From IMG/VR virus record IMGVR_UViG_3300030339_000012, positions 33,085 through 97,084 of that record: a stretch of DNA of 64,000 bases; one strand, written 5' to 3'. The notes below the pieces were generated by a model that searched no databases, was not told where the DNA came from, and worked only from the letters and a program-made list of their open reading frames with translations. Source of the DNA: a virus. Shown here one piece after another: positions 1-64,000 of the stretch (position 1 is the first letter of the stretch; every line of letters starts with the position of its first letter). The position numbers were made by a program, and so were the translations under genes.

Positions 1-1
1 C

Positions 2-1009
2 CTTAATACTATAGCATATATGTTTTATGGATGTACATCTTTAGTGTCAATAAAATTTCCAACATCATTTACAAACGTAACTATCGCTACTTTAATGTTT
101 TATGGATGTACCTCTTTAGTGTCAATAATTTTTCCACCATCTTTTGGAAGCCTAACAACAGTTCAAAATATGTTTCAAAGTTGTACATCTTTATCTTCAA
201 TTGCTTTCCCAGATTGGGGAAATGTTACAAACGCAAATGGTATCACTTATGGGTGTTCTTCTTTAGTTTCTGTAACATTTCCACCAACATGGGGTAACGT
301 TACGGATGCGAGTCAAATGTTTTACGTGTGTAATAGTTTATCATCAATAATATTGCCATCGTCTTGGGGAAAAGTTACAAATCTTAGTACTATGTTTTGG
401 TATTGTAGTTCTTTAACAAAAATAGAATTACCAACATCTTGGGATCTAGTTACTAGTATTTCAGTTATGTTTTCACATTCTTCTATTTCTTCATTAGTAC
501 TACCGTCTTCATGGGGTGTCGTGAGTAATATTGGGGGTTTTGCGTCTAACATGCTAAGATTACAATCAATTGTTTTGCCATTAGCATTCGGAAATATAAT
601 TGACGCTAGTAATATGTTTTCTGGCTGTCCTAATTTACCGAATAACCCTGGCTTTGAATATATAGGTAGCTTAACTTCTCAATGTAATTTCAATGGGGCA
701 TTTCTTTCTACTGAATATGTTAATGGTGAAATGATTTTAGATTCTAAAATTTCTTCGATTACGATTGCTGGGACTTCAGGAATTCCAAATCAAGTTACAA
801 GCATAAGGCTAACTAATACTGGTAGTACATTCACTGGTTCTTCTCCTCAAGTTGATGTTTCTTATTGTAATTTAGATGCGATAGCCTTAAATACATTATT
901 TGGAGACTTACCAACATTATCTGGTAAAGCAATAAAAATTACAGGTTGTTTAGGATTTTCTACTTGTGATAAAACTATTGCAACAAATAAAGGTTGGACC
1001 GTATCCTAA
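2..1009 (+). CDS. BspA-like leucine-rich repeat surface protein (5' end outside window)
   Basis: The frame is open to the left edge, so the true start lies upstream; the first internal ATG is at 20. The protein consists of about eight repeats of 23-25 residues built on MFYxCxSLxSIxFPxSWGNVTNA, the pattern of BspA-type leucine-rich repeats (treponemal/Bacteroides surface proteins). The repeats decay around residue 190 and a non-repetitive C-terminal part ends in CDKTIATNKGWTVS, a usual closing segment of such proteins. BspA repeats mediate binding to proteins and cell surfaces. Next to an IPT/TIG protein and glycosyltransferases, a role in the tail fibre or virion adhesion is inferred. No signal peptide can be judged because the N-terminus is missing. 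Confidence 0.8.
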   Translation, partial: LNTIAYMFYGCTSLVSIKFPTSFTNVTIATLMFYGCTSLVSIIFPPSFGSLTTVQNMFQSCTSLSSIAFPDWGNVTNANGITYGCSSLVSVTFPPTWGNVTDASQMFYVCNSLSSIILPSSWGKVTNLSTMFWYCSSLTKIELPTSWDLVTSISVMFSHSSISSLVLPSSWGVVSNIGGFASNMLRLQSIVLPLAFGNIIDASNMFSGCPNLPNNPGFEYIGSLTSQCNFNGAFLSTEYVNGEMILDSKISSITIAGTSGIPNQVTSIRLTNTGSTFTGSSPQVDVSYCNLDAIALNTLFGDLPTLSGKAIKITGCLGFSTCDKTIATNKGWTVS

Positions 1010-1092
1010 TACTTATAAATATTATAAATTTATTTTGTATATGTCAATTATTATATGTATTTTTGTAGTCAAATTAAAAACATTTACAAATT

Positions 1093-2865
1093 ATGATTGA
1101 AAATGCAAATATTTCAGTACATCAAATCAATACTGTAACAGGAGATTTAATTGGTAATACTAGAAAAATACTACAATGTTTAAAATTAGATCATAGCTAT
1201 GACTCTTATGTAGACATATCAGTGTTTCCAGAAACTTCAATTAGTGGATATTGTTGTGGTTCTCTTTGGGATCGAGAAGATTTCATTCGTGATCAAATAA
1301 CAAAATTGAAAGATATAGAAAGATATAGAAAAGAATTGAATATGTCAGGAATTATCGTGATAGGATTTGTTTCATCTCACGGTAATAACAGAAATGGATT
1401 TCCAGTATTAAAAAATTCAGTAGCTGTTATTGATAATAATGGTATTCGTACATATGATAAACAATTATTAGCTGATACAGATCATCACGAAGATAGAAAA
1501 TATTTCACAGAAGGAACTGAAACTAAAGTTTTTGAAGTTTATTTACCAAATGTAGGTAAAACTATAATTGGAACTCCAATATGTGAAGATGCATGGTTTA
1601 TGAATCATCACAGAGATATTCCTCAAGAAATGGTTAACATGGGAGCAGAAATTTTGATTATTCCAAATCAATCATATTTTTATTATGGAAAGCAAAAAAT
1701 TAGAAAAAATCTTTTTTCTAAAATAGCTAAAAATAATATGGTTCCTGTTGTTTCTGTAAATTCAGTTGGTTGTGGTGACATCGTTAAAAATATTATAATT
1801 TATGATGGTGGATCTCTTGTTTATAATAGTTATGGAAGATTAATTAAAGAACTACCTAAATTTGAAGATGCAAATTCAAATTTCAAAATATCAGATTGTG
1901 ATCCAATTATAGGAAGTGATGATAGTAAATATAAAGAAATAACTGATGCTATTCTATTTGAGCAAAAAGAATTCTTCAAATTGTCAGGAATTAAAAATGC
2001 TCAAGTTCATGTATCAGGAGGACTTGATTCATCTATTGTAGCAGCATTAGTTTATAAAGCTATGGGTAAAGAACATACCATATTTATTTCAAATCCATCA
2101 TCATTGAATACTAAATCAAGAGATTATGTGACTCAATTAGATGAAAAATTAGGAACTACTACCTATTGGCAACCAATTCAATCTACTGTCAATGAAATAT
2201 TAGAAGTTGATAAAATTCATATGAGTGATGCTCCTGAATTAAGTGATACAGGTAAAGCATCAATACATGCAGTGTTAAGAACTGTACTAGGATTAGAAGA
2301 TACTCACAGATTTAAAAGTGGCATTGTTTCAACAGGTAATCATACTGAGATCGTTTTGGGTTGGGCATCCTTCCATGATATTGGTTCAATTGGTGTTCAT
2401 GCTATAATTGGAGATTTAACAAAAGTTGAATTGTATGAATTATCAGATTATATTAACACTGAATTATATAAAGATGAAATTGTGCCTTTTGATTTATATA
2501 ATGGAAAATTTAAACCTGCCGCAGAATTACCTGATGCAAATGAAGATCCAATTGATTATTGGGTACAAAGTGGAATATGTGCATCTTTAATTCGTGATAG
2601 AATGACAAGAGATGATTTAATTTTGAATTATAAAAATCATTCATTGAATATTGACTATTTTCCTAAAATGGAGGAAGTTTATAAATATGATATTAAACAA
2701 TGGGATGAGCAAGTTAATTTTGCAGTTAGTAAAATGAAAATATCAGTATATAAAGCTGCTCAAAGTTCTCCAATTGTTATCATGAGTCCAAGGAGCAGAG
2801 GATTTAGTAATCGTGAAACATTAATTAATAAATATACACCAATTAATACAGTATCTTTAGATTAA
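1093..2865 (+). CDS. nadE: Glutamine-dependent NAD+ synthetase
   Basis: Makes NAD+ from nicotinate adenine dinucleotide, ATP and glutamine. Residues 1-270 are a nitrilase-type glutaminase domain with a plausible Glu-Lys-Cys triad: E47 in FPETSISGY, K123 in DKQLLADTD, C164 in GTPICEDAWF. Residues 280-590 are the synthetase, with the ATP pyrophosphatase loop SGGLDSS at 308-314 and STGNHTEIVLGW and GDLTKVELYELSDY downstream. At 590 residues it is close to the usual length of the two-domain enzyme, so it is probably active with glutamine. It stands alone, followed by a strong terminator. NadE in a phage suggests support of the NAD+ pool during infection; whether this counters NAD+-depleting defences is inference. 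Confidence 0.95.
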   Translation: MIENANISVHQINTVTGDLIGNTRKILQCLKLDHSYDSYVDISVFPETSISGYCCGSLWDREDFIRDQITKLKDIERYRKELNMSGIIVIGFVSSHGNNRNGFPVLKNSVAVIDNNGIRTYDKQLLADTDHHEDRKYFTEGTETKVFEVYLPNVGKTIIGTPICEDAWFMNHHRDIPQEMVNMGAEILIIPNQSYFYYGKQKIRKNLFSKIAKNNMVPVVSVNSVGCGDIVKNIIIYDGGSLVYNSYGRLIKELPKFEDANSNFKISDCDPIIGSDDSKYKEITDAILFEQKEFFKLSGIKNAQVHVSGGLDSSIVAALVYKAMGKEHTIFISNPSSLNTKSRDYVTQLDEKLGTTTYWQPIQSTVNEILEVDKIHMSDAPELSDTGKASIHAVLRTVLGLEDTHRFKSGIVSTGNHTEIVLGWASFHDIGSIGVHAIIGDLTKVELYELSDYINTELYKDEIVPFDLYNGKFKPAAELPDANEDPIDYWVQSGICASLIRDRMTRDDLILNYKNHSLNIDYFPKMEEVYKYDIKQWDEQVNFAVSKMKISVYKAAQSSPIVIMSPRSRGFSNRETLINKYTPINTVSLD

Positions 2866-2881
2866 TTTATTATTTTTAATA

Positions 2882-2916
2882 AAAAGCATCATTGATTTTC
2901 AATGATGCTTTTTTTT
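2882..2916 (+). terminator. Rho-independent terminator after nadE
   Basis: A 14-bp perfect stem (2882-2895 with 2899-2912) with a three-base loop is followed by an uninterrupted T run. It separates nadE from the glycosyltransferase gene. Confidence 0.9.
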
Positions 2917-2975
2917 GTTAAAATTATAAACTTATCATAAAAGTTAGAATAAAAAATAAAAATAAATAATTTATA

Positions 2976-5441
2976 ATGAAAATATTGATAATTTTGCCAC
3001 ATGCCAGTACTGGCGGACTTCCTTCTGTGTCATTAAAAAGAGTAGAATCTTTAATAAATACAAATGATGTCTATGTAATTGAATATAGACAAATCTCTTG
3101 GAGTTTTGTAGTACAAAGGAATAGACTGATTGAATTATTAGGAGATAAATTCATTTCACTTGGAGGAATGGAAGATGAAACAAAACGTGATTTTTTTCAA
3201 GAAATAATTAATACTATTAATCCTGATATTGTTCATATGGAAGAAATACCAGAATTATTTATTTTTGGAATGAGAAATGATCATGTGAGTTGGTTATATA
3301 GAGATGATAGACCATATAAAATAATAGAAACAACTCACACTTCAACTTTTGATATTAATAAAAAAATATACTTTCCAGATAAGTTTTTATTTGTATCTAA
3401 ATATTCACAACTACAATATAGTAAATTTGACATACCATCTTCTGTTGTTGAATATCCAGTAGAAAAATTAGCATGTAATAACGGATTAGCAATTGATGTA
3501 TTGAAATTTGATCCTGAGTATTTTCATGTTTTGAATGTTGGATTATTTACATCAGGAAAAAATCAAGGATATGTTTTTGATATAGCAGAAAAATTGATAG
3601 ATTATAAAATACAATTTCATTTTGTAGGCAATCAAGCAGAGAATTTTTCTGATTATTGGAGTCCATTATTAAATAAAAAACCAGCCAATTGTATAATTCA
3701 TGGAGAAAGAAGTGATGTTGATTTATTTTATCAAGCATCTGATTTACTAATTCATTCATCTTTACTAGAACTTAATCCATTAGCTATCAAAGAAGCAACA
3801 TCGTATGATTTGCCTGTTTATTTAAACAATCTTAATACATATTTAGATACATATGATTTATATAAAAACATTAAATATTTGACAATGAATGTTGATAAAG
3901 ATTCTAAAAGAATATTAGATAATTTCAATATAAAAAGATTAGATGATAATATAACATTTCAAGATATATTATTAAAAGAGTATAATAATACTCTTTATAT
4001 AAATAAAACAACTCAAAGAATAGTAGAACCACAATATGATTATAATATTGATTTCATTAAAGGAGCAAAGGTAGAAATTGTTGGTGATTCTCCATCTGAA
4101 TTTTATGTTGAAATATTAGATAAAAATACAAATGAAATTATATACAAAAAAATGTTAAACAACAATAATTGGTGTCGTACTAATTATGAATGTTATAAAG
4201 AATACAAAATTAACATATTTAAAAATAATAAATTAGTAATTACTCATGATTTTGATTTAACTAATAAAAATGTATTGATAACATTAGAAAGCAAATCAAT
4301 AGGAGATACATTGGCATGGTTTCCATATATTGAAGAATTTAGAAAAAAGCATAATTGTAAAGTTCAGTGCTCAACATTTTGGAATAGTTGGTTCATAAAT
4401 CAATATTCAGAAATAACTTTTGTTGAACCAGGACAAGAAAACACTGAAAATTTGTATGCAAAATATAAAATAGGTTGGTATTCTCCATATGACAACAATA
4501 GAAATCCTATTGATTATAAAACTATTCCTTTGCAAAAAACAGCAAGTGATATACTTGGATTAGAATACGAAGAAATTATACCAAAAATTGAAATTCCTGA
4601 AGGAATTAGACCAATCAAAGAGAAATATGTTTGCATTGGTCAATTCTCAACAGCTAACTCTAAGCACTGGCATTATCCTTGCAAAGATAGCAATAAAGGC
4701 TGGCAAATTTTAGTTGATTGGTTTAATACACAAGGATATAAAGTTATGGTAATAAGTAAACAACCAACCAATCTTAAAAATATAATAGATAGAACTGGAA
4801 ATTTTCCTATTGAACACAGAATCAATGAATTAAAATGGTCTGAATTTTATATTGGTATTGGATCAGGATTAAGTTGGTTGGCATGGGCTGTTGGTAAGCA
4901 AGTAGTAATGATGTCAGGGTTTTCTAAACCTTTTTGCGAATTTAAAACTAATAACATAAACATACATAATTTTAAAGTGTGTAATGGATGTTTTAATACA
5001 CACAAATTTGATCCAGGAGATTGGAATTGGTGTCCGATAAATAAAAATACTGATAAGCAATTTGAATGCTCTACTAGCATAACACCAGAAATGATAACTG
5101 ATAGAATAATAGAGTCAAAATTAATTGAAAATCCAAAGAAATTTGATTTTAAAAAATATGATGTTAAATATAACTTAGATAAAAACAATATAAATATAAC
5201 GTATGATAAAAATGAAAATAAATTGATGTTATATTATAATGGAGAAGATATGCAAGCATTAAATATTGATATTAAAGATTTAAAATCAAACAAAATATAT
5301 TATACTTTATCTGAAACATCATTAAATAAAAATAGTGTGATTTGGTGCATACCAAAAATAAATTTAGCTGAAGATACAAATAAGTTGAATATAGTATTTT
5401 ATGAAAAAAATAAAATATTAGAAATACAATATGGAATTTAA
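2976..5441 (+). CDS. Two-domain glycosyltransferase (GT4-like plus O-heptosyltransferase-like)
   Basis: The 821-residue protein has two GT-B type parts. Residues 1-290 start with MKILIILPHASTGGLPSVSL and contain LLIHSSLLELNPLAIKEA, the acceptor/donor end of GT4-like enzymes. Residues 430-720 carry ESKSIGDTLAWFPYIEEFRK, SKHWHYPCKD, IGIGSGLSWLAWAVGKQVV and a Cys-containing NGCFNTHKFDPGDWNWCP stretch, which match the family of autotransporter strand-loop-strand O-heptosyltransferases (GT9-like). A linker with a beta-rich module lies between. The substrate is unknown; with three more transferases downstream it may glycosylate virion proteins or a host surface glycan. The domain assignment is from remembered motifs, the acceptor is not predictable. 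Confidence 0.8.
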   Translation: MKILIILPHASTGGLPSVSLKRVESLINTNDVYVIEYRQISWSFVVQRNRLIELLGDKFISLGGMEDETKRDFFQEIINTINPDIVHMEEIPELFIFGMRNDHVSWLYRDDRPYKIIETTHTSTFDINKKIYFPDKFLFVSKYSQLQYSKFDIPSSVVEYPVEKLACNNGLAIDVLKFDPEYFHVLNVGLFTSGKNQGYVFDIAEKLIDYKIQFHFVGNQAENFSDYWSPLLNKKPANCIIHGERSDVDLFYQASDLLIHSSLLELNPLAIKEATSYDLPVYLNNLNTYLDTYDLYKNIKYLTMNVDKDSKRILDNFNIKRLDDNITFQDILLKEYNNTLYINKTTQRIVEPQYDYNIDFIKGAKVEIVGDSPSEFYVEILDKNTNEIIYKKMLNNNNWCRTNYECYKEYKINIFKNNKLVITHDFDLTNKNVLITLESKSIGDTLAWFPYIEEFRKKHNCKVQCSTFWNSWFINQYSEITFVEPGQENTENLYAKYKIGWYSPYDNNRNPIDYKTIPLQKTASDILGLEYEEIIPKIEIPEGIRPIKEKYVCIGQFSTANSKHWHYPCKDSNKGWQILVDWFNTQGYKVMVISKQPTNLKNIIDRTGNFPIEHRINELKWSEFYIGIGSGLSWLAWAVGKQVVMMSGFSKPFCEFKTNNINIHNFKVCNGCFNTHKFDPGDWNWCPINKNTDKQFECSTSITPEMITDRIIESKLIENPKKFDFKKYDVKYNLDKNNINITYDKNENKLMLYYNGEDMQALNIDIKDLKSNKIYYTLSETSLNKNSVIWCIPKINLAEDTNKLNIVFYEKNKILEIQYGI

Positions 5442-5447
5442 AAATTT

Positions 5448-5478
5448 ATATATAACGAAAAGAAAAATCGTTATATAT
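5448..5478 (+). promoter_or_regulatory. Hairpin covering the start of the IPT/TIG gene
   Basis: Perfect 11-bp inverted repeat, 5448-5458 with 5468-5478, with a nine-base A-rich loop. The right arm includes the first two bases of the ATG at 5477. There is no T tract, so it is a poor terminator; it could control translation start or mark an mRNA processing site. Confidence 0.5.
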
Positions 5479-7516
5479 GAGTTATATTAAAATTAAAAAA
5501 ATACTTAAAGATGATGTTGAAACTCCAGAGAAAGGTTATATTTATTTTGGATATGAAGATACAACAGTAAGTAGTGGAAGTACTAAAGGATTTTGGATAA
5601 AAGATGATGATGGTAGTGAAGCATCATATATATTGGAAGGATATTCAAATGCCCCAATTATTTCAGATTTTGATCCTACAAGTGCATATAATGGTGATTT
5701 GATAACAATATATGGAATAAATTTTGTTAAAAATACAGTTGCATCTTTTAGCGGAATAACAGGAGTAACAACATTAGTTTCTCCTAATCAATTAAATGTT
5801 GTAATACCTGATCTTACTAATTATGACAATGAAGTTGAAGTGGTATTAAAATCTCCATTAGCGACAGGTCCATCAGCAAAATATAAAGTATTTAAACAAA
5901 ATAATAAACCTATAATAACAATAAGTCCTACTAGCGCAGATATAAATTCTACTATAACAATAGAAGGATTATATTTCATACCTGGAAAAACAGAGTTATT
6001 TTTTGTACCAGTAACTCATGCAATTACTACTGTTATTAGTTCAACAAAATTAACTGCTATAGTACCATTATTAACACTTGGTCTTACTCAATTATATCTT
6101 CAAACAGATCTTGGATTGATAAATCCTGGACAAAGTTTATTTGCAAACATAATAATTAACAATGGAACAATTCCTTTATTTGAAAGTTTTTATCCATCAT
6201 CTGCAAGTCAAGGTGGATATGTAGATATATTTGGAGCAAATTTTGATGTCTCAACTACATTAGTTCATATTGGTCCTACTCAATCATCAAAAATAACTTT
6301 TATAGATTCTGGACATATAAGAGCAGATATTTCAAATGATACTCCTATTGGAGATACAATAATTAGAGTTGATGAAATATCAAAATCTGGATTTACAGTT
6401 TATGGATCTACTAGTACTCTAATTCCAACTATAACAAATATAAATCCATCAGTTTATCCAGGTAATACAGTAATTCTAACAGGAACTAATTTAAATGTTC
6501 CTTTGACTATTACATTTAGTGGAGTTATATGTAAATCAACACCTATAAATTTCAATTCTTGTTCGATTTATATAGGAACTGATGTTACGCCAGGTATAAA
6601 TAGCGTTATAGTAATTAACAAATACGGATCATCATTACCATATTCATATAATTTACTAACAATTGGAAATTTATCATTAAGTAGTTTTAGTTCTACACAT
6701 ATGAAAAGAGGACAGCATTCAATAGGTGTATATGGCACTGGATTTATAAACAGTCCATCAATGAGTGTTTATGTAGGAAATGTATTATCAAGGTTTTCAT
6801 ATAATAGTCCAACAGCATTAACAGTCCAGATATTAAATTCTACATCAACTAATGACACAATACCAACTGGTAATGTTGATATTAGAGTAGAAAGTATAAA
6901 CGGTAATTATACATTAAATGGTTTCACTGTTGATACAACAAATCAACCTATAATATCAAAAATAAGTCCTATATTTGGAAAATATGGTGATTCTATTGAT
7001 ATATATGGTAGTCTATTATCAGGAGGACTTATTAGTTTTGGAACATCTTATCCAGGTACTTATGGTGTAACATCTACAATAGATAATAGTCATTTAAAAG
7101 TAATTGTACCATCTGGACTAACAACTTCAGGTATGAATGAAATAATGAATGTTTATGCAACAACATCTAATGGTTCTATAACATATTCACCGTTTGAATC
7201 TTATATACAAGCGACATCAGCTCCATCTATTTTAAGTTTTACTCCAATGGATGTCACAGGATCTACTTCATCAAAAGGAACATTAATTACCATATCAGGA
7301 CAAAATTTTTCTAAATATTATACTGACGCTTACATTAGTATAGCGCCATCTGGTAATCTTAAATATATATATTTAGATTCACAAGAATATATATCTGACA
7401 CAGAAATAAGAGGTATTATTCCTAAAACGTTAGGATATATTGGCTCATCAATTATTAAAGTTGTAACATCTGCAGGTGTTGATCAAGAAGCGAATTTATA
7501 TATATCAAAACTATAA
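5477..7516 (+). CDS. IPT/TIG repeat protein, probable tail fibre or virion adhesin
   Basis: Residues 1-55 form a distinct N-terminal head (KGYIYFGYEDTTVSSGSTKG, typical of phage fibre or baseplate attachment modules). Then follow about seven immunoglobulin-like IPT/TIG repeats of 80-95 residues, each opening with a PxIxxxxPxSxxxGxxIxIxGxNF pattern at about residues 58, 143, 236, 318, 397, 493 and 585. IPT/TIG folds are common in extracellular adhesins and in phage decoration or fibre proteins. There is no signal peptide, which fits assembly in the cytoplasm as a virion part. It is Ser/Thr-rich and sits between glycosyltransferase genes, so it is a candidate glycosylation target (inference). 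A strong terminator follows. Confidence 0.8.
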   Translation: MSYIKIKKILKDDVETPEKGYIYFGYEDTTVSSGSTKGFWIKDDDGSEASYILEGYSNAPIISDFDPTSAYNGDLITIYGINFVKNTVASFSGITGVTTLVSPNQLNVVIPDLTNYDNEVEVVLKSPLATGPSAKYKVFKQNNKPIITISPTSADINSTITIEGLYFIPGKTELFFVPVTHAITTVISSTKLTAIVPLLTLGLTQLYLQTDLGLINPGQSLFANIIINNGTIPLFESFYPSSASQGGYVDIFGANFDVSTTLVHIGPTQSSKITFIDSGHIRADISNDTPIGDTIIRVDEISKSGFTVYGSTSTLIPTITNINPSVYPGNTVILTGTNLNVPLTITFSGVICKSTPINFNSCSIYIGTDVTPGINSVIVINKYGSSLPYSYNLLTIGNLSLSSFSSTHMKRGQHSIGVYGTGFINSPSMSVYVGNVLSRFSYNSPTALTVQILNSTSTNDTIPTGNVDIRVESINGNYTLNGFTVDTTNQPIISKISPIFGKYGDSIDIYGSLLSGGLISFGTSYPGTYGVTSTIDNSHLKVIVPSGLTTSGMNEIMNVYATTSNGSITYSPFESYIQATSAPSILSFTPMDVTGSTSSKGTLITISGQNFSKYYTDAYISIAPSGNLKYIYLDSQEYISDTEIRGIIPKTLGYIGSSIIKVVTSAGVDQEANLYISKL

Positions 7517-7538
7517 TAAAAATATAAAATAATTAAAA

Positions 7539-7574
7539 AAAATAACTTGTAATATTTATTACAAGTTATTTTTT
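7539..7574 (+). terminator. Rho-independent terminator after IPT/TIG gene
   Basis: A 15-bp stem (7539-7553 with 7558-7572) with an ATTT loop, flanked by A and T runs. Confidence 0.9.
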
Positions 7575-7626
7575 TTAAACATATTAATATTTTTTACATA
7601 CAATAAATAAATAAATAGAAATAATA

Positions 7627-8538
7627 ATGAAAATATTAGTAGCAACTTTTGATCATAATTATTATTTGTGGCAAGTACTTGTACAGATAAATAATTTTAT
7701 GAAATATGGATATGATAATGATACAATTTATGTAGTATCAACTTCAAATCCTAGTCCAATTTTAAAATCATTAATGAATAATGAAAAAATAAAATCTAAA
7801 TTCTTCATTTATAACGATGAAAGAGTAAATCCAAAATATCCATCATCATTAAGACCTCACATATTAGAAAAATTATTCATTGAACATCCTGAATATAATA
7901 ATGAAACATTTTTTTATTGTGATCCAGATATGATTTTCACAAAAAAATTAGATTTCACGGATATGGTGAATGATAATAAATGGCATTTGAGTGATACTAG
8001 GTCTTATATTGATACCATGTATATAAAAAGTAAGAGTGAACAATTGTTTAATGAAATGTGTGAAATATCTAAAGTAAAACCAGAAGATATTGTAGCAATT
8101 GATAATAATGCAGGAGGAGCACAATATTTAATGAAAGGAATAAATTCTGATTATTGGAAAAAGGTGTATGATGATAGTGAAAATTTATATTCTCATATGA
8201 AAAACACAGAAAGTATATATAATCCTGAACATCCTATTCAATCATGGACATCTGATATGTGGGCAGTTTTATGGAATGCCGTTTATTATAATCATGAAGT
8301 CGAGATTAATAAAGATTTAGAATTTAGTTGGGCTACTGATAATATAAAAAGATGGGACGAAACTTATATTTTTCACAATGCTGGAATAGTAGGCAAAAGT
8401 GATACACATTTTAGCAAAATTGAATATCAAGTTTCTCCATTCAATAAAGAAATAAAAGTTGATAATGATAATTGTACATATAATTATGTGAAAGAAATAA
8501 AAGAAACAGAAGAAAATTTTAAAGATATAATCTGGTAA
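7627..8538 (+). CDS. GT-A fold glycosyltransferase
   Basis: The 303-residue protein starts MKILVATFDHNYYLWQVLVQ and has a metal/nucleotide-sugar DxD motif in FFYCDPDMIF (D99, D101). Later segments DNNAGGAQYLMKG, YNPEHPIQSWTSDMWAVLWN and TYIFHNAGIVG resemble the arrangement in hydroxyproline arabinosyl- and serine galactosyltransferase-like families, though I cannot fix the family. It is the first gene of a three-transferase operon: the next start is 15 bases downstream. Donor and acceptor are unknown. Confidence 0.75.
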   Translation: MKILVATFDHNYYLWQVLVQINNFMKYGYDNDTIYVVSTSNPSPILKSLMNNEKIKSKFFIYNDERVNPKYPSSLRPHILEKLFIEHPEYNNETFFYCDPDMIFTKKLDFTDMVNDNKWHLSDTRSYIDTMYIKSKSEQLFNEMCEISKVKPEDIVAIDNNAGGAQYLMKGINSDYWKKVYDDSENLYSHMKNTESIYNPEHPIQSWTSDMWAVLWNAVYYNHEVEINKDLEFSWATDNIKRWDETYIFHNAGIVGKSDTHFSKIEYQVSPFNKEIKVDNDNCTYNYVKEIKETEENFKDIIW

Positions 8539-8553
8539 AAAATAAAAAATTAA

Positions 8554-9309
8554 ATGAATATAGGAATAGTTGTATTAGCTACAAATGCTTATTTTGTGTT
8601 AGGAATAAGATTTATTAAAAGATTTATGAATTTTTACAAAGGTGATAAAAACATCACCTTCTATTTTTTCTCGGATAATAATCCAAAAAATTATATACCT
8701 GATAATATTGATGTTGAATATTTTCATGTGACTAATAATAATTGGGTAGATGGAACAAACTTAAAATTTACATCTATATTATCAATTAAAGATAAATTAA
8801 AAAGTGATTATCTATTTTATTTTGATGCTGATACTAATGTAAATAAAGATTTTATTGAAGATTGGTTTATTGGAGATTTAGTTGGTGGTCAGCATTATGG
8901 AGATCAAGATTGGATGAAAAATGAAAAATCATTTGATAGAAATCCATCATCAAAAGCATATGTACCATTTGATACTAAATTATCACAAATGTATTTTTAT
9001 GGTGCATTTTTTGGAGGTAATTCTAACAATATGATAAATTTTTGTGAAACTATGAGATATTATCAATTAGAAGATAAAAAAATACCTTATGAGCCTGGTG
9101 TGAATGATGAAAGTTATATCAATAGATATTTTCATTTTAATCCACCTACAAAAGTAGTATTATGTCCAGATTTTTCATTTGTAATTAGTGATAAAGGTGG
9201 TATTGGTGAAACTAGAGATATAAATTTGAATATCGAAGAACTCAAAAAAGAATTATTAATAAATAAAAATAACTCTATTGATATACAGAGTAATAAATTA
9301 ATTTTATGA
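8554..9309 (+). CDS. Glycosyltransferase family 6 (ABO-like) enzyme
   Basis: The 251-residue size and motif order match GT6, the family of human ABO and alpha-1,3-galactosyltransferases: LKSDYLFYFDADTN (DAD at 91-93, the metal site), FYGAFFGGNS (about 149-157), VNDESYINRYF (183-193, the WHDESHLNKYF equivalent) and PPTKVVLCPDFSF. Known members add GalNAc or Gal in alpha-1,3 linkage; many bacterial GT6 enzymes have NxN instead of DxD, whereas this one keeps a DxD-like motif. It overlaps the next gene by four bases (ATGA). Confidence 0.85.
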   Translation: MNIGIVVLATNAYFVLGIRFIKRFMNFYKGDKNITFYFFSDNNPKNYIPDNIDVEYFHVTNNNWVDGTNLKFTSILSIKDKLKSDYLFYFDADTNVNKDFIEDWFIGDLVGGQHYGDQDWMKNEKSFDRNPSSKAYVPFDTKLSQMYFYGAFFGGNSNNMINFCETMRYYQLEDKKIPYEPGVNDESYINRYFHFNPPTKVVLCPDFSFVISDKGGIGETRDINLNIEELKKELLINKNNSIDIQSNKLIL

Positions 9310-10163
9310 TAAAAATATATTCAATTCATTATATTAAGCCAGAATTTGTTGAGTTACAATATCATCAATTCAAAAAAAATTGTAATGATGAATATGAACT
9401 AATAATTGTAAATAATGCATTTGATGATAACACAAAAAATAGTATTATTGATATTTGTAAAAAATTTAATATAAATAGCATTAAAATAACTGATAATAAT
9501 AGTGAAAAATTTACATCACAATCTCATTTTTTTGCATTAGAATATATTTTACAAAATTACATAAAAATAGATGATACTAATAATATAAGTGTTATTTTAG
9601 ATTGCGATGTTTTTCCTTTTAAAAAATTTAGTTTTATTGATATATTAAATGGTAAAAAAATTTGTGGATTATATCAACAAAGAAATATTAATAATACATC
9701 ATATGAATATTTATCTGCAATATTTACAATATTTCATAATGATATAGATTTATCTAATTTCACTTTTAATGGAATTGCGGATACTGGATCTGGAACAAAT
9801 ATATTAATGAAAAAATATAGCACAGAGTTAGTTATACACACAGCAGCAATAGATATTGAATCCGATTATATATTTACTAATAATAAATTGGAATATCCAT
9901 ATAAACAAGAATATAGATGTCAATTTATAAGTAATGAATTCATACACTATTATAGAGGTTCAAATTGGTCAGAATCTGATGAGAATTATCACAATAAAAA
10001 AAATTTATTTTTGTTAAATTTTATAAATAATTATAATATTTACAAATTAAATTTAGATGATGTTGTATTATATGATACTGCTCATAGTGACAAAGGACTT
10101 AACGGAGTTGATCACAATTATAATAATTACAGATATATCGAAAAAATGAAAAATGAAAAATGA
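9306..10163 (+). CDS. GT-A fold glycosyltransferase
   Basis: The 285-residue protein has a Rossmann-like N-terminus (YELIIVNNAFDDNTK) and a DxD motif in VILDCDVFPFK (D99, D101), followed by CGLYQQRN, GIADTGSGTNILMKK and EFIHYYRGSNW. This is the layout of GT2-like nucleotide-diphospho-sugar transferases. It is translationally coupled to the GT6 gene. Its stop codon lies in the stem of a bidirectional terminator. Acceptor unknown. Confidence 0.7.
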   Translation: MIKIYSIHYIKPEFVELQYHQFKKNCNDEYELIIVNNAFDDNTKNSIIDICKKFNINSIKITDNNSEKFTSQSHFFALEYILQNYIKIDDTNNISVILDCDVFPFKKFSFIDILNGKKICGLYQQRNINNTSYEYLSAIFTIFHNDIDLSNFTFNGIADTGSGTNILMKKYSTELVIHTAAIDIESDYIFTNNKLEYPYKQEYRCQFISNEFIHYYRGSNWSESDENYHNKKNLFLLNFINNYNIYKLNLDDVVLYDTAHSDKGLNGVDHNYNNYRYIEKMKNEK

Positions 10164-10185
10164 ATTAATTTCATTTTTCATTTTT
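10149..10185. terminator. Bidirectional terminator between convergent genes
   Basis: A 16-bp perfect stem (10149-10164 with 10170-10185), with A-rich left and T-rich right ends, serves both the glycosyltransferase operon (+) and the gene ending at 10205 (-). Confidence 0.85.
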
Positions 10186-10204
10186 ATTATAAATAGAATG
10201 AAAA

Positions 10205-10606
10205 TTATTTATATAATAACTGAATTAAATTTTCAGTTAGAAAAGTAATCATTTTTTTACCTGGTTGTACTTCTACATCAGGAATTGATTTTATTATACT
10301 AAATTTATCATTTCCTTCAATTTTAAGCTCATCAATATATTTCTGAATATGTTCATCCTTTTCGTAATATGATTTCATTCCTTCTATTAATACTGTCAAA
10401 TTTACACCCATCTTATTGTTATATTTAATGCACTGTAATTCATTCTCATCTTTTTCAATAAGAATGTACCACAATTTACTTTTACTAACCTTTATATTTT
10501 CTAAAAATGTATAAGCACTCTTAGCTTTAGTATTTCTAGGCATTTTAGCAACTTTACCAGTAAATTGTACTATTTTATCTTTATCATTCTCTTGATTATT
10601 CTCCAT
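10205..10606 (-). CDS. Conserved phage protein, paralogue of the gene at 20220
   Basis: Function not recognised. The 133-residue soluble protein shares its C-terminal 75 residues with the protein at 20220-20705: both have a (Q/H)xxKYNxxxxxN start, a central I(E/K)GNDKFSIxxxx core and an amphipathic end. The first 45 residues are polar and Lys-rich. A TTAATATATA late-type element lies 24 bases upstream, as for its paralogue, so both are probably late proteins. Confidence 0.7.
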   Translation of the reverse strand: MENNQENDKDKIVQFTGKVAKMPRNTKAKSAYTFLENIKVSKSKLWYILIEKDENELQCIKYNNKMGVNLTVLIEGMKSYYEKDEHIQKYIDELKIEGNDKFSIIKSIPDVEVQPGKKMITFLTENLIQLLYK

Positions 10607-10630
10607 TAAATATATTTATTTTTATACATC

Positions 10631-10641
10631 TATATATTAAC
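10631..10641 (-). promoter_or_regulatory. Candidate late promoter element
   Basis: On the minus strand the sequence reads GTTAATATATA, 24 bases before the ATG at 10606. The same core precedes several presumed virion genes at similar spacing. Confidence 0.4.
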
Positions 10642-10732
10642 ATTAAAAGGTTCAATTTGTTTCAATTTTTGTTATATAAAAACATTTTTATATAAAATAT
10701 AAAGATTATTTAATTTAACTATAAATACTAAA

Positions 10733-10783
10733 ATGAATCAGTTTTTAAATAAACATTTGGACGAAATTATACTAAATAAATAA
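10733..10783 (+). CDS. Possible 16-residue leader peptide before DNA polymerase
   Basis: A short ATG frame (MNQFLNKHLDEIILNK) in the 223-base gap before the polymerase gene. It is preceded by TATAAATA at about 10720. Only position and the intact frame support it; it may be chance. Confidence 0.2.
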   Translation: MNQFLNKHLDEIILNK

Positions 10784-10829
10784 AAGTTCGTTGAAACTTT
10801 AATTGAAAATAAATTAAAATAAATAATAT

Positions 10830-12311
10830 ATGCTTGTAGATTACGAATATAAAAATAACAATTTAATATTAAGTTTTATAAACTCCAAAGGTAATATTGA
10901 ACTTAAATATTATCCTTGGGCTAGACCAACAAAATTCATAAAAACTACTGATGATGATTCAGAAAAAAGTGGTAGATATGTAACCTGGGATGGCTCCTCA
11001 GTAAAGGAAATTTATTCAAAATATCCAAATCGTTATTCAGTTTATGATTTTATTGATAGTTTTGATAAAAAAGAAAGGGATGAAATTTATTCATATAATG
11101 AACCTGATATATTCTTTGTAGATATAGAAAATGAGATATTAGACAAAAAACCTGAGCCTCATTTAGCTGAAAGTGCAATTCAAACAATTTCAATTGTAAA
11201 TAAGAATAAAGTGTTAGTAATTGGTACAGAACCATTAGATTCCAAACAAATTTTAAGTATAGAATCCGATTTGGTTACATACTTCAAAAAATTTGATATT
11301 GATTATAAATTTAAGTATATTCATTATAAAACTGAATTTGATATGCTTCATGCATTTTTTAATAAATTAGTTCCAAAGATGGCTGTAATAACTGGTTGGA
11401 ATTTCATTGGTTATGACTGGACATTCTTAGTTGCAAGAGCTAGAAAATTAGGACTTGAACCTGAGGTTGCATCATTCACAAGAAAACTTAATAAACCATT
11501 CAACCCACCAAATGCAATACATCCAGATTATTCTGAATTACCTGCTCATAGAGTTATTGTTGATTATATGGAATTATTTAAGAAATGGGATCAATCTGTT
11601 AAAGTTAAAGAAAGTTTATCACTTGATTTTGCATCTGAAAAAATACTTGGTAAAGAGATTAAGAAAATTAACTATGATGGTGATTTAAAAAGATTACACA
11701 GAGAAGATTTTAAAAAATTCGTGTTTTATAATGCAGTAGATAGTTGTCTTGTACAAAGGATTCATGAAAAAATGAAATATGTAGACATTCTTTATGGTAT
11801 GGCTGTATTAGGTAAAATTAAGATTAAAGATGCTATTTCTACTCTTGCTCTAACAGAAGGAATTTTAAGAGAGAAATTAAGAGATCAAAAAAATATTGTA
11901 CTTGTAAGAAATGAAGATAGTGAATATGGAGACACAGAATCTGAAGCTATAAAAGGAGGATGGGTTAAAGATCCAGTAAGAGGTATGGCAACATGGACAT
12001 GTTGTTTTGACTTTGCATCTCTATATCCTACAACAATGAGGGAATTTAATATATCAGCAGATTCATATAAAGGACAAAAAGTAAAAGGAAAAGACTACTC
12101 AATTTTTAATGGACATCAATTAGAAATTGATTCTGATGATATTGTTACTCTAAATGGTTCAGTATTTAAGAATGAAGACGGAGTTGTTACTCAAGTAATG
12201 GCTGAAGTATATTCAGATAGAAAAAAATGGAAGAAAGTAATGAATCAAAAGCACGAAGAACTTGAAAAATTAAAAGATGAATTAAAAAAATTAGAAGAAA
12301 CTGCATTATAA
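10830..12311 (+). CDS. DNA polymerase family B, N-terminal half (exonuclease plus motif A)
   Basis: Replicative T4 gp43-like polymerase, first part only. Seen: Exo I FVDIEN (D98, E100), Exo II NFIGYDWTFL (D196), Exo III YNAVDSCLV (D304), and polymerase motif A CFDFASLYPTTM with the catalytic D394. The frame ends at residue 493 after a RKKWKKVMNQK helix and a coiled coil. Motif B (KxxxNSxYG) and motif C (DTDS) are absent here and I found them nowhere else in the window. T4-like phages with gp43 split at about this point are known, so a separately encoded C-terminal half elsewhere in the genome is expected. The gene has a tidy stop followed directly by another gene, which argues against a recent frameshift. 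Confidence 0.9.
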   Translation: MLVDYEYKNNNLILSFINSKGNIELKYYPWARPTKFIKTTDDDSEKSGRYVTWDGSSVKEIYSKYPNRYSVYDFIDSFDKKERDEIYSYNEPDIFFVDIENEILDKKPEPHLAESAIQTISIVNKNKVLVIGTEPLDSKQILSIESDLVTYFKKFDIDYKFKYIHYKTEFDMLHAFFNKLVPKMAVITGWNFIGYDWTFLVARARKLGLEPEVASFTRKLNKPFNPPNAIHPDYSELPAHRVIVDYMELFKKWDQSVKVKESLSLDFASEKILGKEIKKINYDGDLKRLHREDFKKFVFYNAVDSCLVQRIHEKMKYVDILYGMAVLGKIKIKDAISTLALTEGILREKLRDQKNIVLVRNEDSEYGDTESEAIKGGWVKDPVRGMATWTCCFDFASLYPTTMREFNISADSYKGQKVKGKDYSIFNGHQLEIDSDDIVTLNGSVFKNEDGVVTQVMAEVYSDRKKWKKVMNQKHEELEKLKDELKKLEETAL

Positions 12312-12325
12312 GTAATAATAAAAAT

Positions 12326-12832
12326 ATGGTAATTCCAATATATTTAAAGCCAAAATTTAAAGTAGGAGATATAATTATATCATTATTTGATATTAATTTA
12401 GAATATTATCGTTTCACTCCTTATCATGAATTTACAATAATTAGTCATAATGATGAAGATGGTTATACAATTAAAGATAACGAATTAGGAATAGAATTAG
12501 TAGTAGATTCACATTATAAAAAAAATCCAATTCATGATTTATTAAAAAACTTTACGATAAAAACAGATTTAAATACTGCTAGAAAAAGATCAAATTATTT
12601 AAATAGAAAGAAAAATTTTATCGAATTTATTAGAACGAATTGTCCAAATCTAAGTTATGGTTATGATGAATATGAAAGATATGAAACTTGTAAAATAAAA
12701 AAAGGATATTGTAATTCTTGTAATATATCAGAAGATTGTATTTGTCATATTAGTTCTGATGCTGTTAATAAAAATTCAGATGTAATTAAATATATTAGGG
12801 ATAAAAAATTAAAAAAAATTAAAAATATTTGA
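12326..12832 (+). CDS. Small KVGD-type protein with Cys cluster
   Basis: Not recognised. The N-terminus PKFKVGDIIISLFD resembles the small SH3/KOW-like beta-barrel domain found repeatedly in this genome. A second half contains a Cys-rich segment (CPNLSYGY, CKIKKGYCNSCNISEDCICH) that could bind zinc. It ends in a basic tail, YIRDKKLKKIKNI. It lies immediately after the split polymerase gene, with a TGATG overlap to the next gene. Confidence 0.65.
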   Translation: MVIPIYLKPKFKVGDIIISLFDINLEYYRFTPYHEFTIISHNDEDGYTIKDNELGIELVVDSHYKKNPIHDLLKNFTIKTDLNTARKRSNYLNRKKNFIEFIRTNCPNLSYGYDEYERYETCKIKKGYCNSCNISEDCICHISSDAVNKNSDVIKYIRDKKLKKIKNI

Positions 12833-13122
12833 TGCCAAAAAATCTTGAATTATATCAAAAAATCTTAGATGCTTCAAATATGATTCACAATAAATCATTG
12901 AAAGGAAGCGGAAATTATATCATATTGAATTCGAAATGTTCAGAAATATTAGAAAAATACGAAGAACAACGAAAGAAAAAGGAAGATAGAAAGAAAAAAT
13001 TGAAACAGATAGAAAAATTATCAACTAATACAGATGATGAAATTAATAATATCCTATATTTTAGAAAGAATGAATCAGAAAAATATAGGCAAAAAATAGA
13101 ATTTAAACATAAAAAACATTAA
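12832..13122 (+). CDS. Small coiled-coil protein
   Basis: Not recognised. The start is the ATG in the TGATG overlap with the preceding stop. The 96-residue protein is highly charged; residues 40-65 (EEQRKKKEDRKKKLKQIEK) form a likely helix or coiled coil. A terminator follows. Confidence 0.6.
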   Translation: MPKNLELYQKILDASNMIHNKSLKGSGNYIILNSKCSEILEKYEEQRKKKEDRKKKLKQIEKLSTNTDDEINNILYFRKNESEKYRQKIEFKHKKH

Positions 13123-13137
13123 ATTAATAAAAATATA

Positions 13138-13169
13138 ATGAACTACATATTATTGTAGTTCATTTTTTT
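13138..13169 (+). terminator. Rho-independent terminator ending the polymerase operon
   Basis: A 10-bp stem (13138-13147 with 13154-13163), TATTAT loop and T7 tail. Confidence 0.85.
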
Positions 13170-13179
13170 ATTATCTTTG
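13153..13179 (+). promoter_or_regulatory. Bacteroidetes-type promoter
   Basis: TATCTTTG at 13172-13179 with TTG at 13153-13155 (spacer 16, slightly short). The -33 part lies within the terminator stem, so termination and initiation are back to back. Serves the operon beginning at 13209. Confidence 0.6.
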
Positions 13180-13208
13180 TACATTAATTATAAAAAAACA
13201 AATAGGGC

Positions 13209-13535
13209 ATGAAATCAGAATATGGATATAGCTTAGAAAATTCTTGGATAAACGAGAATAACATTGAAAATTATAAAGCATTTAACAAATTAATGGAAAC
13301 ATTTGAATTTGTAGGTGTTTTTTCAGATAAATTGATAATAAAAGTATTTAATCTAGCTTTTAGAATGACTGAAATTAAAAATTATTTGATAGATAATAAA
13401 ATTTCTAAAATAGAAGCAGACGTCAAATATAAAGAAGTTACAAATGAATTCGTAGATTTATTGAATGTTTATTGTATTTTCTCAAGTATTTTTAAAAGCA
13501 ATTGTACAATGTTATTTATAAGTATAGGATTATGA
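13209..13535 (+). CDS. Hypothetical small protein
   Basis: Not recognised. It is a 108-residue helical protein (NKISKIEADVKYKEVTNEFV). First gene behind the promoter at 13172, overlapping the next gene by ATGA. The downstream genes of this operon encode membrane proteins. Confidence 0.6.
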   Translation: MKSEYGYSLENSWINENNIENYKAFNKLMETFEFVGVFSDKLIIKVFNLAFRMTEIKNYLIDNKISKIEADVKYKEVTNEFVDLLNVYCIFSSIFKSNCTMLFISIGL

Positions 13536-13735
13536 AAATATTAATGGCTATAATTTTCTTTATCGCTTTTTGCGGAACAGTATTCTTTTTTGGTAAATTA
13601 ATGGTTTGGATGACATCTAAAATAAATCCAAGTTCATTTGAAAATAAAATGACAAATTCTCAAATATTGAGTTATAATATAATTATGACAGTATCAATTT
13701 TTTTGTGGACAATTCTCTATTATTTAAGCTTATAA
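13532..13735 (+). CDS. Small membrane protein, two TM segments
   Basis: The start is set at the ATG of the ATGA overlap; a TTG further upstream is less likely. The 67-residue product has an N-terminal TM helix (ILMAIIFFIAFCGTVFFFG) and a C-terminal one (YNIIMTVSIFLWTILYYL). No family recognised. Confidence 0.6.
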   Translation: MKILMAIIFFIAFCGTVFFFGKLMVWMTSKINPSSFENKMTNSQILSYNIIMTVSIFLWTILYYLSL

Positions 13736-13747
13736 AAAATAAAAATT

Positions 13748-14185
13748 ATGAAACCAGTAAGAGTTTTTTTTAAATCAGTGAGTAAATATTTTGAAACCTG
13801 TTCATTATGGGTTATTTTTGGTGTGACATACATATCAGCATTAGTTATTTTTCTATTGATGTTTCGTCTTTTTATTGGTAATAACGATGTTATTATTCTT
13901 AATGTTTTTATAAAACTTTCATTCTTTTTATCTTTTATATTTTCTTGCTTATCAACATTAACAGTTAGTAGTTCAAGAAAAAGTGATGTTTTTTGGAAAT
14001 ATCATAATGAAGTTGAAACTTTGATAAATGATTCTGATACAGTTGATTCTTTACACGATATATTTGATAACGAAATACAAAAATTATGGAAAATGTCAAT
14101 TGGTGGAATACATAATTTAGAAGCAAATAGATTGGTTTCATTAATTAATATAAAAATAAAAACAATTGAGAAAATAAAGCCATGA
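13748..14185 (+). CDS. Membrane protein with two N-terminal TM helices
   Basis: Residues 20-42 and 50-72 are hydrophobic helices; residues 75-145 form a soluble helical domain (VDSLHDIFDNEIQKLWKMS). Function unknown. It overlaps the next gene by ATGA and is part of the membrane-protein operon that ends with the cation transporter. Confidence 0.6.
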   Translation: MKPVRVFFKSVSKYFETCSLWVIFGVTYISALVIFLLMFRLFIGNNDVIILNVFIKLSFFLSFIFSCLSTLTVSSSRKSDVFWKYHNEVETLINDSDTVDSLHDIFDNEIQKLWKMSIGGIHNLEANRLVSLINIKIKTIEKIKP

Positions 14186-14421
14186 AAAATACAACAGTAG
14201 AGAGTTATTTATTATCTATTGAGGCATTAGGAGAAAATATTATAAAAAAAATAAAAATTTCTGCATATACAGATGATGTAGCATGTTATAATGTAACTTA
14301 TTTTGATGTTGAATTAGCAAAAAATAGAAAAAAATTAATCACTATTAAATTATCTGAATATCATTTATTTATAAATAAATTGATTCGTAAACAAAAACTT
14401 CAAAAACTATCTGAATATTAA
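14182..14421 (+). CDS. Small protein with basic C-terminal tail
   Basis: Not recognised. The 79-residue product is beta-rich and ends LFINKLIRKQKLQKLSEY, one of the RKxKLxKL tails shared by many small proteins of this phage. Confidence 0.55.
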   Translation: MKNTTVESYLLSIEALGENIIKKIKISAYTDDVACYNVTYFDVELAKNRKKLITIKLSEYHLFINKLIRKQKLQKLSEY

Positions 14422-14441
14422 TAATATTTAATAAATAAAAA

Positions 14442-15311
14442 ATGGAAAAAACTTTAGATATTACTGAGAAAAAGAGTGCTGCTTTTTTGTCTGTTATTGC
14501 ATCAGGAGCATTGACTATATTTAAGCTAATTGTTGGTTTATTAACAGGTAGTTTAGGAATATTGTCGGAAGCATTACACTCAACTTTGGATATGATAGCT
14601 GCTATTATAACATATTTTTCTGTTAGAATTTCAGATAAGCCTGCAGATAATGAACATAATTATGGACATGGTAAAGTAGAAAATTTGTCAGCATTTGCAG
14701 AGGCCATATTATTAGCAATTACAAGTATTTGGATAATTTATGAATCAATAACAAAGTTAATTTTAAATGATTTTAATGTTGAAGTGACTATATGGAGTTA
14801 TGTGGTTATTATATCATCTATTGTAATTGACATAAATAGATCAAGAATGCTTAAAAAAGTTGCATTAAAATATAATAGTCAAGCATTAGAAGCTGATTCT
14901 ATTCATTTTAAAACCGATATATGGAGTTCATGTGTTGTTTTAGTAGGGTTGATTCTTGTTAATTTTAATATACATTGGGCAGATTCAATTGCAGCATTAG
15001 GTGTTGCCTTTATCATAATTTTAGTTTCTTATAGATTAGCTAAAAACGCAATTGATGTTCTGTTAGATAAAGCGCCAGAAGGTGTAAGAGATATTATAAT
15101 AGAAATATTAAATAATCATGAAGAAGTTAAAATATACCATGATTTAAAAACCAGAAGTTCAGGAGCAGATACTTTCATTAAATTTGACTTGCATTTGAAT
15201 CCAGAACTAAGTTTATTAGAAGCTCATTCTGTTTGTGACAAAATTGAAATTGAGATTAAAGAAAAAATAAAAAGAAGTGAAATTTATATTCACATAGAAC
15301 CAAACGAATAA
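14442..15311 (+). CDS. Cation diffusion facilitator (zinc-type) transporter
   Basis: Inner-membrane metal/proton antiporter. Six TM helices are visible. The two metal-binding pairs are intact: H46 and D50 in SEALHSTLDM (TM2), H155 and D159 in ADSIHFKTDI (TM5), an HD-HD set that in characterised CDF proteins goes with zinc. The HNYGHGKVENLSAF segment after TM2 and the cytoplasmic domain (about 205-289, ending YIHIEPNE) are typical. At 289 residues it is full length. Such a transporter is rare in a phage; it could protect the infected cell from metal stress or feed zinc homeostasis (inference). Confidence 0.92.
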   Translation: MEKTLDITEKKSAAFLSVIASGALTIFKLIVGLLTGSLGILSEALHSTLDMIAAIITYFSVRISDKPADNEHNYGHGKVENLSAFAEAILLAITSIWIIYESITKLILNDFNVEVTIWSYVVIISSIVIDINRSRMLKKVALKYNSQALEADSIHFKTDIWSSCVVLVGLILVNFNIHWADSIAALGVAFIIILVSYRLAKNAIDVLLDKAPEGVRDIIIEILNNHEEVKIYHDLKTRSSGADTFIKFDLHLNPELSLLEAHSVCDKIEIEIKEKIKRSEIYIHIEPNE

Positions 15312-15315
15312 ATAA

Positions 15316-15522
15316 ATGATAAAATTTGATTTAACTGAAAAAGAAGAACAATCTGCAAATAAGTGGATTGAAAAACAAGAAAAAAAGAAAAAATCTCCTA
15401 AAACAGCAATAGGTGGTAGATTTAGTTACAAATTTACTCCAACAGGAATAGCAACAGCAGTGACTATAATTGATAATTATTTGAAAAAAGAAGAAAATAT
15501 AACTGATTATGACTGTTGGTAA
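15316..15522 (+). CDS. Conserved small phage protein
   Basis: The 68-residue protein has the layout LTEKEEQSANKWIEKQ...GGRFSYKFTPTGIATAV...ITDYDCW. I recall similar small proteins with the FTPTGI and DxxxW end in many phages, without a function. It starts four bases after the transporter stop and overlaps the next gene. Confidence 0.7.
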   Translation: MIKFDLTEKEEQSANKWIEKQEKKKKSPKTAIGGRFSYKFTPTGIATAVTIIDNYLKKEENITDYDCW

Positions 15523-16036
15523 AAATAAAAAAATGACAAAGGAAGAATTCATTGAACTAAATAATAGCATAAAAAATTCAATAATTGAAAAATATGGCGA
15601 TATGGCTTACTATGTGATAAATGATATTTTTAATGTTGGATTTATGGAAGATATCTGTATAGAACTCGGATATACAGTAACACGTTGTAATCTTGATTTT
15701 ACTATTTATTCTAAACTATTTGATGAGAATGGTAAAGAGATTGGAGTCATTAGTAATCAAGGAACACCTAGTATTGAGATTTATAAAAGACTAAAAAAAC
15801 ATGCTATTAAAATATCAAAAAATGAAAATGTAATTTCACCTATAGAAGGAATTCATAGAATTTTAGATTGGCATACAGTTGAAGGTAAATTACACAAATT
15901 AGCAGGTGGTGAAATAATTTTACATTTTAAGCCATTAGAAATTACTGATGAAGAAATTAAAGAATTTGATAATAGAACAAAAATGCTTGATTTATTAAAA
16001 ACGATGGTGACAAAAAATGATAATGTTGTGAATTAA
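15509..16036 (+). CDS. Hypothetical protein
   Basis: Not recognised. 175 residues, soluble, alpha/beta. The start at 15509 overlaps the previous gene by 14 bases; an in-frame ATG at 15533 is an alternative. Its stop lies in the loop-side of a terminator stem. Confidence 0.6.
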   Translation: MTVGKNKKMTKEEFIELNNSIKNSIIEKYGDMAYYVINDIFNVGFMEDICIELGYTVTRCNLDFTIYSKLFDENGKEIGVISNQGTPSIEIYKRLKKHAIKISKNENVISPIEGIHRILDWHTVEGKLHKLAGGEIILHFKPLEITDEEIKEFDNRTKMLDLLKTMVTKNDNVVN

Positions 16037-16054
16037 TTTTCACAACATTTTTTT
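16023..16054 (+). terminator. Rho-independent terminator
   Basis: A 10-bp stem (16023-16032 with 16039-16048), six-base loop, T7 tail. It ends the operon that starts at 13209. Confidence 0.85.
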
Positions 16055-16076
16055 ATATGAAAAACGGAAAATGTTT

Positions 16077-16088
16077 TTTAATATATAC
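16077..16088 (+). promoter_or_regulatory. Candidate late promoter element
   Basis: TTTAATATATAC, 20 bases before the ATG at 16108. Clearest copy of the late-type element. Confidence 0.45.
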
Positions 16089-16107
16089 ATAAAAATAACA
16101 AATTAAT

Positions 16108-16848
16108 ATGTTACCAAGAGATACTACTATTAGACAATTAAAAAAGTTAAGAAAGGAAACAAAAGGAAAAGACATTGGAGATTTAACAACTAATGATAGA
16201 TTGAATAAAGGTATTCCAAATTTACAATATATAGGAAATCCTGTTGATAACCATATAAGTAGCTGGGAAGAATTTGCTGCAAAGGATAGTAAACTACAAA
16301 CAATAGCATTCAAATCTAAATTAGTAAATAAATCAGTGAAAGAAAATAAATATAGTAATATGAAAGATATAAAAAATGTATTAAAATTTAAAGATTTTGA
16401 TGAAAACGTTGAAAAAACAGCCCATCATGTAACAGAAGGACCAGAAAAAGGTAATAATAAAATTGTAAACTCAGAAACACCAAATGCTGAACCAGATACT
16501 AAAAAATCAAAGTCTAATATTGATACAATAAAGGAAGCTAATGAAATGCCAAAATATACAATGTTAGGTCAAGAAAAAGATAACAAATCAAATCCTCTTT
16601 TTGGTATTGGAGCAGTTAAAGCACAAGAAATAAAGAAAATAACTGATTTTAATGTTATTGATCCACAAACACCAAAAGAAAGACCAATATTAAATGCTGG
16701 AGTATTTATTGATAATGATATAGTTAAAGGATATGTTAATAGAATAGAAGGTAGAGATGTTTATGTTGAATCTGTTGATGAACCAATGGTAATAAAAAAG
16801 TTTAATATTAAAGATGCTGTTAAAATAAAAAAAGATAAAAAAGAATAA
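16108..16848 (+). CDS. Probable virion-associated protein
   Basis: Function not recognised. 246 residues, Lys-rich with a disordered middle (residues 110-160) and a C-terminal small beta domain (GYVNRIEGRDVYVESVDEP ... KKFNIKDAVKI). The segment VLKFKDFDENV near residue 95 resembles the head-targeting N-termini of other proteins here. It has its own late-type element and a bidirectional terminator, so it is a single-gene late transcript. Confidence 0.6.
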   Translation: MLPRDTTIRQLKKLRKETKGKDIGDLTTNDRLNKGIPNLQYIGNPVDNHISSWEEFAAKDSKLQTIAFKSKLVNKSVKENKYSNMKDIKNVLKFKDFDENVEKTAHHVTEGPEKGNNKIVNSETPNAEPDTKKSKSNIDTIKEANEMPKYTMLGQEKDNKSNPLFGIGAVKAQEIKKITDFNVIDPQTPKERPILNAGVFIDNDIVKGYVNRIEGRDVYVESVDEPMVIKKFNIKDAVKIKKDKKE

Positions 16849-16876
16849 AAAAAGCTACTCATTTGAGTAGCTTTTT
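16849..16876. terminator. Bidirectional terminator
   Basis: A 13-bp stem (16849-16861 with 16864-16876) between convergent genes ending at 16848 (+) and 16879 (-). Confidence 0.85.
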
Positions 16877-16878
16877 GT

Positions 16879-18219
16879 TTATAATAATTCATTAGCTATA
16901 TTTGCTAATTCAGATCTTTCACCTTTCTCTAATGTTACATGAGCATAAATTGCCTGATTTTTTATCTTTGCTATTAAATGTGATAATCCATTACTTTGTG
17001 CATCCAAATATGGAGTATCAATTTGATTTATATCACCAGTAAAAATAATTTTAGTTCCTTCTCCTGCTCTTGTTATAATTGTTTTAATTTCATGTGGAGT
17101 TAAATTTTGAGCTTCATCAACAATGAAAAATACATTAGATATACTACGACCACGAATATAAGCTAATGGAGTAATAACTAATTTTTCATCTTTAACGCAA
17201 TCTTGAATAAATTTATATTCTTTATCACTATCTTTGAATTGACTTTGTATAAATTTTAGATTATCCCAAAGTGGAAGCATATATGGACTTATTTTCTCAT
17301 CAACTGAGCCAGGAAGATAGCCTAAATCCTTACCACTCAATGGTATAATTGGTCTAGCTAAAAATATTTGTTTAAAATTTCTCTTCTGACTAAGTGCTGC
17401 AGCTAATGCCAATAAAGTTTTTCCTGTTCCAGCAACTCCTTGTAACGATACTAGTTTGACATCAGGGTTTAGTAATGCATGTAATGCGAATACTTGCTCA
17501 GAATTTCTTGGTGTTATTTTATAACAAGTTTCTTTATCAATTCTTTCAACCATTTTTTTTGATGCATTGTAATATGCTAATGCAGATGCTGCCGAAATAG
17601 TTGATTTAATAATAAGATATTTATTGTTTAGTAAATTTGTAATTCCAAGTTCTTGAGGAGTACAAACATTATCTTGATATAATTTAGTAATAATGTCATC
17701 ATTATCTAATTCTATTGTTGATCTACCTGTGAATAATTTATCAGTATCTTTAATTTTACCTGTTAAATAATCTTCTGAGTTAACATTTAAAGATTTTGCT
17801 TTTAATCTTAAATTTATATCTTTTGATACAAGTATAATCTTTTTATCAGGATATTCCTCTACCAATGACAATGCGGTATTTAAAATTAAATGATCTGGTT
17901 TTGTTGATTTGAAAACTAAACAAGCATCAGTTGTTCCAGTTGTTTCATTCATCACTACTTTTACTCTACCTTTTCCTTTGCCAATAGGAATCCACTCACT
18001 TAAATTACATTTTGATGCTAATTTGTCTGTTTTTCTAATAAATTCTCTTGCTTCATAATTAATTGTATCATTACCTTTTTTGAAATCATCTAATTCTTCG
18101 AATACTGTAATAGGAATTGCAACATCATTTTCTTCAAAATTGTAAATTGCATTGTGATCGTAAAGTATTACACTTGTGTCAAGTACAAATATTTTATCAC
18201 TTTTTTCTTTTTTAGCCAT
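16879..18219 (-). CDS. phoH: PIN-PhoH protein (RNase plus RNA helicase-type ATPase)
   Basis: Residues 8-155 are a PIN nuclease domain (FVLDTSVILYD, VFEELDDFKKG, TTDACL, LVSKDINLRLKAK) with the conserved acidic residues at D14, E41-42, D98 and D134. Residues 235-446 are the PhoH ATPase: Walker A GVAGTGKT at 261-268, IFLARPIIPLSGKDLGYLPG, Walker B FFIVDEAQN at 364-371 and IIFTGDINQID. This PIN-PhoH (PhoH2) architecture in bacteria unwinds and cleaves RNA. PhoH is common in large phages, but the PIN fusion suggests a role in mRNA turnover during infection. It is downstream of DHFR in a leftward operon. Confidence 0.93.
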   Translation of the reverse strand: MAKKEKSDKIFVLDTSVILYDHNAIYNFEENDVAIPITVFEELDDFKKGNDTINYEAREFIRKTDKLASKCNLSEWIPIGKGKGRVKVVMNETTGTTDACLVFKSTKPDHLILNTALSLVEEYPDKKIILVSKDINLRLKAKSLNVNSEDYLTGKIKDTDKLFTGRSTIELDNDDIITKLYQDNVCTPQELGITNLLNNKYLIIKSTISAASALAYYNASKKMVERIDKETCYKITPRNSEQVFALHALLNPDVKLVSLQGVAGTGKTLLALAAALSQKRNFKQIFLARPIIPLSGKDLGYLPGSVDEKISPYMLPLWDNLKFIQSQFKDSDKEYKFIQDCVKDEKLVITPLAYIRGRSISNVFFIVDEAQNLTPHEIKTIITRAGEGTKIIFTGDINQIDTPYLDAQSNGLSHLIAKIKNQAIYAHVTLEKGERSELANIANELL

Positions 18220-18249
18220 TTATTTTAATTATTTTTTTGTTTGTTATTA

Positions 18250-18738
18250 TTAATTTTTATTATATATTTTATATGTATGGTCATAATCATTCTTTTCGTC
18301 TTTTGATTTAAATTCTTCTGATACACAATACCATTTATCGTCAAGTTCTGGAAAAGTTGTATCTCCATCTATAATAGTAAGAACTACAGTCAAATATACA
18401 GTATCTGAAATATCTAAAAATTGTTTGTATATACTACCACCTCCTGTTATAAAAACTTCATCTCCATACATGTTAGCTGTTTCTAATGCATCTTCTATTG
18501 AATATACTGGAATAGTATCAGGTTCATTAAAACTCTTGTCTAATGTCAATACTATATTTGTTCTATTTGGTAATGCTCCTTTTGGTAAAGAATAAAATGT
18601 TTTATCACCCATGATAATAGGTTTATTAAGAGTCAATTCTTTGAATTTTTTAAGATCACTGCTTAATCTCCACAATAATTTATTATCTTTTCCTATCACC
18701 AAATTTTCTGATACTGCTACAATTATATTTACTTTCAT
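18250..18738 (-). CDS. folA: Dihydrofolate reductase
   Basis: Reduces dihydrofolate to tetrahydrofolate with NADPH. The 162-residue size and motifs fit: IVAVSENLVIGKDNKLLW, substrate-binding D28 in SSDLKKFK, NKPIIMGDKTFYSLP, and the NADPH site GGGSIYKQFL near residue 100. T4 carries the same function (frd) for nucleotide synthesis. No thymidylate synthase is in this window. First gene of the leftward operon with phoH. Confidence 0.93.
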   Translation of the reverse strand: MKVNIIVAVSENLVIGKDNKLLWRLSSDLKKFKELTLNKPIIMGDKTFYSLPKGALPNRTNIVLTLDKSFNEPDTIPVYSIEDALETANMYGDEVFITGGGSIYKQFLDISDTVYLTVVLTIIDGDTTFPELDDKWYCVSEEFKSKDEKNDYDHTYKIYNKN

Positions 18739-18830
18739 TCTTTATTGATTAATTTAAATTATTTATATTATTTTTCATGTAAAGTTTAATAAATAACTAT
18801 TATCAAAAAAACAAAAATTCATTTTTTTTA

Positions 18831-18880
18831 TTTAATATATATAATTGAATAAAAATAGACATATGAATTTTAATATATAA
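18831..18880 (+). promoter_or_regulatory. Two candidate late promoter elements
   Basis: TTTAATATATAT at 18831-18842 and TTTAATATATAA at 18869-18880, upstream of the ATG at 18920. The doubled element may mean strong late expression. Confidence 0.4.
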
Positions 18881-18919
18881 TATACAAAATTAATATACAA
18901 AAAAAATAATATTGAAAAA

Positions 18920-19432
18920 ATGACAAAAAATATTTTAAGTTTAAATGATTTCAAAGGTAAGAAATCTACTACACAAGAATCTTCAGTAAATGAAATGGTA
19001 GACGCAATTGACGATTTCTATCGTGTTAGTGTCGATGTAGATCTACCAAAATCATTAGTTGGTTCATTTATTAAGAAAGTTAAAGAAAGTTCAGGAAAAG
19101 ATTTAAGAGCTGAAATGGGTGAAAAAAGATTAGCTGAAAGATTAGTACAATGGGCTAATGAAAACTATTTGAATATTGAAAATCTTCCAGTTGAAATAGT
19201 AACAGGATCTGATAAAGGACCAGTTCAAGCACAGCCACAAGCACAAGGTGCTCAAGATGAATTTGGAGATGAATCACAAGTTCAACCAGCACAAGGAGCA
19301 CAAGCACAAGCTCAAGTTCAGCCCGGAACAGCACAAGCTCAACCTGCAGGTAGTACTCAAGCTCAAGTTCAAGCAACTATTCAACCAAGTGCTCAATCTG
19401 CTGCTGCACAAGTTCCAGCACAAGAAATTTAA
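18920..19432 (+). CDS. Probable virion protein with Gln/Ala/Pro-rich tail
   Basis: Not recognised. Residues 1-95 form a folded domain (DFYRVSVDVDLPKSLVGSFI, ERLVQWANENY). Residues 100-170 are low complexity, made of irregular AQ, QAQ and PAQ units (QAQPQAQGAQ, PAQGAQAQAQ), probably extended and disordered. The N-terminus MTKNILSLNDFKGKK is similar to the head-targeting peptides. Two late-type elements precede it and a terminator follows, suggesting an abundant structural or scaffolding-like protein (inference). Confidence 0.6.
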   Translation: MTKNILSLNDFKGKKSTTQESSVNEMVDAIDDFYRVSVDVDLPKSLVGSFIKKVKESSGKDLRAEMGEKRLAERLVQWANENYLNIENLPVEIVTGSDKGPVQAQPQAQGAQDEFGDESQVQPAQGAQAQAQVQPGTAQAQPAGSTQAQVQATIQPSAQSAAAQVPAQEI

Positions 19433-19445
19433 TTAGAATTTAACA

Positions 19446-19486
19446 AAAAAAAAGATTATTACAATTAAGTAATAATCTTTTTTTTT
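19446..19486. terminator. Bidirectional terminator
   Basis: A stem of about 17 bp (19446-19462 with 19469-19485), AATTAA loop and flanking A and T runs, between convergent genes. Confidence 0.85.
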
Positions 19487-19502
19487 ATGTAATTTTTTTT
19501 AT

Positions 19503-19811
19503 TTAATCTAAATAATCTGGAGTTTTCAAAATAAGTCTATCAAATATATTTAAAAGTCTTTCATCTGATAAAAAAGATTCAGCTAATTCATTTTTGTCAT
19601 CATTATGACTCATATATTTATATCCATTATCAAGAATATAAATTATGATAGATTCTTGTTCCTCATCTGTTAAACTAAGAATAAAAATCTTAACTTCATC
19701 TTTCTGTTCAGATGTCATTTTCATAATGTCAAAATTTTTGATTGAATCATAAAATTTTGAATTTTTGATTACATCAAATTCCTCAATTTGTTTAAATTTA
19801 ATTTCTTCCAT
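19503..19811 (-). CDS. Hypothetical acidic protein
   Basis: Not recognised. 102 residues, helical and acidic (SEQKDEVKIFILSLTDEEQE). Second gene of a two-gene leftward unit with the gene at 19829-20068. Confidence 0.55.
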   Translation of the reverse strand: MEEIKFKQIEEFDVIKNSKFYDSIKNFDIMKMTSEQKDEVKIFILSLTDEEQESIIIYILDNGYKYMSHNDDKNELAESFLSDERLLNIFDRLILKTPDYLD

Positions 19812-19828
19812 AATTTTTTTATATATTT

Positions 19829-20068
19829 TTAAATTTTAAATATTTTAAATGTATAATCTCCATCATCTTGTACTGCAAACTCAGTTTCAACAGACCAATC
19901 ATTAAATGGAAAATCAAATCCATCATCAAAATAAACATAATTATCATCAATAGTATGAACTTTGGTGTTTTCTTTAATACTACCATCTTCATAGTGCTTA
20001 TATTCAACATAAACTTCATCTCCTACTTTAAGGAGTTTTAATTCTGATAATGTATACAATTTTTTCAT
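19829..20068 (-). CDS. Small KVGD-type beta-barrel protein
   Basis: 79 residues. LKVGDEVYVEYKHY followed by alternating beta strands suggests an SH3/KOW-like fold. It ends DYTFKIFKI. Function unknown. Confidence 0.55.
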   Translation of the reverse strand: MKKLYTLSELKLLKVGDEVYVEYKHYEDGSIKENTKVHTIDDNYVYFDDGFDFPFNDWSVETEFAVQDDGDYTFKIFKI

Positions 20069-20189
20069 ATTTCAATTATTTATAGTACAAAGATACAACA
20101 TTATTAGTAATATACAATACAATATAGACAAATAATATTCATTTAATTATAATTAACAATATTAGTTAAAAATTAAATGATATTTAAAA

Positions 20190-20201
20190 TTTAATATATA
20201 A
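20190..20201 (+). promoter_or_regulatory. Candidate late promoter element
   Basis: TTTAATATATAA, 19 bases before the ATG at 20220. Confidence 0.45.
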
Positions 20202-20219
20202 TAAAAATTAATAAAAAAT

Positions 20220-20705
20220 ATGTCAATAAAACGCTATAGTGATTTTGATACATCAAATGTACAAAATATTCCTACTGAATCTAAAATATCAATAGATAAT
20301 TATTCTAAAGATGAAACTATTAAAGAAGAAGTGTTATTAACGCCTAAAGATAGCTCTGATTTGACAATTGAAATATTAGAAGAAAAAATAATTAAATTTA
20401 ATAGCGGGCATATAACTGATATTCTTGAAACAATAAAAAATAAGTATTCTGATACTGATTACTTCATTAGAAAAAAAGATAATCAATTGCATATTGTTAA
20501 GTATAATGAAACATTAAAAATGAATATTAATGAATTTGTTAATAGCTTATTGAAATTCTACTCCACAAAACCTGAATTGAAAAAAATAACAGAAGGAATA
20601 AAAGTAAAAGGAAATGATAAATTTTCAATTGTTGAAAATATGCATCCAAAATATTCTGAAAAGTTTATCAATGATATAACATCTTTACTCTCAAAGAAAA
20701 ATTAA
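20220..20705 (+). CDS. Conserved phage protein, paralogue of the gene at 10205
   Basis: 161 residues. The N-terminus MSIKRYSDFDTSN is reminiscent of the head-targeting peptides. The C-terminal half carries the KVKGNDKFSIVENM core shared with the minus-strand protein ending at 10205. Between them is a polar region. Presumed late virion-associated protein of unknown function. Confidence 0.65.
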   Translation: MSIKRYSDFDTSNVQNIPTESKISIDNYSKDETIKEEVLLTPKDSSDLTIEILEEKIIKFNSGHITDILETIKNKYSDTDYFIRKKDNQLHIVKYNETLKMNINEFVNSLLKFYSTKPELKKITEGIKVKGNDKFSIVENMHPKYSEKFINDITSLLSKKN

Positions 20706-20717
20706 ACAGTTAAATAG

Positions 20718-20747
20718 TTGTATATTAGAAATATTTTTGTATCTTTG
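20718..20747 (+). promoter_or_regulatory. Bacteroidetes-type promoter
   Basis: TTG at 20718-20720, 19-base spacer, TATCTTTG at 20740-20747. It drives the DHH phosphoesterase gene, 26 bases downstream. Confidence 0.75.
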
Positions 20748-20773
20748 TAATCTAATTATAAAGATATAAATTT

Positions 20774-22633
20774 ATGGCCGCACCAAAACTTCCAAAAGAT
20801 ATAAATTATTGGTTAAAAAAAGGCAAATCTGGAAAAGATGTATGCTTAATTACACACGATGACTTAGATGGAATAGTATCAGCAATTATAATGAAAAATT
20901 ATTTAATTCATCAAGGTTTTACTATTAAAAAGTATGGTATTATAAATTATCAAGAAGGAGTTGATGCATTTAAACTTGATAATAGTTTAATTAATATCAC
21001 ATTAGACTTTGCTAATGATGATGAGACATTTGATTACTATGTTGATCATCATGGAATTTTTTCAGAGGAGGAAAAAATAAAAGCTCAAAAGAAAGGTAGT
21101 ATAAAAACTAATACTGGCTCTGCTGCTGAAGGGTTAGCTATTCAATTAGGCATACCTTTTTCAAATGATACAAAAGATTGGATAGATATGATAGATTCAG
21201 CAAAGTATGATGAATATGATGTTGATATAAAAGGAATATTAGATTTTGACTTAAATAATATTATCAATAGTCCTAATGCAAAATTAAATTTTGCAGCATC
21301 TTTCAATCAAATGCTTAAACGTTCTGATCACAAAACATTTATTGAAGTTATAAATGCTTCTAATGAGCCATCAATATATAATATATTCAGACTATTCAAA
21401 ATATTCTATCCTAAAAATAATCCTAATTTCAAAAATGGTGATGAGCCTGAATTTGTATCTGATGCATATTCTAGATTATCTCAAATGAAAACAAAAACTA
21501 GGGGAATTGGAGATAAATCACAAGGCTTCACAGAAGATGGTAAAAAAATAATATTTTCATCACAAGATGAATTTTGGAAAAAATTTGCGCAAAACATTCC
21601 ATATATAAATTATGATGATGATGGTAATGCTATAAACTCAGATGAATTAAAATGGCAAGTTAAACCTGTGGTGTATCAAATAATTGGAAATTTAATGTAT
21701 GTACCATCAGGAACTTGGGCTAATGCATTAAGAGCGAAATCTATTTTTTCACAAGATGTTGAATCAGGAATAATAAAAAATAATCCTAAACTAAACTTCG
21801 TTTTACTACAATATGGAAACACTCTTCAAATTGCAAATTTGACTACTAAAATGTCAGATATGTCAGAAGAAGATTTACCAAAAGACAAAAATGGATTATC
21901 AATTGACAATTTAGGATCATATATGAATGGTTTGTTAAAAAATTTCAATCAATATATGGATTATAATGATGAAAGAACTGTTGCAGGAGGACATCCTGGT
22001 ATCGGATCAATATCTAATATATTCAAAAGCTGCAAAAAAGATAATTATAAAAATATAAAATTTTTAGATTTATTAAGAAATAAAATTATTAATGATATTT
22101 CAGGAGTTAAATGGGGTATTACAATGGCTTGGAATGAATCAGACGAAAAAGGAAAAGTATTTGCTCCTGATGAAGTTAATAAGAAACTAATTGACATTGA
22201 AAATATCAGTAGTGAAAATGATATTAAAACTGAGAATGATGAACTTGAAATATTAAATTATATTGTTATTAACAATATTAAAGATAAAATATTATTTTTT
22301 AAAAATGAAACAATTAGAAAAATTTACGATATTTGGTTGAGTACAGATTTCTATGAAGTTAAATCTAAAAAAGTAAAGCCAGATGATTTAGAAAAAATAT
22401 ACTTCAAAAAAAATAAAGAAATAGAAAATAGTATATTATTTAAAGAAATTTACACCAGATTTGAATTAAATGATATTTATAGTGATACTCTAATAGATGC
22501 AAGAAAGACACAAAGGAAAGAGCTTAAAAGGGTATTCAAATACATATTCAATATAATGAATAGTTTTTATATTAAGAATGACATAAAGAAAAAATATGAT
22601 AATATTATAAAAACAAAAAAGACACTTATTTAA
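20774..22633 (+). CDS. DHH-family phosphoesterase
   Basis: Residues 1-135 hold the DHH catalytic motifs: ITHDDLDGIVSA (27-37, motif I), TLDFAND (motif II) and YYVDHHGIF (DHH at 90-92), plus TGSAAEGLAIQLG. A DHHA1-like region with AGGHPGIGS lies near residue 400. At 619 residues it is longer than simple nanoRNase/pAp phosphatases, with a long charged C-terminal helical part. Family members cleave oligoribonucleotides, cyclic dinucleotides or short DNA. A role against cyclic-nucleotide defence signalling is possible but not shown. It is expressed alone: own host-type promoter and own terminator. Confidence 0.85.
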   Translation: MAAPKLPKDINYWLKKGKSGKDVCLITHDDLDGIVSAIIMKNYLIHQGFTIKKYGIINYQEGVDAFKLDNSLINITLDFANDDETFDYYVDHHGIFSEEEKIKAQKKGSIKTNTGSAAEGLAIQLGIPFSNDTKDWIDMIDSAKYDEYDVDIKGILDFDLNNIINSPNAKLNFAASFNQMLKRSDHKTFIEVINASNEPSIYNIFRLFKIFYPKNNPNFKNGDEPEFVSDAYSRLSQMKTKTRGIGDKSQGFTEDGKKIIFSSQDEFWKKFAQNIPYINYDDDGNAINSDELKWQVKPVVYQIIGNLMYVPSGTWANALRAKSIFSQDVESGIIKNNPKLNFVLLQYGNTLQIANLTTKMSDMSEEDLPKDKNGLSIDNLGSYMNGLLKNFNQYMDYNDERTVAGGHPGIGSISNIFKSCKKDNYKNIKFLDLLRNKIINDISGVKWGITMAWNESDEKGKVFAPDEVNKKLIDIENISSENDIKTENDELEILNYIVINNIKDKILFFKNETIRKIYDIWLSTDFYEVKSKKVKPDDLEKIYFKKNKEIENSILFKEIYTRFELNDIYSDTLIDARKTQRKELKRVFKYIFNIMNSFYIKNDIKKKYDNIIKTKKTLI

Positions 22634-22645
22634 GTGTCTTTTTTT
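22616..22645 (+). terminator. Rho-independent terminator
   Basis: Stem AAAGACACTT with AAGTGTCTTT around 22618-22640, T-rich tail. The stop of the DHH gene is inside it. Confidence 0.85.
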
Positions 22646-22685
22646 ATTATTTTTTTTATATATAATAAAAAATAAAAATAATATA

Positions 22686-23267
22686 ATGAGATATATTAAA
22701 AATTATGAGGAAAAAATTAACGAAGAATTTAAAATACCTCAATTTATTAGAAATTATAAAGAAACAGGAGATTTAATAAAAGATAAAGTATATGAAAATC
22801 TTCAAATCGCAAAAGATAAAATAAATGATCCCGAAAATATTCGTAAATTAAATGATTTTTTAGATAATGTAGAAGAGACAACTACAAAAATTTCTAATAC
22901 AATGAAAAATAATAGAAATCTAAAAATAATAGAAAATATGTTGACTGGTAGTAAATGGATTGCTATTGTAACATCAGTTTACCAATTAATATTTAATACT
23001 ACAATATCACTCACTAGTTTTAGTTTAGGTGGAATAGGGGCAATTAAAATTGCATTGTTTTTATACATATTAAAATTAATAGTTAATATATTTAGGAATT
23101 ATAATAATTTTATATCCTTGACAAAAGCAGCTAAAGATTTTGTCATTAATATAACCAAAATATTTAAGACTACTAATAATTCAAACAATCCTGTCATAAA
23201 TAATAATTCGTCTGATAATATTAGTGAAAGTTATATTCTATATTTGACAGAAAAAGGAATTATATAA
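22686..23267 (+). CDS. Membrane-associated protein with head-targeting-like N-terminus
   Basis: Begins MRYIKNYEEKINEEFK; KINE is an [IL]xE site as used by T4 prohead protease. A helical region (30-95) is followed by two hydrophobic segments (95-140) that could be membrane or hydrophobic-core helices. No family recognised. If packaged and processed like T4 internal proteins it might act on the host membrane at injection (inference). Confidence 0.6.
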   Translation: MRYIKNYEEKINEEFKIPQFIRNYKETGDLIKDKVYENLQIAKDKINDPENIRKLNDFLDNVEETTTKISNTMKNNRNLKIIENMLTGSKWIAIVTSVYQLIFNTTISLTSFSLGGIGAIKIALFLYILKLIVNIFRNYNNFISLTKAAKDFVINITKIFKTTNNSNNPVINNNSSDNISESYILYLTEKGII

Positions 23268-23281
23268 AAAAAATTGTTTTA

Positions 23282-23590
23282 ATGAATCACGTAAAATTAA
23301 TTACAGAGATGTATAATAAAAATCCAGAGTATGAAACAAACTCATTTGGATGGAAAATTCCAGTAAGAAATTATATTGATGATGTATTTGATCATATATC
23401 ATACATATATTGTAATGATAAACATATAAGTGAAAAATCATTTAATCAATTAGATGAAGCAGATTCTTATATAAAAAGTATTTTTGATAATAATTCAGAA
23501 ATATTAGAAGAAATTAATAATCTTAAAGATAAAAGAATAGAGTATACAGCAGAGTTTATTTATGATAGATATTTTAAAAATGTAAATTGA
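23282..23590 (+). CDS. Hypothetical protein
   Basis: Not recognised. 102 residues, acidic, probably helical (EINNLKDKRIEYTAEFIYDR). In a run of closely spaced small late genes. Confidence 0.55.
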   Translation: MNHVKLITEMYNKNPEYETNSFGWKIPVRNYIDDVFDHISYIYCNDKHISEKSFNQLDEADSYIKSIFDNNSEILEEINNLKDKRIEYTAEFIYDRYFKNVN

Positions 23591-23594
23591 TAAT

Positions 23595-23933
23595 ATGAAA
23601 GTAAATAAATATAAAGAATATTTAAAATTTAAAGATAAGTATGAAATTATTAGACAAGAAATTATGAATCTAATAGAAGAATATTATATTTTTAATGATA
23701 ATTTCAGAATAGAACATCTTGGAGATACAAAGCATAGCTATATGTCAATTACTAATTTAAATAAATCTGATGAAAAAGATTATGAAACTGGAGAATATTG
23801 GTATTGGGTTGAATACCACTATCCGTATGCAGATAAAAATTTTGATAAAATAAGTCAAAGTGAATTTGATGATATTATGAAATTTATAGACAATCCTGAA
23901 GTATATAAAAAAGCAAAAAAATTTAACTTGTGA
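23595..23933 (+). CDS. Doubly tagged small protein (N-tag and KFNL end)
   Basis: 112 residues. N-terminus MKVNKYKEYLKFKDKYE and C-terminus YKKAKKFNL are the two terminal peptides shared with the genes at 23935, 25674, 26638 and 48608. The middle (YETGEYWYWVEYHYPYADKN) is aromatic-rich. Function unknown. Confidence 0.6.
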   Translation: MKVNKYKEYLKFKDKYEIIRQEIMNLIEEYYIFNDNFRIEHLGDTKHSYMSITNLNKSDEKDYETGEYWYWVEYHYPYADKNFDKISQSEFDDIMKFIDNPEVYKKAKKFNL

Positions 23934-23934
23934 T

Positions 23935-24219
23935 ATGAAAGTAAATAAATTTGAAGAAATAAACGAAAGTTCAAGAGTAAGAGGATATTATATTAATTCT
24001 GAAAATGGTGAATTAAGAACAGGATATACTCACAATTCTAATATTTTTTTAACTGATGAAGAATATAAAAGAATAAAAGGATTAGCAGATAGTATTAAAG
24101 CATCTTGTGAAAATTATAATGATATGAAAGAAACTAAAATTTCAATGCTAAGAGCAGCAATACATAAAGTTAAAGATGATTCTGAATTTATGAAGACAAC
24201 AAATAAATTTAATATTTAA
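23935..24219 (+). CDS. Doubly tagged small protein (N-tag and KFNI end)
   Basis: 94 residues. Starts MKVNKFEEINESSRVRGY (INE is an [IL]xE site) one base after the previous stop and ends KTTNKFNI. The body is helical. Same first four residues as the preceding gene, different body. Confidence 0.6.
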   Translation: MKVNKFEEINESSRVRGYYINSENGELRTGYTHNSNIFLTDEEYKRIKGLADSIKASCENYNDMKETKISMLRAAIHKVKDDSEFMKTTNKFNI

Positions 24220-24225
24220 TTACAT

Positions 24226-24987
24226 ATGAAAAATGTAATATTATTATTAACTAAATCATCATCACAGGTTATTATTAATCAATACAACAAATTAAAAACA
24301 GAATTAAATCCCGAAAAATATGACATTTTTATTTTATATCATGATAAAATTAATAATATTCCTAATATAATAAAAAATGAAAATTATTTTTCTTTTAATA
24401 ACAACATTCTACAAGAATTAAATTTTAAACCGATTGGTAAATTTTTATTACCAGGTAGTAATCACTTTCCCCTTTTTAAATTTAAAAAAATTCATTCTGA
24501 ATACAAATATTATTGGATAATTGAAGATGATGTTAGATTCAATGGTAATTGGAATACATTTTTTGGTGAATTTGAAAATTTTAATTGTGATTTTTTATCA
24601 TCTAATATGAGAAATTATATAGATGATTCATCATGGTGTTATTTTAATTCATTGTCTCACCCTATTATAAAAATAAAAGATGAAAATAAAATAGCATCAT
24701 TCAACCCAATATACAGAATATCAAATAATTCAATTGATTATCTTAGTGATATGTTTTTAGATGGTTGGTCTGGACATCATGAAGTATCAATTTCAACTTT
24801 ATTAAATTATGGAGGATTTCATATTGCAGATTTTGGAGGTAACGGAAAATACACTCCAGATGAATTTAAAAATAAAAATTATAATATAAATGATAGTAAA
24901 ACTCACATTTATAGACAGATTTTCACTGAAGTAGGAAATATTCCTGATGTAATTTATCATCCAGTTAAAAATTTTAAAAATAATTAA
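24226..24987 (+). CDS. GT-A fold glycosyltransferase
   Basis: 253 residues. YYWIIEDDVRFNGNW (E100-D102) is the metal/donor site; RISNNSIDYLSD, GWSGHHEVSISTLLNYGGF and ending YHPVKNF match a family of small GT-A-like capsule or glycan transferases. It is in the middle of late genes, apart from the cluster at 3-10 kb. Acceptor unknown. Confidence 0.75.
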   Translation: MKNVILLLTKSSSQVIINQYNKLKTELNPEKYDIFILYHDKINNIPNIIKNENYFSFNNNILQELNFKPIGKFLLPGSNHFPLFKFKKIHSEYKYYWIIEDDVRFNGNWNTFFGEFENFNCDFLSSNMRNYIDDSSWCYFNSLSHPIIKIKDENKIASFNPIYRISNNSIDYLSDMFLDGWSGHHEVSISTLLNYGGFHIADFGGNGKYTPDEFKNKNYNINDSKTHIYRQIFTEVGNIPDVIYHPVKNFKNN

Positions 24988-24990
24988 TAA

Positions 24991-25617
24991 TTATTTTCTT
25001 TTAGATGCTAATATAATATCAATTGATTTGTTGATGTCTCTATCAGAAATTCTCATATCTTTATACTTATCATGTATTTCTACTTCAGTATCTCCTATAT
25101 TAATTTCCTTCAATTCTTCTTTAAGATCTTTGAAAAACTCTTTCATACTTTTTTGTAATTTATATAGAGTCTCAATACAATCTTTCATTTCTCTTTGAAA
25201 CATTGATACTGCTTGAAATAAATCTGCATCAGAACTACCATTATCTATTTGTTTCATTAGATTAATTAATCCTCTTTTAGAACAGGATATAGAGAATTTT
25301 AAATCAGAAATTGCAAGAGCATCATTTTTAATTATGTTATTTATATTTTTATTTAACATAATATCTTCTGATAAATATAAATTTGCTATACATTCTAATG
25401 TTTCTTTTGATTCCTCTCTGATTACTTCCAAATCTTTTTCATAATCATGCATTTCAATTTTAAAATTCAAGTCTATGTTATTATTAACTGGAAAAAACTC
25501 AGATGGATCAAAATCCAATTCTTCTTGAGCATCTTCTATTTCAGTTTTTAACTGTTCTATATTTGATTGAAATGATTCTCTGTAGTCTTGTGCGGTTGGT
25601 GTTTCACTTTTAGCCAT
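24991..25617 (-). CDS. Helical conserved phage protein
   Basis: 208 residues, almost wholly helical and acidic. QAVSMFQREMKDCIETLYKLQKSMKEFFKDLK near the centre looks like a long coiled coil. I have the impression of similar proteins near structural genes of large Bacteroidetes phages, without known function. Its start is 56 bases from the divergent gene at 25674; the AT-rich gap could serve both. Confidence 0.6.
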   Translation of the reverse strand: MAKSETPTAQDYRESFQSNIEQLKTEIEDAQEELDFDPSEFFPVNNNIDLNFKIEMHDYEKDLEVIREESKETLECIANLYLSEDIMLNKNINNIIKNDALAISDLKFSISCSKRGLINLMKQIDNGSSDADLFQAVSMFQREMKDCIETLYKLQKSMKEFFKDLKEELKEINIGDTEVEIHDKYKDMRISDRDINKSIDIILASKRK

Positions 25618-25634
25618 AAAAATAACTTTAATTT

Positions 25635-25646
25635 TTTAATATATAT
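25635..25646 (+). promoter_or_regulatory. Candidate late promoter element
   Basis: TTTAATATATAT in the divergent gap, 28 bases before the ATG at 25674. Confidence 0.4.
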
Positions 25647-25673
25647 AAATAAATATAAGTTAGAATATATAAT

Positions 25674-26618
25674 ATGATAAAAAAATATAACATGTTTCTA
25701 TTAAATGAAAATATATCTATGTCAAATGAAGATATAATTGAAATACTAAAATCATTAGAGACAGAAGACAATAAAAACTCTATTTTAATTAAAAGATTAG
25801 TTAATTATACTGATAAAAGTGGTAAGAATGTACTAATGAGCGTAGTATCATCTAATAATATTGATTTAATAGATTATATTTTGAAATTTGATGTAAATTT
25901 AAACCAAGTAGTAACAAGTACTGGAGAAAACGTATTATTTTTTTGTAAAAACATTAATGTATTTAAAAAATTATATGAATTAGGAGCCAATGCGAATCAA
26001 ATTACTAAAATTGATCGTACAGTATTAAATTCACTATCAAGAAAGAAATTATTTAATGTTGAGTTATATCAAAAAATAATTACAGATGATGTTGATATAA
26101 ATAAAATTGATATGAATAATGAATCTGTTCTTACTGGATCTATATTAAATAAAAAAATATTGGAATTATTATTAAATAACAATGTGAATTTGAATGGATT
26201 GGATCAATCAAATTTTTTATATAGGTTATCTTATGAACTAAATTATTATCCTAAAAAACAAAATATAATATTAGACATATTTAAAATCCTATTTAAAAAT
26301 GGAATGATAATTCAAAACGAGACAAATTTTATAAATATATTAAGATTAGATTCAAATAATATAGATATTATATATGATTTCATTGTTCCACTAAATAAAT
26401 ATATAACTGATAATATGATAATATTAATTTATGATAAATTATGTCATGAATCTGGAATGGATAGAATAAAGATGGCTAATAAATTATTGAGATTAGGCTC
26501 ATATCCTAAATTCTACAATAAGTTAAAAAATAGTTTTAGAGAACAATTCTATATCGAATTCGCTGATTATATAAAGGAGAATCCATTTTATGAAGATGCC
26601 GAAAAATTTAACTTGTAA
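25674..26618 (+). CDS. Ankyrin-repeat protein with both terminal tags
   Basis: 314 residues. N-terminus MIKKYNMFLLNENISM contains LLNE, an [IL]xE processing-like site. Residues 45-190 contain ankyrin-like repeats (GKNVLMSVVSSNNIDLIDYI, TGENVLFFCKNINVFKKLYE, NESVLTGSILNKKILELLL). The end is YEDAEKFNL. Ankyrin repeats bind proteins. A packaged, host-directed ankyrin effector is a possible reading, by analogy with T4 internal proteins. Confidence 0.7.
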   Translation: MIKKYNMFLLNENISMSNEDIIEILKSLETEDNKNSILIKRLVNYTDKSGKNVLMSVVSSNNIDLIDYILKFDVNLNQVVTSTGENVLFFCKNINVFKKLYELGANANQITKIDRTVLNSLSRKKLFNVELYQKIITDDVDINKIDMNNESVLTGSILNKKILELLLNNNVNLNGLDQSNFLYRLSYELNYYPKKQNIILDIFKILFKNGMIIQNETNFINILRLDSNNIDIIYDFIVPLNKYITDNMIILIYDKLCHESGMDRIKMANKLLRLGSYPKFYNKLKNSFREQFYIEFADYIKENPFYEDAEKFNL

Positions 26619-26619
26619 T

Positions 26620-26631
26620 ATTAATATATAC
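26620..26631 (+). promoter_or_regulatory. Candidate late promoter element
   Basis: ATTAATATATAC directly before the gene at 26638; only six bases to the ATG, so the transcript would be leaderless or nearly so if this is real. Confidence 0.3.
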
Positions 26632-26637
26632 ACAAAT

Positions 26638-27000
26638 ATGAAACATTTAAAAAAATTTGAGACTAATTATAACTATAGTAGCACTGAGCCATATATTATA
26701 GAATTTGAAATAGTAAATAAAATAATTGAGTTTATTAAAACAAATAAGTTGAAATATATTGACAATATTAAAATATATGATGGTGAATATTATATAACAT
26801 TAGGAAAAATTGGAAATTATGACAATACTTTATTGAAATATAAATATCCAGGTGATGAGCCAATAGAAATTATGATAGGCATACCTAGAAATGAAGGAGT
26901 TGATATTAATAATAGTATATTAGAACAAATAAGAAAATTAACAGAAGAAGATATTAACGTTCTACATACTAAACAAGCATCATCAAAATTTAACATATAA
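26638..27000 (+). CDS. Doubly tagged small protein (N-tag and KFNI end)
   Basis: The ATG at 26638 is chosen because it yields the N-tag MKHLKKFETNYN; an upstream in-frame start at 26590 would overlap the previous gene and bury the tag. 120 residues with a beta-rich middle (IKIYDGEYYITLGKIGNYDN), ending KQASSKFNI. Function unknown. Confidence 0.6.
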   Translation: MKHLKKFETNYNYSSTEPYIIEFEIVNKIIEFIKTNKLKYIDNIKIYDGEYYITLGKIGNYDNTLLKYKYPGDEPIEIMIGIPRNEGVDINNSILEQIRKLTEEDINVLHTKQASSKFNI

Positions 27001-27021
27001 CACAAAAATAACATAAAAATT

Positions 27022-27510
27022 ATGGAATATTACGATCAATCGTATTTAGACTTATTCAAAAAAGTTAATACCCAAAAAATTGAAACATCAAATCAATCAT
27101 ATGAACAATTAAGAGGAAATGATAACTCATTTAATTCTCAAATGTTAAAAGAAACTCCTGATTATACTAATTATAACAAAAATTATAGTAATTTTAATAA
27201 TCAAAATTTAAATGAAGTAAGAAGACAAGAATACTCACAAGATTTCAATATTAATGAATTTAATATTGAAACAAGAGTAAATGGTCAGATTATAAATGAA
27301 GTTAAACAAGAGGAAAAAGGAAATAAGTTAAATGAAGTTATGCAAAAACTTCGTGACGAAAGACTAAATGAAATTAAACAATCACAAGAACTTCAAAGTT
27401 TAAATGAAAATATTGATTTTTCAAATTCTGATTACATATCAGTAGAAATGTTTGAAAAAGCAAGATACAATTCAATGATGCAAGTCGCTAATAGAATTAA
27501 TCCAAGATGA
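27022..27510 (+). CDS. Asn/Gln-rich hypothetical protein
   Basis: Not recognised. 162 residues. Asn/Tyr/Gln-rich first half with recurring LNEVRRQE, INEVKQEE, LNEVMQKL, LNEIKQS units about every 20-30 residues, probably helical repeats. Located among late genes. Confidence 0.55.
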   Translation: MEYYDQSYLDLFKKVNTQKIETSNQSYEQLRGNDNSFNSQMLKETPDYTNYNKNYSNFNNQNLNEVRRQEYSQDFNINEFNIETRVNGQIINEVKQEEKGNKLNEVMQKLRDERLNEIKQSQELQSLNENIDFSNSDYISVEMFEKARYNSMMQVANRINPR

Positions 27511-27522
27511 AATATAATAAAA

Positions 27523-27744
27523 ATGAAATTGGAAATGTTTAAAGAATATTACATAGGAAGAAAAGGTTTTTATCATAATAAAAATGTAATAATTATATCT
27601 AACAGATACGATGAAATCGAGTATCAAGATTTTGGTTTTATTTTTGACAATTTTGAGATTTCTATTTTTTTTGATGATGGTTCTAAAAAAATAGTTAAAT
27701 TGAAAGGCAATTTAATAAAAAGACAAATTAAACTAAAATTTTAA
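27523..27744 (+). CDS. Small beta-rich protein
   Basis: Not recognised. 73 residues, alternating hydrophobic strands (YQDFGFIFDNFEISIFFDDG), ends KRQIKLKF. Confidence 0.5.
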   Translation: MKLEMFKEYYIGRKGFYHNKNVIIISNRYDEIEYQDFGFIFDNFEISIFFDDGSKKIVKLKGNLIKRQIKLKF

Positions 27745-27759
27745 AAATGATTTTTATTA

Positions 27760-27771
27760 TTTAATATATAC
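27760..27771 (+). promoter_or_regulatory. Candidate late promoter element
   Basis: TTTAATATATAC, 20 bases before the ATG at 27792; identical to the copy at 16077. Confidence 0.45.
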
Positions 27772-27791
27772 AAAAAAACAGAAACATACAC

Positions 27792-28058
27792 ATGAATAAG
27801 ATCAAAGATTTTAAACAATATAATGAAAGTTTATCTTTAACTGAAAAATTGTCAGATTTACAAATAGAATACAGAGAATATTTCAAATTTATACTTGATT
27901 GTTATGATGTAAAATCACCAGCCAAATTATCAGATGAAAAGAAAAGTGAATTCTTTGATAACGTAAACAAGTATTGGACTAAAGGAAAAGGTGCAACTAA
28001 AGATTTAGATAAAATAAAAATAGATATCTGCGGTGAAGAAAAAGTAATTAAAAAATAA
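27792..28058 (+). CDS. Small protein with head-targeting-like N-terminus
   Basis: 88 residues starting MNKIKDFKQYNESLSLTEKL, the clearest example of the MxKIKxFxxYNE pattern. The rest (KSPAKLSDEKKSEFFDNVNKY) is of a type seen in short phage structural or internal proteins. Exact late-type element upstream. Confidence 0.65.
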   Translation: MNKIKDFKQYNESLSLTEKLSDLQIEYREYFKFILDCYDVKSPAKLSDEKKSEFFDNVNKYWTKGKGATKDLDKIKIDICGEEKVIKK

Positions 28059-28067
28059 TATATATAC
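28056..28067 (+). promoter_or_regulatory. Candidate late promoter element
   Basis: TAATATATATAC overlapping the stop of the previous gene, 25 bases before the ATG at 28093. Confidence 0.35.
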
Positions 28068-28092
28068 AATATAAAAATAAAATAATAAACAC

Positions 28093-28620
28093 ATGAAAGA
28101 TAGCAAATTAAATAATCTACTTAGCATTGATAATTTCTCTGAAAAAGAAGTTTTCAAAAACGCAAAAGCAACTAAAAGAACTGAAGTAGCAAAAGACATT
28201 TTAGAAAGAAAAGAAGAATCTGGTGAAAACGTATCAGAAAAATCAAAAACCAAAGAAGAACATTCATATGGTAAATTAAACAACCTTTGTGATCTTGAAA
28301 ATTTTACTGAAAAAGATTTTTTCAAAAGTTATGGTCCAACTAAACGTACTGATGTAGCAAAAGACATTCTTAAAGAATTCAAAAACATCAAAGCAGATGA
28401 TGACGAAGATGATGATAAATATGAAAAGAAAGGTAAAGTCGTAAAAAAACTTAAAGATGACGATAAGAAAGATAAAGACGATAAGAAAAAACCAATGAGC
28501 AAATCTAAAAAAGAAGATGAAGATGAAGATGACAAAGATGGAAAAAAAGAATTGTCAGCAGCTCAAAAGAAATTACCTGAAAGTTTACAAAAGGTTATGC
28601 TAAAAAGAATGAACAAATAA
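28093..28620 (+). CDS. Internally duplicated, Lys/Asp-rich protein
   Basis: 175 residues. Two copies of a 34-residue unit at about 3-37 and 57-91 share KLNNL, L.IDNFSEK and the core TKRTxVAKDIL. Residues 100-150 are an extreme charged low-complexity tract (KKDKDDKKKPMSKSKKEDED). The end, KKLPESLQKVMLKRMNK, is an amphipathic helix. The make-up recalls phage scaffold or core proteins, but this is not established. Confidence 0.6.
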   Translation: MKDSKLNNLLSIDNFSEKEVFKNAKATKRTEVAKDILERKEESGENVSEKSKTKEEHSYGKLNNLCDLENFTEKDFFKSYGPTKRTDVAKDILKEFKNIKADDDEDDDKYEKKGKVVKKLKDDDKKDKDDKKKPMSKSKKEDEDEDDKDGKKELSAAQKKLPESLQKVMLKRMNK

Positions 28621-28624
28621 AATT

Positions 28625-28975
28625 ATGAAAAAAACTTATTTTTTTGGATGGACAAATATTAAAAAATTTATTACTGAAATAATAAAAATGTATTCGAATA
28701 AAGATTCTTATTTTTCTAAAAAGAGAGTAGAATCATCTATTGCATTTATAATTGGACAATGGGGTATGATTTATTTTTTACTTCAATCAATAAGCACATT
28801 ATCAGCGGGAGATTTCGCAATCTGGGCTGGTGTAGAATTTGCAGTAGCTGGATATATTGTTCATTATATACAGCAAGAAAAAAAGGTTATAAATACTGTT
28901 GATACTACTAAAACTGATTCTAATGATAATACAACAGCAATCAATACAGTTAAAACTGACTCTACTGAAAAATAA
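28625..28975 (+). CDS. Small membrane protein, possible holin
   Basis: 116 residues. Two hydrophobic helices (IAFIIGQWGMIYFLLQSI at about 38-56 and FAIWAGVEFAVAGYIVHYI at about 65-85) with a short turn and a hydrophilic Thr/Asp-rich tail. Small two-helix proteins of this kind in Bacteroidetes phages are sometimes called holins. There is no lysin next to it, so this is tentative. Confidence 0.5.
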   Translation: MKKTYFFGWTNIKKFITEIIKMYSNKDSYFSKKRVESSIAFIIGQWGMIYFLLQSISTLSAGDFAIWAGVEFAVAGYIVHYIQQEKKVINTVDTTKTDSNDNTTAINTVKTDSTEK

Positions 28976-28991
28976 TTCACAAAATTAAAAC

Positions 28992-29026
28992 AAAAAAAAG
29001 CTTCATTTTTTATGAAGCTTTTTTTT
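28992..29026. terminator. Bidirectional terminator
   Basis: A 15-bp stem (28992-29006 with 29012-29026) with A8 and T8 flanks, between the convergent gene ends at 28975 and 29025. Confidence 0.9.
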
Positions 29027-29777
29027 ATTTTGACATTTTTAATTCTTCATCTTTAATTCTATTCTTTGAAACATTAAAATATTTTATATCTAATTCAATT
29101 CCTATGAAATTTCTATCATATCTTAAACATGCAATTCCAGTTGTTCCACTACCCATGCAATTATCTAATACAGTATCACCTTTTTCAGTGTATGTCTTTA
29201 TTAACTCACTCAGTAAATCTATGGATTTTTCTGTTGGATGCTTTACTATACTTGGATGAGGTTTAGGAAATTTCCAAATTGATTTAGGGTATTTTAAAGT
29301 TGTTCCTGCTCTTGAATCATCAGTACTTTTAAATTTACCATAATTTTGATTCTTAGGAATTTTATTCATATATGTTTTACCTTTAGAATGTAAAGGAACT
29401 CCAGTGTCTATCATTTGAGGAAAATACTTAGGTAATTTCTTATAAAATACTGCAATCTGCTCATGTGATCTAAGTGGCATACGTTTAGAATTTAAAAATC
29501 CTGTTGTCAATTCTTTGTCCCAAATAATATCATATCTAAACATCTTTCTATTGCTATTAACCAAGTCCACATAGAACAATCCTTGAGCAAACAATACAAT
29601 TGCACCATTAGACTTTATTATTCTCTTATACTGCTCCCATAAAGGTTCAAATGGTATTTTCAAATCTTTTTTATTTTGGGTAACTCCAAAAGGCAAATCG
29701 CACAAAATCAAATCAACAGATTTATCTGGAATATCTATCATCATCTCTAAGCAATCACCATTTTTTAAATCATACAT
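29025..29777 (-). CDS. DNA methyltransferase, beta class (N6-adenine or N4-cytosine)
   Basis: 250 residues. Catalytic motif IV CDLPFGVTQN (27-31 DLPFG, a DPPY variant) precedes the target region and the AdoMet-binding motif I VLDNCMGSGTTGIACL near residue 205, the motif order of beta-class enzymes. HPTEKSIDLLSELI is the usual motif X-like segment. No cognate nuclease is nearby, so it is an orphan, probably modifying phage DNA against restriction. Last gene of the leftward operon. Confidence 0.92.
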   Translation of the reverse strand: MYDLKNGDCLEMMIDIPDKSVDLILCDLPFGVTQNKKDLKIPFEPLWEQYKRIIKSNGAIVLFAQGLFYVDLVNSNRKMFRYDIIWDKELTTGFLNSKRMPLRSHEQIAVFYKKLPKYFPQMIDTGVPLHSKGKTYMNKIPKNQNYGKFKSTDDSRAGTTLKYPKSIWKFPKPHPSIVKHPTEKSIDLLSELIKTYTEKGDTVLDNCMGSGTTGIACLRYDRNFIGIELDIKYFNVSKNRIKDEELKMSK

Positions 29778-29826
29778 ATTATTTTGTTATTTTATATTAT
29801 TTTATTTTATATTATTTTATATGTTA

Positions 29827-30144
29827 TTATTGGTAAAAAGATTTAATTTTTTTGCAATATCCTTTATATTTTGTTGGAATATCACTATCAAAATCACAAA
29901 TATTCCATTCCTGTTGATTAATCATTGAAGATAATGTTCTTTGGGAATTTTCTCCAAACATTATCTTATGAGAAGGATGAGAATCTACCCAAGCTCCATG
30001 TAGCATACTCCAATAAACTAATGATTCCCATTTAGTTGAAATTTCCATTGGACAAAATAATTCTACAGTATCACCAGCATATATATTTTTACCAAAATCA
30101 TCTTTGTATATTAAATATTTCTTCTTATAATTTTGTATTGTCAT
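29827..30144 (-). CDS. Conserved small phage protein
   Basis: 105 residues. DDFGKNIYAGDTVELFCPME, SLVYWSMLHGAWVDSHPSHK and TLSSMINQQEW form a layout I recall from many phages (a DxxGxxIxxGDxV beta module followed by HPxHK), function unknown. Overlaps the upstream gene by 20 bases. Confidence 0.65.
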   Translation of the reverse strand: MTIQNYKKKYLIYKDDFGKNIYAGDTVELFCPMEISTKWESLVYWSMLHGAWVDSHPSHKIMFGENSQRTLSSMINQQEWNICDFDSDIPTKYKGYCKKIKSFYQ

Positions 30145-30343
30145 TTGATTTAGAAATTATTTCATTTAATTTATCAAGTCTTATTTTTATTTTTTCTTTT
30201 CTTATTTGTTCAATCTTATATTGTTGACTTAATATAGTCCACTCCTTTAACATGCTAGTAACTGAATTTGTCTTTATTTGATCAGGTAATTCATCTCGAC
30301 TGAATTTAACATCAAATTTTGTTTCGTCTATTGTTATTTTCAT
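30125..30343 (-). CDS. Hypothetical small protein
   Basis: Not recognised. 72 residues with a charged C-terminal helix (QIRKEKIKIRLDKLNEII). ATGA overlap with the upstream gene. Confidence 0.55.
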   Translation of the reverse strand: MKITIDETKFDVKFSRDELPDQIKTNSVTSMLKEWTILSQQYKIEQIRKEKIKIRLDKLNEIISKSNDNTKL

Positions 30344-30924
30344 TTTAATTTTTTTAATTTTTTATATCTAATATATGATTTTGTTTCTTGATGTTCATAA
30401 TAACTCCAAATTTCTTTCAATTGAGATTCATCTTTAATACGACTTTCATCATCAATCTCTATAACATTAACATAAAATGTTTTTGGTGTGAAAGGAATTT
30501 TTATTGTTTGTTTGCTTGTAATACTTTCATTCTTATTATTAAGTGCTCCGCCAGTATATGATGAATTATTTTCATCAACAAAAACAATTGCATCCAAATA
30601 ATATGGACTACCATCAGTTGATACTTTAAAAACAGCACTACAACGATTATTCTGAAATAACATTTCACTATCATCCATAGTCACATCAATCCATTCATCA
30701 TCAGTACACATGATAGGTGCAATTGGCTTAAAATTAGCTAATTTTGTAAAATAACTAATAGCATATGACGCTGAAAACCCAGAATGTCCTTGTTTAGAAA
30801 AAACTTCTAGTAACTCTAACACATTTTCTTGTACCCATTTATCTGGATCATTTTCACATTCTTCAACAGGTTTATAACCTATTTTTAGAAATTCTCTTTT
30901 AGCGTGTTCTATTAAATTACTCAT
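30340..30924 (-). CDS. Conserved phage protein of unknown function
   Basis: 194 residues. LIEHAKREFLKIGYKP, WVQENVLELLEVFSKQGHSG, YFTKLANFKPIAPIMCTDDEW and NNRCSAVFKVSTDGSPYYLDAIVF are hallmarks of a protein found in many unrelated phages, with no known role. It ends in a basic tail, YIRYKKLKKLK. Central gene of the leftward operon. Confidence 0.75.
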   Translation of the reverse strand: MSNLIEHAKREFLKIGYKPVEECENDPDKWVQENVLELLEVFSKQGHSGFSASYAISYFTKLANFKPIAPIMCTDDEWIDVTMDDSEMLFQNNRCSAVFKVSTDGSPYYLDAIVFVDENNSSYTGGALNNKNESITSKQTIKIPFTPKTFYVNVIEIDDESRIKDESQLKEIWSYYEHQETKSYIRYKKLKKLK

Positions 30925-31234
30925 TTTTATTATCTACTATTTTTCCAAGTTTATTTCTTCTTAATATATTATTAAATACTTTGTATAATTCTGTATCAGA
31001 TTCTAATTTATTTATGATTTGATTTGCTTCTAATATCAACAATTTTTCATGCTCATTTTTTTTTTCATCTTCAGTCATATTCAGAAGTCTATCAATTTCA
31101 CATCTATAAACATCTAATTGATTTTTTTTTAATTCTTTAAATAATTTATTGATTTGTTCGAACTGTTTATTACTTTCATAAAATGGATTAATTGAATTGA
31201 TTATAGTTTTTATTATATCTTTAAAAAGTTTCAT
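30917..31234 (-). CDS. Helical small protein
   Basis: The start is set at the ATG of the ATGA overlap (31234), not the longer frame that runs into the upstream gene. 105 residues, helical and charged (EQINKLFKELKKNQLDVY). Not recognised. Confidence 0.55.
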   Translation of the reverse strand: MKLFKDIIKTIINSINPFYESNKQFEQINKLFKELKKNQLDVYRCEIDRLLNMTEDEKKNEHEKLLILEANQIINKLESDTELYKVFNNILRRNKLGKIVDNKNE

Positions 31235-31494
31235 TTTAATTTTTTTAATTTTTTTAATTTTTCTTTTCTTGAATTGTAATTTATATATCTGTGACATCTA
31301 TTACAAGCCCAACTATCTGGCTCATATTGTTTATCTGGTTGATATGGTTTGTGACCATTTATTTTACAAATCAATGGCATAAATGTATCATCAAAAGTAA
31401 TTCTATCAAAATTTTTAATTAATTTCCAAGTTTTATTCCAATTCTTATATTTAATATAATGAAATAAATTTTGTGTTTCTCTACCACATCCCAT
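31231..31494 (-). CDS. Small zinc-finger protein with basic tail
   Basis: 87 residues. CKINGHKPYQPD...WACNRCHRYI is an H/C-C2 type zinc site of the sort seen in many phage small proteins. It ends NSRKEKLKKLKKLK, an extreme version of the basic tail. Overlaps both neighbours. Confidence 0.65.
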   Translation of the reverse strand: MGCGRETQNLFHYIKYKNWNKTWKLIKNFDRITFDDTFMPLICKINGHKPYQPDKQYEPDSWACNRCHRYINYNSRKEKLKKLKKLK

Positions 31495-31735
31495 AACTAT
31501 TCAACATTTTTATTTTTAATTTTCTATATTCTTTTATTGACATAAAATCACATTCAAGATACCAACTTTGAATAGTGGTTCCAAATTTTACAGAATATAA
31601 AATATCAGATAAATTATCTGAATATCGATATGAATATCCATATATTTTATATGTTTTATACTCCTTGAGATTCCATCCATAAATATTTTTAGAATTATTT
31701 ATGAATATAACGTTATCACCAACATGAAACTTCAT
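31481..31735 (-). CDS. Small KVGD-type protein with basic tail
   Basis: 84 residues. FHVGDNVIFINNSKNIYGW, YKTYKIYGYSY and CDFMSIKEYRKLKIKMLN parallel the proteins at 35179, 35436, 35758 and 38132: a small beta-barrel followed by FMSxKEYRKLK. Member of the tail family on the opposite strand. Confidence 0.65.
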   Translation of the reverse strand: MKFHVGDNVIFINNSKNIYGWNLKEYKTYKIYGYSYRYSDNLSDILYSVKFGTTIQSWYLECDFMSIKEYRKLKIKMLNSYGMW

Positions 31736-31745
31736 ATTTTAGATA

Positions 31746-31934
31746 TTAAAAATTAAATGATTTGTTTTGTGTTTTTGGTTTTTCTGATGTGAATAATGCA
31801 TCGAATTGTCTCTTGTTAAATTCTGTGTCTCCATATTGTCCATCAACATGATATTTATTGTCTTTGGTGTGTGAATAATTGTAGGTTTTGTTATTTTCAA
31901 ACTGCCCGTAATCTAGCTTACATATAGCTCTCAT
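31746..31934 (-). CDS. Very small protein ending KSFNF
   Basis: 62 residues, beta-rich (CKLDYGQFENNKTYNYSHTK) and ending QNKSFNF, similar to the KFNL/KFNI ends. Not recognised. Confidence 0.5.
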   Translation of the reverse strand: MRAICKLDYGQFENNKTYNYSHTKDNKYHVDGQYGDTEFNKRQFDALFTSEKPKTQNKSFNF

Positions 31935-31951
31935 TATTATTTATTTATTTT

Positions 31952-32242
31952 TTATAATATATTTATTACTTTACCATATACATTTTTGGTCCAGCCATTT
32001 ATGTGTCCTTTATTGTTACCGATAAGAACTCCTTGTTCTAAGTTTTTTGATTTTACTAAGTGAGTATATAATTTTCCGTGATATTTACAATAAACAATAT
32101 CTCCTACATTTACTGATTCCCAAGTAGCTGGTTCTAATGTTACAGGTTGTTTTGATTTTATTAATGGAAGCATTGAGTTTCCTGGCTCTTTACTAATAAT
32201 TGTTTCTCCAGCTAAAAGTCTTTCAACTTTATTATTTGTCAT
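31952..32242 (-). CDS. S24/S26 peptidase-fold small protein
   Basis: 96 residues. GNSMLPLIKSKQPVTLEP (S23) matches the nucleophile motif of LexA/UmuD and signal-peptidase folds (GxSMxPxI), followed by VNVGDIVYCKYHGKLYTHLV and GVLIGNNKGHINGW. The catalytic Lys cannot be placed with confidence, and no DNA-binding domain is present, so it may be an inactive or stand-alone domain. Related short proteins occur in many phages. Confidence 0.7.
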   Translation of the reverse strand: MTNNKVERLLAGETIISKEPGNSMLPLIKSKQPVTLEPATWESVNVGDIVYCKYHGKLYTHLVKSKNLEQGVLIGNNKGHINGWTKNVYGKVINIL

Positions 32243-32250
32243 ATGATTTT

Positions 32251-32538
32251 TTATTTATAATTATAATTATGATGAACTGATGCAAAAACTCTTCCACTAA
32301 CTTCTATATTACTATAAATTCCTTCTGGCGTGTCACATTTTATATCATAATTTACTGTGTAACCATCATTACTCCATTCTGCAGTTATAATTGATCCACA
32401 ATTATATACTCTATTCCAATCATTAAATCCTTTACCTCCGTGATCACAAGAAGAACCACAATATGGACATGTTTTATATTCTTTATTGTGATTCCAATCA
32501 AAATCACCTTTTTGTCCGTTTAAAATGTATTTTGTCAT
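32251..32538 (-). CDS. Zinc-ribbon small protein (Lar-like)
   Basis: 95 residues. YKTCPYCGSSCDHGGKGF...VYNCGS gives a CPxCG-type zinc ribbon. Restriction alleviation (Lar-type) proteins start like this, but the second half (beta-rich, YTVNYDIKCD) is not diagnostic. First gene of the leftward operon ending in the methyltransferase, which would fit an anti-restriction role (inference). Confidence 0.55.
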   Translation of the reverse strand: MTKYILNGQKGDFDWNHNKEYKTCPYCGSSCDHGGKGFNDWNRVYNCGSIITAEWSNDGYTVNYDIKCDTPEGIYSNIEVSGRVFASVHHNYNYK

Positions 32539-32544
32539 AAAAAG

Positions 32545-32575
32545 TTTGTGTTATTAAATAATTTTGTTATCTTTG
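32545..32575 (+). promoter_or_regulatory. Bacteroidetes-type promoter
   Basis: TTTG at 32545-32548, 19-base spacer, TATCTTTG at 32568-32575, an almost perfect match. It faces right, towards the large accessory operon at 32763, leaving a 180-base leader. No equally good minus-strand promoter for the methyltransferase operon is visible in the gap. Confidence 0.8.
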
Positions 32576-32709
32576 CAAAATCTAGTTGAGTCTAGTTCGG
32601 TTTAAAATTATATCACTTATATCACATAAATAAAAAAAGTTTTATATTTTTTAAAAACATTCAATTCAAAAAAGTATATATAAAAATTAAAGATAAAATA
32701 ATACATAAA

Positions 32710-32758
32710 ATGAAGAAAAAATTAGATAAATATTAGATTATTAAAAAATAATCTAATA
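32710..32758 (+). promoter_or_regulatory. Leader peptide and hairpin before the accessory operon
   Basis: A nine-codon frame (MKKKLDKY, 32710-32736) ends inside the left arm of a 12-bp perfect hairpin (32731-32742 with 32747-32758, AAAA loop). A short A-run and the ATG at 32763 follow. The arrangement could couple leader translation to expression of the operon; no T tract follows directly. Confidence 0.4.
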
Positions 32759-32762
32759 AAAA

Positions 32763-32987
32763 ATGAAAAGAATCAAATGTAAAAAATCAGATGTAGTAAC
32801 TGACAACAGAACCTACAACATTCTAAATAATGATAATACAGATCCTTATTGGGACGAAGGATTACACTTTTATCCAGAACAATCAAGAATAACAAGAAAG
32901 TTTAAAAAGAAACAATTGCTAATGTATCAAATAAGAATGTATAAAACTTGGAAGCACAATAGAAGTAATCAATATAAAGTAAAATAA
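32763..32987 (+). CDS. Small basic protein
   Basis: 74 residues. LHFYPEQSRITRKFKKKQLLMYQIR gives a very basic C-terminal half related to the RKxKL tails. First gene of the operon. Not recognised. Confidence 0.55.
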   Translation: MKRIKCKKSDVVTDNRTYNILNNDNTDPYWDEGLHFYPEQSRITRKFKKKQLLMYQIRMYKTWKHNRSNQYKVK

Positions 32988-32989
32988 TT

Positions 32990-33643
32990 ATGTTTTTTTT
33001 TAAAAGTAAAATAAATGAATTGACATATTTACGTCAATATACACATCATAGTGATTATGATTCATCAGAAAAAATGAAATATGAATCAATTGATAGTATT
33101 ATGAAATACTTCAGAAAAATGATTGATATTGATGAAAAATGTGGATTATCAATAGAATCAAAATTTAAAGATGTTATTTATCCTGTTTTTGATTTAGATT
33201 GTAAATCTAAATATGAATTATTTAAAACTTTACATGAAGATACTCCATATGTAATATTCATAAGTAGTTGTAACGATGACGATGATGATGAAAAAAAATA
33301 TCACTATTGGGGAATTATTGGAAATTCTAACAAAAAATTCAAAGAATTAATATCAAATCAAAATTGGAAAATCTGCAATGATAATAATTATGTAAAATTT
33401 TCAACAGAAATAAGTAAAATTCTAATTAGAGGAATATTTGAAAATAAAAATAGAAAGCCAAAATTATTTGAAAAAAATGGTATTCTATCTGAAGATTTTG
33501 AAATGTTCATATCTAAATTAGAAAGTCATTATAATACTAATGGCTTTGAATTGTCAGTATTAAGATATAAGAATACTGAACTATTGATACAATTCAATAG
33601 AAAATTAAAATTGAAAAAGATAAATTATAGTGAAAAAGAATAA
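32990..33643 (+). CDS. Conserved phage protein with basic tail
   Basis: 217 residues. LTYLRQYTHHSDYDSSEKMK, VIYPVFDLDCKSKYELFKTL, KYHYWGIIG, ILIRGIFENKNRKPKLF and GFELSVLRYKNTELLIQFNR follow a pattern I recall from a widespread phage protein family without known function. The FDLD and HYWGI spacing is faintly like small primase-type folds, which I cannot support further. Ends NRKLKLKKINYSEKE (tail family). It overlaps the mini-gene that follows by 14 bases. Confidence 0.65.
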   Translation: MFFFKSKINELTYLRQYTHHSDYDSSEKMKYESIDSIMKYFRKMIDIDEKCGLSIESKFKDVIYPVFDLDCKSKYELFKTLHEDTPYVIFISSCNDDDDDEKKYHYWGIIGNSNKKFKELISNQNWKICNDNNYVKFSTEISKILIRGIFENKNRKPKLFEKNGILSEDFEMFISKLESHYNTNGFELSVLRYKNTELLIQFNRKLKLKKINYSEKE

Positions 33644-33800
33644 AAAAAATGAAAATATTTTTAATGTAGTTAACTTAGATTTTGCAAGCTTATATCCATC
33701 CTCATTTAAAATTGATGAACGATTGATTGCTGAGCTAAATAGAAAAAAAACAAATGAAAAAAGACGGCAAAAGCTTGAAAAAATAAATAACTTAAAATGA
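33630..33800 (+). CDS. 56-residue mini-gene carrying a polymerase motif A-like peptide
   Basis: GTG start inside the previous gene and TGA stop in an ATGA overlap with the next gene. Residues 12-27 read NVVNLDFASLYPSSFK, a near-perfect family B DNA polymerase motif A (compare CFDFASLYPTTM in the polymerase at 10830). The rest is a charged helix ending RRQKLEKINNLK, the basic tail. It is too short to be a polymerase and has no exonuclease or motif C. A real, coupled gene is more likely than a decayed one because both junctions are tight. Confidence 0.5.
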   Translation: MKKNKKNENIFNVVNLDFASLYPSSFKIDERLIAELNRKKTNEKRRQKLEKINNLK

Positions 33801-34306
33801 AAAAAATAGTAAATGGATGTTTAAATTGTCCTTTTTGTCATACTGAGTATGATTATGATACAATAGGAAAACCAGACACTGATGTATGTGTATTGTCAAA
33901 TTATTTAAAATTAAATAATCCTTATATTGATTTGAATGAAAATGAATATAAACCAAAATGGTGTCCTCTTATAAATGATGATTATACTTTTAAATTTAAA
34001 GAATTTTCTGATAAAACAAAAAATGAGATACTAACTTTAAATAAAAAAATATCTGAAAATGAATACCAATATGGACAAGATTATGAAAATGATGAATTTG
34101 ATTATATTGCGAATAACATAGAAAACAAAGAATTATATAAAAAATTAGATGAATTGATGAATAATGATGAATTATCTGATTACAATGAAGACATCAAAGA
34201 AGAATTTAATAATAGTATAGATCAAGTTAAAAATCAATTGAAAAATTTAGAAGCACTTGGTACAAAATTAAACGATGAATTGAACAATTTAGGTAATATA
34301 CATTAA
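33797..34306 (+). CDS. Small Cys-rich protein with helical C-terminus
   Basis: 169 residues. CLNCPFCHTEYDYDTIG...CVLSN...KWCPL forms a probable zinc site in the first 60 residues. Residues 70-169 are acidic helices (coiled coil QVKNQLKNLEALGTKLNDEL). Translationally coupled to the mini-gene. Confidence 0.6.
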   Translation: MKKIVNGCLNCPFCHTEYDYDTIGKPDTDVCVLSNYLKLNNPYIDLNENEYKPKWCPLINDDYTFKFKEFSDKTKNEILTLNKKISENEYQYGQDYENDEFDYIANNIENKELYKKLDELMNNDELSDYNEDIKEEFNNSIDQVKNQLKNLEALGTKLNDELNNLGNIH

Positions 34307-34316
34307 TCTAAATATT

Positions 34317-34652
34317 ATGAAAATAATACCTATAAAATCAAAAAAACAAGATAATGGTTTGTGGGGTATGCCTAAAAATTGTTATTATATCGAACACTAT
34401 TTTCAATTAGAAGAAAGAAATGAATTTATTTTATCTGCATTAATAAATTGTTTGAATACTAAATTTAATGAGAGATTTGAAATGTCTCTTTTGAGTGAAA
34501 AAAAGATTTATTTTAAATTTGAAAAACATGGAACTGTGATTCTTTCATTTAATGATTATGAAGTATTTAATGATAAGTTGTATGAATTTGATAATGTTAA
34601 TGAACATAATATTTTTATGAGAAAACAGAAATTAATAGAAATTAATGTATAA
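34317..34652 (+). CDS. Small protein with basic tail
   Basis: 111 residues. KQDNGLWGMPKNCYYIEHYF then a helical and beta domain, ending FMRKQKLIEINV (tail family). Overlaps the next gene by eight bases. Not recognised. Confidence 0.55.
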   Translation: MKIIPIKSKKQDNGLWGMPKNCYYIEHYFQLEERNEFILSALINCLNTKFNERFEMSLLSEKKIYFKFEKHGTVILSFNDYEVFNDKLYEFDNVNEHNIFMRKQKLIEINV

Positions 34653-34935
34653 ATACAACAGCAATTCACCAGAATATCAAAAATTACTTGAAGAATTAAA
34701 ATTATATTATATAAATATACTTAAAGAATCAGAGTTCGGATATAATGTATATAGTGTATTAAGATTTATGAAAAGTGATAATAACAATTATGATTATATT
34801 GTTTCTGTTAAATTAGAAAAAAAATATAAATTAACAGGATATCATTATGTTATAGAACATCATTATTTATCTGAACTTCAATTAAATAATATAAGCAGAA
34901 TAAATAAACTGAATAAATTATGTCAGACAACATAG
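34645..34935 (+). CDS. Small tailed protein, paralogue of next gene
   Basis: 96 residues. Shares with the protein at 34920 the order xYxxLLxELKxYY, a beta hairpin, and LxELQxxxIxRIxKLNKL. The tail RINKLNKLCQTT is at the end. Function unknown. Confidence 0.6.
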   Translation: MYKYNSNSPEYQKLLEELKLYYINILKESEFGYNVYSVLRFMKSDNNNYDYIVSVKLEKKYKLTGYHYVIEHHYLSELQLNNISRINKLNKLCQTT

Positions 34936-35201
34936 TATCTAATTTAGATACTAAATCATATCTACTGTTATTAAGAGAATTGAAAAAATATTATAACAAA
35001 AAATTCAATAATAAATATGATTTTAGTATTCGTGAAATAGTTAAAGAATTCAATTCATCACTTTATACTGTAGTTATTATATTTCATTATAATAGTAAAC
35101 ATGATAGTTATGAAATTAAAATTTTAACTGAACTTCAAGTGATTTCAATATTGAGAATATCTAAACTAAATAAAATAAATGAAAGACACAGAATTAACTA
35201 A
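34920..35201 (+). CDS. Small tailed protein, paralogue of previous gene
   Basis: 93 residues. YLLLLRELKKYYNKKFNNKY, VIIFHYNSKHDSYEIKILTELQV and the tail LRISKLNKINE align with the preceding gene, so the pair is a tandem duplication now strongly diverged. Overlaps both neighbours. Confidence 0.6.
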   Translation: MSDNIVSNLDTKSYLLLLRELKKYYNKKFNNKYDFSIREIVKEFNSSLYTVVIIFHYNSKHDSYEIKILTELQVISILRISKLNKINERHRIN

Positions 35202-35448
35202 CGATGATTTTAAAGTAGGACAAATTGTCACTTGTGTAACATTTGATGATAATGATTACTGGGATCAACATTTGACAGTAGGGAAAAAATATAAAATTGA
35301 GGATATTGATTGGCATTTTGAAAATAAAATTGTGGTAAGAAGTGATAACAAAAAATTGAGTCAATTTGTACCAATACGATTTTTTTCTGATAAAAAAATA
35401 ATTAGAAAAATGAAATTAGAAAAACTGAATAAAATATGTACAAAGTAG
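35179..35448 (+). CDS. Small KVGD-type protein with basic tail
   Basis: 89 residues. FKVGQIVTCVTFDDNDYW, LTVGKKYKIEDIDW and IRFFSDKKIIRKMKLEKLNK: an SH3/KOW-like barrel followed by the tail. Paralogue of the next two genes and of 38132. Confidence 0.65.
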   Translation: MKDTELTNDDFKVGQIVTCVTFDDNDYWDQHLTVGKKYKIEDIDWHFENKIVVRSDNKKLSQFVPIRFFSDKKIIRKMKLEKLNKICTK

Positions 35449-35768
35449 GAGATATTATGGTTTGTATTGATAATACGCCTAAATCTGATAACATTTTTTA
35501 TGATTTCATTTCATATTGTTTAAAATACAAAAAATCAAATCCTTTAGAAATAAATAAAACATATACCATTAAAAAAATTCAATCATATTGGGATGATGAT
35601 GGAAATTGCTATGAATTACTTGATGATACTAGCAGTAGATATCAAAATACTTCATATATGTTAGAAGAAGTTGAGGAAATATATGGATATACAGTTTTTG
35701 ATATAAATAGATTTATTGGGTTAAAAGAATATAGAACATCAAAACTAAAAAAATTAAATGAAATATGA
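35436..35768 (+). CDS. Small KVGD-type protein with basic tail
   Basis: 110 residues. YKVGDIMVCIDNTPKSDN, LEINKTYTIKKIQSYWDDD, INRFIGLKEYRTSKLKKLN. Same layout as its neighbours with a longer insertion in the barrel. Overlaps both. Confidence 0.65.
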   Translation: MYKVGDIMVCIDNTPKSDNIFYDFISYCLKYKKSNPLEINKTYTIKKIQSYWDDDGNCYELLDDTSSRYQNTSYMLEEVEEIYGYTVFDINRFIGLKEYRTSKLKKLNEI

Positions 35769-36009
35769 CAAAATTATAGTTGGAGATTTTTTAATTTGCA
35801 TTAAAAATGATTATACAAATGATAACCTCATAACAGTAAATAAAGAATATAAAGTATTAGAAATAGGTAGAAATTATAGTACAATAACAATAATGACAGA
35901 TGTTGGTATCATATGCGATATAATATTTTATTCATTTTTCATTAGTAAAAGAATTTTAAGAAAAAATAAATTGAATAAATTGAATAAAATATTTTGTGAA
36001 TTGGATTAA
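35758..36009 (+). CDS. Small KVGD-type protein with basic tail
   Basis: 83 residues. IIVGDFLICIKNDYTNDN, ITVNKEYKVLEIGRNYS, FFISKRILRKNKLNKLNKI. Third in the tandem set; last gene before the RtcB promoter. Confidence 0.65.
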   Translation: MKYDKIIVGDFLICIKNDYTNDNLITVNKEYKVLEIGRNYSTITIMTDVGIICDIIFYSFFISKRILRKNKLNKLNKIFCELD

Positions 36010-36023
36010 TTGTTGTACATTTG
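35993..36023 (+). promoter_or_regulatory. Bacteroidetes-type promoter for rtcB
   Basis: TTTG at 35993-35996, 19-base spacer, TACATTTG at 36016-36023. Confidence 0.75.
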
Positions 36024-36075
36024 CAAAAAATATTAAAAAATAGAATTAAATTAATTAAAAAAAGTAGGTAAAATT

Positions 36076-37470
36076 ATGATTGAGTTAAAAGGTAAATATA
36101 CAGACGCTAAAATATTTATAGATGAAGTTGAAGAAGGAGTCTATACACAAATATACAATGTCATTAACTCAGAAACATCTAATGGGTTGAAAGTCAGACT
36201 AATGCCAGACGTGCATGTTGGCTCAGATATTTGTATTGGGTTTTCCATGGAATTGGGTAAGTATCTCAAACCAAGCACTATAGGTGTGGATATCGGCTGC
36301 GGGATGCTAAGTGCTAGATTTTCAGGTAGAACCACATTAGATTTAGAAAAAATTGATAATCTGATACGTGAAAATGTTCCTATGGGATTTGGTATGCACG
36401 AAGATATCAAATTTAAAAATATCCCTTTTGGTGATGTTCAAGTAATTGCAGATAACTTCATTGTAAAATTTAACGAAAAATTTGGGACATCTTATGATTC
36501 TCCATCATACAATGATAAATGGCTAACATCTAAATTGAAAGATATTGGAATTGATGAAGGTAAATTTTACAAATCTATTGGTACATTAGGAGGTGGTAAC
36601 CACTTTATTGAACTTGGTAAGTCAGATAAGACTAATGATTATTGGGTAACAGTCCACTCTGGGTCAAGAAACTTTGGACTTAAAATTGCGGAATACTGGA
36701 CTAAAGTTGCAAGAGGTAAAGTATTTGTTGCAACCAAAGAATATAACATGGAATTGGATGACATTACAATGAATACTTATCCTAAATCTGATATTGATAA
36801 AAAAATAAAAGAATTAAGGACAAGATACAGTCTTAATATTGACAAAGAATATTTAGATGGTGAGTATCTTATTGGATATCTATTTGATATGATTTTTGCT
36901 CAACAATATGCTCTATGGAGTAGAAAAACAATGTTATCATTGATAAAAAAAGCATTGAATATCAAAAAGTTTGATGAAGAAATTCATTCAATACATAACT
37001 ATGTTGATTTCAAAGATTTTATCATAAGAAAAGGTGCAATCTCATCTTATGTTGGTGAAAAAATGATTATACCATTCAATATGAGAGATGGAATACTTAT
37101 ATGCGAAGGTAAATCAAATGAAGATTGGAACAACTCAGCACCACATGGGTCTGGTCGTTTGATGTCAAGATCAAAAGCAAAAGAGTCAATTGATTTAAAA
37201 GATTTTCAGAAAGTAATGAAAGGTATATATTCAACATCTGTATGTAAAAGTACAATTGATGAATCACCATTTGCTTACAAAAACTCTGATATGATTGAAA
37301 AAGCTATCGAGCCTACTGCATTAATTCTTGATAAAATAAAACCAATCTTAAACATAAAAGATAAATCTGAAGGTACATCTTGGAAAGATAAGAAAGAGCA
37401 AAAAAAGAAAGATAAGCAACGTAACAACGAAAGAAATGAAGTTTCTTATCAAAAGATGAAAAAATTCTAA
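36076..37470 (+). CDS. rtcB: RtcB RNA ligase
   Basis: Joins 2',3'-cyclic phosphate and 5'-OH RNA ends using GTP and Mn2+. Hallmarks: LMPDVHVGSDICIGF, GVDIGCGM (metal-binding C75), LGGGNHFIEL (H176), TVHSGSRNFG (H194), HNYVDF (H307) and SAPHGSGRLMSR with H357 in the position of the guanylated histidine. 464 residues is normal length, with a basic C-terminal tail (KKEQKKKDKQRNNERNE). Own host-type promoter and terminator. The usual phage use would be repair of tRNA or rRNA cut by host ribonucleases; no tRNA gene is in this window. Confidence 0.95.
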   Translation: MIELKGKYTDAKIFIDEVEEGVYTQIYNVINSETSNGLKVRLMPDVHVGSDICIGFSMELGKYLKPSTIGVDIGCGMLSARFSGRTTLDLEKIDNLIRENVPMGFGMHEDIKFKNIPFGDVQVIADNFIVKFNEKFGTSYDSPSYNDKWLTSKLKDIGIDEGKFYKSIGTLGGGNHFIELGKSDKTNDYWVTVHSGSRNFGLKIAEYWTKVARGKVFVATKEYNMELDDITMNTYPKSDIDKKIKELRTRYSLNIDKEYLDGEYLIGYLFDMIFAQQYALWSRKTMLSLIKKALNIKKFDEEIHSIHNYVDFKDFIIRKGAISSYVGEKMIIPFNMRDGILICEGKSNEDWNNSAPHGSGRLMSRSKAKESIDLKDFQKVMKGIYSTSVCKSTIDESPFAYKNSDMIEKAIEPTALILDKIKPILNIKDKSEGTSWKDKKEQKKKDKQRNNERNEVSYQKMKKF

Positions 37471-37472
37471 AT

Positions 37473-37510
37473 AAAAAAGGATGAAAAAATTATTTTCATC
37501 CTTTTTTTTT
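37473..37510 (+). terminator. Rho-independent terminator after rtcB
   Basis: Stem 37473-37487 with 37493-37507, flanked by A6 and T9 runs. Confidence 0.9.
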
Positions 37511-37517
37511 GCGAAAA

Positions 37518-37549
37518 TTTGTAAGATACAAATAATTTTATTATCTTTG
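37518..37549 (+). promoter_or_regulatory. Bacteroidetes-type promoter
   Basis: TTTG at 37518-37521, 20-base spacer, TATCTTTG at 37542-37549, directly behind the rtcB terminator. Confidence 0.75.
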
Positions 37550-37563
37550 CACAAAATATAAAA

Positions 37564-37746
37564 ATGACAGAAGAAGATAGAAAAAAATATGAAGTAACTC
37601 TTAGAGAAAATCTATTAAAGCATATTGATGATTTAAGAGAAAAAATTTCAAGTAATGAGATTTTTCCACATGGAAGTCAAGATTTAGAATCATTAGTTGA
37701 AATTGATGATAATATTGAAGCTTGTTTAAATTGTTGGTATTATTAA
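37564..37746 (+). CDS. Very small acidic protein
   Basis: 60 residues, helical (LRENLLKHIDDLREKISSNE) and ending CLNCWYY. Not recognised. First gene behind the promoter. Confidence 0.55.
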   Translation: MTEEDRKKYEVTLRENLLKHIDDLREKISSNEIFPHGSQDLESLVEIDDNIEACLNCWYY

Positions 37747-37756
37747 TCTTAAAAAT

Positions 37757-38035
37757 ATGAAACAAGTATTAGATGAAACTAAACAGATTCATTATGTAGA
37801 TGAATGTGAGATTATAGAATTTATAACAATAAATTCTAACATGGAATGGAACGACTGTTGCGATTATATAAGAGAGCATAATATATCATCAGTAGAAGGT
37901 ATATCTCATTGGATAAAATCTGAATTAATTGAAGAAAATAGAGATGATTATGACACAGAAGCATATTATTGGGTATTAGCTTTTTTTGAAGCACATCCTT
38001 GGATAAATAAAATGATGATTGTTTTTGACAGTTAA
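37757..38035 (+). CDS. Conserved small phage protein
   Basis: 92 residues, acidic. MEWNDCCDYIREHNISSVEG and AYYWVLAFFEAHPWINKMMI form a pattern I recall from other phage small proteins; function unknown. The 96-base gap that follows holds only two overlapping micro-frames. Confidence 0.6.
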   Translation: MKQVLDETKQIHYVDECEIIEFITINSNMEWNDCCDYIREHNISSVEGISHWIKSELIEENRDDYDTEAYYWVLAFFEAHPWINKMMIVFDS

Positions 38036-38131
38036 AAAAATATATAATGTCAATTTGTCATATACTATGACTCATTGTCATTATATTTGTTTTGGCATAA
38101 GATTTGAATAATAAGAAGTAATTAAATAATA

Positions 38132-38365
38132 ATGTTTAAATTAGGAGAAATTGTAGTTTGTATTGATGATAGTGATGATACTACTACATATGAACCATAT
38201 AAAAATTTAAAAAAATACTCAACATATGAGGTAAAGAATGACGGATATTATTTTAATACTATTAGTGTTTCATTAACTGATATAAAAGGAAGATTCAGAG
38301 TAACAAGATTCATGTCTGTTAAAGAATATAGAAAATTAAAATTAGAAAAATTAAATAAAAAATAA
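38132..38365 (+). CDS. Small KVGD-type protein with basic tail
   Basis: 77 residues. FKLGEIVVCIDDSDDTT, STYEVKNDGYYF, VTRFMSVKEYRKLKLEKLNK: the cleanest example of barrel plus tail. Ends 11 bases before dnaK. Confidence 0.7.
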   Translation: MFKLGEIVVCIDDSDDTTTYEPYKNLKKYSTYEVKNDGYYFNTISVSLTDIKGRFRVTRFMSVKEYRKLKLEKLNKK

Positions 38366-38376
38366 AAAAGTAAATT

Positions 38377-40263
38377 ATGGGAAAAATTATTGGAATTGAC
38401 TTGGGTTCATATAACTCAGCAGTATCTATTGTAGAAGGTGGACAAACAATTGTCATACCTAATTCAGAAGGATCAGTATCAACACCATCTGTTGTTGCAT
38501 TTGATGTGAAAACAGGAGAAATTAAAGTTGGTGATGCAGCTAAAAGGCAAGCAGCATTAAATCCAAAAAACACAATTTTTAATATCAAAAGACTTATTGG
38601 TAGAACTTATGACGAAGTTAAACATCTAAAACGTCCTTATGACATTGTAGATAATAATGGTAAAGCTGCTGTAAAAATTGGAGATAGAATATATTCACCA
38701 GAAGAAATATCTGCAATCATTCTTCAAAAAATGAAAAAAACAGCAGAGGATTATCTTGGAGCAAATGTAGAAAGTGCTGTAATAACAGTACCAGCGTATT
38801 TTAATTCAGATGAAAGAAGTAGCACAAAAGTAGCAGGAGAAATTGCTGGATTAAAAGTAGAAAGAATTATATCAGAACCAACTGCTGCTTCATTAAACAT
38901 AAAAAATGAAACTGATAAATTATATTTTATAATAGATAGTGGTGGTTGTACATCAGATTTTAGTTCAATTTCAATTGAAGATGGCTTATTTGAAGTAATA
39001 GCAACAGATGGTAGTTTAGATCTTGGAGGTAATTTAATTGATGATGCACTTGTTAATTACATTTCTGATGATTTTTTAAAAGAATCAGGAGTAGATATAA
39101 GAAAAGATCCTATGGCTCTTCAACGTGTCACAGAAGCAGCAGAAAAAGCAAAAATTGAGTTATCTAATGTTACACAAACAGAAATCAATTTACCTTATAT
39201 TACTGCAGTTGACGGAACGCCAAAACATTTAGTTAAAACTATAACTCGTGCCAAATTTGAACAATTAATTCAATTTTATGTTGACGAAACAATGAAATTA
39301 ATTAAATCATCAATTAAAAAAAGCAATAAGAATATAAGTGATATTGATGAAATTGTTCTTGTAGGAGGTAGCACAAGAATACCATATTTAGTAGATAACA
39401 TTGAAAAATATTTTGGTAAGAAATCTAACAAGTCTCTTAACGCTGATACTGCCATAGCATCAGGGGCTGCTATACAAGGATCCGTTCTTGCTGGAGATAC
39501 AACTGACATATTATTACTTGATGTTACAGCGTTGAGCTTCTGTATTGAAACCATGGGTGGTGTATCAACTAAAATGATAGAAGCAAATACTACAATACCG
39601 ACAAGTAAGTCACAGGTATTCAGTACGGCTTCGGATAACCAACCAAGTGTCCAGGTTAATGTTTGTACAGGAGAAAGACCTATGTATGTAAACAACAAAC
39701 ACTTAGGTACATTTTCACTTGATGTTCCACCTGCTCGTAGAGGTACACCACAAGTAGAAATCACATTCAGCATTGATAGCAATTCTATTCTAACAGTCAA
39801 AGCTGTTGATAAAGCAACTGGAAAATCCAATGATATTAGAATTGAAGGTAAATCATCGTTAACAAAAGAAGAGATTGAAAGAATGAAGAATGAAGCTGAA
39901 CAAAATGCTGATTCAGATAAAAAAGAAAAAGAGAAAGTTGATAAACTTAATCAAGCAGATTCTATGATTTTTCAAACAGAAAAACAAATTGAAGATTTTT
40001 CTGATAAGTTAACTGAAGAAAACAAAACTGAATTGAATTCTAAGCTTGGTAATCTTAAAGAAGCTCACAAAACTCAAAATGTTGATACTATTGATAACTG
40101 CATTAAAGAATTGAATGATTCTTGGCAAAATATTAGTTCTAAGCTTTATGAAAAATCTCAAAATGAGTCAACAAATGATTCTAATCCAACAAATGAAACT
40201 CAATCACCTAATAAAGATGATTCTGAAAATGTGACAGACGTAGATTTTGAGGAAGTAAAATAA
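38377..40263 (+). CDS. dnaK: DnaK (Hsp70) chaperone, divergent nucleotide-binding loops
   Basis: ATP-driven protein-folding chaperone, 628 residues with all parts: ATPase domain (1-375), linker DILLLDVTALS, substrate-binding beta domain (GTPQVEITFSIDSNSILTVKA) and helical lid, ending DVDFEEVK. Kept: IGIDLG, FNIKRLIGR with the K70 equivalent, ISEPTAASL with the E171 equivalent, VLVGGSTRIP. Changed: phosphate-1 loop DLGSYNS (DLGTTNS in DnaK) and phosphate-2 loop DSGGCTSDFSS (DLGGGTFDVS). Those loops contact nucleotide phosphates, so kinetics may differ. No DnaJ or GrpE gene is nearby, so host co-chaperones would be needed. Very unusual in a phage. Confidence 0.95.
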   Translation: MGKIIGIDLGSYNSAVSIVEGGQTIVIPNSEGSVSTPSVVAFDVKTGEIKVGDAAKRQAALNPKNTIFNIKRLIGRTYDEVKHLKRPYDIVDNNGKAAVKIGDRIYSPEEISAIILQKMKKTAEDYLGANVESAVITVPAYFNSDERSSTKVAGEIAGLKVERIISEPTAASLNIKNETDKLYFIIDSGGCTSDFSSISIEDGLFEVIATDGSLDLGGNLIDDALVNYISDDFLKESGVDIRKDPMALQRVTEAAEKAKIELSNVTQTEINLPYITAVDGTPKHLVKTITRAKFEQLIQFYVDETMKLIKSSIKKSNKNISDIDEIVLVGGSTRIPYLVDNIEKYFGKKSNKSLNADTAIASGAAIQGSVLAGDTTDILLLDVTALSFCIETMGGVSTKMIEANTTIPTSKSQVFSTASDNQPSVQVNVCTGERPMYVNNKHLGTFSLDVPPARRGTPQVEITFSIDSNSILTVKAVDKATGKSNDIRIEGKSSLTKEEIERMKNEAEQNADSDKKEKEKVDKLNQADSMIFQTEKQIEDFSDKLTEENKTELNSKLGNLKEAHKTQNVDTIDNCIKELNDSWQNISSKLYEKSQNESTNDSNPTNETQSPNKDDSENVTDVDFEEVK

Positions 40264-40292
40264 TTTTTTTAAAATAATTTAAAATAAAAAAT

Positions 40293-40320
40293 AAAGTCAG
40301 ATTAGTTCTGGCTTTTTTTA
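40293..40320 (+). terminator. Probable terminator after dnaK
   Basis: AAGTCAGA pairs with TCTGGCTT (one G-U) around a TTAGT loop, followed by T7. Confidence 0.65.
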
Positions 40321-40322
40321 TA

Positions 40323-40330
40323 TATCTTTG
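40323..40330 (+). promoter_or_regulatory. Probable Bacteroidetes-type -7 element
   Basis: TATCTTTG immediately after the terminator; no clear TTTG at -33. Confidence 0.5.
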
Positions 40331-40358
40331 TATCACGAATATTAAAAAATTATAAAAC

Positions 40359-40601
40359 ATGTTCAATATAAATAGGAAACATCTTTGTAAGAAAAACTCA
40401 AAGTATTGTATTAAAGGTAATATTTATGATATTCATATGATATCTTTTAATTGTATTTCAATATATTTGGATAATTATCCTATTTATGAAAATTTTATAT
40501 TTGAGGAAGGTTATTATACATATTTAAATTTTTATGATTATTTTTATACTGAGAAGGAAGAAAGGAAATTAAAATTAGAAAATATTAAAAATGTCAGATA
40601 A
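40359..40601 (+). CDS. Small tailed protein, paralogue of next gene
   Basis: 80 residues, aromatic-rich. Ends FYDYFYTEKEERKLKLENIK (tail family). The region SKYCIKGNIYDIHMISFN corresponds to the next protein. Overlaps it by 11 bases. Confidence 0.55.
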   Translation: MFNINRKHLCKKNSKYCIKGNIYDIHMISFNCISIYLDNYPIYENFIFEEGYYTYLNFYDYFYTEKEERKLKLENIKNVR

Positions 40602-40890
40602 TAAAAAAATAAATAAAGAAAGGAAATATCGTTGCAAAGAATCAATATATGGTTTTATAATAAATAAATATTATGAAATTAATGAGATATACACATATAT
40701 GATTGAGATGCGTATTATTGTTAATTATCAATATAATTATTATTGTTTCTCATTAGAAGATGATTATGATTCACTTCCTAATTTTAATAGATTTTTTTAT
40801 TCTGAGAAAGAAGAAAGGAAAGTAAAATTAAAACAAATAGAAGAATCACAAAAAATCACAAAAAATAATAATATTTTACTTGAAGCATAA
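40591..40890 (+). CDS. Small tailed protein, paralogue of previous gene
   Basis: 99 residues. RYRCKESIYGFIINKYYEIN and NRFFYSEKEERKVKLKQIEE match the preceding gene; the tail is followed by 16 further residues. Confidence 0.55.
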   Translation: MSDNKKINKERKYRCKESIYGFIINKYYEINEIYTYMIEMRIIVNYQYNYYCFSLEDDYDSLPNFNRFFYSEKEERKVKLKQIEESQKITKNNNILLEA

Positions 40891-40908
40891 AAAATAGTTG
40901 TATCTTTG
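40880..40908 (+). promoter_or_regulatory. Bacteroidetes-type promoter
   Basis: TTG at 40880-40882, 18-base spacer, TATCTTTG at 40901-40908, overlapping the end of the preceding gene. Confidence 0.7.
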
Positions 40909-40933
40909 TATCATAATTATAAAACTAAATCAA

Positions 40934-41113
40934 ATGGAAAATCCTTATTATCAAATGATGATTAAAAATGCAAGAGCATTTGTTCGATCAAGCAAAAATC
41001 AAGAAGATGTAGAAAATAGAATTTCTATTTTTGAAATTAGTGAGGTTCTTGCTATTTGCACTGGTAAATTAAAAGAAGATATCGTTATTGAACTCGCTGG
41101 ATTTGATAAATAA
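40934..41113 (+). CDS. Small hypothetical protein
   Basis: The ATG at 40934 is used because it lies just downstream of the promoter; an upstream alternative start would fall inside it. 59 residues, helical (YYQMMIKNARAFVRSSKNQE). Not recognised. Confidence 0.6.
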   Translation: MENPYYQMMIKNARAFVRSSKNQEDVENRISIFEISEVLAICTGKLKEDIVIELAGFDK

Positions 41114-41128
41114 TCTAAATATATTTAT

Positions 41129-41356
41129 ATGACGAAAGATGAAATTTTACAGCAAATTAAAAATGAAGCATTAAATAATATTGCTAAAATTTATAATCCA
41201 AAATATAAGTTTGATTATTATGAATGTGATAATATAGGAGAGTATGGAGGTGAAGATGTAAGTTGTTCTGAACAAAGAGAGAACAAAATCAGTTCTATTA
41301 TTGAAAAAATGAATAAAGACATTGAAGAAACTAAGAAAAAATATAAATTTAAATAA
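41129..41356 (+). CDS. Small hypothetical protein
   Basis: 75 residues, charged, with DYYECDNIGEYGGEDVSCSE and a helical end KKKYKFK. Not recognised. Confidence 0.5.
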   Translation: MTKDEILQQIKNEALNNIAKIYNPKYKFDYYECDNIGEYGGEDVSCSEQRENKISSIIEKMNKDIEETKKKYKFK

Positions 41357-41359
41357 TTT

Positions 41360-41866
41360 ATGAATATATTAGAAAATTGCAAGAAAAAAATAGAAGAATG
41401 TTTTGGTATTATTGATTGGGAGTTTGTTGTAGTTCAGCCTGACAATGATGTCGTTACACACTATAGATTCAAAAACAAAGATGGTTATAAAGCCTTTGTG
41501 ACAGTAATTAATGGAACTGAAATATGGAGTCCTTTAGTCACTGATGCGAATGATGATGAAGTATTATCAATAAAAGACAATAGGATTGAAGAAAAGTATA
41601 AGGGTAGGGACAGAAGTGAAATAAATACTGATGAAGCTATATTTTTATGTTATGTTGAAGATGATGTCATTTGTTGTGTTATTGATTATAAAGCAGAAGA
41701 TGAATCATACGATGATATTGAATGTGTTAATCATCCAGATTTTAATGAATATTGGGATTGTGTTCAAGAGAATATTTTTGAAACTGATCATTTTACTACT
41801 ATTGAATCTGCTAATGATTGGTTAATATCAATTGGTATGGAATATGATTCAAAACTAAATCATTAA
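41360..41866 (+). CDS. Hypothetical acidic protein
   Basis: 168 residues, mixed alpha/beta, acidic (VEDDVICCVIDYKAEDES). Not recognised. Confidence 0.55.
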   Translation: MNILENCKKKIEECFGIIDWEFVVVQPDNDVVTHYRFKNKDGYKAFVTVINGTEIWSPLVTDANDDEVLSIKDNRIEEKYKGRDRSEINTDEAIFLCYVEDDVICCVIDYKAEDESYDDIECVNHPDFNEYWDCVQENIFETDHFTTIESANDWLISIGMEYDSKLNH

Positions 41867-41877
41867 ATACTTCAGAA

Positions 41878-42183
41878 GTGAAAAATATCATATTTATTCT
41901 ATTTTTATTTATGAGTAGTTATGTTTCATCTCAGAATAGAGTGACTACATCGGTAGGAGTTACACTTATATCTATTAAAGATACAACTATTAATACAGCC
42001 ATGATGCTTGAAACCAACAAGACATATACATTATCAAAAGGAATGTCCATTCAATACATGAACAGAACATATGAAAGACCTTTAAATATTGTTAAAATGT
42101 CAAATGGTAAAGAAAAATGGACATATGATAAAACTGTGGTGTATATGAAAGATGGAAAGATAGATATCATCAGGAATTTATAA
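41878..42183 (+). CDS. Secreted or periplasmic small protein
   Basis: GTG start. Residues 1-18 are a signal peptide (MKNIIFILFLFMSSYVSS) with a SSQ cleavage-like end. The mature part is a 80-residue beta-rich domain (TYTLSKGMSIQYMNRTYERP). Not recognised. Export suggests it works in the host envelope. Confidence 0.6.
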   Translation: MKNIIFILFLFMSSYVSSQNRVTTSVGVTLISIKDTTINTAMMLETNKTYTLSKGMSIQYMNRTYERPLNIVKMSNGKEKWTYDKTVVYMKDGKIDIIRNL

Positions 42184-42199
42184 TAAAAATTAAATAATC

Positions 42200-42574
42200 A
42201 TGAAAATAGAAGATATTAAACCACTTGGAAATTTCAAAGAAGTTTTAGAGAAATTTAGAGAAAAAGCTGACTCTATAATAACAAGATGTCACAAAGAAAA
42301 AGTTTATAACTCTGCACTTGCAATATTAATAAAGTCAATTTGTGGAGAGTTTTGTGTTATTGATGTATTATCAGATGGAATTAGAAATAATAAAGGGTGG
42401 AACATAGAAGAAATGAAAATTGACTTGTTATATACACACTTGATTATAATGTATTTAAATGATGTCGCTCAACTTTATTTAAATGGATTTAAAATGGACT
42501 CAAGAGAAAAACAACTACAAGAAATGGTAGATATGGATAATGATATTTTTGGTGAGTTAAAAATAGAACAATGA
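42200..42574 (+). CDS. Hypothetical helical protein
   Basis: 124 residues, helical (FKEVLEKFREKADSIITRCH). Not recognised. ATGA overlap with the next gene. Confidence 0.55.
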   Translation: MKIEDIKPLGNFKEVLEKFREKADSIITRCHKEKVYNSALAILIKSICGEFCVIDVLSDGIRNNKGWNIEEMKIDLLYTHLIIMYLNDVAQLYLNGFKMDSREKQLQEMVDMDNDIFGELKIEQ

Positions 42575-42885
42575 TAAAATCAAGATGCAAAAAATTCATA
42601 CTGAGAAACTTTGATAAGTTTGAATATGATAGTAAGAATGAACATTTTTTTCTTCATAAGAAAAATGGTTATTATACAGATATAACTATTAATCTATCGA
42701 CTTGTGGTGATGATGATAGGTTTTACACAGTTTGTTATTGGGGTAATAGAGATTCATGGTTATGGATTTTTAGAGAAGATTTTATATTCACAGAAAACAT
42801 CATCAGAAAAAGTAAGCACACAGAAATAGACACTCAGATAATAAATATTCTTAAAGCAAAAAAATATTATTATGAAAACATTTGA
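42571..42885 (+). CDS. Small WGNR-motif protein, paralogue of next gene
   Basis: 104 residues. GYYTDITINL, CYWGNRDSWLWIFREDFIFT and KSKHTEIDTQIINIL are shared in order with the next protein. It lacks the membrane anchor of its partner. Confidence 0.6.
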   Translation: MIKSRCKKFILRNFDKFEYDSKNEHFFLHKKNGYYTDITINLSTCGDDDRFYTVCYWGNRDSWLWIFREDFIFTENIIRKSKHTEIDTQIINILKAKKYYYENI

Positions 42886-43297
42886 AAACATTTTATTTAT
42901 AATTTGGTTCACATTATTATTTACTGTAATTTCAGGATTAATATATTCTTATTCTGTTAAATTATCAGAAAAATCAGATTTTATCAATTCTAAATATAAA
43001 GATTGTATTATTGAAAATGGAGAACACTTAAAATCAGGTGAATATAATAACTTAAAAAACAAAGTATTTCAAATGTATTTCAAAGATAGTTATTATACTG
43101 ATATGACAATTAAACTTAAATCAGATAGCTCATATGTTGTGATATTTTGGGGTAATAGAAAATCAATAATGTGGGATATTAGGAAAGATTACTATTTCAC
43201 AGTTGAGATACCATATAATAGAAGCATAGGTAAAGATGTATCAAAAGACATAACAATACTTGAAATTTGCAAATTAACTCAATTATATGATAATTAA
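42872..43297 (+). CDS. Membrane-anchored WGNR-motif protein
   Basis: 141 residues. An N-terminal TM helix (ILFIIWFTLLFTVISGLIY) precedes the same domain as the previous gene: SYYTDMTIKL, FWGNRKSIMWDIRKDYYFT. A tandem duplication in which one copy gained or lost a membrane anchor. Function unknown. Confidence 0.6.
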   Translation: MKTFENILFIIWFTLLFTVISGLIYSYSVKLSEKSDFINSKYKDCIIENGEHLKSGEYNNLKNKVFQMYFKDSYYTDMTIKLKSDSSYVVIFWGNRKSIMWDIRKDYYFTVEIPYNRSIGKDVSKDITILEICKLTQLYDN

Positions 43298-43300
43298 TAT

Positions 43301-43816
43301 ATGAAATCAATTGTAAATAAAGATAATGATTTAATTTCAAGATATTTGAAAATTAGGCAAGAACTTATTGAAGAATACAAAAAAACAACGTGTGAAGATG
43401 AAGAATTCAGAAAATATTTTTTATCTAAATTTGTTGAAAAAGACGGTAGTGTTGATTCATTGTTATTTGAATATGATAGAAGTATAATTAAATCTAAATT
43501 GACGGAGAAATCATACAATCTAATTGATGAGAATTATTTAGAATTAGTTGATAATGACTTCATTGCATATGAACACAGATATGGTCACGTATCTTTTAAA
43601 ACAAAAGAAGAAAGAACTGAATGGTTAATAAAAAAATCAGATGATGATTATGATGCTTTTAAATTTTTTGATTGTATTGAATTGAAAGAAATAAAAGGCA
43701 CAATTGAAAATAATTATAATGATTTTATAAATAAAATTGAAAATGGATATGTGATTTTCATAAAGTCAGATAGTTTATTTAGTGATAATTTAATATGCAA
43801 TTTCATTGAAGAATAA
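43301..43816 (+). CDS. Hypothetical protein
   Basis: 171 residues, helical and acidic (DLISRYLKIRQELIEEYKKT). Not recognised. Confidence 0.55.
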   Translation: MKSIVNKDNDLISRYLKIRQELIEEYKKTTCEDEEFRKYFLSKFVEKDGSVDSLLFEYDRSIIKSKLTEKSYNLIDENYLELVDNDFIAYEHRYGHVSFKTKEERTEWLIKKSDDDYDAFKFFDCIELKEIKGTIENNYNDFINKIENGYVIFIKSDSLFSDNLICNFIEE

Positions 43817-43831
43817 TAACACAATATATTT

Positions 43832-44167
43832 ATGAAGCAATTAAGATTTACGACAACAAATCCACATGGTATGTTCTCTTCAAGTGACAGAGAATTATTA
43901 ATATCTACTGATGATATTAATTTAGGAGTTCTAAGTAATTACTCAGCAAAAGGAAAAGGTGCATACATACATGGTGATGCTGAAGAATTAGCAGAATTTG
44001 ATATTCCTGTTTTCTTAGATGGTGATTATGAACAACTTGATTTACCTATTGAAGAACAAGACATATTGATGATGTTACCTTCTGGTAATTATCAATGTAC
44101 TTCTGATTTATCATACAAATCAATGATAATTGAAGATGAGTATTATCTAATTACTCTTAAAAAATAA
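43832..44167 (+). CDS. Hypothetical beta-rich protein
   Basis: 111 residues, acidic and beta-rich (LLISTDDINLGVLSNYSAKG, LPSGNYQCTSDLSYKS). Not recognised. Confidence 0.55.
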   Translation: MKQLRFTTTNPHGMFSSSDRELLISTDDINLGVLSNYSAKGKGAYIHGDAEELAEFDIPVFLDGDYEQLDLPIEEQDILMMLPSGNYQCTSDLSYKSMIIEDEYYLITLKK

Positions 44168-44170
44168 ATA

Positions 44171-44683
44171 ATGAACAAAAAAGTATATTATAAAACAGAT
44201 TGTAAAAAATTGATACAGTATAATGAAAATACTGATACTTTTTCTATAAGAAATGAAACAAAAAAAGTAGACAAAAGAATATCAATTAATGAATTTCGTC
44301 TTCTTAACACTACTATCATAAAATCTCAAGAGTTCTGTAGATTAATGAATATTCATTTCAATAGTATTAAAGATTCTTGGATGTTTGATGGTACAGAATA
44401 TCAAAGTTTAGATAACTTTGAATATAAGGATTATAATTTATCAGATAATTATAATCTTGGCAAAGAAGTACCATTTCATGAAATTCCAAGTAGGTATAAT
44501 CCTGATCACAAAAGAAATATGATTCTTGTGTATCATTGGGGTAAAGTTTACTATCATGACATTTCATATAATGGAGAGAAAACAGGTAGTTTGTATGACA
44601 CAAAAACATTAAATTCTGTTCAATGGTGTAAATTAAAAAATTGTGCACCAATATTCAATAAAACATCTAAAAAAATAATGTAA
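44171..44683 (+). CDS. Hypothetical protein
   Basis: 170 residues. PFHEIPSRYNPDHKRNMILV and YHWGKVYYHDISYNG suggest a compact alpha/beta domain with several His and Trp. Not recognised. Confidence 0.55.
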   Translation: MNKKVYYKTDCKKLIQYNENTDTFSIRNETKKVDKRISINEFRLLNTTIIKSQEFCRLMNIHFNSIKDSWMFDGTEYQSLDNFEYKDYNLSDNYNLGKEVPFHEIPSRYNPDHKRNMILVYHWGKVYYHDISYNGEKTGSLYDTKTLNSVQWCKLKNCAPIFNKTSKKIM

Positions 44684-44684
44684 C

Positions 44685-45017
44685 ATGAAAGTAAAATTAG
44701 AAAAATTCTACAATGAAATGAAAAATTTTGTGAATAGTGATGATAATGAAGGATATTCAGTGTTTGACTATTTATCAGAAGTAGGCGATATGATGAATAA
44801 ATACGATTTAACTACTGATGATTTAAAAGAAATTGTTAATTTATATCCTAATGATTCAGATGTCATAAGATTTGTGAAAGGTCAATTAGAATTTGAAATT
44901 GAAGAAAAAAAGGAAATAGATAATATTAATATTTTACTAAAAAATAGTGGAGTTTTAGATATTGACAATTTTCATAAAGGTTTAAAAAAATTAGGATATA
45001 AAATAAGTTTAATCTAA
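44685..45017 (+). CDS. Hypothetical helical protein
   Basis: 110 residues, acidic and helical. Not recognised. In the tightly packed operon from 40934. Confidence 0.5.
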   Translation: MKVKLEKFYNEMKNFVNSDDNEGYSVFDYLSEVGDMMNKYDLTTDDLKEIVNLYPNDSDVIRFVKGQLEFEIEEKKEIDNINILLKNSGVLDIDNFHKGLKKLGYKISLI

Positions 45018-45025
45018 ATAATTAA

Positions 45026-45319
45026 ATGAAGGAATTAATTGAACAATTAAAAAAAAGTTGTGATGACTTAGAATTAATTTCTGAACTTACTTTAAAATAT
45101 AAGGATATTAAAGTAGTCGGAGAAATGCTTTTCTACAAAAAATTGGAGGAAGGTATTCTTAATAAATTGATGAATGCTAACGTGCATCAATTGGAAATTA
45201 TGAAGAATTCATATAAATTCAGATATTATAAAGATGAATACACTGATAAACTCATTGACATTGCAATAATAAATGTAACAAGAAAGAATAAATTAAATAA
45301 ATTAAATTTAATAAATTAA
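45026..45319 (+). CDS. Small tailed protein
   Basis: 97 residues, helical, ending TRKNKLNKLNLIN (tail family). Not recognised. Confidence 0.55.
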   Translation: MKELIEQLKKSCDDLELISELTLKYKDIKVVGEMLFYKKLEEGILNKLMNANVHQLEIMKNSYKFRYYKDEYTDKLIDIAIINVTRKNKLNKLNLIN

Positions 45320-45321
45320 TC

Positions 45322-45519
45322 ATGGAAAAACTAAATGTTCTACTTTTTTTAGAAATTATATCACTTATGATATGCATTATATGTCATTTATCATCATTTA
45401 TTACTAAAATAAAATTTCATTGGAAATTATATCCAACAACAGCAATTATTATATTAATGATTTTTCTATTTTCTATGTATATTGTTCAGCCACTCGCTCA
45501 ATGGTTGAATGTTGGATAA
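45322..45519 (+). CDS. Small membrane protein, two TM helices
   Basis: 65 residues. LLFLEIISLMICIICHLSSF and LYPTTAIIILMIFLFSMYIV are two TM segments. Not recognised; end of an operon. Confidence 0.6.
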   Translation: MEKLNVLLFLEIISLMICIICHLSSFITKIKFHWKLYPTTAIIILMIFLFSMYIVQPLAQWLNVG

Positions 45520-45535
45520 AAATAAAAAAGTCATT

Positions 45536-45567
45536 AAAAAAGTCAGAATATTTATTCTGACTTTTTT
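45536..45567 (+). terminator. Rho-independent terminator
   Basis: A 15-bp stem (45536-45550 with 45553-45567) with A and T runs. Confidence 0.85.
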
Positions 45568-45602
45568 ATTAAACTATTTCATCTTATATATATACAAATA
45601 TT

Positions 45603-45914
45603 ATGTCAAATTGGAATTATAGAATATTAGCAAGAAGAATAGCATCAGATTCATACTCAGATGTACATTTTGGTGTTTATGAGGTGTATTATAATGATGA
45701 AACTAATATACCTGAAGCTTGTACAGAAAATCCAATAACAATATTATCATATGAAGGTGAATGTGAAGATCCAATTGAATCAATACAATGGCAATTAGAT
45801 GTCATAAAAGAAGCAACTAAAAAACCAGTATTAGATTATGATAACTTTCCAAATGAGTATGTTAAGCATCTAAGAAAAAAAAAATTGAAACAAATTGGAA
45901 GTAAACTTACGTAA
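45603..45914 (+). CDS. Conserved phage protein with basic tail
   Basis: 103 residues. NWNYRILARRIAS, YEVYYNDETNIPEACTENPI, DPIESIQWQLDVIKEATKKP resemble a small protein family common in phages and plasmids (NWNYR...EVYYD...TENPV). Ends VKHLRKKKLKQIGS (tail family). A late-like TATATATAC lies upstream. Confidence 0.65.
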   Translation: MSNWNYRILARRIASDSYSDVHFGVYEVYYNDETNIPEACTENPITILSYEGECEDPIESIQWQLDVIKEATKKPVLDYDNFPNEYVKHLRKKKLKQIGSKLT

Positions 45915-46050
45915 ACTTTTCACTTATGATATAGTAGCAAATCCAGCATTTTATAACTGTACATTTAAAATAATATATGATAGAGAAGCTGAAATAAAAA
46001 AACTTAAAAATGATAGAATAGAAAAAATAAATAGATTAAATAATCTATAA
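45895..46050 (+). CDS. 51-residue mini-gene with a prohead-protease-like peptide
   Basis: TTG start overlapping the end of the preceding gene in another frame; there is no ATG. Residues 7-20 read KLFTYDIVANPAFYNC, which resembles the C-terminal (F/Y)DIVxNPSF segment of T4 gp21-type prohead proteases. The rest is a charged helix ending RIEKINRLNNL (tail family). It could be a small gene or a remnant joined to a tail; evidence is the motif and the intact 52-codon frame only. Confidence 0.35.
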   Translation: MEVNLRKLFTYDIVANPAFYNCTFKIIYDREAEIKKLKNDRIEKINRLNNL

Positions 46051-46051
46051 A

Positions 46052-46516
46052 TTATTTTTCAGTATTTTCATCAAACTTATTCAAATTGTACATTTTGATC
46101 ATATAAATTATATGTTTGTCCCATGTTCTGGTTTCTGAATATCCTCCTCTTTTAATATTATGTACCCATATATTATAATCAGTAACATTATTTGTAATTA
46201 AAGTATTATAATACTTTCTTTTTGAAATAAATTCACAAAAATGTCTAAATGATGTTGAATCATTTTCATAACGTTTATAATGATTTCCTTGTTTTACTCC
46301 AAAGTAATTATGCTTAGTTTTACTTAATTTACTTGTTCCAGATCCACTTTCCCATAGAGAAATTGAAAGAATTACACTAACTGGAATTTTAAACTCATTG
46401 CTTAGTGACATAGATAATTTATCGAATTTATCTATAAATTTTGTTTGGACTGTTTGTGAATTAGTATACATACTAAAAGCCAATAGCATTATTATGCCTA
46501 TTAAAATTTTTCTCAT
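46052..46516 (-). CDS. Secreted glucosaminidase-type peptidoglycan hydrolase (GH73-like)
   Basis: The start is set at the ATG giving the signal peptide MRKILIGIIMLLAFSMYTNS; longer starts bury it. Mature domain: IPVSVILSISLWESGSGTSK with catalytic E56, NYFGVKQG and the aromatic end TWDKHIIYMIKMYNL, as in flagellar FlgJ/LytG-type N-acetylglucosaminidases. 154 residues is a minimal catalytic domain. Export through the host Sec pathway would make it a holin-independent lysin or a wall-remodelling enzyme. It stands alone on the minus strand. Confidence 0.8.
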   Translation of the reverse strand: MRKILIGIIMLLAFSMYTNSQTVQTKFIDKFDKLSMSLSNEFKIPVSVILSISLWESGSGTSKLSKTKHNYFGVKQGNHYKRYENDSTSFRHFCEFISKRKYYNTLITNNVTDYNIWVHNIKRGGYSETRTWDKHIIYMIKMYNLNKFDENTEK

Positions 46517-46589
46517 GTCTTTAATTTGTTTTTGATTGATGATTTCAAAAAATAGGATGTTGTATAAATCCAAAGTAATAAAATAGTTA

Positions 46590-46634
46590 AATCTGCCTAT
46601 AAGATATGATTCGCAGTAAGGAAATCAGCAGATT
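46590..46634. other. Structured element in a 400-base gene-free stretch
   Basis: The gap 46517-46916 holds no gene. Within it AATCTGC (46590-46596) pairs with GCAGATT (46628-46634) and TGATT (46607-46611) with AATCA (46623-46627), giving a 12-bp stem broken by a ten-base bulge on one side. A second weaker hairpin (AATCATC with GGTGATT) follows. The rest is AT-rich. Could be a small RNA or a signal for either flanking gene. Confidence 0.35.
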
Positions 46635-46879
46635 AAAAATCATCAATTAATTATAAAATTAGGTGATTCTAATTTGATTTATAATTATTGTATATGTTAT
46701 TATATAGTAATAAATAGTTACCATAAATTAACTCAGTATGTTATTGTATAGGTACAAATAAATAAATAGTTTATCTTTATTTGTAATTAACTAATAATCA
46801 GAATTTTAATATCATAGTTAAAAATCATTAAACAATCACAATAGTCATTTATATAATGAATATAATGAATATAAAGAAG

Positions 46880-46887
46880 TATCTTTG
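46880..46887 (+). promoter_or_regulatory. Bacteroidetes-type -7 element
   Basis: TATCTTTG, 29 bases before the ATG at 46917; no clear TTTG at -33. Confidence 0.5.
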
Positions 46888-46916
46888 CATTCATAATCAT
46901 TATAAATGTAAACACA

Positions 46917-47114
46917 ATGAAATTTAAAGAATTAGACGAAATTTTACAATTAAGACTTAAAAAATCTTGTAGATTAAATGAATCTTTGAATGGCTGGCTA
47001 CCTTCAAGTGAAGATTATGTTTATATGAAAGATGATGAGGTTGTAGAAATATTCTCAAATAATTTAGAAATAGAATTTAAAGATAATAATATCACATCTG
47101 TGAATAAGTATTAA
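46917..47114 (+). CDS. Small hypothetical protein
   Basis: 65 residues (LDEILQLRLKKSCRLNESLN). Not recognised. Its 3' end overlaps that of the convergent gene at 47092 by 23 bases. Confidence 0.55.
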   Translation: MKFKELDEILQLRLKKSCRLNESLNGWLPSSEDYVYMKDDEVVEIFSNNLEIEFKDNNITSVNKY

Positions 47115-47715
47115 TCTTATTTTTTCTATATTTGACTTTGGATAAATATTTATCGTCGTTTGATATTATTTCATAAGGAATATTATTTTTTTTTAGTAAT
47201 TCAATTTCATTTGATCTATCTCTATTACTATAAATAATATATACTTTTTTTATATATTTTATTGAAACTTCATTTGATACTATAATTTCTTCTGATATAT
47301 TAAAATCATATGCATCTTTATTTGTTTTAATATCCCAATATTCTTTTCCAAATTCTTTTAATCTAAGTTCTTGTGCAATTGATAATCCTTTAGTTTTATT
47401 TTTTGGTAATTTTAGGTAATAATCCAAATTTTCAACAATAGGAATAATCTTATATTTATCACTTAGTTTCTGAGTATCAAATTCAATAACGCAATTACCA
47501 TAACCTACTGCAGTTGAAAAATTTCTAGTCACTGATATTCCAATTCCATCTTTTATTCCTAAATTTCTTCTCATATCAGAACTCCATTGGTTACCCCATT
47601 CGCTTTTTAGTAATTTTATTTTGCCGTCAAGTAAAATATTTTTTAATTCATTAACTCCCTTATAAAGATTATAATTTTTTGACTCTAATATAAATTCTTC
47701 AAATAATATTTTCAT
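47092..47715 (-). CDS. Candidate ADP-ribosyltransferase with head-targeting N-terminus
   Basis: 207 residues. N-terminus MKILFEEFILESKNYN contains FILE, an [IL]xE processing-like site, and closely resembles the T4 capsid-targeting peptide MKTYQEFIAE. The body has the pieces expected of an ADP-ribosyltransferase fold: LYKGVNEL (first strand), GIGISVTRNFSTAVGYG (ST motif) and ISEEIIVSNEVSIKYIKKV (E142/E143, the ExE-type catalytic loop). T4 Alt is a packaged, injected ADP-ribosyltransferase with the same kind of leader. The fold call rests on motif spacing only. Confidence 0.6.
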   Translation of the reverse strand: MKILFEEFILESKNYNLYKGVNELKNILLDGKIKLLKSEWGNQWSSDMRRNLGIKDGIGISVTRNFSTAVGYGNCVIEFDTQKLSDKYKIIPIVENLDYYLKLPKNKTKGLSIAQELRLKEFGKEYWDIKTNKDAYDFNISEEIIVSNEVSIKYIKKVYIIYSNRDRSNEIELLKKNNIPYEIISNDDKYLSKVKYRKNKINTYSQM

Positions 47716-47753
47716 AAAGTTATATATTATTTTTTTATATCAAATTTAATTAG

Positions 47754-47761
47754 TATCTTTG
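47754..47761 (+). promoter_or_regulatory. Bacteroidetes-type -7 element
   Basis: TATCTTTG, 25 bases before the ATG at 47786. It overlaps an in-frame TTG, which argues against the longer start of that gene. Confidence 0.55.
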
Positions 47762-47785
47762 TACATAATTAAAAACATAAACAAA

Positions 47786-48577
47786 ATGCTAAAAGAAATT
47801 TTTAAGTTCAGTGAAGACAGTTTTAAAAATGACATAGTTTATGAAAATAAACTTATTAAGAAGTTAAAATATAGTTTTGATTATTTACTAAAGTATTTAC
47901 CTATCAACACTGTTGATGATAAATTCTCTTTTGATGATATAAAAATTAGGGAGGGTAAAAATTATGATTGGTTTTTCTTAGTTAAAGATGATATTCAATT
48001 ATTGGTAAGACAATATGGTGGTCATTTCACATTTATTTGTATTAATAAAGATAAAGAGATTTCATATCATAGTAGAATGTCTGTTTTTACAATCAATGAT
48101 GATCGTAAAAAAATGGATGACAAAACAAGTGACGAGCATTGTGATAATAATTATTTAACAATGGAGGAAATTTTTCCTTCACTATTAGAAATAATTAAAA
48201 AAGATAACGTACATACAATTTGGAATCCTCTTTCATTGGTTAGACCTGAATATACAGAAGTTAAAATAGCTCAAATAGGAGAAAATACTCACAGCTTAGA
48301 TTTATTACTTTTTGCATGTGATGAAGTCTTTCGTATGAATTGCGAATTATTTTCTGAAAACGAAATGGCTAATAAAATAGCTGAATTTAATGTTGGTGAT
48401 ATGTTAGGTGATGCATATAAGATAACAGAAGTAAAAAAAGATATTGATGAAGAGTATTTTTATAGTACTGGCTTATCATTCATTAATACAAATTTTCCTG
48501 GTAGTAAGGCAGAATGGTCTGATATCTATTCATTGACAAGATATTATTTGGAGTATATTTTTCCTGAAAATAAATAA
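47786..48577 (+). CDS. Hypothetical protein
   Basis: 263 residues; the ATG is placed after the promoter. Mixed alpha/beta (WFFLVKDDIQLLVRQYGGHF, HTIWNPLSLVRPEYTEVKIA, SLDLLLFACDEVFRMNCELF). Not recognised. One of the larger unknowns of the accessory region. Confidence 0.6.
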   Translation: MLKEIFKFSEDSFKNDIVYENKLIKKLKYSFDYLLKYLPINTVDDKFSFDDIKIREGKNYDWFFLVKDDIQLLVRQYGGHFTFICINKDKEISYHSRMSVFTINDDRKKMDDKTSDEHCDNNYLTMEEIFPSLLEIIKKDNVHTIWNPLSLVRPEYTEVKIAQIGENTHSLDLLLFACDEVFRMNCELFSENEMANKIAEFNVGDMLGDAYKITEVKKDIDEEYFYSTGLSFINTNFPGSKAEWSDIYSLTRYYLEYIFPENK

Positions 48578-48607
48578 ATTTAAAATATATAGAAATAAAA
48601 TTATTAT

Positions 48608-49393
48608 ATGAAAAAAATAAAAACATTTGACGAACATAATTCTACAGTTCAATCAAAAGTACCTTTTACTAAGCAAACAATGAAATTAGACATTGATTGG
48701 AGAGCAGCAAAGGATTTTGATTTACACTACTATTATAAATGGGTGTGTGATCATCGTATTAAAAATGATGAAAATGGCTGTAATTTACCAAATGGCGCTG
48801 ATTCTTGGGTAGCTGACACATCTAAATTGGACTATATGAGTAAACAGAAAAAAGATTGGTTGTATGAGTATGCATTATCAAAAGGTGGTAGCCCAAAACC
48901 AGCATTTACTATTAAAAAAGACACAAAAATTAAAGTTGTCGATGAAAAATACAATTTGATAATTGAAATTTTAGATGGTCCATATGCTGGTGAAAAATTT
49001 GAAGCAAAGTTATCTGATTTTAGAACTTGCTTGGTTGGTGAAGCTAAAGATGAAAATTTAGTTGTTTCTAAGTATAAGATATTCTTAAACGGAGAACCAT
49101 TGAAATCAAAATATTATACTAACATGGGAAGAATCAAGCTTGCTTTACTAAATGCATTTGGGTTTCAAAATAGTAATGATAATGATAATGATAATGAAGA
49201 TGGTGTGCCATATTACATTTCGGATTCTAGTTCAACAACATTAAGTAAAAATGATTGTAAAAATGTTAAAATCATTAGATATGACAATAATTCAAAAGTT
49301 GGAATTCCTGTTGATTTTAATGTTCTGGAATTTTATGTTGAATATTTGGAAAAAAAAGAGTTAAAAAAAGACTCAAAAAAATATAATTTATAA
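48608..49393 (+). CDS. Doubly tagged protein (N-tag and KYNL end)
   Basis: 261 residues. N-terminus MKKIKTFDEHNSTVQSK and C-terminus KKDSKKYNL are the two terminal peptides otherwise found in the 23-27 kb late genes. The middle has KKDTKIKVVDEKYNLIIEIL (beta barrel) and a NDNDNDNED spacer. Function unknown; its tags suggest the same destination as the late proteins. Confidence 0.6.
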   Translation: MKKIKTFDEHNSTVQSKVPFTKQTMKLDIDWRAAKDFDLHYYYKWVCDHRIKNDENGCNLPNGADSWVADTSKLDYMSKQKKDWLYEYALSKGGSPKPAFTIKKDTKIKVVDEKYNLIIEILDGPYAGEKFEAKLSDFRTCLVGEAKDENLVVSKYKIFLNGEPLKSKYYTNMGRIKLALLNAFGFQNSNDNDNDNEDGVPYYISDSSSTTLSKNDCKNVKIIRYDNNSKVGIPVDFNVLEFYVEYLEKKELKKDSKKYNL

Positions 49394-49395
49394 AA

Positions 49396-49977
49396 ATGAA
49401 AGTAACCACAGAAGATTGTATTAACTCAATAGTTAAATATCTAATTGAGAAAGAAAATAATTTCACAAATTCAAAAGATTGGAAAAGAATTTCAAAATCA
49501 GGAAAAGATGATAATATCATACGCAAATTTCAAAACAAAGTTTCAAATAGAGAAATATATGTAAGATCTAGTGACTCTGAAATTTTTGAAGTTAGTGATA
49601 AAGATTTTAGTATGATTACAAATTTTAAAAATTTCACAGGTGGAAATAGTGGTAAAATTAAAACAATTGATAAAATTAAAAGTCAAAAAGAATTTTCTGA
49701 ATATCTATTAGATGAATATCAATCAGGTAAATGGATAACCACCAAAGTAGACAAAGAAGATAGTGATGCATATGCTAATTTGATTTATCAGGGTGTTGAT
49801 GAATTTAGGTCTGATTTGGAATCTTGGGGTGGCTGGATGTGTGATGATATTGAAAAATATTTAGACGAACCAAATTTGAAGATTGAAAATCATTATCTAA
49901 AAGACTCTGATATTGTAGAAATTGATTCAATATCTTTTGGAGATAAACTTCTGTTGTGGAGTCTACACGAAGATTAA
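49396..49977 (+). CDS. Hypothetical acidic protein
   Basis: 193 residues. FRSDLESWGGWMCDDIEKYL and ISFGDKLLLWSLHED near the end are distinctive but I do not recognise them. Three bases after the preceding gene; a terminator follows. Confidence 0.55.
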   Translation: MKVTTEDCINSIVKYLIEKENNFTNSKDWKRISKSGKDDNIIRKFQNKVSNREIYVRSSDSEIFEVSDKDFSMITNFKNFTGGNSGKIKTIDKIKSQKEFSEYLLDEYQSGKWITTKVDKEDSDAYANLIYQGVDEFRSDLESWGGWMCDDIEKYLDEPNLKIENHYLKDSDIVEIDSISFGDKLLLWSLHED

Positions 49978-49988
49978 TTCTGATAATT

Positions 49989-50018
49989 AAAAAATCATAA
50001 ATTTATTTATGATTTTTT
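49989..50018 (+). terminator. Rho-independent terminator
   Basis: A 13-bp stem (49989-50001 with 50006-50018). Its T tract doubles as the TTTG of the next promoter. Confidence 0.8.
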
Positions 50019-50046
50019 GTTTATATAATTATTATTAGTATCTTTG
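50016..50046 (+). promoter_or_regulatory. Bacteroidetes-type promoter
   Basis: TTTG at 50016-50019, 19-base spacer, TATCTTTG at 50039-50046. Confidence 0.75.
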
Positions 50047-50069
50047 TATTCAATTAAAACATAAACAAT

Positions 50070-50384
50070 ATGAAACAGTTAAAAGACACAAAAAAAATTA
50101 CGCTTGCAACATTAAAAGGATTTGCAAAAAGAAATAGTGAAAATCTATTCGTAAAAAATATTAGTTCATTTGATGGAATGACAGATTGTGTTGAAAGTTG
50201 TAATGATAATAGTTGGAAAGAAACTTCTATTATTGACAAAACTAATTATTACAAAACTGGTATCAACGGAGTTTATACAGTAGGTAGTAGTCGTGATTAT
50301 TTCACGTTACATGAAGATTCAATTTATGTTGGTATTGAAGTATATAACTCTTGTGGTAATGCTATTTTAGCTGTAAAAAAATAA
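50070..50384 (+). CDS. Conserved small phage protein
   Basis: 104 residues. KKITLATLKGFAKRN, SSFDGMTDCVESCN, GINGVYTVGSSRDYF, GIEVYNSCGNAILAVKK: a pattern I recall from many unrelated phage small-gene clusters. Function unknown. First gene behind a good promoter. Confidence 0.7.
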   Translation: MKQLKDTKKITLATLKGFAKRNSENLFVKNISSFDGMTDCVESCNDNSWKETSIIDKTNYYKTGINGVYTVGSSRDYFTLHEDSIYVGIEVYNSCGNAILAVKK

Positions 50385-50389
50385 ATAGT

Positions 50390-50614
50390 ATGATAATACC
50401 TGCAAATGAATTAAAGGCTGGAGACTTAGTAAGACCTTTTATAAGTGAAAGAACAATGAAAAGAACAAAAAAAACTATTCTTATTGTTGATGGTCCATTT
50501 GAATGTAATGGAGCATTTAAAGATTATTACATCACTTTTAAAACAGATGATCCTGATAATGATAATGAACTTTTCATTCATTCAGATGAAACAGTTGAAG
50601 TTATTGAGAAATAA
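50390..50614 (+). CDS. Small beta-barrel protein
   Basis: 74 residues. LKAGDLVRPFISERTMKR and ELFIHSDETVEVIEK fit an SH3/KOW-like barrel without a tail. Not recognised. Confidence 0.55.
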   Translation: MIIPANELKAGDLVRPFISERTMKRTKKTILIVDGPFECNGAFKDYYITFKTDDPDNDNELFIHSDETVEVIEK

Positions 50615-50676
50615 AGAAAAAATAAACTAATGATTATTTTTAAATCAATAATTATAGAAATAAAATATTAAAATAT

Positions 50677-51045
50677 ATGAACATATATAAAATAACAAAG
50701 TTTAGAGATTTAGAAACAAAATTAGAAACATTATCGACTGAATTTATTTGTTCTAATCTAAACGAAGATGAATTATTAAATATGATTCACGAAAAAACAA
50801 AGGATGGCTTATTATTAAAATATTCTAAAGATATGGAATGTTATCTTGATAAAAATGTAGAATGGTATCCTTGTATATCGGACAATAAAAAATTTATGAA
50901 ACAATATGGAGATAAACAAATCATATTTAATCATGAAAAAAAATATGGCTCACATATTATAATTTCTGAATGTTTAATTAAAAGTAATGTAACCACATTT
51001 GATTATACAGATTTAATTAAATATGGAGTTTTGAAAGAGATTTGA
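50677..51045 (+). CDS. Hypothetical protein
   Basis: 122 residues, alpha/beta. Not recognised. Confidence 0.5.
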   Translation: MNIYKITKFRDLETKLETLSTEFICSNLNEDELLNMIHEKTKDGLLLKYSKDMECYLDKNVEWYPCISDNKKFMKQYGDKQIIFNHEKKYGSHIIISECLIKSNVTTFDYTDLIKYGVLKEI

Positions 51046-51070
51046 CAATAAAAATTAAATACTATAAATT

Positions 51071-51334
51071 ATGGAAAGTAAAATTTTAAAATTAGTTGAT
51101 GAATATGAAGTTGAAATTGAACTCAAATATAAAAAAAAATCAATAGTAGCAATCATTGATAACGGAGATGAAATAAAAGTTATCAAGTTAGGATTTATCA
51201 ATAATATAATTGAAGAAATTGATAAAGTCTGTAAAGTTATGCTAAAAAATAAAATAAAAAAGGATAAAGAGTTAACTGAAAGACTCAATAAAATAGATAA
51301 GACTATATTTCCAGATAATTTATTCGAAAAATAA
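51071..51334 (+). CDS. Small hypothetical protein
   Basis: 87 residues; beta strands then a charged helix (KVMLKNKIKKDKELTERLNK). Not recognised. Confidence 0.5.
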   Translation: MESKILKLVDEYEVEIELKYKKKSIVAIIDNGDEIKVIKLGFINNIIEEIDKVCKVMLKNKIKKDKELTERLNKIDKTIFPDNLFEK

Positions 51335-51338
51335 AAAT

Positions 51339-51656
51339 ATGAAAACTAAAAATGCAATTTTATTCTCAAATGTAGACAGAGAAGATTACTGGGTATCTAA
51401 TGGGCTTGTTTTTAAAGTTGAAAACACAGATACATATATTAATGCTTATAATGAAATAAAAGATAAATTAGAGTCTAAAGAAGTTATTGATTATATAATA
51501 GAAGAAGCTTGTTTATTGGATGATTTATTTGAAGGTGATGAAACTTATAAATTTTTGAAGACTGAATATATTCATAGTTTATATTTCACTTTTCAAAATA
51601 GTATTGGAGAACAAGTTGAGCATAAAATGTCAGCGGATTTTGTATTTTCACTTTAA
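51339..51656 (+). CDS. Hypothetical acidic protein
   Basis: 105 residues, acidic. Not recognised. Confidence 0.5.
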   Translation: MKTKNAILFSNVDREDYWVSNGLVFKVENTDTYINAYNEIKDKLESKEVIDYIIEEACLLDDLFEGDETYKFLKTEYIHSLYFTFQNSIGEQVEHKMSADFVFSL

Positions 51657-51667
51657 AAAATAAAATT

Positions 51668-51808
51668 ATGTCATCAGAAAACAAAAAAAGGAAATTGAAA
51701 AATTCTTATTGTGTTAAAAGTTGGTTAAAAAACAAAACAATAAAAATTAAAAGATTAGGATTCTATAATGCATCAAAAAGAAAAGTTGATAAAAGAATAG
51801 AAGAATAA
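51668..51808 (+). CDS. Very small basic protein
   Basis: 46 residues, strongly basic (SSENKKRKLKNSYCVKSWLK). ATG 11 bases after the preceding stop and 20 bases before the next gene, so it fills the operon slot. A nucleic-acid binder is plausible from charge alone. Confidence 0.5.
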   Translation: MSSENKKRKLKNSYCVKSWLKNKTIKIKRLGFYNASKRKVDKRIEE

Positions 51809-51828
51809 AATAATTAAAAATTGAAAAT

Positions 51829-52083
51829 ATGAATAGATTTTTTGGTATGATGCCTTCAAGTGAGGTAAAAAAAAGTAAAAGTTTTAAAGTTGGAGCTGGT
51901 CAATTAACAGTAACAATTGATGCAGGAGAAAATGGCTGGACAATTTTATTTGCTGATAGCTCATCAGAATATAAAGATGTCGTAGATACCACTGAAAACA
52001 ATTTCAATTCAGCATTAGATGTTTTGAAAACTCATTTTTGTGATATAAATGAAATAAATGAAATTGAAAAATTTGAATGCTAA
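51829..52083 (+). CDS. Conserved small phage protein
   Basis: 84 residues. MNRFFGMMPSSEVKKSKSFK, LTVTIDAGENGWTILFADSS and a C-terminal helix form a pattern I recall from many phages; function unknown. Confidence 0.7.
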   Translation: MNRFFGMMPSSEVKKSKSFKVGAGQLTVTIDAGENGWTILFADSSSEYKDVVDTTENNFNSALDVLKTHFCDINEINEIEKFEC

Positions 52084-52099
52084 ATAATTAGTATAAAAA

Positions 52100-52366
52100 A
52101 TGATAACAAATTTGAATATTGGAGATAAAATTATTCTAAAAAAACCTTCAAATATATTTGAGGAATTTGGAATACCATCAGATTTGAGTGTTGATGAAAC
52201 TTATACTATATCTGAGATACATAAAGGATTAATTGATAATGTCATTATACGTGTTGGAATAAAAGAAAAACCATATTCATTATATTATATTGGATTATTT
52301 GAAACATCATTGAAATTTGAAAGAAGACAAAAATTAAACAACTTGAAAAAATATGAAAAAAACTAA
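52100..52366 (+). CDS. Small KVGD-type protein with basic tail
   Basis: 88 residues. LNIGDKIILKKPSNIFEEFG, LSVDETYTISEIHKG, YIGLFETSLKFERRQKLNNLK: barrel plus tail, overlapping the radical SAM gene by 14 bases. Confidence 0.6.
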   Translation: MITNLNIGDKIILKKPSNIFEEFGIPSDLSVDETYTISEIHKGLIDNVIIRVGIKEKPYSLYYIGLFETSLKFERRQKLNNLKKYEKN

Positions 52367-53429
52367 TTTAAAACTGGCAAACGGAGAAAAAGCACTAATT
52401 GTTGATAACAATGAAGTGAAAATTTTAAAATCAGAAAACTACAATTTTCTATTTAATAAAAAAACAGGATTCTTTGCCAGATGGGGTAAAACAGAAGAAG
52501 ATGATGGAGATTTAAATCTTGGATTACCTGAAATTGCAGATATCGAAATTGCTGAAATTTGTGAAGGTGTTCCTGGAATAGGGCCATGTAAATTCTGCTA
52601 TAAGAGTAATGGTAATCATGGACATAATATGTCATTAGAAACATTCAAAAAAGTTTTCGATAAATTACCATCAAGTATTGGACAAATCGCATTTGGTTGT
52701 GGTACATTGAGAAGACATCCTGAAATGTGGGAAATTTTCAAATATGCGAAAGATAATGGTGTCACACCAAATTTGACAATAAATGGTGACGTTGATGATG
52801 ATGAATTTGATAAAATTTCTGAGATGTGCGGAGCATGTGCAGTTTCTATTTATGATAAAAATCTATCATATGACGCTATTAAAAAACTTACTGATCGTGG
52901 AATGAAACAAGTGAATATTCACTATATGATTAGTCAAGAAACATATGAAAAGGCATTTGAAATAATGGATGATATAAAAACTGATCCAAGACTTGAAAAA
53001 TTAGGAGCATTAGTATTTTTGAGTTTAAAAACAAAAGGTAGAAGCAAAGGCAAATTTCATCAATTGACTCAAGAACAATTTTCTAATCTTACTAATTATG
53101 CTCTTACTAATTCTGTTCCTATGGGATTTGATTCTTGCTCAGCACAAAAATTCATGAAAGCAATTAAAGGACATGTAAATGAAGAAAAAATGATTCAATG
53201 TGCAGAACCTTGTGAAAGCACACTATATAGCTTATATGTTGATGTCAATGGCAATTTCTTTCCATGTTCATTTTCACCTGATACAGAAGGTTGGGAAAAA
53301 GGATTATCTGTAATTGATTGTAATGATTTCATTGAAGATATTTGGCAAAATGAAAAAACAAAAAAATTCCGTGATGGTGTCATAAAATGTAGGAACTGTG
53401 CTAAAAGTTGTTCAATTTATGAAATTTAA
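52353..53429 (+). CDS. Radical SAM enzyme with Cys-rich C-terminus
   Basis: 358 residues. The cluster motif is AEICEGVPGIGPCKFCYKSN: C70, C79 and C82, a CX8CX2C spacing rather than CX3CX2C. Downstream are IAFGCGTLRRHPEMWEIFKY (strand 2) and LTINGD. The C-terminus has CAEPCESTLYSLYVDVNG, NFFPCSFSP and CRNCAKSCSIYEI, resembling the auxiliary-cluster SPASM/twitch region of peptide- and protein-modifying radical SAM enzymes. The substrate is unknown. It ends the operon with a bidirectional terminator. Radical SAM genes are uncommon in phages. Confidence 0.88.
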   Translation: MKKTNLKLANGEKALIVDNNEVKILKSENYNFLFNKKTGFFARWGKTEEDDGDLNLGLPEIADIEIAEICEGVPGIGPCKFCYKSNGNHGHNMSLETFKKVFDKLPSSIGQIAFGCGTLRRHPEMWEIFKYAKDNGVTPNLTINGDVDDDEFDKISEMCGACAVSIYDKNLSYDAIKKLTDRGMKQVNIHYMISQETYEKAFEIMDDIKTDPRLEKLGALVFLSLKTKGRSKGKFHQLTQEQFSNLTNYALTNSVPMGFDSCSAQKFMKAIKGHVNEEKMIQCAEPCESTLYSLYVDVNGNFFPCSFSPDTEGWEKGLSVIDCNDFIEDIWQNEKTKKFRDGVIKCRNCAKSCSIYEI

Positions 53430-53440
53430 TTTATATAATT

Positions 53441-53476
53441 TTTTATTAATATTCTAAATTTAGAATATTAATAAAA
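53441..53476. terminator. Bidirectional terminator
   Basis: A perfect 36-base palindrome (18 bp per arm) between the convergent radical SAM (+) and membrane protein (-) genes; its 3' part covers the last codons of the minus-strand gene. Confidence 0.7.
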
Positions 53477-53942
53477 AATATGATATTGAAACAGTTAAAA
53501 ATGTAAATATTTCTATCCACCAAACTATATTTGGCTTCATTTTTGGTATTAAATATGTTATAGCAGTCAATAACAATAAGCCTGCAGTTAAATACCATTG
53601 ATTCATAATGAATGTAATAAATATTTGGGAGAAAAATATACCAACTATAGCTCCAATTGAGTGAACTGTATTTTCCATTTTTAAATCTTTAAAAGCAGGA
53701 GCAGCACCAACAAAGCATATACCTGATCCAGCTAAAAACATCAATCCAGATAACGGAACTCCAATCATAATAGCAGGAATTGCATATCCCCACATCGCAA
53801 TAGTAAAAAGAAATTGTAAATTTCTTGGAAGTTTATAATAACTCAATGAAACTGATGACAATACTCCATATGTTAAAAACATTGATAATACATATGAAAT
53901 GAAAAAAGTATTCATAATTAAATATAAAATTAAATTATTCAT
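53460..53942 (-). CDS. Polytopic membrane protein
   Basis: 160 residues with five to six hydrophobic helices (FLTYGVLSSVSLSYYKLP, IAMWGYAIPAIMIGVPLSGL, LMFLAGSGICFVGAAPAF, IVGIFFSQIFITFIM). Not recognised. An in-frame ATG nine codons in is an alternative start. Confidence 0.6.
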   Translation of the reverse strand: MNNLILYLIMNTFFISYVLSMFLTYGVLSSVSLSYYKLPRNLQFLFTIAMWGYAIPAIMIGVPLSGLMFLAGSGICFVGAAPAFKDLKMENTVHSIGAIVGIFFSQIFITFIMNQWYLTAGLLLLTAITYLIPKMKPNIVWWIEIFTFLTVSISYFLLIF

Positions 53943-53991
53943 AGTTTATTTTTATTGTATATATTTATTATCAAATTTAATTTTTTAAAAA

Positions 53992-54201
53992 ATGAAAATA
54001 AAAATAGAAGATTTATCTTTTAAAGAAGAATTGGAATTAATTGATTCTGCACTTTATAATGCTATTTATATTATGAGATGGACAGAAAACAAAGAAGGAT
54101 TATATGCAGTACTTCAAGTAGAAGAAGCTGAGAAGATGGTGGAAGATATAGTAAGTGAATTGAATAAAATAGGGTACGAAATAAAAAAAATTGAAAAATA
54201 A
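53992..54201 (+). CDS. Small helical protein
   Basis: 69 residues, acidic helices (VEEAEKMVEDIVSELNKIG). Not recognised. It diverges from the membrane protein across a 49-base gap. Confidence 0.5.
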   Translation: MKIKIEDLSFKEELELIDSALYNAIYIMRWTENKEGLYAVLQVEEAEKMVEDIVSELNKIGYEIKKIEK

Positions 54202-54233
54202 TTTGGTAATTACAAAAATAGTTTGTATCTTTA
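54202..54233 (+). promoter_or_regulatory. Bacteroidetes-type promoter
   Basis: TTTG at 54202-54205, 20-base spacer, TATCTTTA at 54226-54233 (last base differs from consensus). Confidence 0.6.
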
Positions 54234-54245
54234 ATAATATTATAA

Positions 54246-54500
54246 ATGACAATATTTACACTAAGTCTTAATAATTTCTTTTTCGATATTGAAGATAATA
54301 TTTTTTATCATAGATATAATAGTTTTAGAGTAAAGTTTGTGGAATTTCAGACACATAACGAATTTCATTTATATTACGGAGGTTACGATAATTATCTAGG
54401 AAGCTTTACTGATGAAGAAATATTTATTAAAAAAATGAAAGATTATAATATTAAGATATTGAGATATAAAAAATTAAAAGAATTAGAACTCACAAAATAA
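54246..54500 (+). CDS. Small tailed protein
   Basis: 84 residues, beta-rich, ending ILRYKKLKELELTK (tail family). First gene behind the promoter. Not recognised. Confidence 0.55.
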   Translation: MTIFTLSLNNFFFDIEDNIFYHRYNSFRVKFVEFQTHNEFHLYYGGYDNYLGSFTDEEIFIKKMKDYNIKILRYKKLKELELTK

Positions 54501-54507
54501 TAATCAT

Positions 54508-54810
54508 ATGCAAAAAAATATTTTAAATTTAGTAAATAGTTTTTGGAAATTTGATTCTGAACAACAACCATCATCAAGCTGGAATGATAAACAAGACTTA
54601 TTAAAAGAGATTGAAAAAATTCAATTTGAAGAACTTGCGTCTGTTCGAAATAAATTAAGTCCTATATATAATTTATTAACAATGTTAGAAAGTTCATCTG
54701 ACGGAGAAAAAATAGTTATCAAAGATTCATTATATTTATTGGTAATATCTGAGATTAAAAAATCAAAAGAAGTTGTTGAATATATCGCTAAAAAAGATTT
54801 AGAAAAATGA
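54508..54810 (+). CDS. Helical small protein
   Basis: 100 residues, helical (LLKEIEKIQFEELASVRNKL). Not recognised. ATGA overlap with the next gene. Confidence 0.5.
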   Translation: MQKNILNLVNSFWKFDSEQQPSSSWNDKQDLLKEIEKIQFEELASVRNKLSPIYNLLTMLESSSDGEKIVIKDSLYLLVISEIKKSKEVVEYIAKKDLEK

Positions 54811-55259
54811 TTGATGAAAATGTTTTATTTTTAACTTTCGATGCATCAGGATTTAATGGTCCTCGTCTTAAATATTATAAAGGAGAAATTTATAAGTTTG
54901 TAAAAATAGAATATCCTGGTCTGAAATTTAATAGCACATTTACCTGTGTTGTAAATTATAGTATTGATATTAAATTGATACGTAAATTGAAATTGATGAG
55001 TGTAGCAAATCAAATAAAACATAATAGCAAAGAAGATTTAATATTAAGTTTTATTGAAAAATCAAAGACTCTTAATGATAAAAAAGAATTTCATTATCCT
55101 AATCCTAATTATTGGTATAACTCAGATGTTGGAAATGATATACTATTTGAAGAAAGAGAAATGTTAAGAGTTGAAAAATTAGAAAGCAACAAAAACAAAT
55201 CAAAAATGTATAGTCAAAAAATAAAACAATACAACAATAACAGAAACTATCGTAGATAA
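54807..55259 (+). CDS. Hypothetical protein with internal tail-like segment
   Basis: 150 residues. Residues 1-55 are a beta domain closing with IDIKLIRKLKLMSVANQIKH; the tail here is followed by 95 more residues, ending in a Lys/Asn-rich stretch. Shows that tailed domains can be fused to further sequence. Confidence 0.5.
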   Translation: MIDENVLFLTFDASGFNGPRLKYYKGEIYKFVKIEYPGLKFNSTFTCVVNYSIDIKLIRKLKLMSVANQIKHNSKEDLILSFIEKSKTLNDKKEFHYPNPNYWYNSDVGNDILFEEREMLRVEKLESNKNKSKMYSQKIKQYNNNRNYRR

Positions 55260-55262
55260 TTT

Positions 55263-55544
55263 ATGAAAGAAGATACATGGAAAGATATTTTTATTAGACA
55301 AATTGGTTCTGGTAGATTTTGGAAAAATTTACTAAATAATGATTTTGATAATAGAAAATTTTTAGATAGAAGTGATGCAGTTTATATCTGCAAAAAAGCT
55401 CAATCTGACGCTTATGATAATTTAATTATAATCCTAAATAAAGATTATGATATTGATAAAGAGATTATAATTAATATTAAAAAAATACAATTTGAATTGT
55501 GGAATACTGATGATTCAGGATTAGGATTAATAAAATTAAAATAG
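55263..55544 (+). CDS. Small hypothetical protein
   Basis: 93 residues (YICKKAQSDAYDNLIIILNK). Not recognised. Directly abuts the next start. Confidence 0.5.
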   Translation: MKEDTWKDIFIRQIGSGRFWKNLLNNDFDNRKFLDRSDAVYICKKAQSDAYDNLIIILNKDYDIDKEIIINIKKIQFELWNTDDSGLGLIKLK

Positions 55545-56432
55545 ATGAATAAATATTTCACATATACAATAAAAGACAAAAAAGATAAAAATTATCTTTT
55601 TATTAAATATCTTATTGTAACTAATATAAAATTTTCAAGTTATCATGAATGCGAATATGGTGAGTATATAACTTTCAGTGTTAATAATAACATTCCAAGA
55701 AAATTAAAATTAAAAGTTCTAAATAACATAAAAATTAGTTATGAAGAACAACAAATTTTAGAAATTATTAGTCAGTCTACACCAGGTGTGAGAATGGATG
55801 TTATGTGTGGTTCTGATTTTAATCACACTTCTGAAACAGCAAAAAATTTCTCAAATACAAACAACGTAATTTGCAGTTTCAATTTTAATGGTATAATTTG
55901 TTTAATTGACAAAAGTACAAATCTCAATAATTTATATAAGTATTATAATGATGCTCATTTGATGGAATGGGCTAAAATTGGTCCTATATGTGATGATGAA
56001 TATGATGATAAAACTAAAATTGAGTATGAAAAAAAATTAAAAATATCTGAGGAAAAATCTATAAAAAGAAGAATTGAAGAACACAAAAAAGATATTGAAG
56101 TTAAAAGAAAGTATAAAGAAAAAATAAAAGGAATTGATATTGAACTATTAAATCAAAAAGATTGGGATGATTGGAAGTTAAAAAATAAAGATTCATACGG
56201 AAATTGTGTATTTGAATATGCTGAAGGATGGGCTAAATTAATGCAATCAGAAGCAAAATCAAAAAGTAAAGAAATTGATATTGAATTACTAAAAGAAATT
56301 GCAAGTAAAACATCATTTGAAATGGATTTTTTAGGAATATCAGGATCAATGTTTTATGCAGCTCAATCAATTCTTGTACAATGTTGGAAATATGGTAGTT
56401 TACTTAAAGAATGGAGTGAAATCAATAAATGA
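55545..56432 (+). CDS. Conserved phage protein, two parts
   Basis: 295 residues. Residues 1-60 repeat the beta domain plus IPRKLKLKVLNNI arrangement of the gene at 54807. The C-terminal 85 residues (EYAEGWAKLMQSEAKSK, MDFLGISGSMFYAAQSILVQ, WKYGSLLKEWSE) match a family I recall from many phages, function unknown. ATGA overlap with the HisRS-like gene. Confidence 0.65.
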   Translation: MNKYFTYTIKDKKDKNYLFIKYLIVTNIKFSSYHECEYGEYITFSVNNNIPRKLKLKVLNNIKISYEEQQILEIISQSTPGVRMDVMCGSDFNHTSETAKNFSNTNNVICSFNFNGIICLIDKSTNLNNLYKYYNDAHLMEWAKIGPICDDEYDDKTKIEYEKKLKISEEKSIKRRIEEHKKDIEVKRKYKEKIKGIDIELLNQKDWDDWKLKNKDSYGNCVFEYAEGWAKLMQSEAKSKSKEIDIELLKEIASKTSFEMDFLGISGSMFYAAQSILVQCWKYGSLLKEWSEINK

Positions 56433-57067
56433 AAATAATAAAAGAAACTTGTTATAAAGGAACTAGAATTTTAGTCGGAGGAGAAAAAAGAGAATTAATA
56501 AATTCAATGATTAAAATATTAATTGATGAATATCATTTTCAGGAAATTCAAATACCAATCATTCAATTTCAAGAATTGTTTCAAAATAAGGTAGGAGAAG
56601 AAAATAACAATATGATGTACAATTTTAAAGATAGAGGAGATAGAGATTTATGCTTAGCTCCTGAATATACTGCAGTTGTTCAAAAACTATCTAAAACAAC
56701 ATACAAAAATGAAAAAGATGTATTATTATTCTATGTTTGTGAATGCTTTCGTGGAGAAAAACCACAGCATGGAAGATTTCGTCAATTCACTCAATTTGGA
56801 GTTGAAATATTAAATCCTACTCATGATTATCTATCAGAAGGAGCAAACTTACAACATTTAGCAATGAAATTATTAACAAAAAATTTCACTGATAATATTG
56901 ATGATTATGTTATTAACAATGATGTAAAAAGAGGACTTGATTATTACAAAAATGGTAAGGGATTTGAAATAACTTGCGAAAAATTAGGATCATCAAAACA
57001 GATTTGTGGAGGAGGAGAATATGATGGAGGAGTTGGATTTGCAATAGGAATTGACAGATTAATATAA
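56429..57067 (+). CDS. Minimal histidyl-tRNA-synthetase-like catalytic domain
   Basis: 212 residues with the class II core only. Motif 1 region GTRILVGGEKRE and IQIPIIQFQELF; APEYTAVVQK; motif 2 ECFRGEKPQHGRFRQFTQFG; histidine-binding VKRGLDYYKNGKGFE (R168); GGGEYDG; motif 3 GFAIGIDRLI, after which it stops. HisRS of bacteria is about 420 residues: both the insertion domain between motif 2 and RGLDYY and the C-terminal anticodon-binding domain are missing. It may charge an unusual acceptor, make histidyl-adenylate, or modify a protein or tRNA; the true substrate is unknown. Confidence 0.85.
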   Translation: MKIIKETCYKGTRILVGGEKRELINSMIKILIDEYHFQEIQIPIIQFQELFQNKVGEENNNMMYNFKDRGDRDLCLAPEYTAVVQKLSKTTYKNEKDVLLFYVCECFRGEKPQHGRFRQFTQFGVEILNPTHDYLSEGANLQHLAMKLLTKNFTDNIDDYVINNDVKRGLDYYKNGKGFEITCEKLGSSKQICGGGEYDGGVGFAIGIDRLI

Positions 57068-57112
57068 ACTATAAATAAAATATTGAATATAAATAATTAA
57101 ATTAAAAATAAT

Positions 57113-57466
57113 ATGAAAATAAGAAGTGGATTTGTGAGTAACTCAAGTAGCTCATCTTTTGTAATTTTATTACCTGAGAATTTTCTTGAAATTGTTGATT
57201 ATGATAAAATTACTGATGGTGATGAAGATTTTCCATTAGACACGTTTAAAGAATTATTGAAAAAACTTATTGATGAAAATGGATTATATAATTATGATAT
57301 TTATGAGTATATAATATCTAATGACGTGGAAGATTATGATTTACCTGATAGTTTAAATGATGTTATTCGTCCATACATAATTGCAGAGGTTGAAGGTGGT
57401 CCAGATGAAGGACAAATTATTATTGCTGATACTAAAAAAATCAATGAAATTTTAAAAAAGAAATAA
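57113..57466 (+). CDS. Poly-Ser N-tag protein 1
   Basis: 117 residues. N-terminus MKIRSGFVSNSSSSSFVI, then an acidic alpha/beta body (KITDGDEDFPLDTFKELLKK) and YIIAEVEGGPDEGQIIIADT. Not recognised. First of seven genes sharing the first 16 residues. Confidence 0.65.
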   Translation: MKIRSGFVSNSSSSSFVILLPENFLEIVDYDKITDGDEDFPLDTFKELLKKLIDENGLYNYDIYEYIISNDVEDYDLPDSLNDVIRPYIIAEVEGGPDEGQIIIADTKKINEILKKK

Positions 57467-57470
57467 AATT

Positions 57471-57911
57471 ATGAAAGTAAGAAATGGATTTGTAAGTAAT
57501 AGTAGCAGTAGTTCTTTTATTGTTACTATTAAAAATGGAGAAAAAATATCAAAAAATATTCTTATGAAGTTATTTGATTTAGACGAAAATTCTATATTAT
57601 TCAACTTTGCAAATGGATTATCGGATTGGATGATTAACAATCTTAAAGAAATGAGCATTAAAGATATATTTGAAAATTATTGTGATTCAGGTAAGAATTT
57701 ATCAGATGAAGAAATGATAGATGAAATAATTGAACAAGGATATCCTAATATATCTAGAGAAGATTTGTTAAGAATATTAAGAAAAGAATATCGTTATTAT
57801 GAAGGTTCAGCATCTGATGATTCTGGAGATGGATTAGAAACTTATTTATGTGAAACAGGAATAAATGTCAACAATGATTTAATTCACATTCAAAGTGGAG
57901 GAGATTATTAA
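57471..57911 (+). CDS. Poly-Ser N-tag protein 2
   Basis: 146 residues. MKVRNGFVSNSSSSSFIV then an acidic helical body; the end GDGLETYLCETGINVNNDLI is distinct from its neighbours. Four bases after the previous stop. Confidence 0.65.
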   Translation: MKVRNGFVSNSSSSSFIVTIKNGEKISKNILMKLFDLDENSILFNFANGLSDWMINNLKEMSIKDIFENYCDSGKNLSDEEMIDEIIEQGYPNISREDLLRILRKEYRYYEGSASDDSGDGLETYLCETGINVNNDLIHIQSGGDY

Positions 57912-57928
57912 AAAAATAAATTAAAAAT

Positions 57929-58321
57929 ATGAAAATAAGAAATGGATTTGTAAGTAATTCAAGTAGTTCATCATTTGTAGTAAGAGGAATTAAACTTACA
58001 ATATATGATTTAGCAAAATGCTTGAATATAAAAAATGAAGAATTTGAAGAAATTGAAGATGATTATGATAAATTTGAATTTTTTTCAAATAAACTTGATG
58101 ATGAATTTAGAATTGAAGCAGATGGTAATTATTTTGGAGAAAAAGATTACAATACTCTTATTGTAGGTGATTCACTAGGTGGATTAGAAGATGGAGAAGT
58201 AACAGAATTTAAAGATCGTACAACAGAAGAAGATGATGCATTACGTCAAAAATTTGAAAAATATGGAATTACAGGAGTAATTAACACATATATTCAAATG
58301 GTGAGTAACGACAATTATTAA
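57929..58321 (+). CDS. Poly-Ser N-tag protein 3
   Basis: 130 residues. MKIRNGFVSNSSSSSFVV, then a body with IVGDSLGGLEDGEVTEFKD. Not recognised. Confidence 0.65.
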   Translation: MKIRNGFVSNSSSSSFVVRGIKLTIYDLAKCLNIKNEEFEEIEDDYDKFEFFSNKLDDEFRIEADGNYFGEKDYNTLIVGDSLGGLEDGEVTEFKDRTTEEDDALRQKFEKYGITGVINTYIQMVSNDNY

Positions 58322-58349
58322 ACCAGTTTAAAATAGAATTAATAATATT

Positions 58350-58796
58350 ATGACAAATAATCAAACTCATAACATATTTTACTTTCTTGGAATTATGATA
58401 AATGATAATAAAATTATAAATACATCACCTGATTATTTAATAGAAAAAGCTAATGCATTTTTTAGTAAATTAGGAAAAGATGAATTTATATCTAATATTA
58501 AAAATATATATCGTTCTCAAAAACTAGATTACACTACTGAATTTTGGTTATCATATTGTCAAATATGGCATATTGATAAAAACAATTTTGAATTGTTAAA
58601 TATTATTAATTTTATATTAAATTCAAATATTACTGATACTAAAAATGTGATTCAAAACTTTAAAAAATATATTGGAGATATTAATATCATTCCTGATTTA
58701 GATTTGAGTTTTAAATTGCATCCAACATTATTAATACATATAAATAAAAGTATTGATTTTGATAGTAGATATTTAAAGTTATTATCACTAAAATAA
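58350..58796 (+). CDS. Hypothetical protein
   Basis: 148 residues, helical (DYLIEKANAFFSKLGKDEF). No tag. Not recognised. Confidence 0.55.
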   Translation: MTNNQTHNIFYFLGIMINDNKIINTSPDYLIEKANAFFSKLGKDEFISNIKNIYRSQKLDYTTEFWLSYCQIWHIDKNNFELLNIINFILNSNITDTKNVIQNFKKYIGDINIIPDLDLSFKLHPTLLIHINKSIDFDSRYLKLLSLK

Positions 58797-58816
58797 AAAC
58801 AAAAGAAAATAAAAGA

Positions 58817-59854
58817 ATGACAAATAATATAGCGTTAACGTATGATGATATTCAACTTATACCATTTTATAGTGAAGTAGAACATAGAAATAAAATTTCA
58901 TTAACAACAAAACTATCTACAAATTATGAGTTGATGATACCATTGGTAGCATCACCTATGGATACCGTTTGTGAGCATGAAATGGCGTTTAAAATGTTTC
59001 AATTAGGAGGAGTAGGATGTATTCATAGATTCATGACTATTGAAGAACAAGTTGATGAAATCAAAAAATTAAAAAAATTAATTGATTATAGTTTATATAA
59101 TCCTTTTATTAATGTACAGAATATTCCAATAATGGCATCAGTAGGCTCAAATGGAGATTTTTTAGAAAGGTCTAAATCATTAATAGAATCTGGAGTAAAT
59201 GTAATTCTTATTGATGTTGCTCATGGACATCACATAAATGTCAAAAAAGCGATTAAAGAAATAAAAGGATTGAATTTAGGAGTGGATATAATTGCAGGTA
59301 ATATTGCAACTGCAGAAGCCGCAATTGATTTGCAAAATTGGGGAGCTGATGGACTAAGATGTGGTATTGGTGGCGGAAGTCTTTGTACAACTAGAATCAA
59401 GACAGGATTTGGTGTTCCAAATGTTACAAGTTTAATAGAAATTTTAAATGTTGCAAAAGTACCAGTTATGGCTGATGGTGGAATTAGAACAAGTGGAGAT
59501 ATATCAAAGGCTCTTGCATTAGGTTCATCTACTATTATGTTAGGCTCACTATTAGCTGGAACAGAAGAATCACCAGGAAAGGTTATAGAGAGTCCTAATG
59601 GCTTATATAAACGATATAGAGGCTCTGCATCATTAGAAACAAAAACTGTTCATGGTCAAGCGGAAAGAAATGTGGAAGGAGAGTCAACAACAATTCCATT
59701 TAAAGGAGGAGTCAAATTTGTAATTGAAGGATTAATAAACGGTGTTCGTTCTGCATTATCTTATGGAGGTGCAAAAAATTTATCTGAATATCACCCTAAA
59801 TGGTATCAAGTAACAAATGCTGGAATTGCTGAAGCAAGACCACATTTATTATAA
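58817..59854 (+). CDS. IMP dehydrogenase / GMP reductase family enzyme, no CBS domains
   Basis: 345 residues, a complete TIM barrel. LTYDDIQLIPFYSEV, PLVASPMDTVCE, GGVGCIHR, DVAHGHH, RCGIGGGSLCTTRIKTGFG (catalytic C190), VMADGGIRTSGDISKALALG, LYKRYRGSASLETKT. The end, NAGIAEARPHLL, is nearer the IMPDH close (ESHPHD) than GMP reductase, so conversion of IMP to XMP is the better guess. The CBS regulatory pair (about 120 residues) is absent, so nucleotide feedback would be lost. It is embedded in the poly-Ser-tag array. Confidence 0.9.
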   Translation: MTNNIALTYDDIQLIPFYSEVEHRNKISLTTKLSTNYELMIPLVASPMDTVCEHEMAFKMFQLGGVGCIHRFMTIEEQVDEIKKLKKLIDYSLYNPFINVQNIPIMASVGSNGDFLERSKSLIESGVNVILIDVAHGHHINVKKAIKEIKGLNLGVDIIAGNIATAEAAIDLQNWGADGLRCGIGGGSLCTTRIKTGFGVPNVTSLIEILNVAKVPVMADGGIRTSGDISKALALGSSTIMLGSLLAGTEESPGKVIESPNGLYKRYRGSASLETKTVHGQAERNVEGESTTIPFKGGVKFVIEGLINGVRSALSYGGAKNLSEYHPKWYQVTNAGIAEARPHLL

Positions 59855-59872
59855 AAATAAAAACATGATAAC

Positions 59873-60334
59873 ATGAAAATAAGAAATGGATTTGTTAGTA
59901 ATTCATCATCAAGTAGTTTTATTGTTGGCATAGCCAAGATTAATGATTACAATGAATTTACACAATACACAAAAGATAATAATATTAAATTAGATTATGA
60001 TGTTAAAGTATTAACCTTATCTAATATTAAAGAAAGTACTAATTATGATATACATTTTAATAACAATAAAATTTATGTAGATTCATTTCAAACAGATGCA
60101 AATTTAGATATTAAAGATTGTAAAGATGAAGATTTATTTTTAGTTGTTAATATATGTAATAATGAAGGTGATTCAGATTTTATGACATCTGATTATGATG
60201 ATATTGATTATGATATTGATATGTCATTCTTTAATAAAAATGATAAAAACGTTTATAATGCATTTTATAGTAATAAATCGGGATTGGACTTAAATAAATC
60301 AGAAGTTTATTTTGGTGCAGGTCGAAATGGATAA
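59873..60334 (+). CDS. Poly-Ser N-tag protein 4
   Basis: 153 residues. MKIRNGFVSNSSSSSFIV, then an acidic Asp/Asn-rich body (DDIDYDIDMSFFNKNDKN). Not recognised. Confidence 0.65.
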   Translation: MKIRNGFVSNSSSSSFIVGIAKINDYNEFTQYTKDNNIKLDYDVKVLTLSNIKESTNYDIHFNNNKIYVDSFQTDANLDIKDCKDEDLFLVVNICNNEGDSDFMTSDYDDIDYDIDMSFFNKNDKNVYNAFYSNKSGLDLNKSEVYFGAGRNG

Positions 60335-60355
60335 AAAATAAAATAAAAATAAAAT

Positions 60356-60658
60356 ATGAAAATAAGAAATGGATTTGTTAGCAATTCATCATCAAGTAGT
60401 TTTGTTATAATTGGAGTCAAAAGATTAGATTGTACAGAAGAAGAAGTTGAAAATGGATTTGAAAATGGAATAGAAGCACTTGATGTTGAAATGTCTAATT
60501 ATGGATATATTGTTGGATATATAATTTCAAATGGTGAAGAATTAAATTCTAGTATAACACCAATATCTGTTATAATGGAAAAGTCAAAAATAGTAGCAGA
60601 AACATTAAATGTTGATATTAGTGAAGTAGAATTAATAACTGGAACTAGATATTGTTAA
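60356..60658 (+). CDS. Poly-Ser N-tag protein 5
   Basis: 100 residues. MKIRNGFVSNSSSSSFVI followed by a compact alpha/beta body ending VDISEVELITGTRYC. Not recognised. Confidence 0.65.
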   Translation: MKIRNGFVSNSSSSSFVIIGVKRLDCTEEEVENGFENGIEALDVEMSNYGYIVGYIISNGEELNSSITPISVIMEKSKIVAETLNVDISEVELITGTRYC

Positions 60659-60675
60659 TATAAATAATATAAAAT

Positions 60676-61314
60676 ATGAAAATAAGAAATGGATTTGTAA
60701 GTAACTCATCATCTAGTAGCTTTATAATTTCTAACAACAATTTTGAAAGTTTACGTGATCTTGCTACGCATATGATTAAATCGAAATATGATGATTATAT
60801 GGGTAATACTGGAAGAGATAAACAATATGATAAATATAGAATAAAAGAGCATGATTTATACATTAATGGGCTAAAAAATATAGACAAAAATCAGGCAATA
60901 ACATTTCAAAGTTGTAACTATGATACTTATATAAAAAAAGTAGCAGATTGCTATTTAGTTTCTACTAGTAATAACGAAGATTGGGATTTATGGCAATTTA
61001 GCACTAAATTAACTGATGATGCAAAATCAGAATTACGAATATTATTACAAAAATATAAGGAAGATGATGATGAATGGTGCAGCATAACCAGTCTACTTGA
61101 TGGTGATAGTGAATTTTATTCTTTTGATAATGATTATTATTCTTTAGATTATCAATTATTAGGAAAAGAAAGTTATGAATCTTGTCCAATATGTGATAAA
61201 AAAGGAGATTTTAATTATATGTGGGAAACAAAAAAGCACGGTCTTATATGTCCAGTATGTAATACAGTATATAAAAGAAAAGATAAATTAGATGAAATAA
61301 CTAAAAATTTATAA
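60676..61314 (+). CDS. Poly-Ser N-tag protein 6, with zinc ribbon
   Basis: 212 residues. MKIRNGFVSNSSSSSFII, a mid part with VADCYLVSTSNNEDWDLWQF, and a C-terminal zinc ribbon SCPICDKKGDF...LICPVCNTVYKR. The zinc ribbon makes nucleic acid or protein binding likely for this member. Confidence 0.65.
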   Translation: MKIRNGFVSNSSSSSFIISNNNFESLRDLATHMIKSKYDDYMGNTGRDKQYDKYRIKEHDLYINGLKNIDKNQAITFQSCNYDTYIKKVADCYLVSTSNNEDWDLWQFSTKLTDDAKSELRILLQKYKEDDDEWCSITSLLDGDSEFYSFDNDYYSLDYQLLGKESYESCPICDKKGDFNYMWETKKHGLICPVCNTVYKRKDKLDEITKNL

Positions 61315-61353
61315 TATTTTTGATTAAAATATTATAATATCAAATATTTTTTA

Positions 61354-61361
61354 TAATTTTG
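61354..61361 (+). promoter_or_regulatory. Possible Bacteroidetes-type -7 element
   Basis: TAATTTTG, 25 bases before the ATG at 61387, no matching -33 TTTG at proper spacing. Confidence 0.35.
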
Positions 61362-61386
61362 TAAATAAAAATAAAAATAAAAATAT

Positions 61387-61578
61387 ATGTTAGAATTATT
61401 AAAATATGCTACTTCAGATTTTTGGACATTTATATTTTGTTTTTTCATAATTTCTGTAATTGGAAGTTTTATAGTGGAAATATTCAACGCAATTTTTAAA
61501 AAGTCAGAGATTAGAATAGATTTAACAGATAAAAAAGATAAACCAGATAAAACAGATAAAACAGATAATAAAAAATAG
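61387..61578 (+). CDS. Single-TM small protein
   Basis: 63 residues. One TM helix (FIFCFFIISVIGSFIVEIF) and a charged DK-rich cytoplasmic tail (LTDKKDKPDKTDKTDNKK). One base before the next gene. Not recognised. Confidence 0.55.
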   Translation: MLELLKYATSDFWTFIFCFFIISVIGSFIVEIFNAIFKKSEIRIDLTDKKDKPDKTDKTDNKK

Positions 61579-61579
61579 T

Positions 61580-62104
61580 ATGAAAATAAGAACTGGATTT
61601 GTAAGCAATTCATCATCAAGTAGTTTTGTAGTTATCTTCCCATTTGAACCGAAATGTATGGAAGATGTAAAAAAAATTCTTTTTAGGGAAGAACAGTTAT
61701 ATTATGGAGATGAAAATTATTCTGTAAATAAAGTTTCAGAAACTATCTGGAATGATATATGTGATCAAACTAAGAATGATATTGATAAGGCAAGTGAAAT
61801 AATATCGAATGGATATTTGGAAATGGAAAATGATGCTCCTGATTTTGATGATTTTAAATATATTGAAGATAGAAATGAAAGATGGGAAGCATTTGCAGAA
61901 GCTAAAGATAAATATTCAAAAAAATTACTTAAAGAATTTTTCAATGTAAGAAAATTAAAACTTCAAGTTATTGATGGTAAAGAGGTAAATGATGGAGTGA
62001 TGTATTGTTTTAGTTTTTCAGATAATGATGGAGAATATTATAGTGCACTTGAACATGATGGAATATTCAACAAATTAAAAAATATAACTGTCAATTGTCA
62101 TTGA
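61580..62104 (+). CDS. Poly-Ser N-tag protein 7
   Basis: 174 residues. MKIRTGFVSNSSSSSFVV, then acidic helices and a beta end (VNDGVMYCFSFSDNDGEYYS). Last of the array; a bidirectional terminator follows. Confidence 0.65.
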   Translation: MKIRTGFVSNSSSSSFVVIFPFEPKCMEDVKKILFREEQLYYGDENYSVNKVSETIWNDICDQTKNDIDKASEIISNGYLEMENDAPDFDDFKYIEDRNERWEAFAEAKDKYSKKLLKEFFNVRKLKLQVIDGKEVNDGVMYCFSFSDNDGEYYSALEHDGIFNKLKNITVNCH

Positions 62105-62110
62105 TTAAAT

Positions 62111-62139
62111 AAAAAAGCTTCTAAAAAGAAGCTTTTTTT
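62111..62139. terminator. Bidirectional terminator
   Basis: A 12-bp stem (62111-62122 with 62127-62138) with A and T runs, between convergent genes. Confidence 0.85.
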
Positions 62140-62380
62140 ATTTCCAATTTCTTTTTGCTCTAATAGCAAAATTAATTTCTTGTTCTTGATCAATAATACT
62201 CTTTGGAACATCTTTGCCTTCATCTTGATATTTCTTACTTCTTTTTTTAAGTGATGATAATTCACTCTCCAACTCATCAATAGTTTTACCTGCATGTTCA
62301 CCAGTATGTTTAACTTTAACTTTCTCATCCCATTTTTCATTCATAGATTTATAATCTATAAAATTTTTCATCATTTTCAT
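62138..62380 (-). CDS. Small conserved phage protein with head-targeting-like N-terminus
   Basis: 80 residues. Starts MKMMKNFIDYKSMNEKWD, matching the MKxxKxFxxxxxNE pattern, then KVKVKHTGEHAGKTIDELES, a segment I recall in small conserved phage proteins, and a helical end. A late-type element lies 20 bases upstream. It is the only late-like gene in the right third on this strand besides the ADP-ribosyltransferase candidate. Confidence 0.65.
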   Translation of the reverse strand: MKMMKNFIDYKSMNEKWDEKVKVKHTGEHAGKTIDELESELSSLKKRSKKYQDEGKDVPKSIIDQEQEINFAIRAKRNWK

Positions 62381-62399
62381 GTTTATAATATCATTTTCA

Positions 62400-62411
62400 G
62401 TATATATTTAT
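62400..62411 (-). promoter_or_regulatory. Candidate late promoter element
   Basis: Minus strand ATAAATATATAC, 20 bases before the ATG at 62380. Confidence 0.35.
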
Positions 62412-62479
62412 ATTGTAATGTTATCAAACTATAAAATATAAATGAAAATATAAGTAAAATATTAAAAAACAATAAAATA

Positions 62480-62511
62480 TTTGGTAAACAATTCAAACCG
62501 AAGTACATTTG
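62480..62511 (+). promoter_or_regulatory. Bacteroidetes-type promoter (copy 1)
   Basis: TTTG at 62480-62483, 20-base spacer, TACATTTG at 62504-62511. Confidence 0.7.
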
Positions 62512-62558
62512 TATTGAAATTAAAACAACAATCATTTAAATCATCTAAATTAAAAATT

Positions 62559-62723
62559 ATGACTACTAATTCAAGTAAATCAGAAAAAGTTTTCTTTTTG
62601 ACTAAATCAGAATACAATGGAATTAAAGAAGTTGTAAATCTAAAAAATTTCACCAGAGTTCCAGGTGCAAATAAAGAAGTTGGTGGCTTCTCATTTTATG
62701 CAAAGAAAGAAAATGTTCTATAA
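62559..62723 (+). CDS. Small duplicated protein, copy 1
   Basis: 54 residues. The ATG at 62559 is used because it matches copy 2 and follows the promoter; longer in-frame starts overlap the promoter. MTTNSSKSEKVFFLTKSEYN, then NLKNFTRVPGANKEVGGFSF and YAKKE. Not recognised. Confidence 0.65.
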   Translation: MTTNSSKSEKVFFLTKSEYNGIKEVVNLKNFTRVPGANKEVGGFSFYAKKENVL

Positions 62724-62738
62724 AAAATCATAAAATAT

Positions 62739-62769
62739 TTTGACAATTTAAAAAAATATAGTAATTTTG
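62739..62769 (+). promoter_or_regulatory. Bacteroidetes-type promoter (copy 2)
   Basis: TTTG at 62739-62742, 19-base spacer, TAATTTTG at 62762-62769. Confidence 0.7.
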
Positions 62770-62816
62770 TATTGAAAATAAAACAATAATCATTTAAATC
62801 ATTTAAATTAAACATT

Positions 62817-62987
62817 ATGACAACTAATTCAAGTAAATCAACAAAAGTTTTCTTTTTGACTCAAAATGAGTATAATGTTATTAAAGAGGTAGTAAACCTT
62901 AAAAATTTCACCAGAGTTCCAGGAATAAATAAAGAAGTTGGTGGCTTCTCATTTTATGCAAAGAAAGAAAAAGAACTTGCAATGTAA
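62817..62987 (+). CDS. Small duplicated protein, copy 2
   Basis: 56 residues. MTTNSSKSTKVFFLTQNEYN, NLKNFTRVPGINKEVGGFSF, ending EKELAM. Conservation of both copies at the protein level supports a real product. A terminator follows. Confidence 0.65.
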   Translation: MTTNSSKSTKVFFLTQNEYNVIKEVVNLKNFTRVPGINKEVGGFSFYAKKEKELAM

Positions 62988-63007
62988 TATAAAAAATAAT
63001 ATAGTAT

Positions 63008-63052
63008 AAAAAATAACCTTTTTTTCTTAATTGAAAAGAAAGGTTATTTTTA
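63008..63052 (+). terminator. Probable terminator
   Basis: AAAATAACCTTT pairs with AAAGGTTATTTT around 63010-63051 with a small T bulge and an ATTG loop region. Confidence 0.65.
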
Positions 63053-63073
63053 TAAAAATAAGATTATAAACAT

Positions 63074-63104
63074 TTTGTAAATTGATAATTTTTTATTACT
63101 TTTA
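63074..63104 (+). promoter_or_regulatory. Bacteroidetes-type promoter
   Basis: TTTG at 63074-63077, 19-base spacer, TACTTTTA at 63097-63104. Diverged relative of the two promoter repeats at 63394 and 63493. Confidence 0.6.
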
Positions 63105-63129
63105 TACTCCAAATTAAAAATAATTGAAT

Positions 63130-63360
63130 ATGAAATATAAAGTAGATTATTACACAAGCACTGGTACAATGTCAGACAATGATTTCATAGGTATATTTAA
63201 TACTCCTAAAGAAGCCAGTGATGCAAAAACAGAGTACATAAAAGTGTATATGGGAGAATCAAAAGAAGAATATTGTGAACTAAACGAATGTGATGAAGAA
63301 GAATATTATGATGAATTAAAAAATTATGAAAATTCAATAGTCATTGAACCAATATTATAA
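63130..63360 (+). CDS. Small acidic protein
   Basis: 76 residues from the ATG at 63130; a TTG two codons earlier is possible. Acidic C-terminal half (NECDEEEYYDELKNYENS). Not recognised. Confidence 0.55.
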   Translation: MKYKVDYYTSTGTMSDNDFIGIFNTPKEASDAKTEYIKVYMGESKEEYCELNECDEEEYYDELKNYENSIVIEPIL

Positions 63361-63393
63361 TTTTTATTTATTTAAATAATAAGTTTAGAAACA

Positions 63394-63541
63394 TTTGGTA
63401 GATTAAAAACTTTTTATTACTTTTGTACTATCATATTAAAAGTAGAAAAAAATGATAGTTTTTCATTAATATAAAAAAAAGATTGAAAAATGTTTGGTAG
63501 AATGAAAACTTTTTATTACTTTTGTACTATCATATTAAAAG
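63394..63541 (+). repeat. Two near-identical 49-bp promoter repeats
   Basis: 63394-63442 and 63493-63541 differ only at positions 10-12. Each contains TTTG, a 20-base spacer and TACTTTTG (63418-63425 and 63517-63524), then ACTATCATATTAAAAG. The 278-base gene-free stretch 63361-63638 consists essentially of these modules and their hairpins. Confidence 0.8.
63427..63463 (+). terminator. Hairpin just after promoter repeat 1
   Basis: ACTATCAT (63427-63434) pairs with ATGATAGT (63452-63459), followed by TTTTT. Transcription from 63418 would give an RNA of only about 40 bases if it stops here. Confidence 0.45.
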
Positions 63542-63550
63542 AAAATAAAA

Positions 63551-63578
63551 AATAGAAAAAAATGACTTTTTTTCTATT
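63551..63578 (+). promoter_or_regulatory. Hairpin after promoter repeat 2
   Basis: A 12-bp perfect stem (63551-63562 with 63567-63578) with a TGAC loop. The T-rich right arm could cause attenuation. Confidence 0.4.
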
Positions 63579-63638
63579 ATATATAACAAAGAATAAACTT
63601 TATAGAAAATAAAAACTAATATAAAAAAGCAAAACAAG

Positions 63639-63728
63639 ATGTATCGTAATCTATATATAAATGAGGAAATGTGTAACAACGAAATTATCAATAATATTGA
63701 TGATACATCCCAATTGACTGAGAAATAA
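63639..63728 (+). CDS. 29-residue mini-gene
   Basis: MYRNLYINEEMCNNEIINNI and DDTSQLTEK. It has its own promoter repeat(s) upstream and a terminator downstream, so it, or an RNA containing it, is a stand-alone unit. No family recognised. Confidence 0.4.
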   Translation: MYRNLYINEEMCNNEIINNIDDTSQLTEK

Positions 63729-63753
63729 AATTAAGGCTTATGCCTATAATTAT

Positions 63754-63787
63754 AAATCCAGTCAATTAAAAAATGACTGGATTTTTT
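63754..63787 (+). terminator. Rho-independent terminator
   Basis: An 11-bp stem (63754-63764 with 63774-63784), nine-base loop, T6 tail. Confidence 0.8.
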
Positions 63788-63790
63788 GTT

Positions 63791-64000
63791 ATGAAAAAAG
63801 TTAAAGAAAATAAAATTGATGAATCAGCAGAAGTAGTAAATAAAATTCAAAAAAATTATGATGAACTGAAAAGGAAATCTGATAGAACTGAAAAATTTAT
63901 AATGTTTGCTGATAAAATCAAAATTGATTATAGTGAAGTTCCTAAAACAGAAAAAGGAATGAATTCAAAAGCAAAAGAGATTGCTAAGAAACTTTATAAG
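63791..64000 (+). CDS. Hypothetical protein (3' end outside window)
   Basis: 70 codons are visible from the ATG at 63791, which lies at the foot of the terminator. Lys/Glu-rich helical start (AEVVNKIQKNYDELKRKSDR). Not recognised; runs off the right edge. Confidence 0.55.
   Translation, partial: MKKVKENKIDESAEVVNKIQKNYDELKRKSDRTEKFIMFADKIKIDYSEVPKTEKGMNSKAKEIAKKLYK

Follow-up and report, generated by a model that had tools for sequence, protein, structure and literature searches.

Why should some twenty small phage proteins with seemingly unrelated bodies finish in the same basic-leucine tail? The question is posed by a window of 64,000 nucleotides (the whole stretch that was analysed), which belongs to a 97-kb huge-phage fragment whose nearest complete relatives are the Mahaphages (634-735 kb). 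Huge phages have hundreds of small genes without a known function, and a 2026 review counts their role among the open questions (PMC13282480); the tail, or tag, shared by about a fifth of the small proteins, offers a single way into this whole set.

Extent of the C-terminal tag

All 20 C-terminal sites listed in the initial annotation match R-x-x-K-[LI]-x-x-[LI], and the ending extends further than first reported. The stricter form R-x-x-K-L-x-x-[LI] is present within the last 30 residues of 27 of the record's 161 proteins. The looser core marks 26 genes within the window, and four further tagged genes lie upstream of it in the same record. Two close relatives have the tag on 95/595 and 113/466 proteins and a further relative on 32/310. 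Genes are crude longest-ORF calls throughout, and the genomes of the record's clade are fragments; the count for Lak-A2 may not be reliable, as stop-codon recoding, of which phages of this kind are capable, was ignored in the gene calls. When tails were shuffled at matched composition (200 runs), the control proposed at the outset, tagged genes averaged 0.33 and never exceeded 3, versus the 27 observed, and thus a chance origin is not borne out. Outside the tails, the record's proteins contain 4 matches to the stricter form in 25,894 residues. Two equally AT-rich relatives are virtually untagged, with 1/312 proteins in LR756500 (GC 0.239) and 0/78 in G009 (GC 0.25). Taken together, the shuffles, the counts outside the tails and the untagged relatives of high AT content rule out chance or AT-rich composition as the source of the tag. 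The tag is also not enriched in the 50 kb scanned from each of the cultured jumbo phages MA9V-2 (Chryseobacterium) and PAU. In a scan of the collection, 63 of 65 in-gene occurrences of RKxKLxKLNE fall within the final 30 residues, and one island has all 21 of its 21 genes tagged. Two internal occurrences claimed earlier, at 54807 and 55545, are not evidence and were dropped, since the former has no [LI] at the final position and matches inside proteins are no more frequent than chance predicts.

In the window, the first tagged genes on the plus strand encode proteins of 168 aa (12326..12832, tail YIRDKKLKKIKNI) and 79 aa (14182..14421, LIRKQKLQKLSEY), the latter conserved in G002 and G004. A minus-strand group follows: a 72-aa protein with tagged orthologs (30125..30343, IRLDKLNEIISKSN), a 194-aa protein resembling Tad3, the type I Thoeris inhibitor (30340..30924, SYIRYKKLKKLK), a 126-aa protein (30917..31297, ILRRNKLGKIVDN), a zinc-ribbon-like protein of 87 aa (31231..31494, NSRKEKLKKLKKLK) and an SH3-like barrel of 84 aa (31481..31735, KEYRKLKIKMLN). 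The Tad3-like gene matches PF25185 at positions 30550-30921 of the window (E 9e-39, 128 bits against a curated cut-off of 27), and its product aligns with PDB 9b7d over residues 3-167 (E 2.8e-24), the tag lying beyond; its structure model (pLDDT 44) is too poor for use.

The remaining genes are on the plus strand. A 217-aa protein with a tagged ortholog (32990..33643, FNRKLKLKKINYS) precedes a 56-aa protein containing LDFASLYPS, similar to motif A of family B DNA polymerases (33630..33800, KRRQKLEKINNLK), a 111-aa protein (34317..34652, FMRKQKLIEINV) and two helical paralogs of 96 aa (34645..34935, ISRINKLNKLCQ) and 93 aa (34920..35201, ILRISKLNKINER). SH3-like barrels are found at 35179..35448 (89 aa, IIRKMKLEKLNKI), 35436..35768 (110 aa, EYRTSKLKKLNEI), 35758..36009 (83 aa, ILRKNKLNKLNKI), 38132..38365 (77 aa, EYRKLKLEKLNKK), 40359..40601 (80 aa, EERKLKLENIKNV) and 40591..40890 (99 aa), the last with further residues after EERKVKLKQIEES. 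Then come a 97-aa protein (45026..45319, VTRKNKLNKLNLIN), a 103-aa protein whose match to phrog_21321 is confined to residues 1-80 (45603..45914, HLRKKKLKQIGSK), a 51-aa fragment resembling a prohead core protein or protease (45895..46050, NDRIEKINRLNNL) and two proteins with tagged orthologs, of 88 aa (52100..52366, FERRQKLNNLKKY) and 84 aa (54246..54500, ILRYKKLKELELTK). Three matches are weaker: a possible tag in a 75-aa protein (41129..41356, SEQRENKISSIIEK) lies 26 residues before the end, that of a 148-aa protein (58350..58796, tail SRYLKLLSLK) may be due to chance, and the third belongs to a 212-aa protein (60676..61314) with the N-terminal MKIRNGFVSNSSSSSF and the tail YKRKDKLDEITKNL. 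These three, together with the genes starting at 12326, 30125(-) and 30917(-), had been missed by the initial annotation.

Modularity and selection

When the tagged bodies of three genomes (236 in all) were clustered, 78 sequence clusters resulted, including SH3-like barrels, Tad3, riboflavin kinase, BtpA-like proteins, zinc fingers and membrane proteins. Full-length homology of all members, which had been named as a possible refutation of a shared tail, is rejected by this diversity. The description of the bodies as unrelated nevertheless needs qualification, as 90 of the 236 belong to one family, the SH3-like barrels. When sets of 101 and 81 tagged proteins were freely aligned, the tag was the sole conserved part. 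Some homologs in other phages have no tag, and two homologs in LR756501, a genome lacking the tag, stop just before the point where the tail begins.

Since the barrels form the largest cluster, and since barrel and tag occur together both in LR745206 and in the record's clade, one might suppose that every member is a diverged SH3-like barrel followed by a C-terminal helix, the tail being simply the conserved end of the fold. The tag is present in 92 of 96 barrel homologs, a helix directly follows the last strand of the barrel, and in this family the tag helix may partly belong to the fold. However, a barrel body is found in the 90 proteins only, the other 77 clusters would be left aside, and such homology does not explain why the tag Arg and Lys are strictly retained even where ortholog bodies are less than 50% identical. 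We therefore regard this explanation as very unlikely. A fold search with the barrel model returned SH3/Tudor/chromo-like matches, none with E <= 0.001.

Comparison of reciprocal best hits between three relatives revealed how strict this retention is. Arg at position 0 is kept in all ortholog pairs of each comparison and Lys at +3 in 96-100% of them, whereas in the bodies 36-52% of Arg and 56-62% of Lys are kept. The requirement for Arg is also evident in G004, where R..K[LI]..[LI] occurs 93 times versus 2.1 in shuffled tails, the swapped order K..R 3 times versus 2.3, and the K..K variant 24 times versus 9. Lys thus cannot stand in for Arg at position 0, which rules out an unspecific Lys-rich tail. 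The tag Arg is mostly 11-14 residues from the C-terminus (range 9 to about 24). The residue pattern is amphipathic, and in the AlphaFold2 model of the barrel at 38132..38365 (pLDDT 83.8), the sole good model, the tag is a predicted helix (residues 63-75).

The initial annotation had rightly observed that codons differ between copies. The choice of Arg, Lys and Leu codons in the tag matches genome-wide usage, and only the Ile split is shifted; therefore natural selection acts on the tag as protein rather than DNA. An alternative would be that the tail codons serve as a ribosome-binding or coupling sequence for the next gene, given that overlap with the next gene is more common for tagged genes of the record (20/29) than for the others (17/76). 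Yet some tagged genes have no close downstream neighbour, orthologs differ by synonymous changes about as often in the tag as in the bodies, and what is conserved is amino-acid identity. We consider this alternative extremely improbable, and a nucleotide-level signal was rejected on codon use.

Three Mahaphages and one other contig (LR756502, LR756504, LR745206 and G007) have dialects of their own, in the forms RDxK[LI]xxIL, RKxxIxxL and RSxKLxEIL.

A proposed address helix and its possible partner

Many unrelated bodies, lineage dialects and selection on the key residues together point to an address label. Therefore, with moderate confidence, we propose that roughly a fifth of the small accessory proteins of this phage dock on one common partner by this ending, a modular amphipathic helix some 12-18 residues long at the C-terminus. 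The Arg, the Lys and the two aliphatics would fit into this partner, which is probably phage-encoded or co-evolving because dialects exist, and docking might gather or place proteins of host takeover and counter-defence during infection. The docking helix suggested in the initial annotation thus agrees with modularity, Arg/Lys conservation, the one helix model and the dialects, but the partners named there are unsupported. Clamp- and RNA-polymerase-binding peptides such as those of T4 gp33/gp55 are likewise C-terminal and dock several phage proteins on one hub, but they are acidic-hydrophobic, unlike the R-x-x-K-[LI]-x-x-[LI] core. Our screen for receptor genes, in which those shared with the tag-bearing LR756502 but absent from the tag-lacking LR756501 were picked, gave nothing convincing, yielding PARG-like, HisRS-like and MgtC-like proteins (names read from sequence) and unknowns.

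Positive charge might by itself direct the tag to the nucleoid, another of the suggested partners, by non-specific binding, or to the membrane as an amphipathic helix of the MinD/FtsA kind. The tag in the record's clade is indeed basic and amphipathic (mean charge +3.1 to +3.5). However, Lys is no substitute for Arg, the tag has no bulky aromatic face, and charge-driven binding of either kind is disfavoured because tags of Mahaphages and other dialects are nearly neutral (mean +0.4 to +1.2), so that we find it highly improbable. A phage compartment was also suggested, and the phage nucleus (ChmA shell, Imp1/PicA import) similarly involves selective placement of huge-phage proteins. In contrast to the tag, import into it reportedly uses no terminal signals (PMC13282480), and a phiKZ gp54 query of 11 records matched phiKZ itself only, although a very distant ChmA homolog could escape such a search.

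Terminal address peptides are already known in general. Encapsulation peptides of microcompartments and cargo peptides of encapsulins are amphipathic terminal helices grafted on unrelated cargo with a common reader (PMC12339742); an amphipathic terminal helix on unrelated bodies is also seen here, and the proposed partner would be its reader. On the other hand, the bodies here are mostly phage accessory proteins, the core requires exact Arg and Lys, and the shell-protein domain PF00936 is absent from 11 records (control genomes were positive). Hydrophobic packing and salt bridges between Arg and Glu allow encapsulation peptides to condense their cargo, a precedent for tag helices binding one another into bundles or condensates with no separate receptor. 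The amphipathic terminal helix and the common Glu at -2, close to the Arg, are compatible with self-association, whereas the hydrophobic face is short, with two near-invariant aliphatics; we think it quite unlikely.

Another possibility is that a host or phage protease or adaptor reads the tail as a degron and removes accessory proteins once their early period of activity is over. Some C-terminal degrons are basic, and the most basic version of the tag resembles certain of them; the position near the C-terminus would also fit, as would the confinement to proteins that are small and do not begin with a capsid-targeting-like sequence. However, the tag is found on enzymes and inhibitors presumably wanted stable (riboflavin kinase, Tad3), its distance to the end varies and the very end is not needed, and dialects differ even among phages predicted to infect one and the same host phylum. 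Degradation is therefore unlikely in our view. A degron would be a docking signal as well, with destruction as its purpose.

Proteins that avoid the tag and a second ending

The initial annotation had assigned the tag to early-type accessory genes, and sequence features are consistent with this: large proteins avoid the tag (3/377 of those with >=300 aa versus 484/2527 smaller ones), as do proteins whose N-terminus resembles a capsid-targeting sequence (CTS; 8/252 versus 451/2491 others, Fisher p 3e-12). In this clade, the T4-like N-terminal signature goes with a different ending, KFN[IL], which in related barrels with such an N-terminus replaces the R-x-x-K tag. The N-terminal MKYIKKFE together with C-terminal KFN[IL] may be a second address, marking proteins probably packaged in the head. 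It is tempting to speculate that the Mahaphage group has a sorting code of short, lineage-specific terminal tags with at least two exclusive classes. Head-packaged proteins would be marked by the N-terminal signature together with an ending of the KFN[IL] type, and accessory proteins by the helical R-x-x-K-[LI]-x-x-[LI] tag, which a phage-encoded hub co-evolving with the dialect would read. We offer this broader scheme as a tentative possibility, held at somewhat less than even confidence.

In the open-access papers searched, we found no such tag on non-virion phage proteins. Tag and KFN[IL] would allow probably packaged proteins to be separated from accessory ones by sequence alone, and the tag flags counter-defence candidates, one tagged member being the homolog of a Tad3-type Thoeris inhibitor. 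If the tag binder is identified, the whole tagged class would become interpretable. The T4 CTS is a comparable short terminal peptide that decides the destination of unrelated phage proteins, and the MKYIKKFE-type N-termini of this clade resemble it. It differs from the tag in being N-terminal, in marking packaged head proteins and in being cleaved (PMC5694885); the tag is almost never combined with an N-terminus of this kind.

A fragment of a huge phage

The window covers bases 33085-97084 of a record of 97,084 bases (GC 0.246). Its DNA polymerase and DnaK-like protein find their best matches in LR756501 (735 kb), LR756502 (642 kb), LR756504 (636 kb) and LR745206 (635 kb); in Al-Shayeb et al. 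2020, the four genomes of greatest length are assigned to the Mahaphage clade, with hosts predicted to be Bacteroidetes (PMC7162821). Close relatives in IMG/VR are G004 (330 kb, polymerase 91% identical) and G002 (256 kb, 83%). The record is thus part of a huge phage genome, and statistics on whole genomes were therefore taken from relatives, analysed in 20-kb pieces. Gene calling followed a plain longest-ORF rule, which makes protein counts approximate. The phage-encoded DnaK-like protein (628 aa, window 38377-40263), whose gene adjoins that of a tagged barrel, has homologs in all four of the largest huge-phage records. The polymerase frame (window 10830-12311, 493 aa) matches a 502-aa polymerase family. 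Motif A lies close to the end of the frame, suggesting a family B polymerase that is split.

A modular C-terminal helix under selection

We show that the tag is a real, selected and modular C-terminal helix whose Arg/Lys/aliphatic core is strict and which differs in dialect between lineages. The shared RKxKLxKLN-type tail of the initial annotation is borne out: R..KL..[LI] occurs in the last 30 residues of 27 of the record's 161 proteins, whereas shuffling each protein's own tail yields a mean of 0.33 and a maximum of 3 matches, which rejects an origin by chance. Outside the tails, there are 4 matches in 25,894 residues. The same is seen in G004 and G002 (95/595 and 113/466 proteins with K[LI] allowed), and when four-residue patterns are counted unsupervised, R..KL..L, R..KL.K and RK.KL rank top in all three. 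AT-richness as the source is ruled out by two AT-rich relatives without enrichment, LR756500 (GC 0.239; 1/312) and G009 (GC 0.25; 0/78). Scanning 2.9 million viral contigs with a DNA pattern for RKxKLxKLNE returned 56 stretches; when two stretches from a second pattern are included, 63 of 65 in-gene occurrences lie within the last 30 residues, and in one stretch 21 of 21 genes are tagged.

Across 238 proteins, the consensus reads F-[YI]-[TS]-x-x-E-[IYL]-R-K-x-K-L-x-K-[LI]-N-[EKN]-I; the Arg mostly lies 11-14 residues before the protein end. This Arg is specific (G004, observed versus shuffled: R..K 93 vs 2.1; K..R 3 vs 2.3; K..K 24 vs 9). In an AlphaFold2 model of the SH3-like barrel protein at 38132 (pLDDT 83.8), the tag is predicted as a single helix, residues 63-75, beginning directly behind the last strand; a second model, of a Tad3-like protein, was too poor for use. 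Where a tagged gene and a gene of a relative are reciprocal best hits, the Arg is identical in all pairs of four directed comparisons (27, 21, 49 and 52, the last two overlapping) and Lys+3 is kept in 96-100%, as against 36-52% for Arg and 56-62% for Lys in the bodies. Codon use at tag R, K and L equals genome use, with a shifted Ile split (ATA vs ATT), and synonymous differences arise at roughly the rate found in the bodies. Therefore, selection acts on the peptide. Tag loss among orthologs is almost nil.

Bodies and dialects

The carriers had been called unrelated. This stands in part: the 236 tagged bodies from three genomes form 78 clusters, but one SH3-like barrel family accounts for 90 of the bodies. 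With so many clusters, whole-length homology does not explain the tail. When 101 tagged proteins of LR756502 and 81 of G002 are freely aligned, only RDxKLxxIL and RKxKLxKL, respectively, are retained. Tagged genes are clustered along the genome, and tagged membrane proteins have their membrane segment mostly N-terminally. In LR756502, one tagged body is a riboflavin kinase and another is BtpA-like. On the minus strand of the window, 30340-30924 encodes a Tad3-like inhibitor of type I Thoeris (PF25185, E 9e-39; PDB 9b7d, E 2.8e-24); the 9b7d match spans residues 3-167 and the tag lies beyond it. Related proteins occur in Vibrio phage phi50-12 and in crAss-like phages. In several phages, tiny tagged proteins contain a polymerase-motif-A-like LDFASLYPS (window 33630-33800; loci L075:3495-3644, L186:3154-3393 and L267:1881-2126); possible readings are mimicry, a decoy role or no relation to polymerase. 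A short tagged frame at window 45895-46050 resembles a prohead core/protease piece, short frames of two related records (G017 and G019; loci L238, L265) match Gp23 weakly, with one tagged protein among those scanned, and one tagged LR756502 protein weakly matches EF-Tu models.

The dialects are R-[DNE]-x-K-[LI]-x-x-[IL]-[LG] in LR756502 and LR745206, R-K-x-[IRK]-I-x-x-L in LR756504 and R-S-x-K-L-x-E-I-L in contig G007. A barrel from LR745206 aligns with one from this clade, their tags occupying the same position, which suggests that the combination of barrel and tag descends from a common ancestor. The tag is missing from LR756501 (2/1083 proteins), whose homologs of two tagged proteins end immediately ahead of the tail.

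Possible role and a second address

The tag probably docks onto a common partner, which would place or gather accessory proteins. The initial annotation had listed the nucleoid among candidate partners; both the near-neutral tag charge in Mahaphage dialects and the need for Arg argue against non-specific binding to nucleoid or membrane. Presence-absence comparison of genomes gave no informative partner candidate, and microcompartment and phiKZ-like nuclear shells are absent by sequence in the genomes searched. A degradation signal and self-association of tag helices are live rivals to docking. Terminal address peptides are known elsewhere, but the T4 capsid-targeting sequence (CTS) and microcompartment encapsulation peptides each differ from the tag in a defining feature, and no comparable tag on non-virion phage proteins was found described in the open-access literature searched.

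The T4 CTS sends internal proteins into the head (PMC5694885), and an MKYIKKFE-like start in these phages resembles it. In this clade, proteins with this start end in KFN[IL]. They and the tagged proteins are two exclusive classes: the R-x-x-K-L tag occurs in 8/252 proteins with a CTS-like start vs 451/2491 others (p 3e-12). By size, the tag is found in 3/377 proteins of at least 300 aa vs 484/2527 smaller ones. Of 96 barrel homologs, 92 are tagged; related barrels with a CTS-like start (G002_242, G002_211) end in KFN[IL]. One body family thus bears either address. The KFN[IL] signature occurs in 23 genes of the record, 18 of which lie upstream of the window; the others are at window 23595-24219, 25674-27000 and 48608-49393. 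Seven proteins with differing bodies (window 57113-62104) start with MKIRxGFVSNSSSSSF or close to it, and no mention of GFVSNSSSSSF was found in the open-access literature searched. In LR756500, NADDFGFFDN endings occur on proteins with MKYIKEYEDF, and in LR756501 (loci L012-L048) DPYGEExW is found close to roughly 45 C-termini and roughly 21 N-termini, in many cases directly after an MIKKFKLFE-type start.
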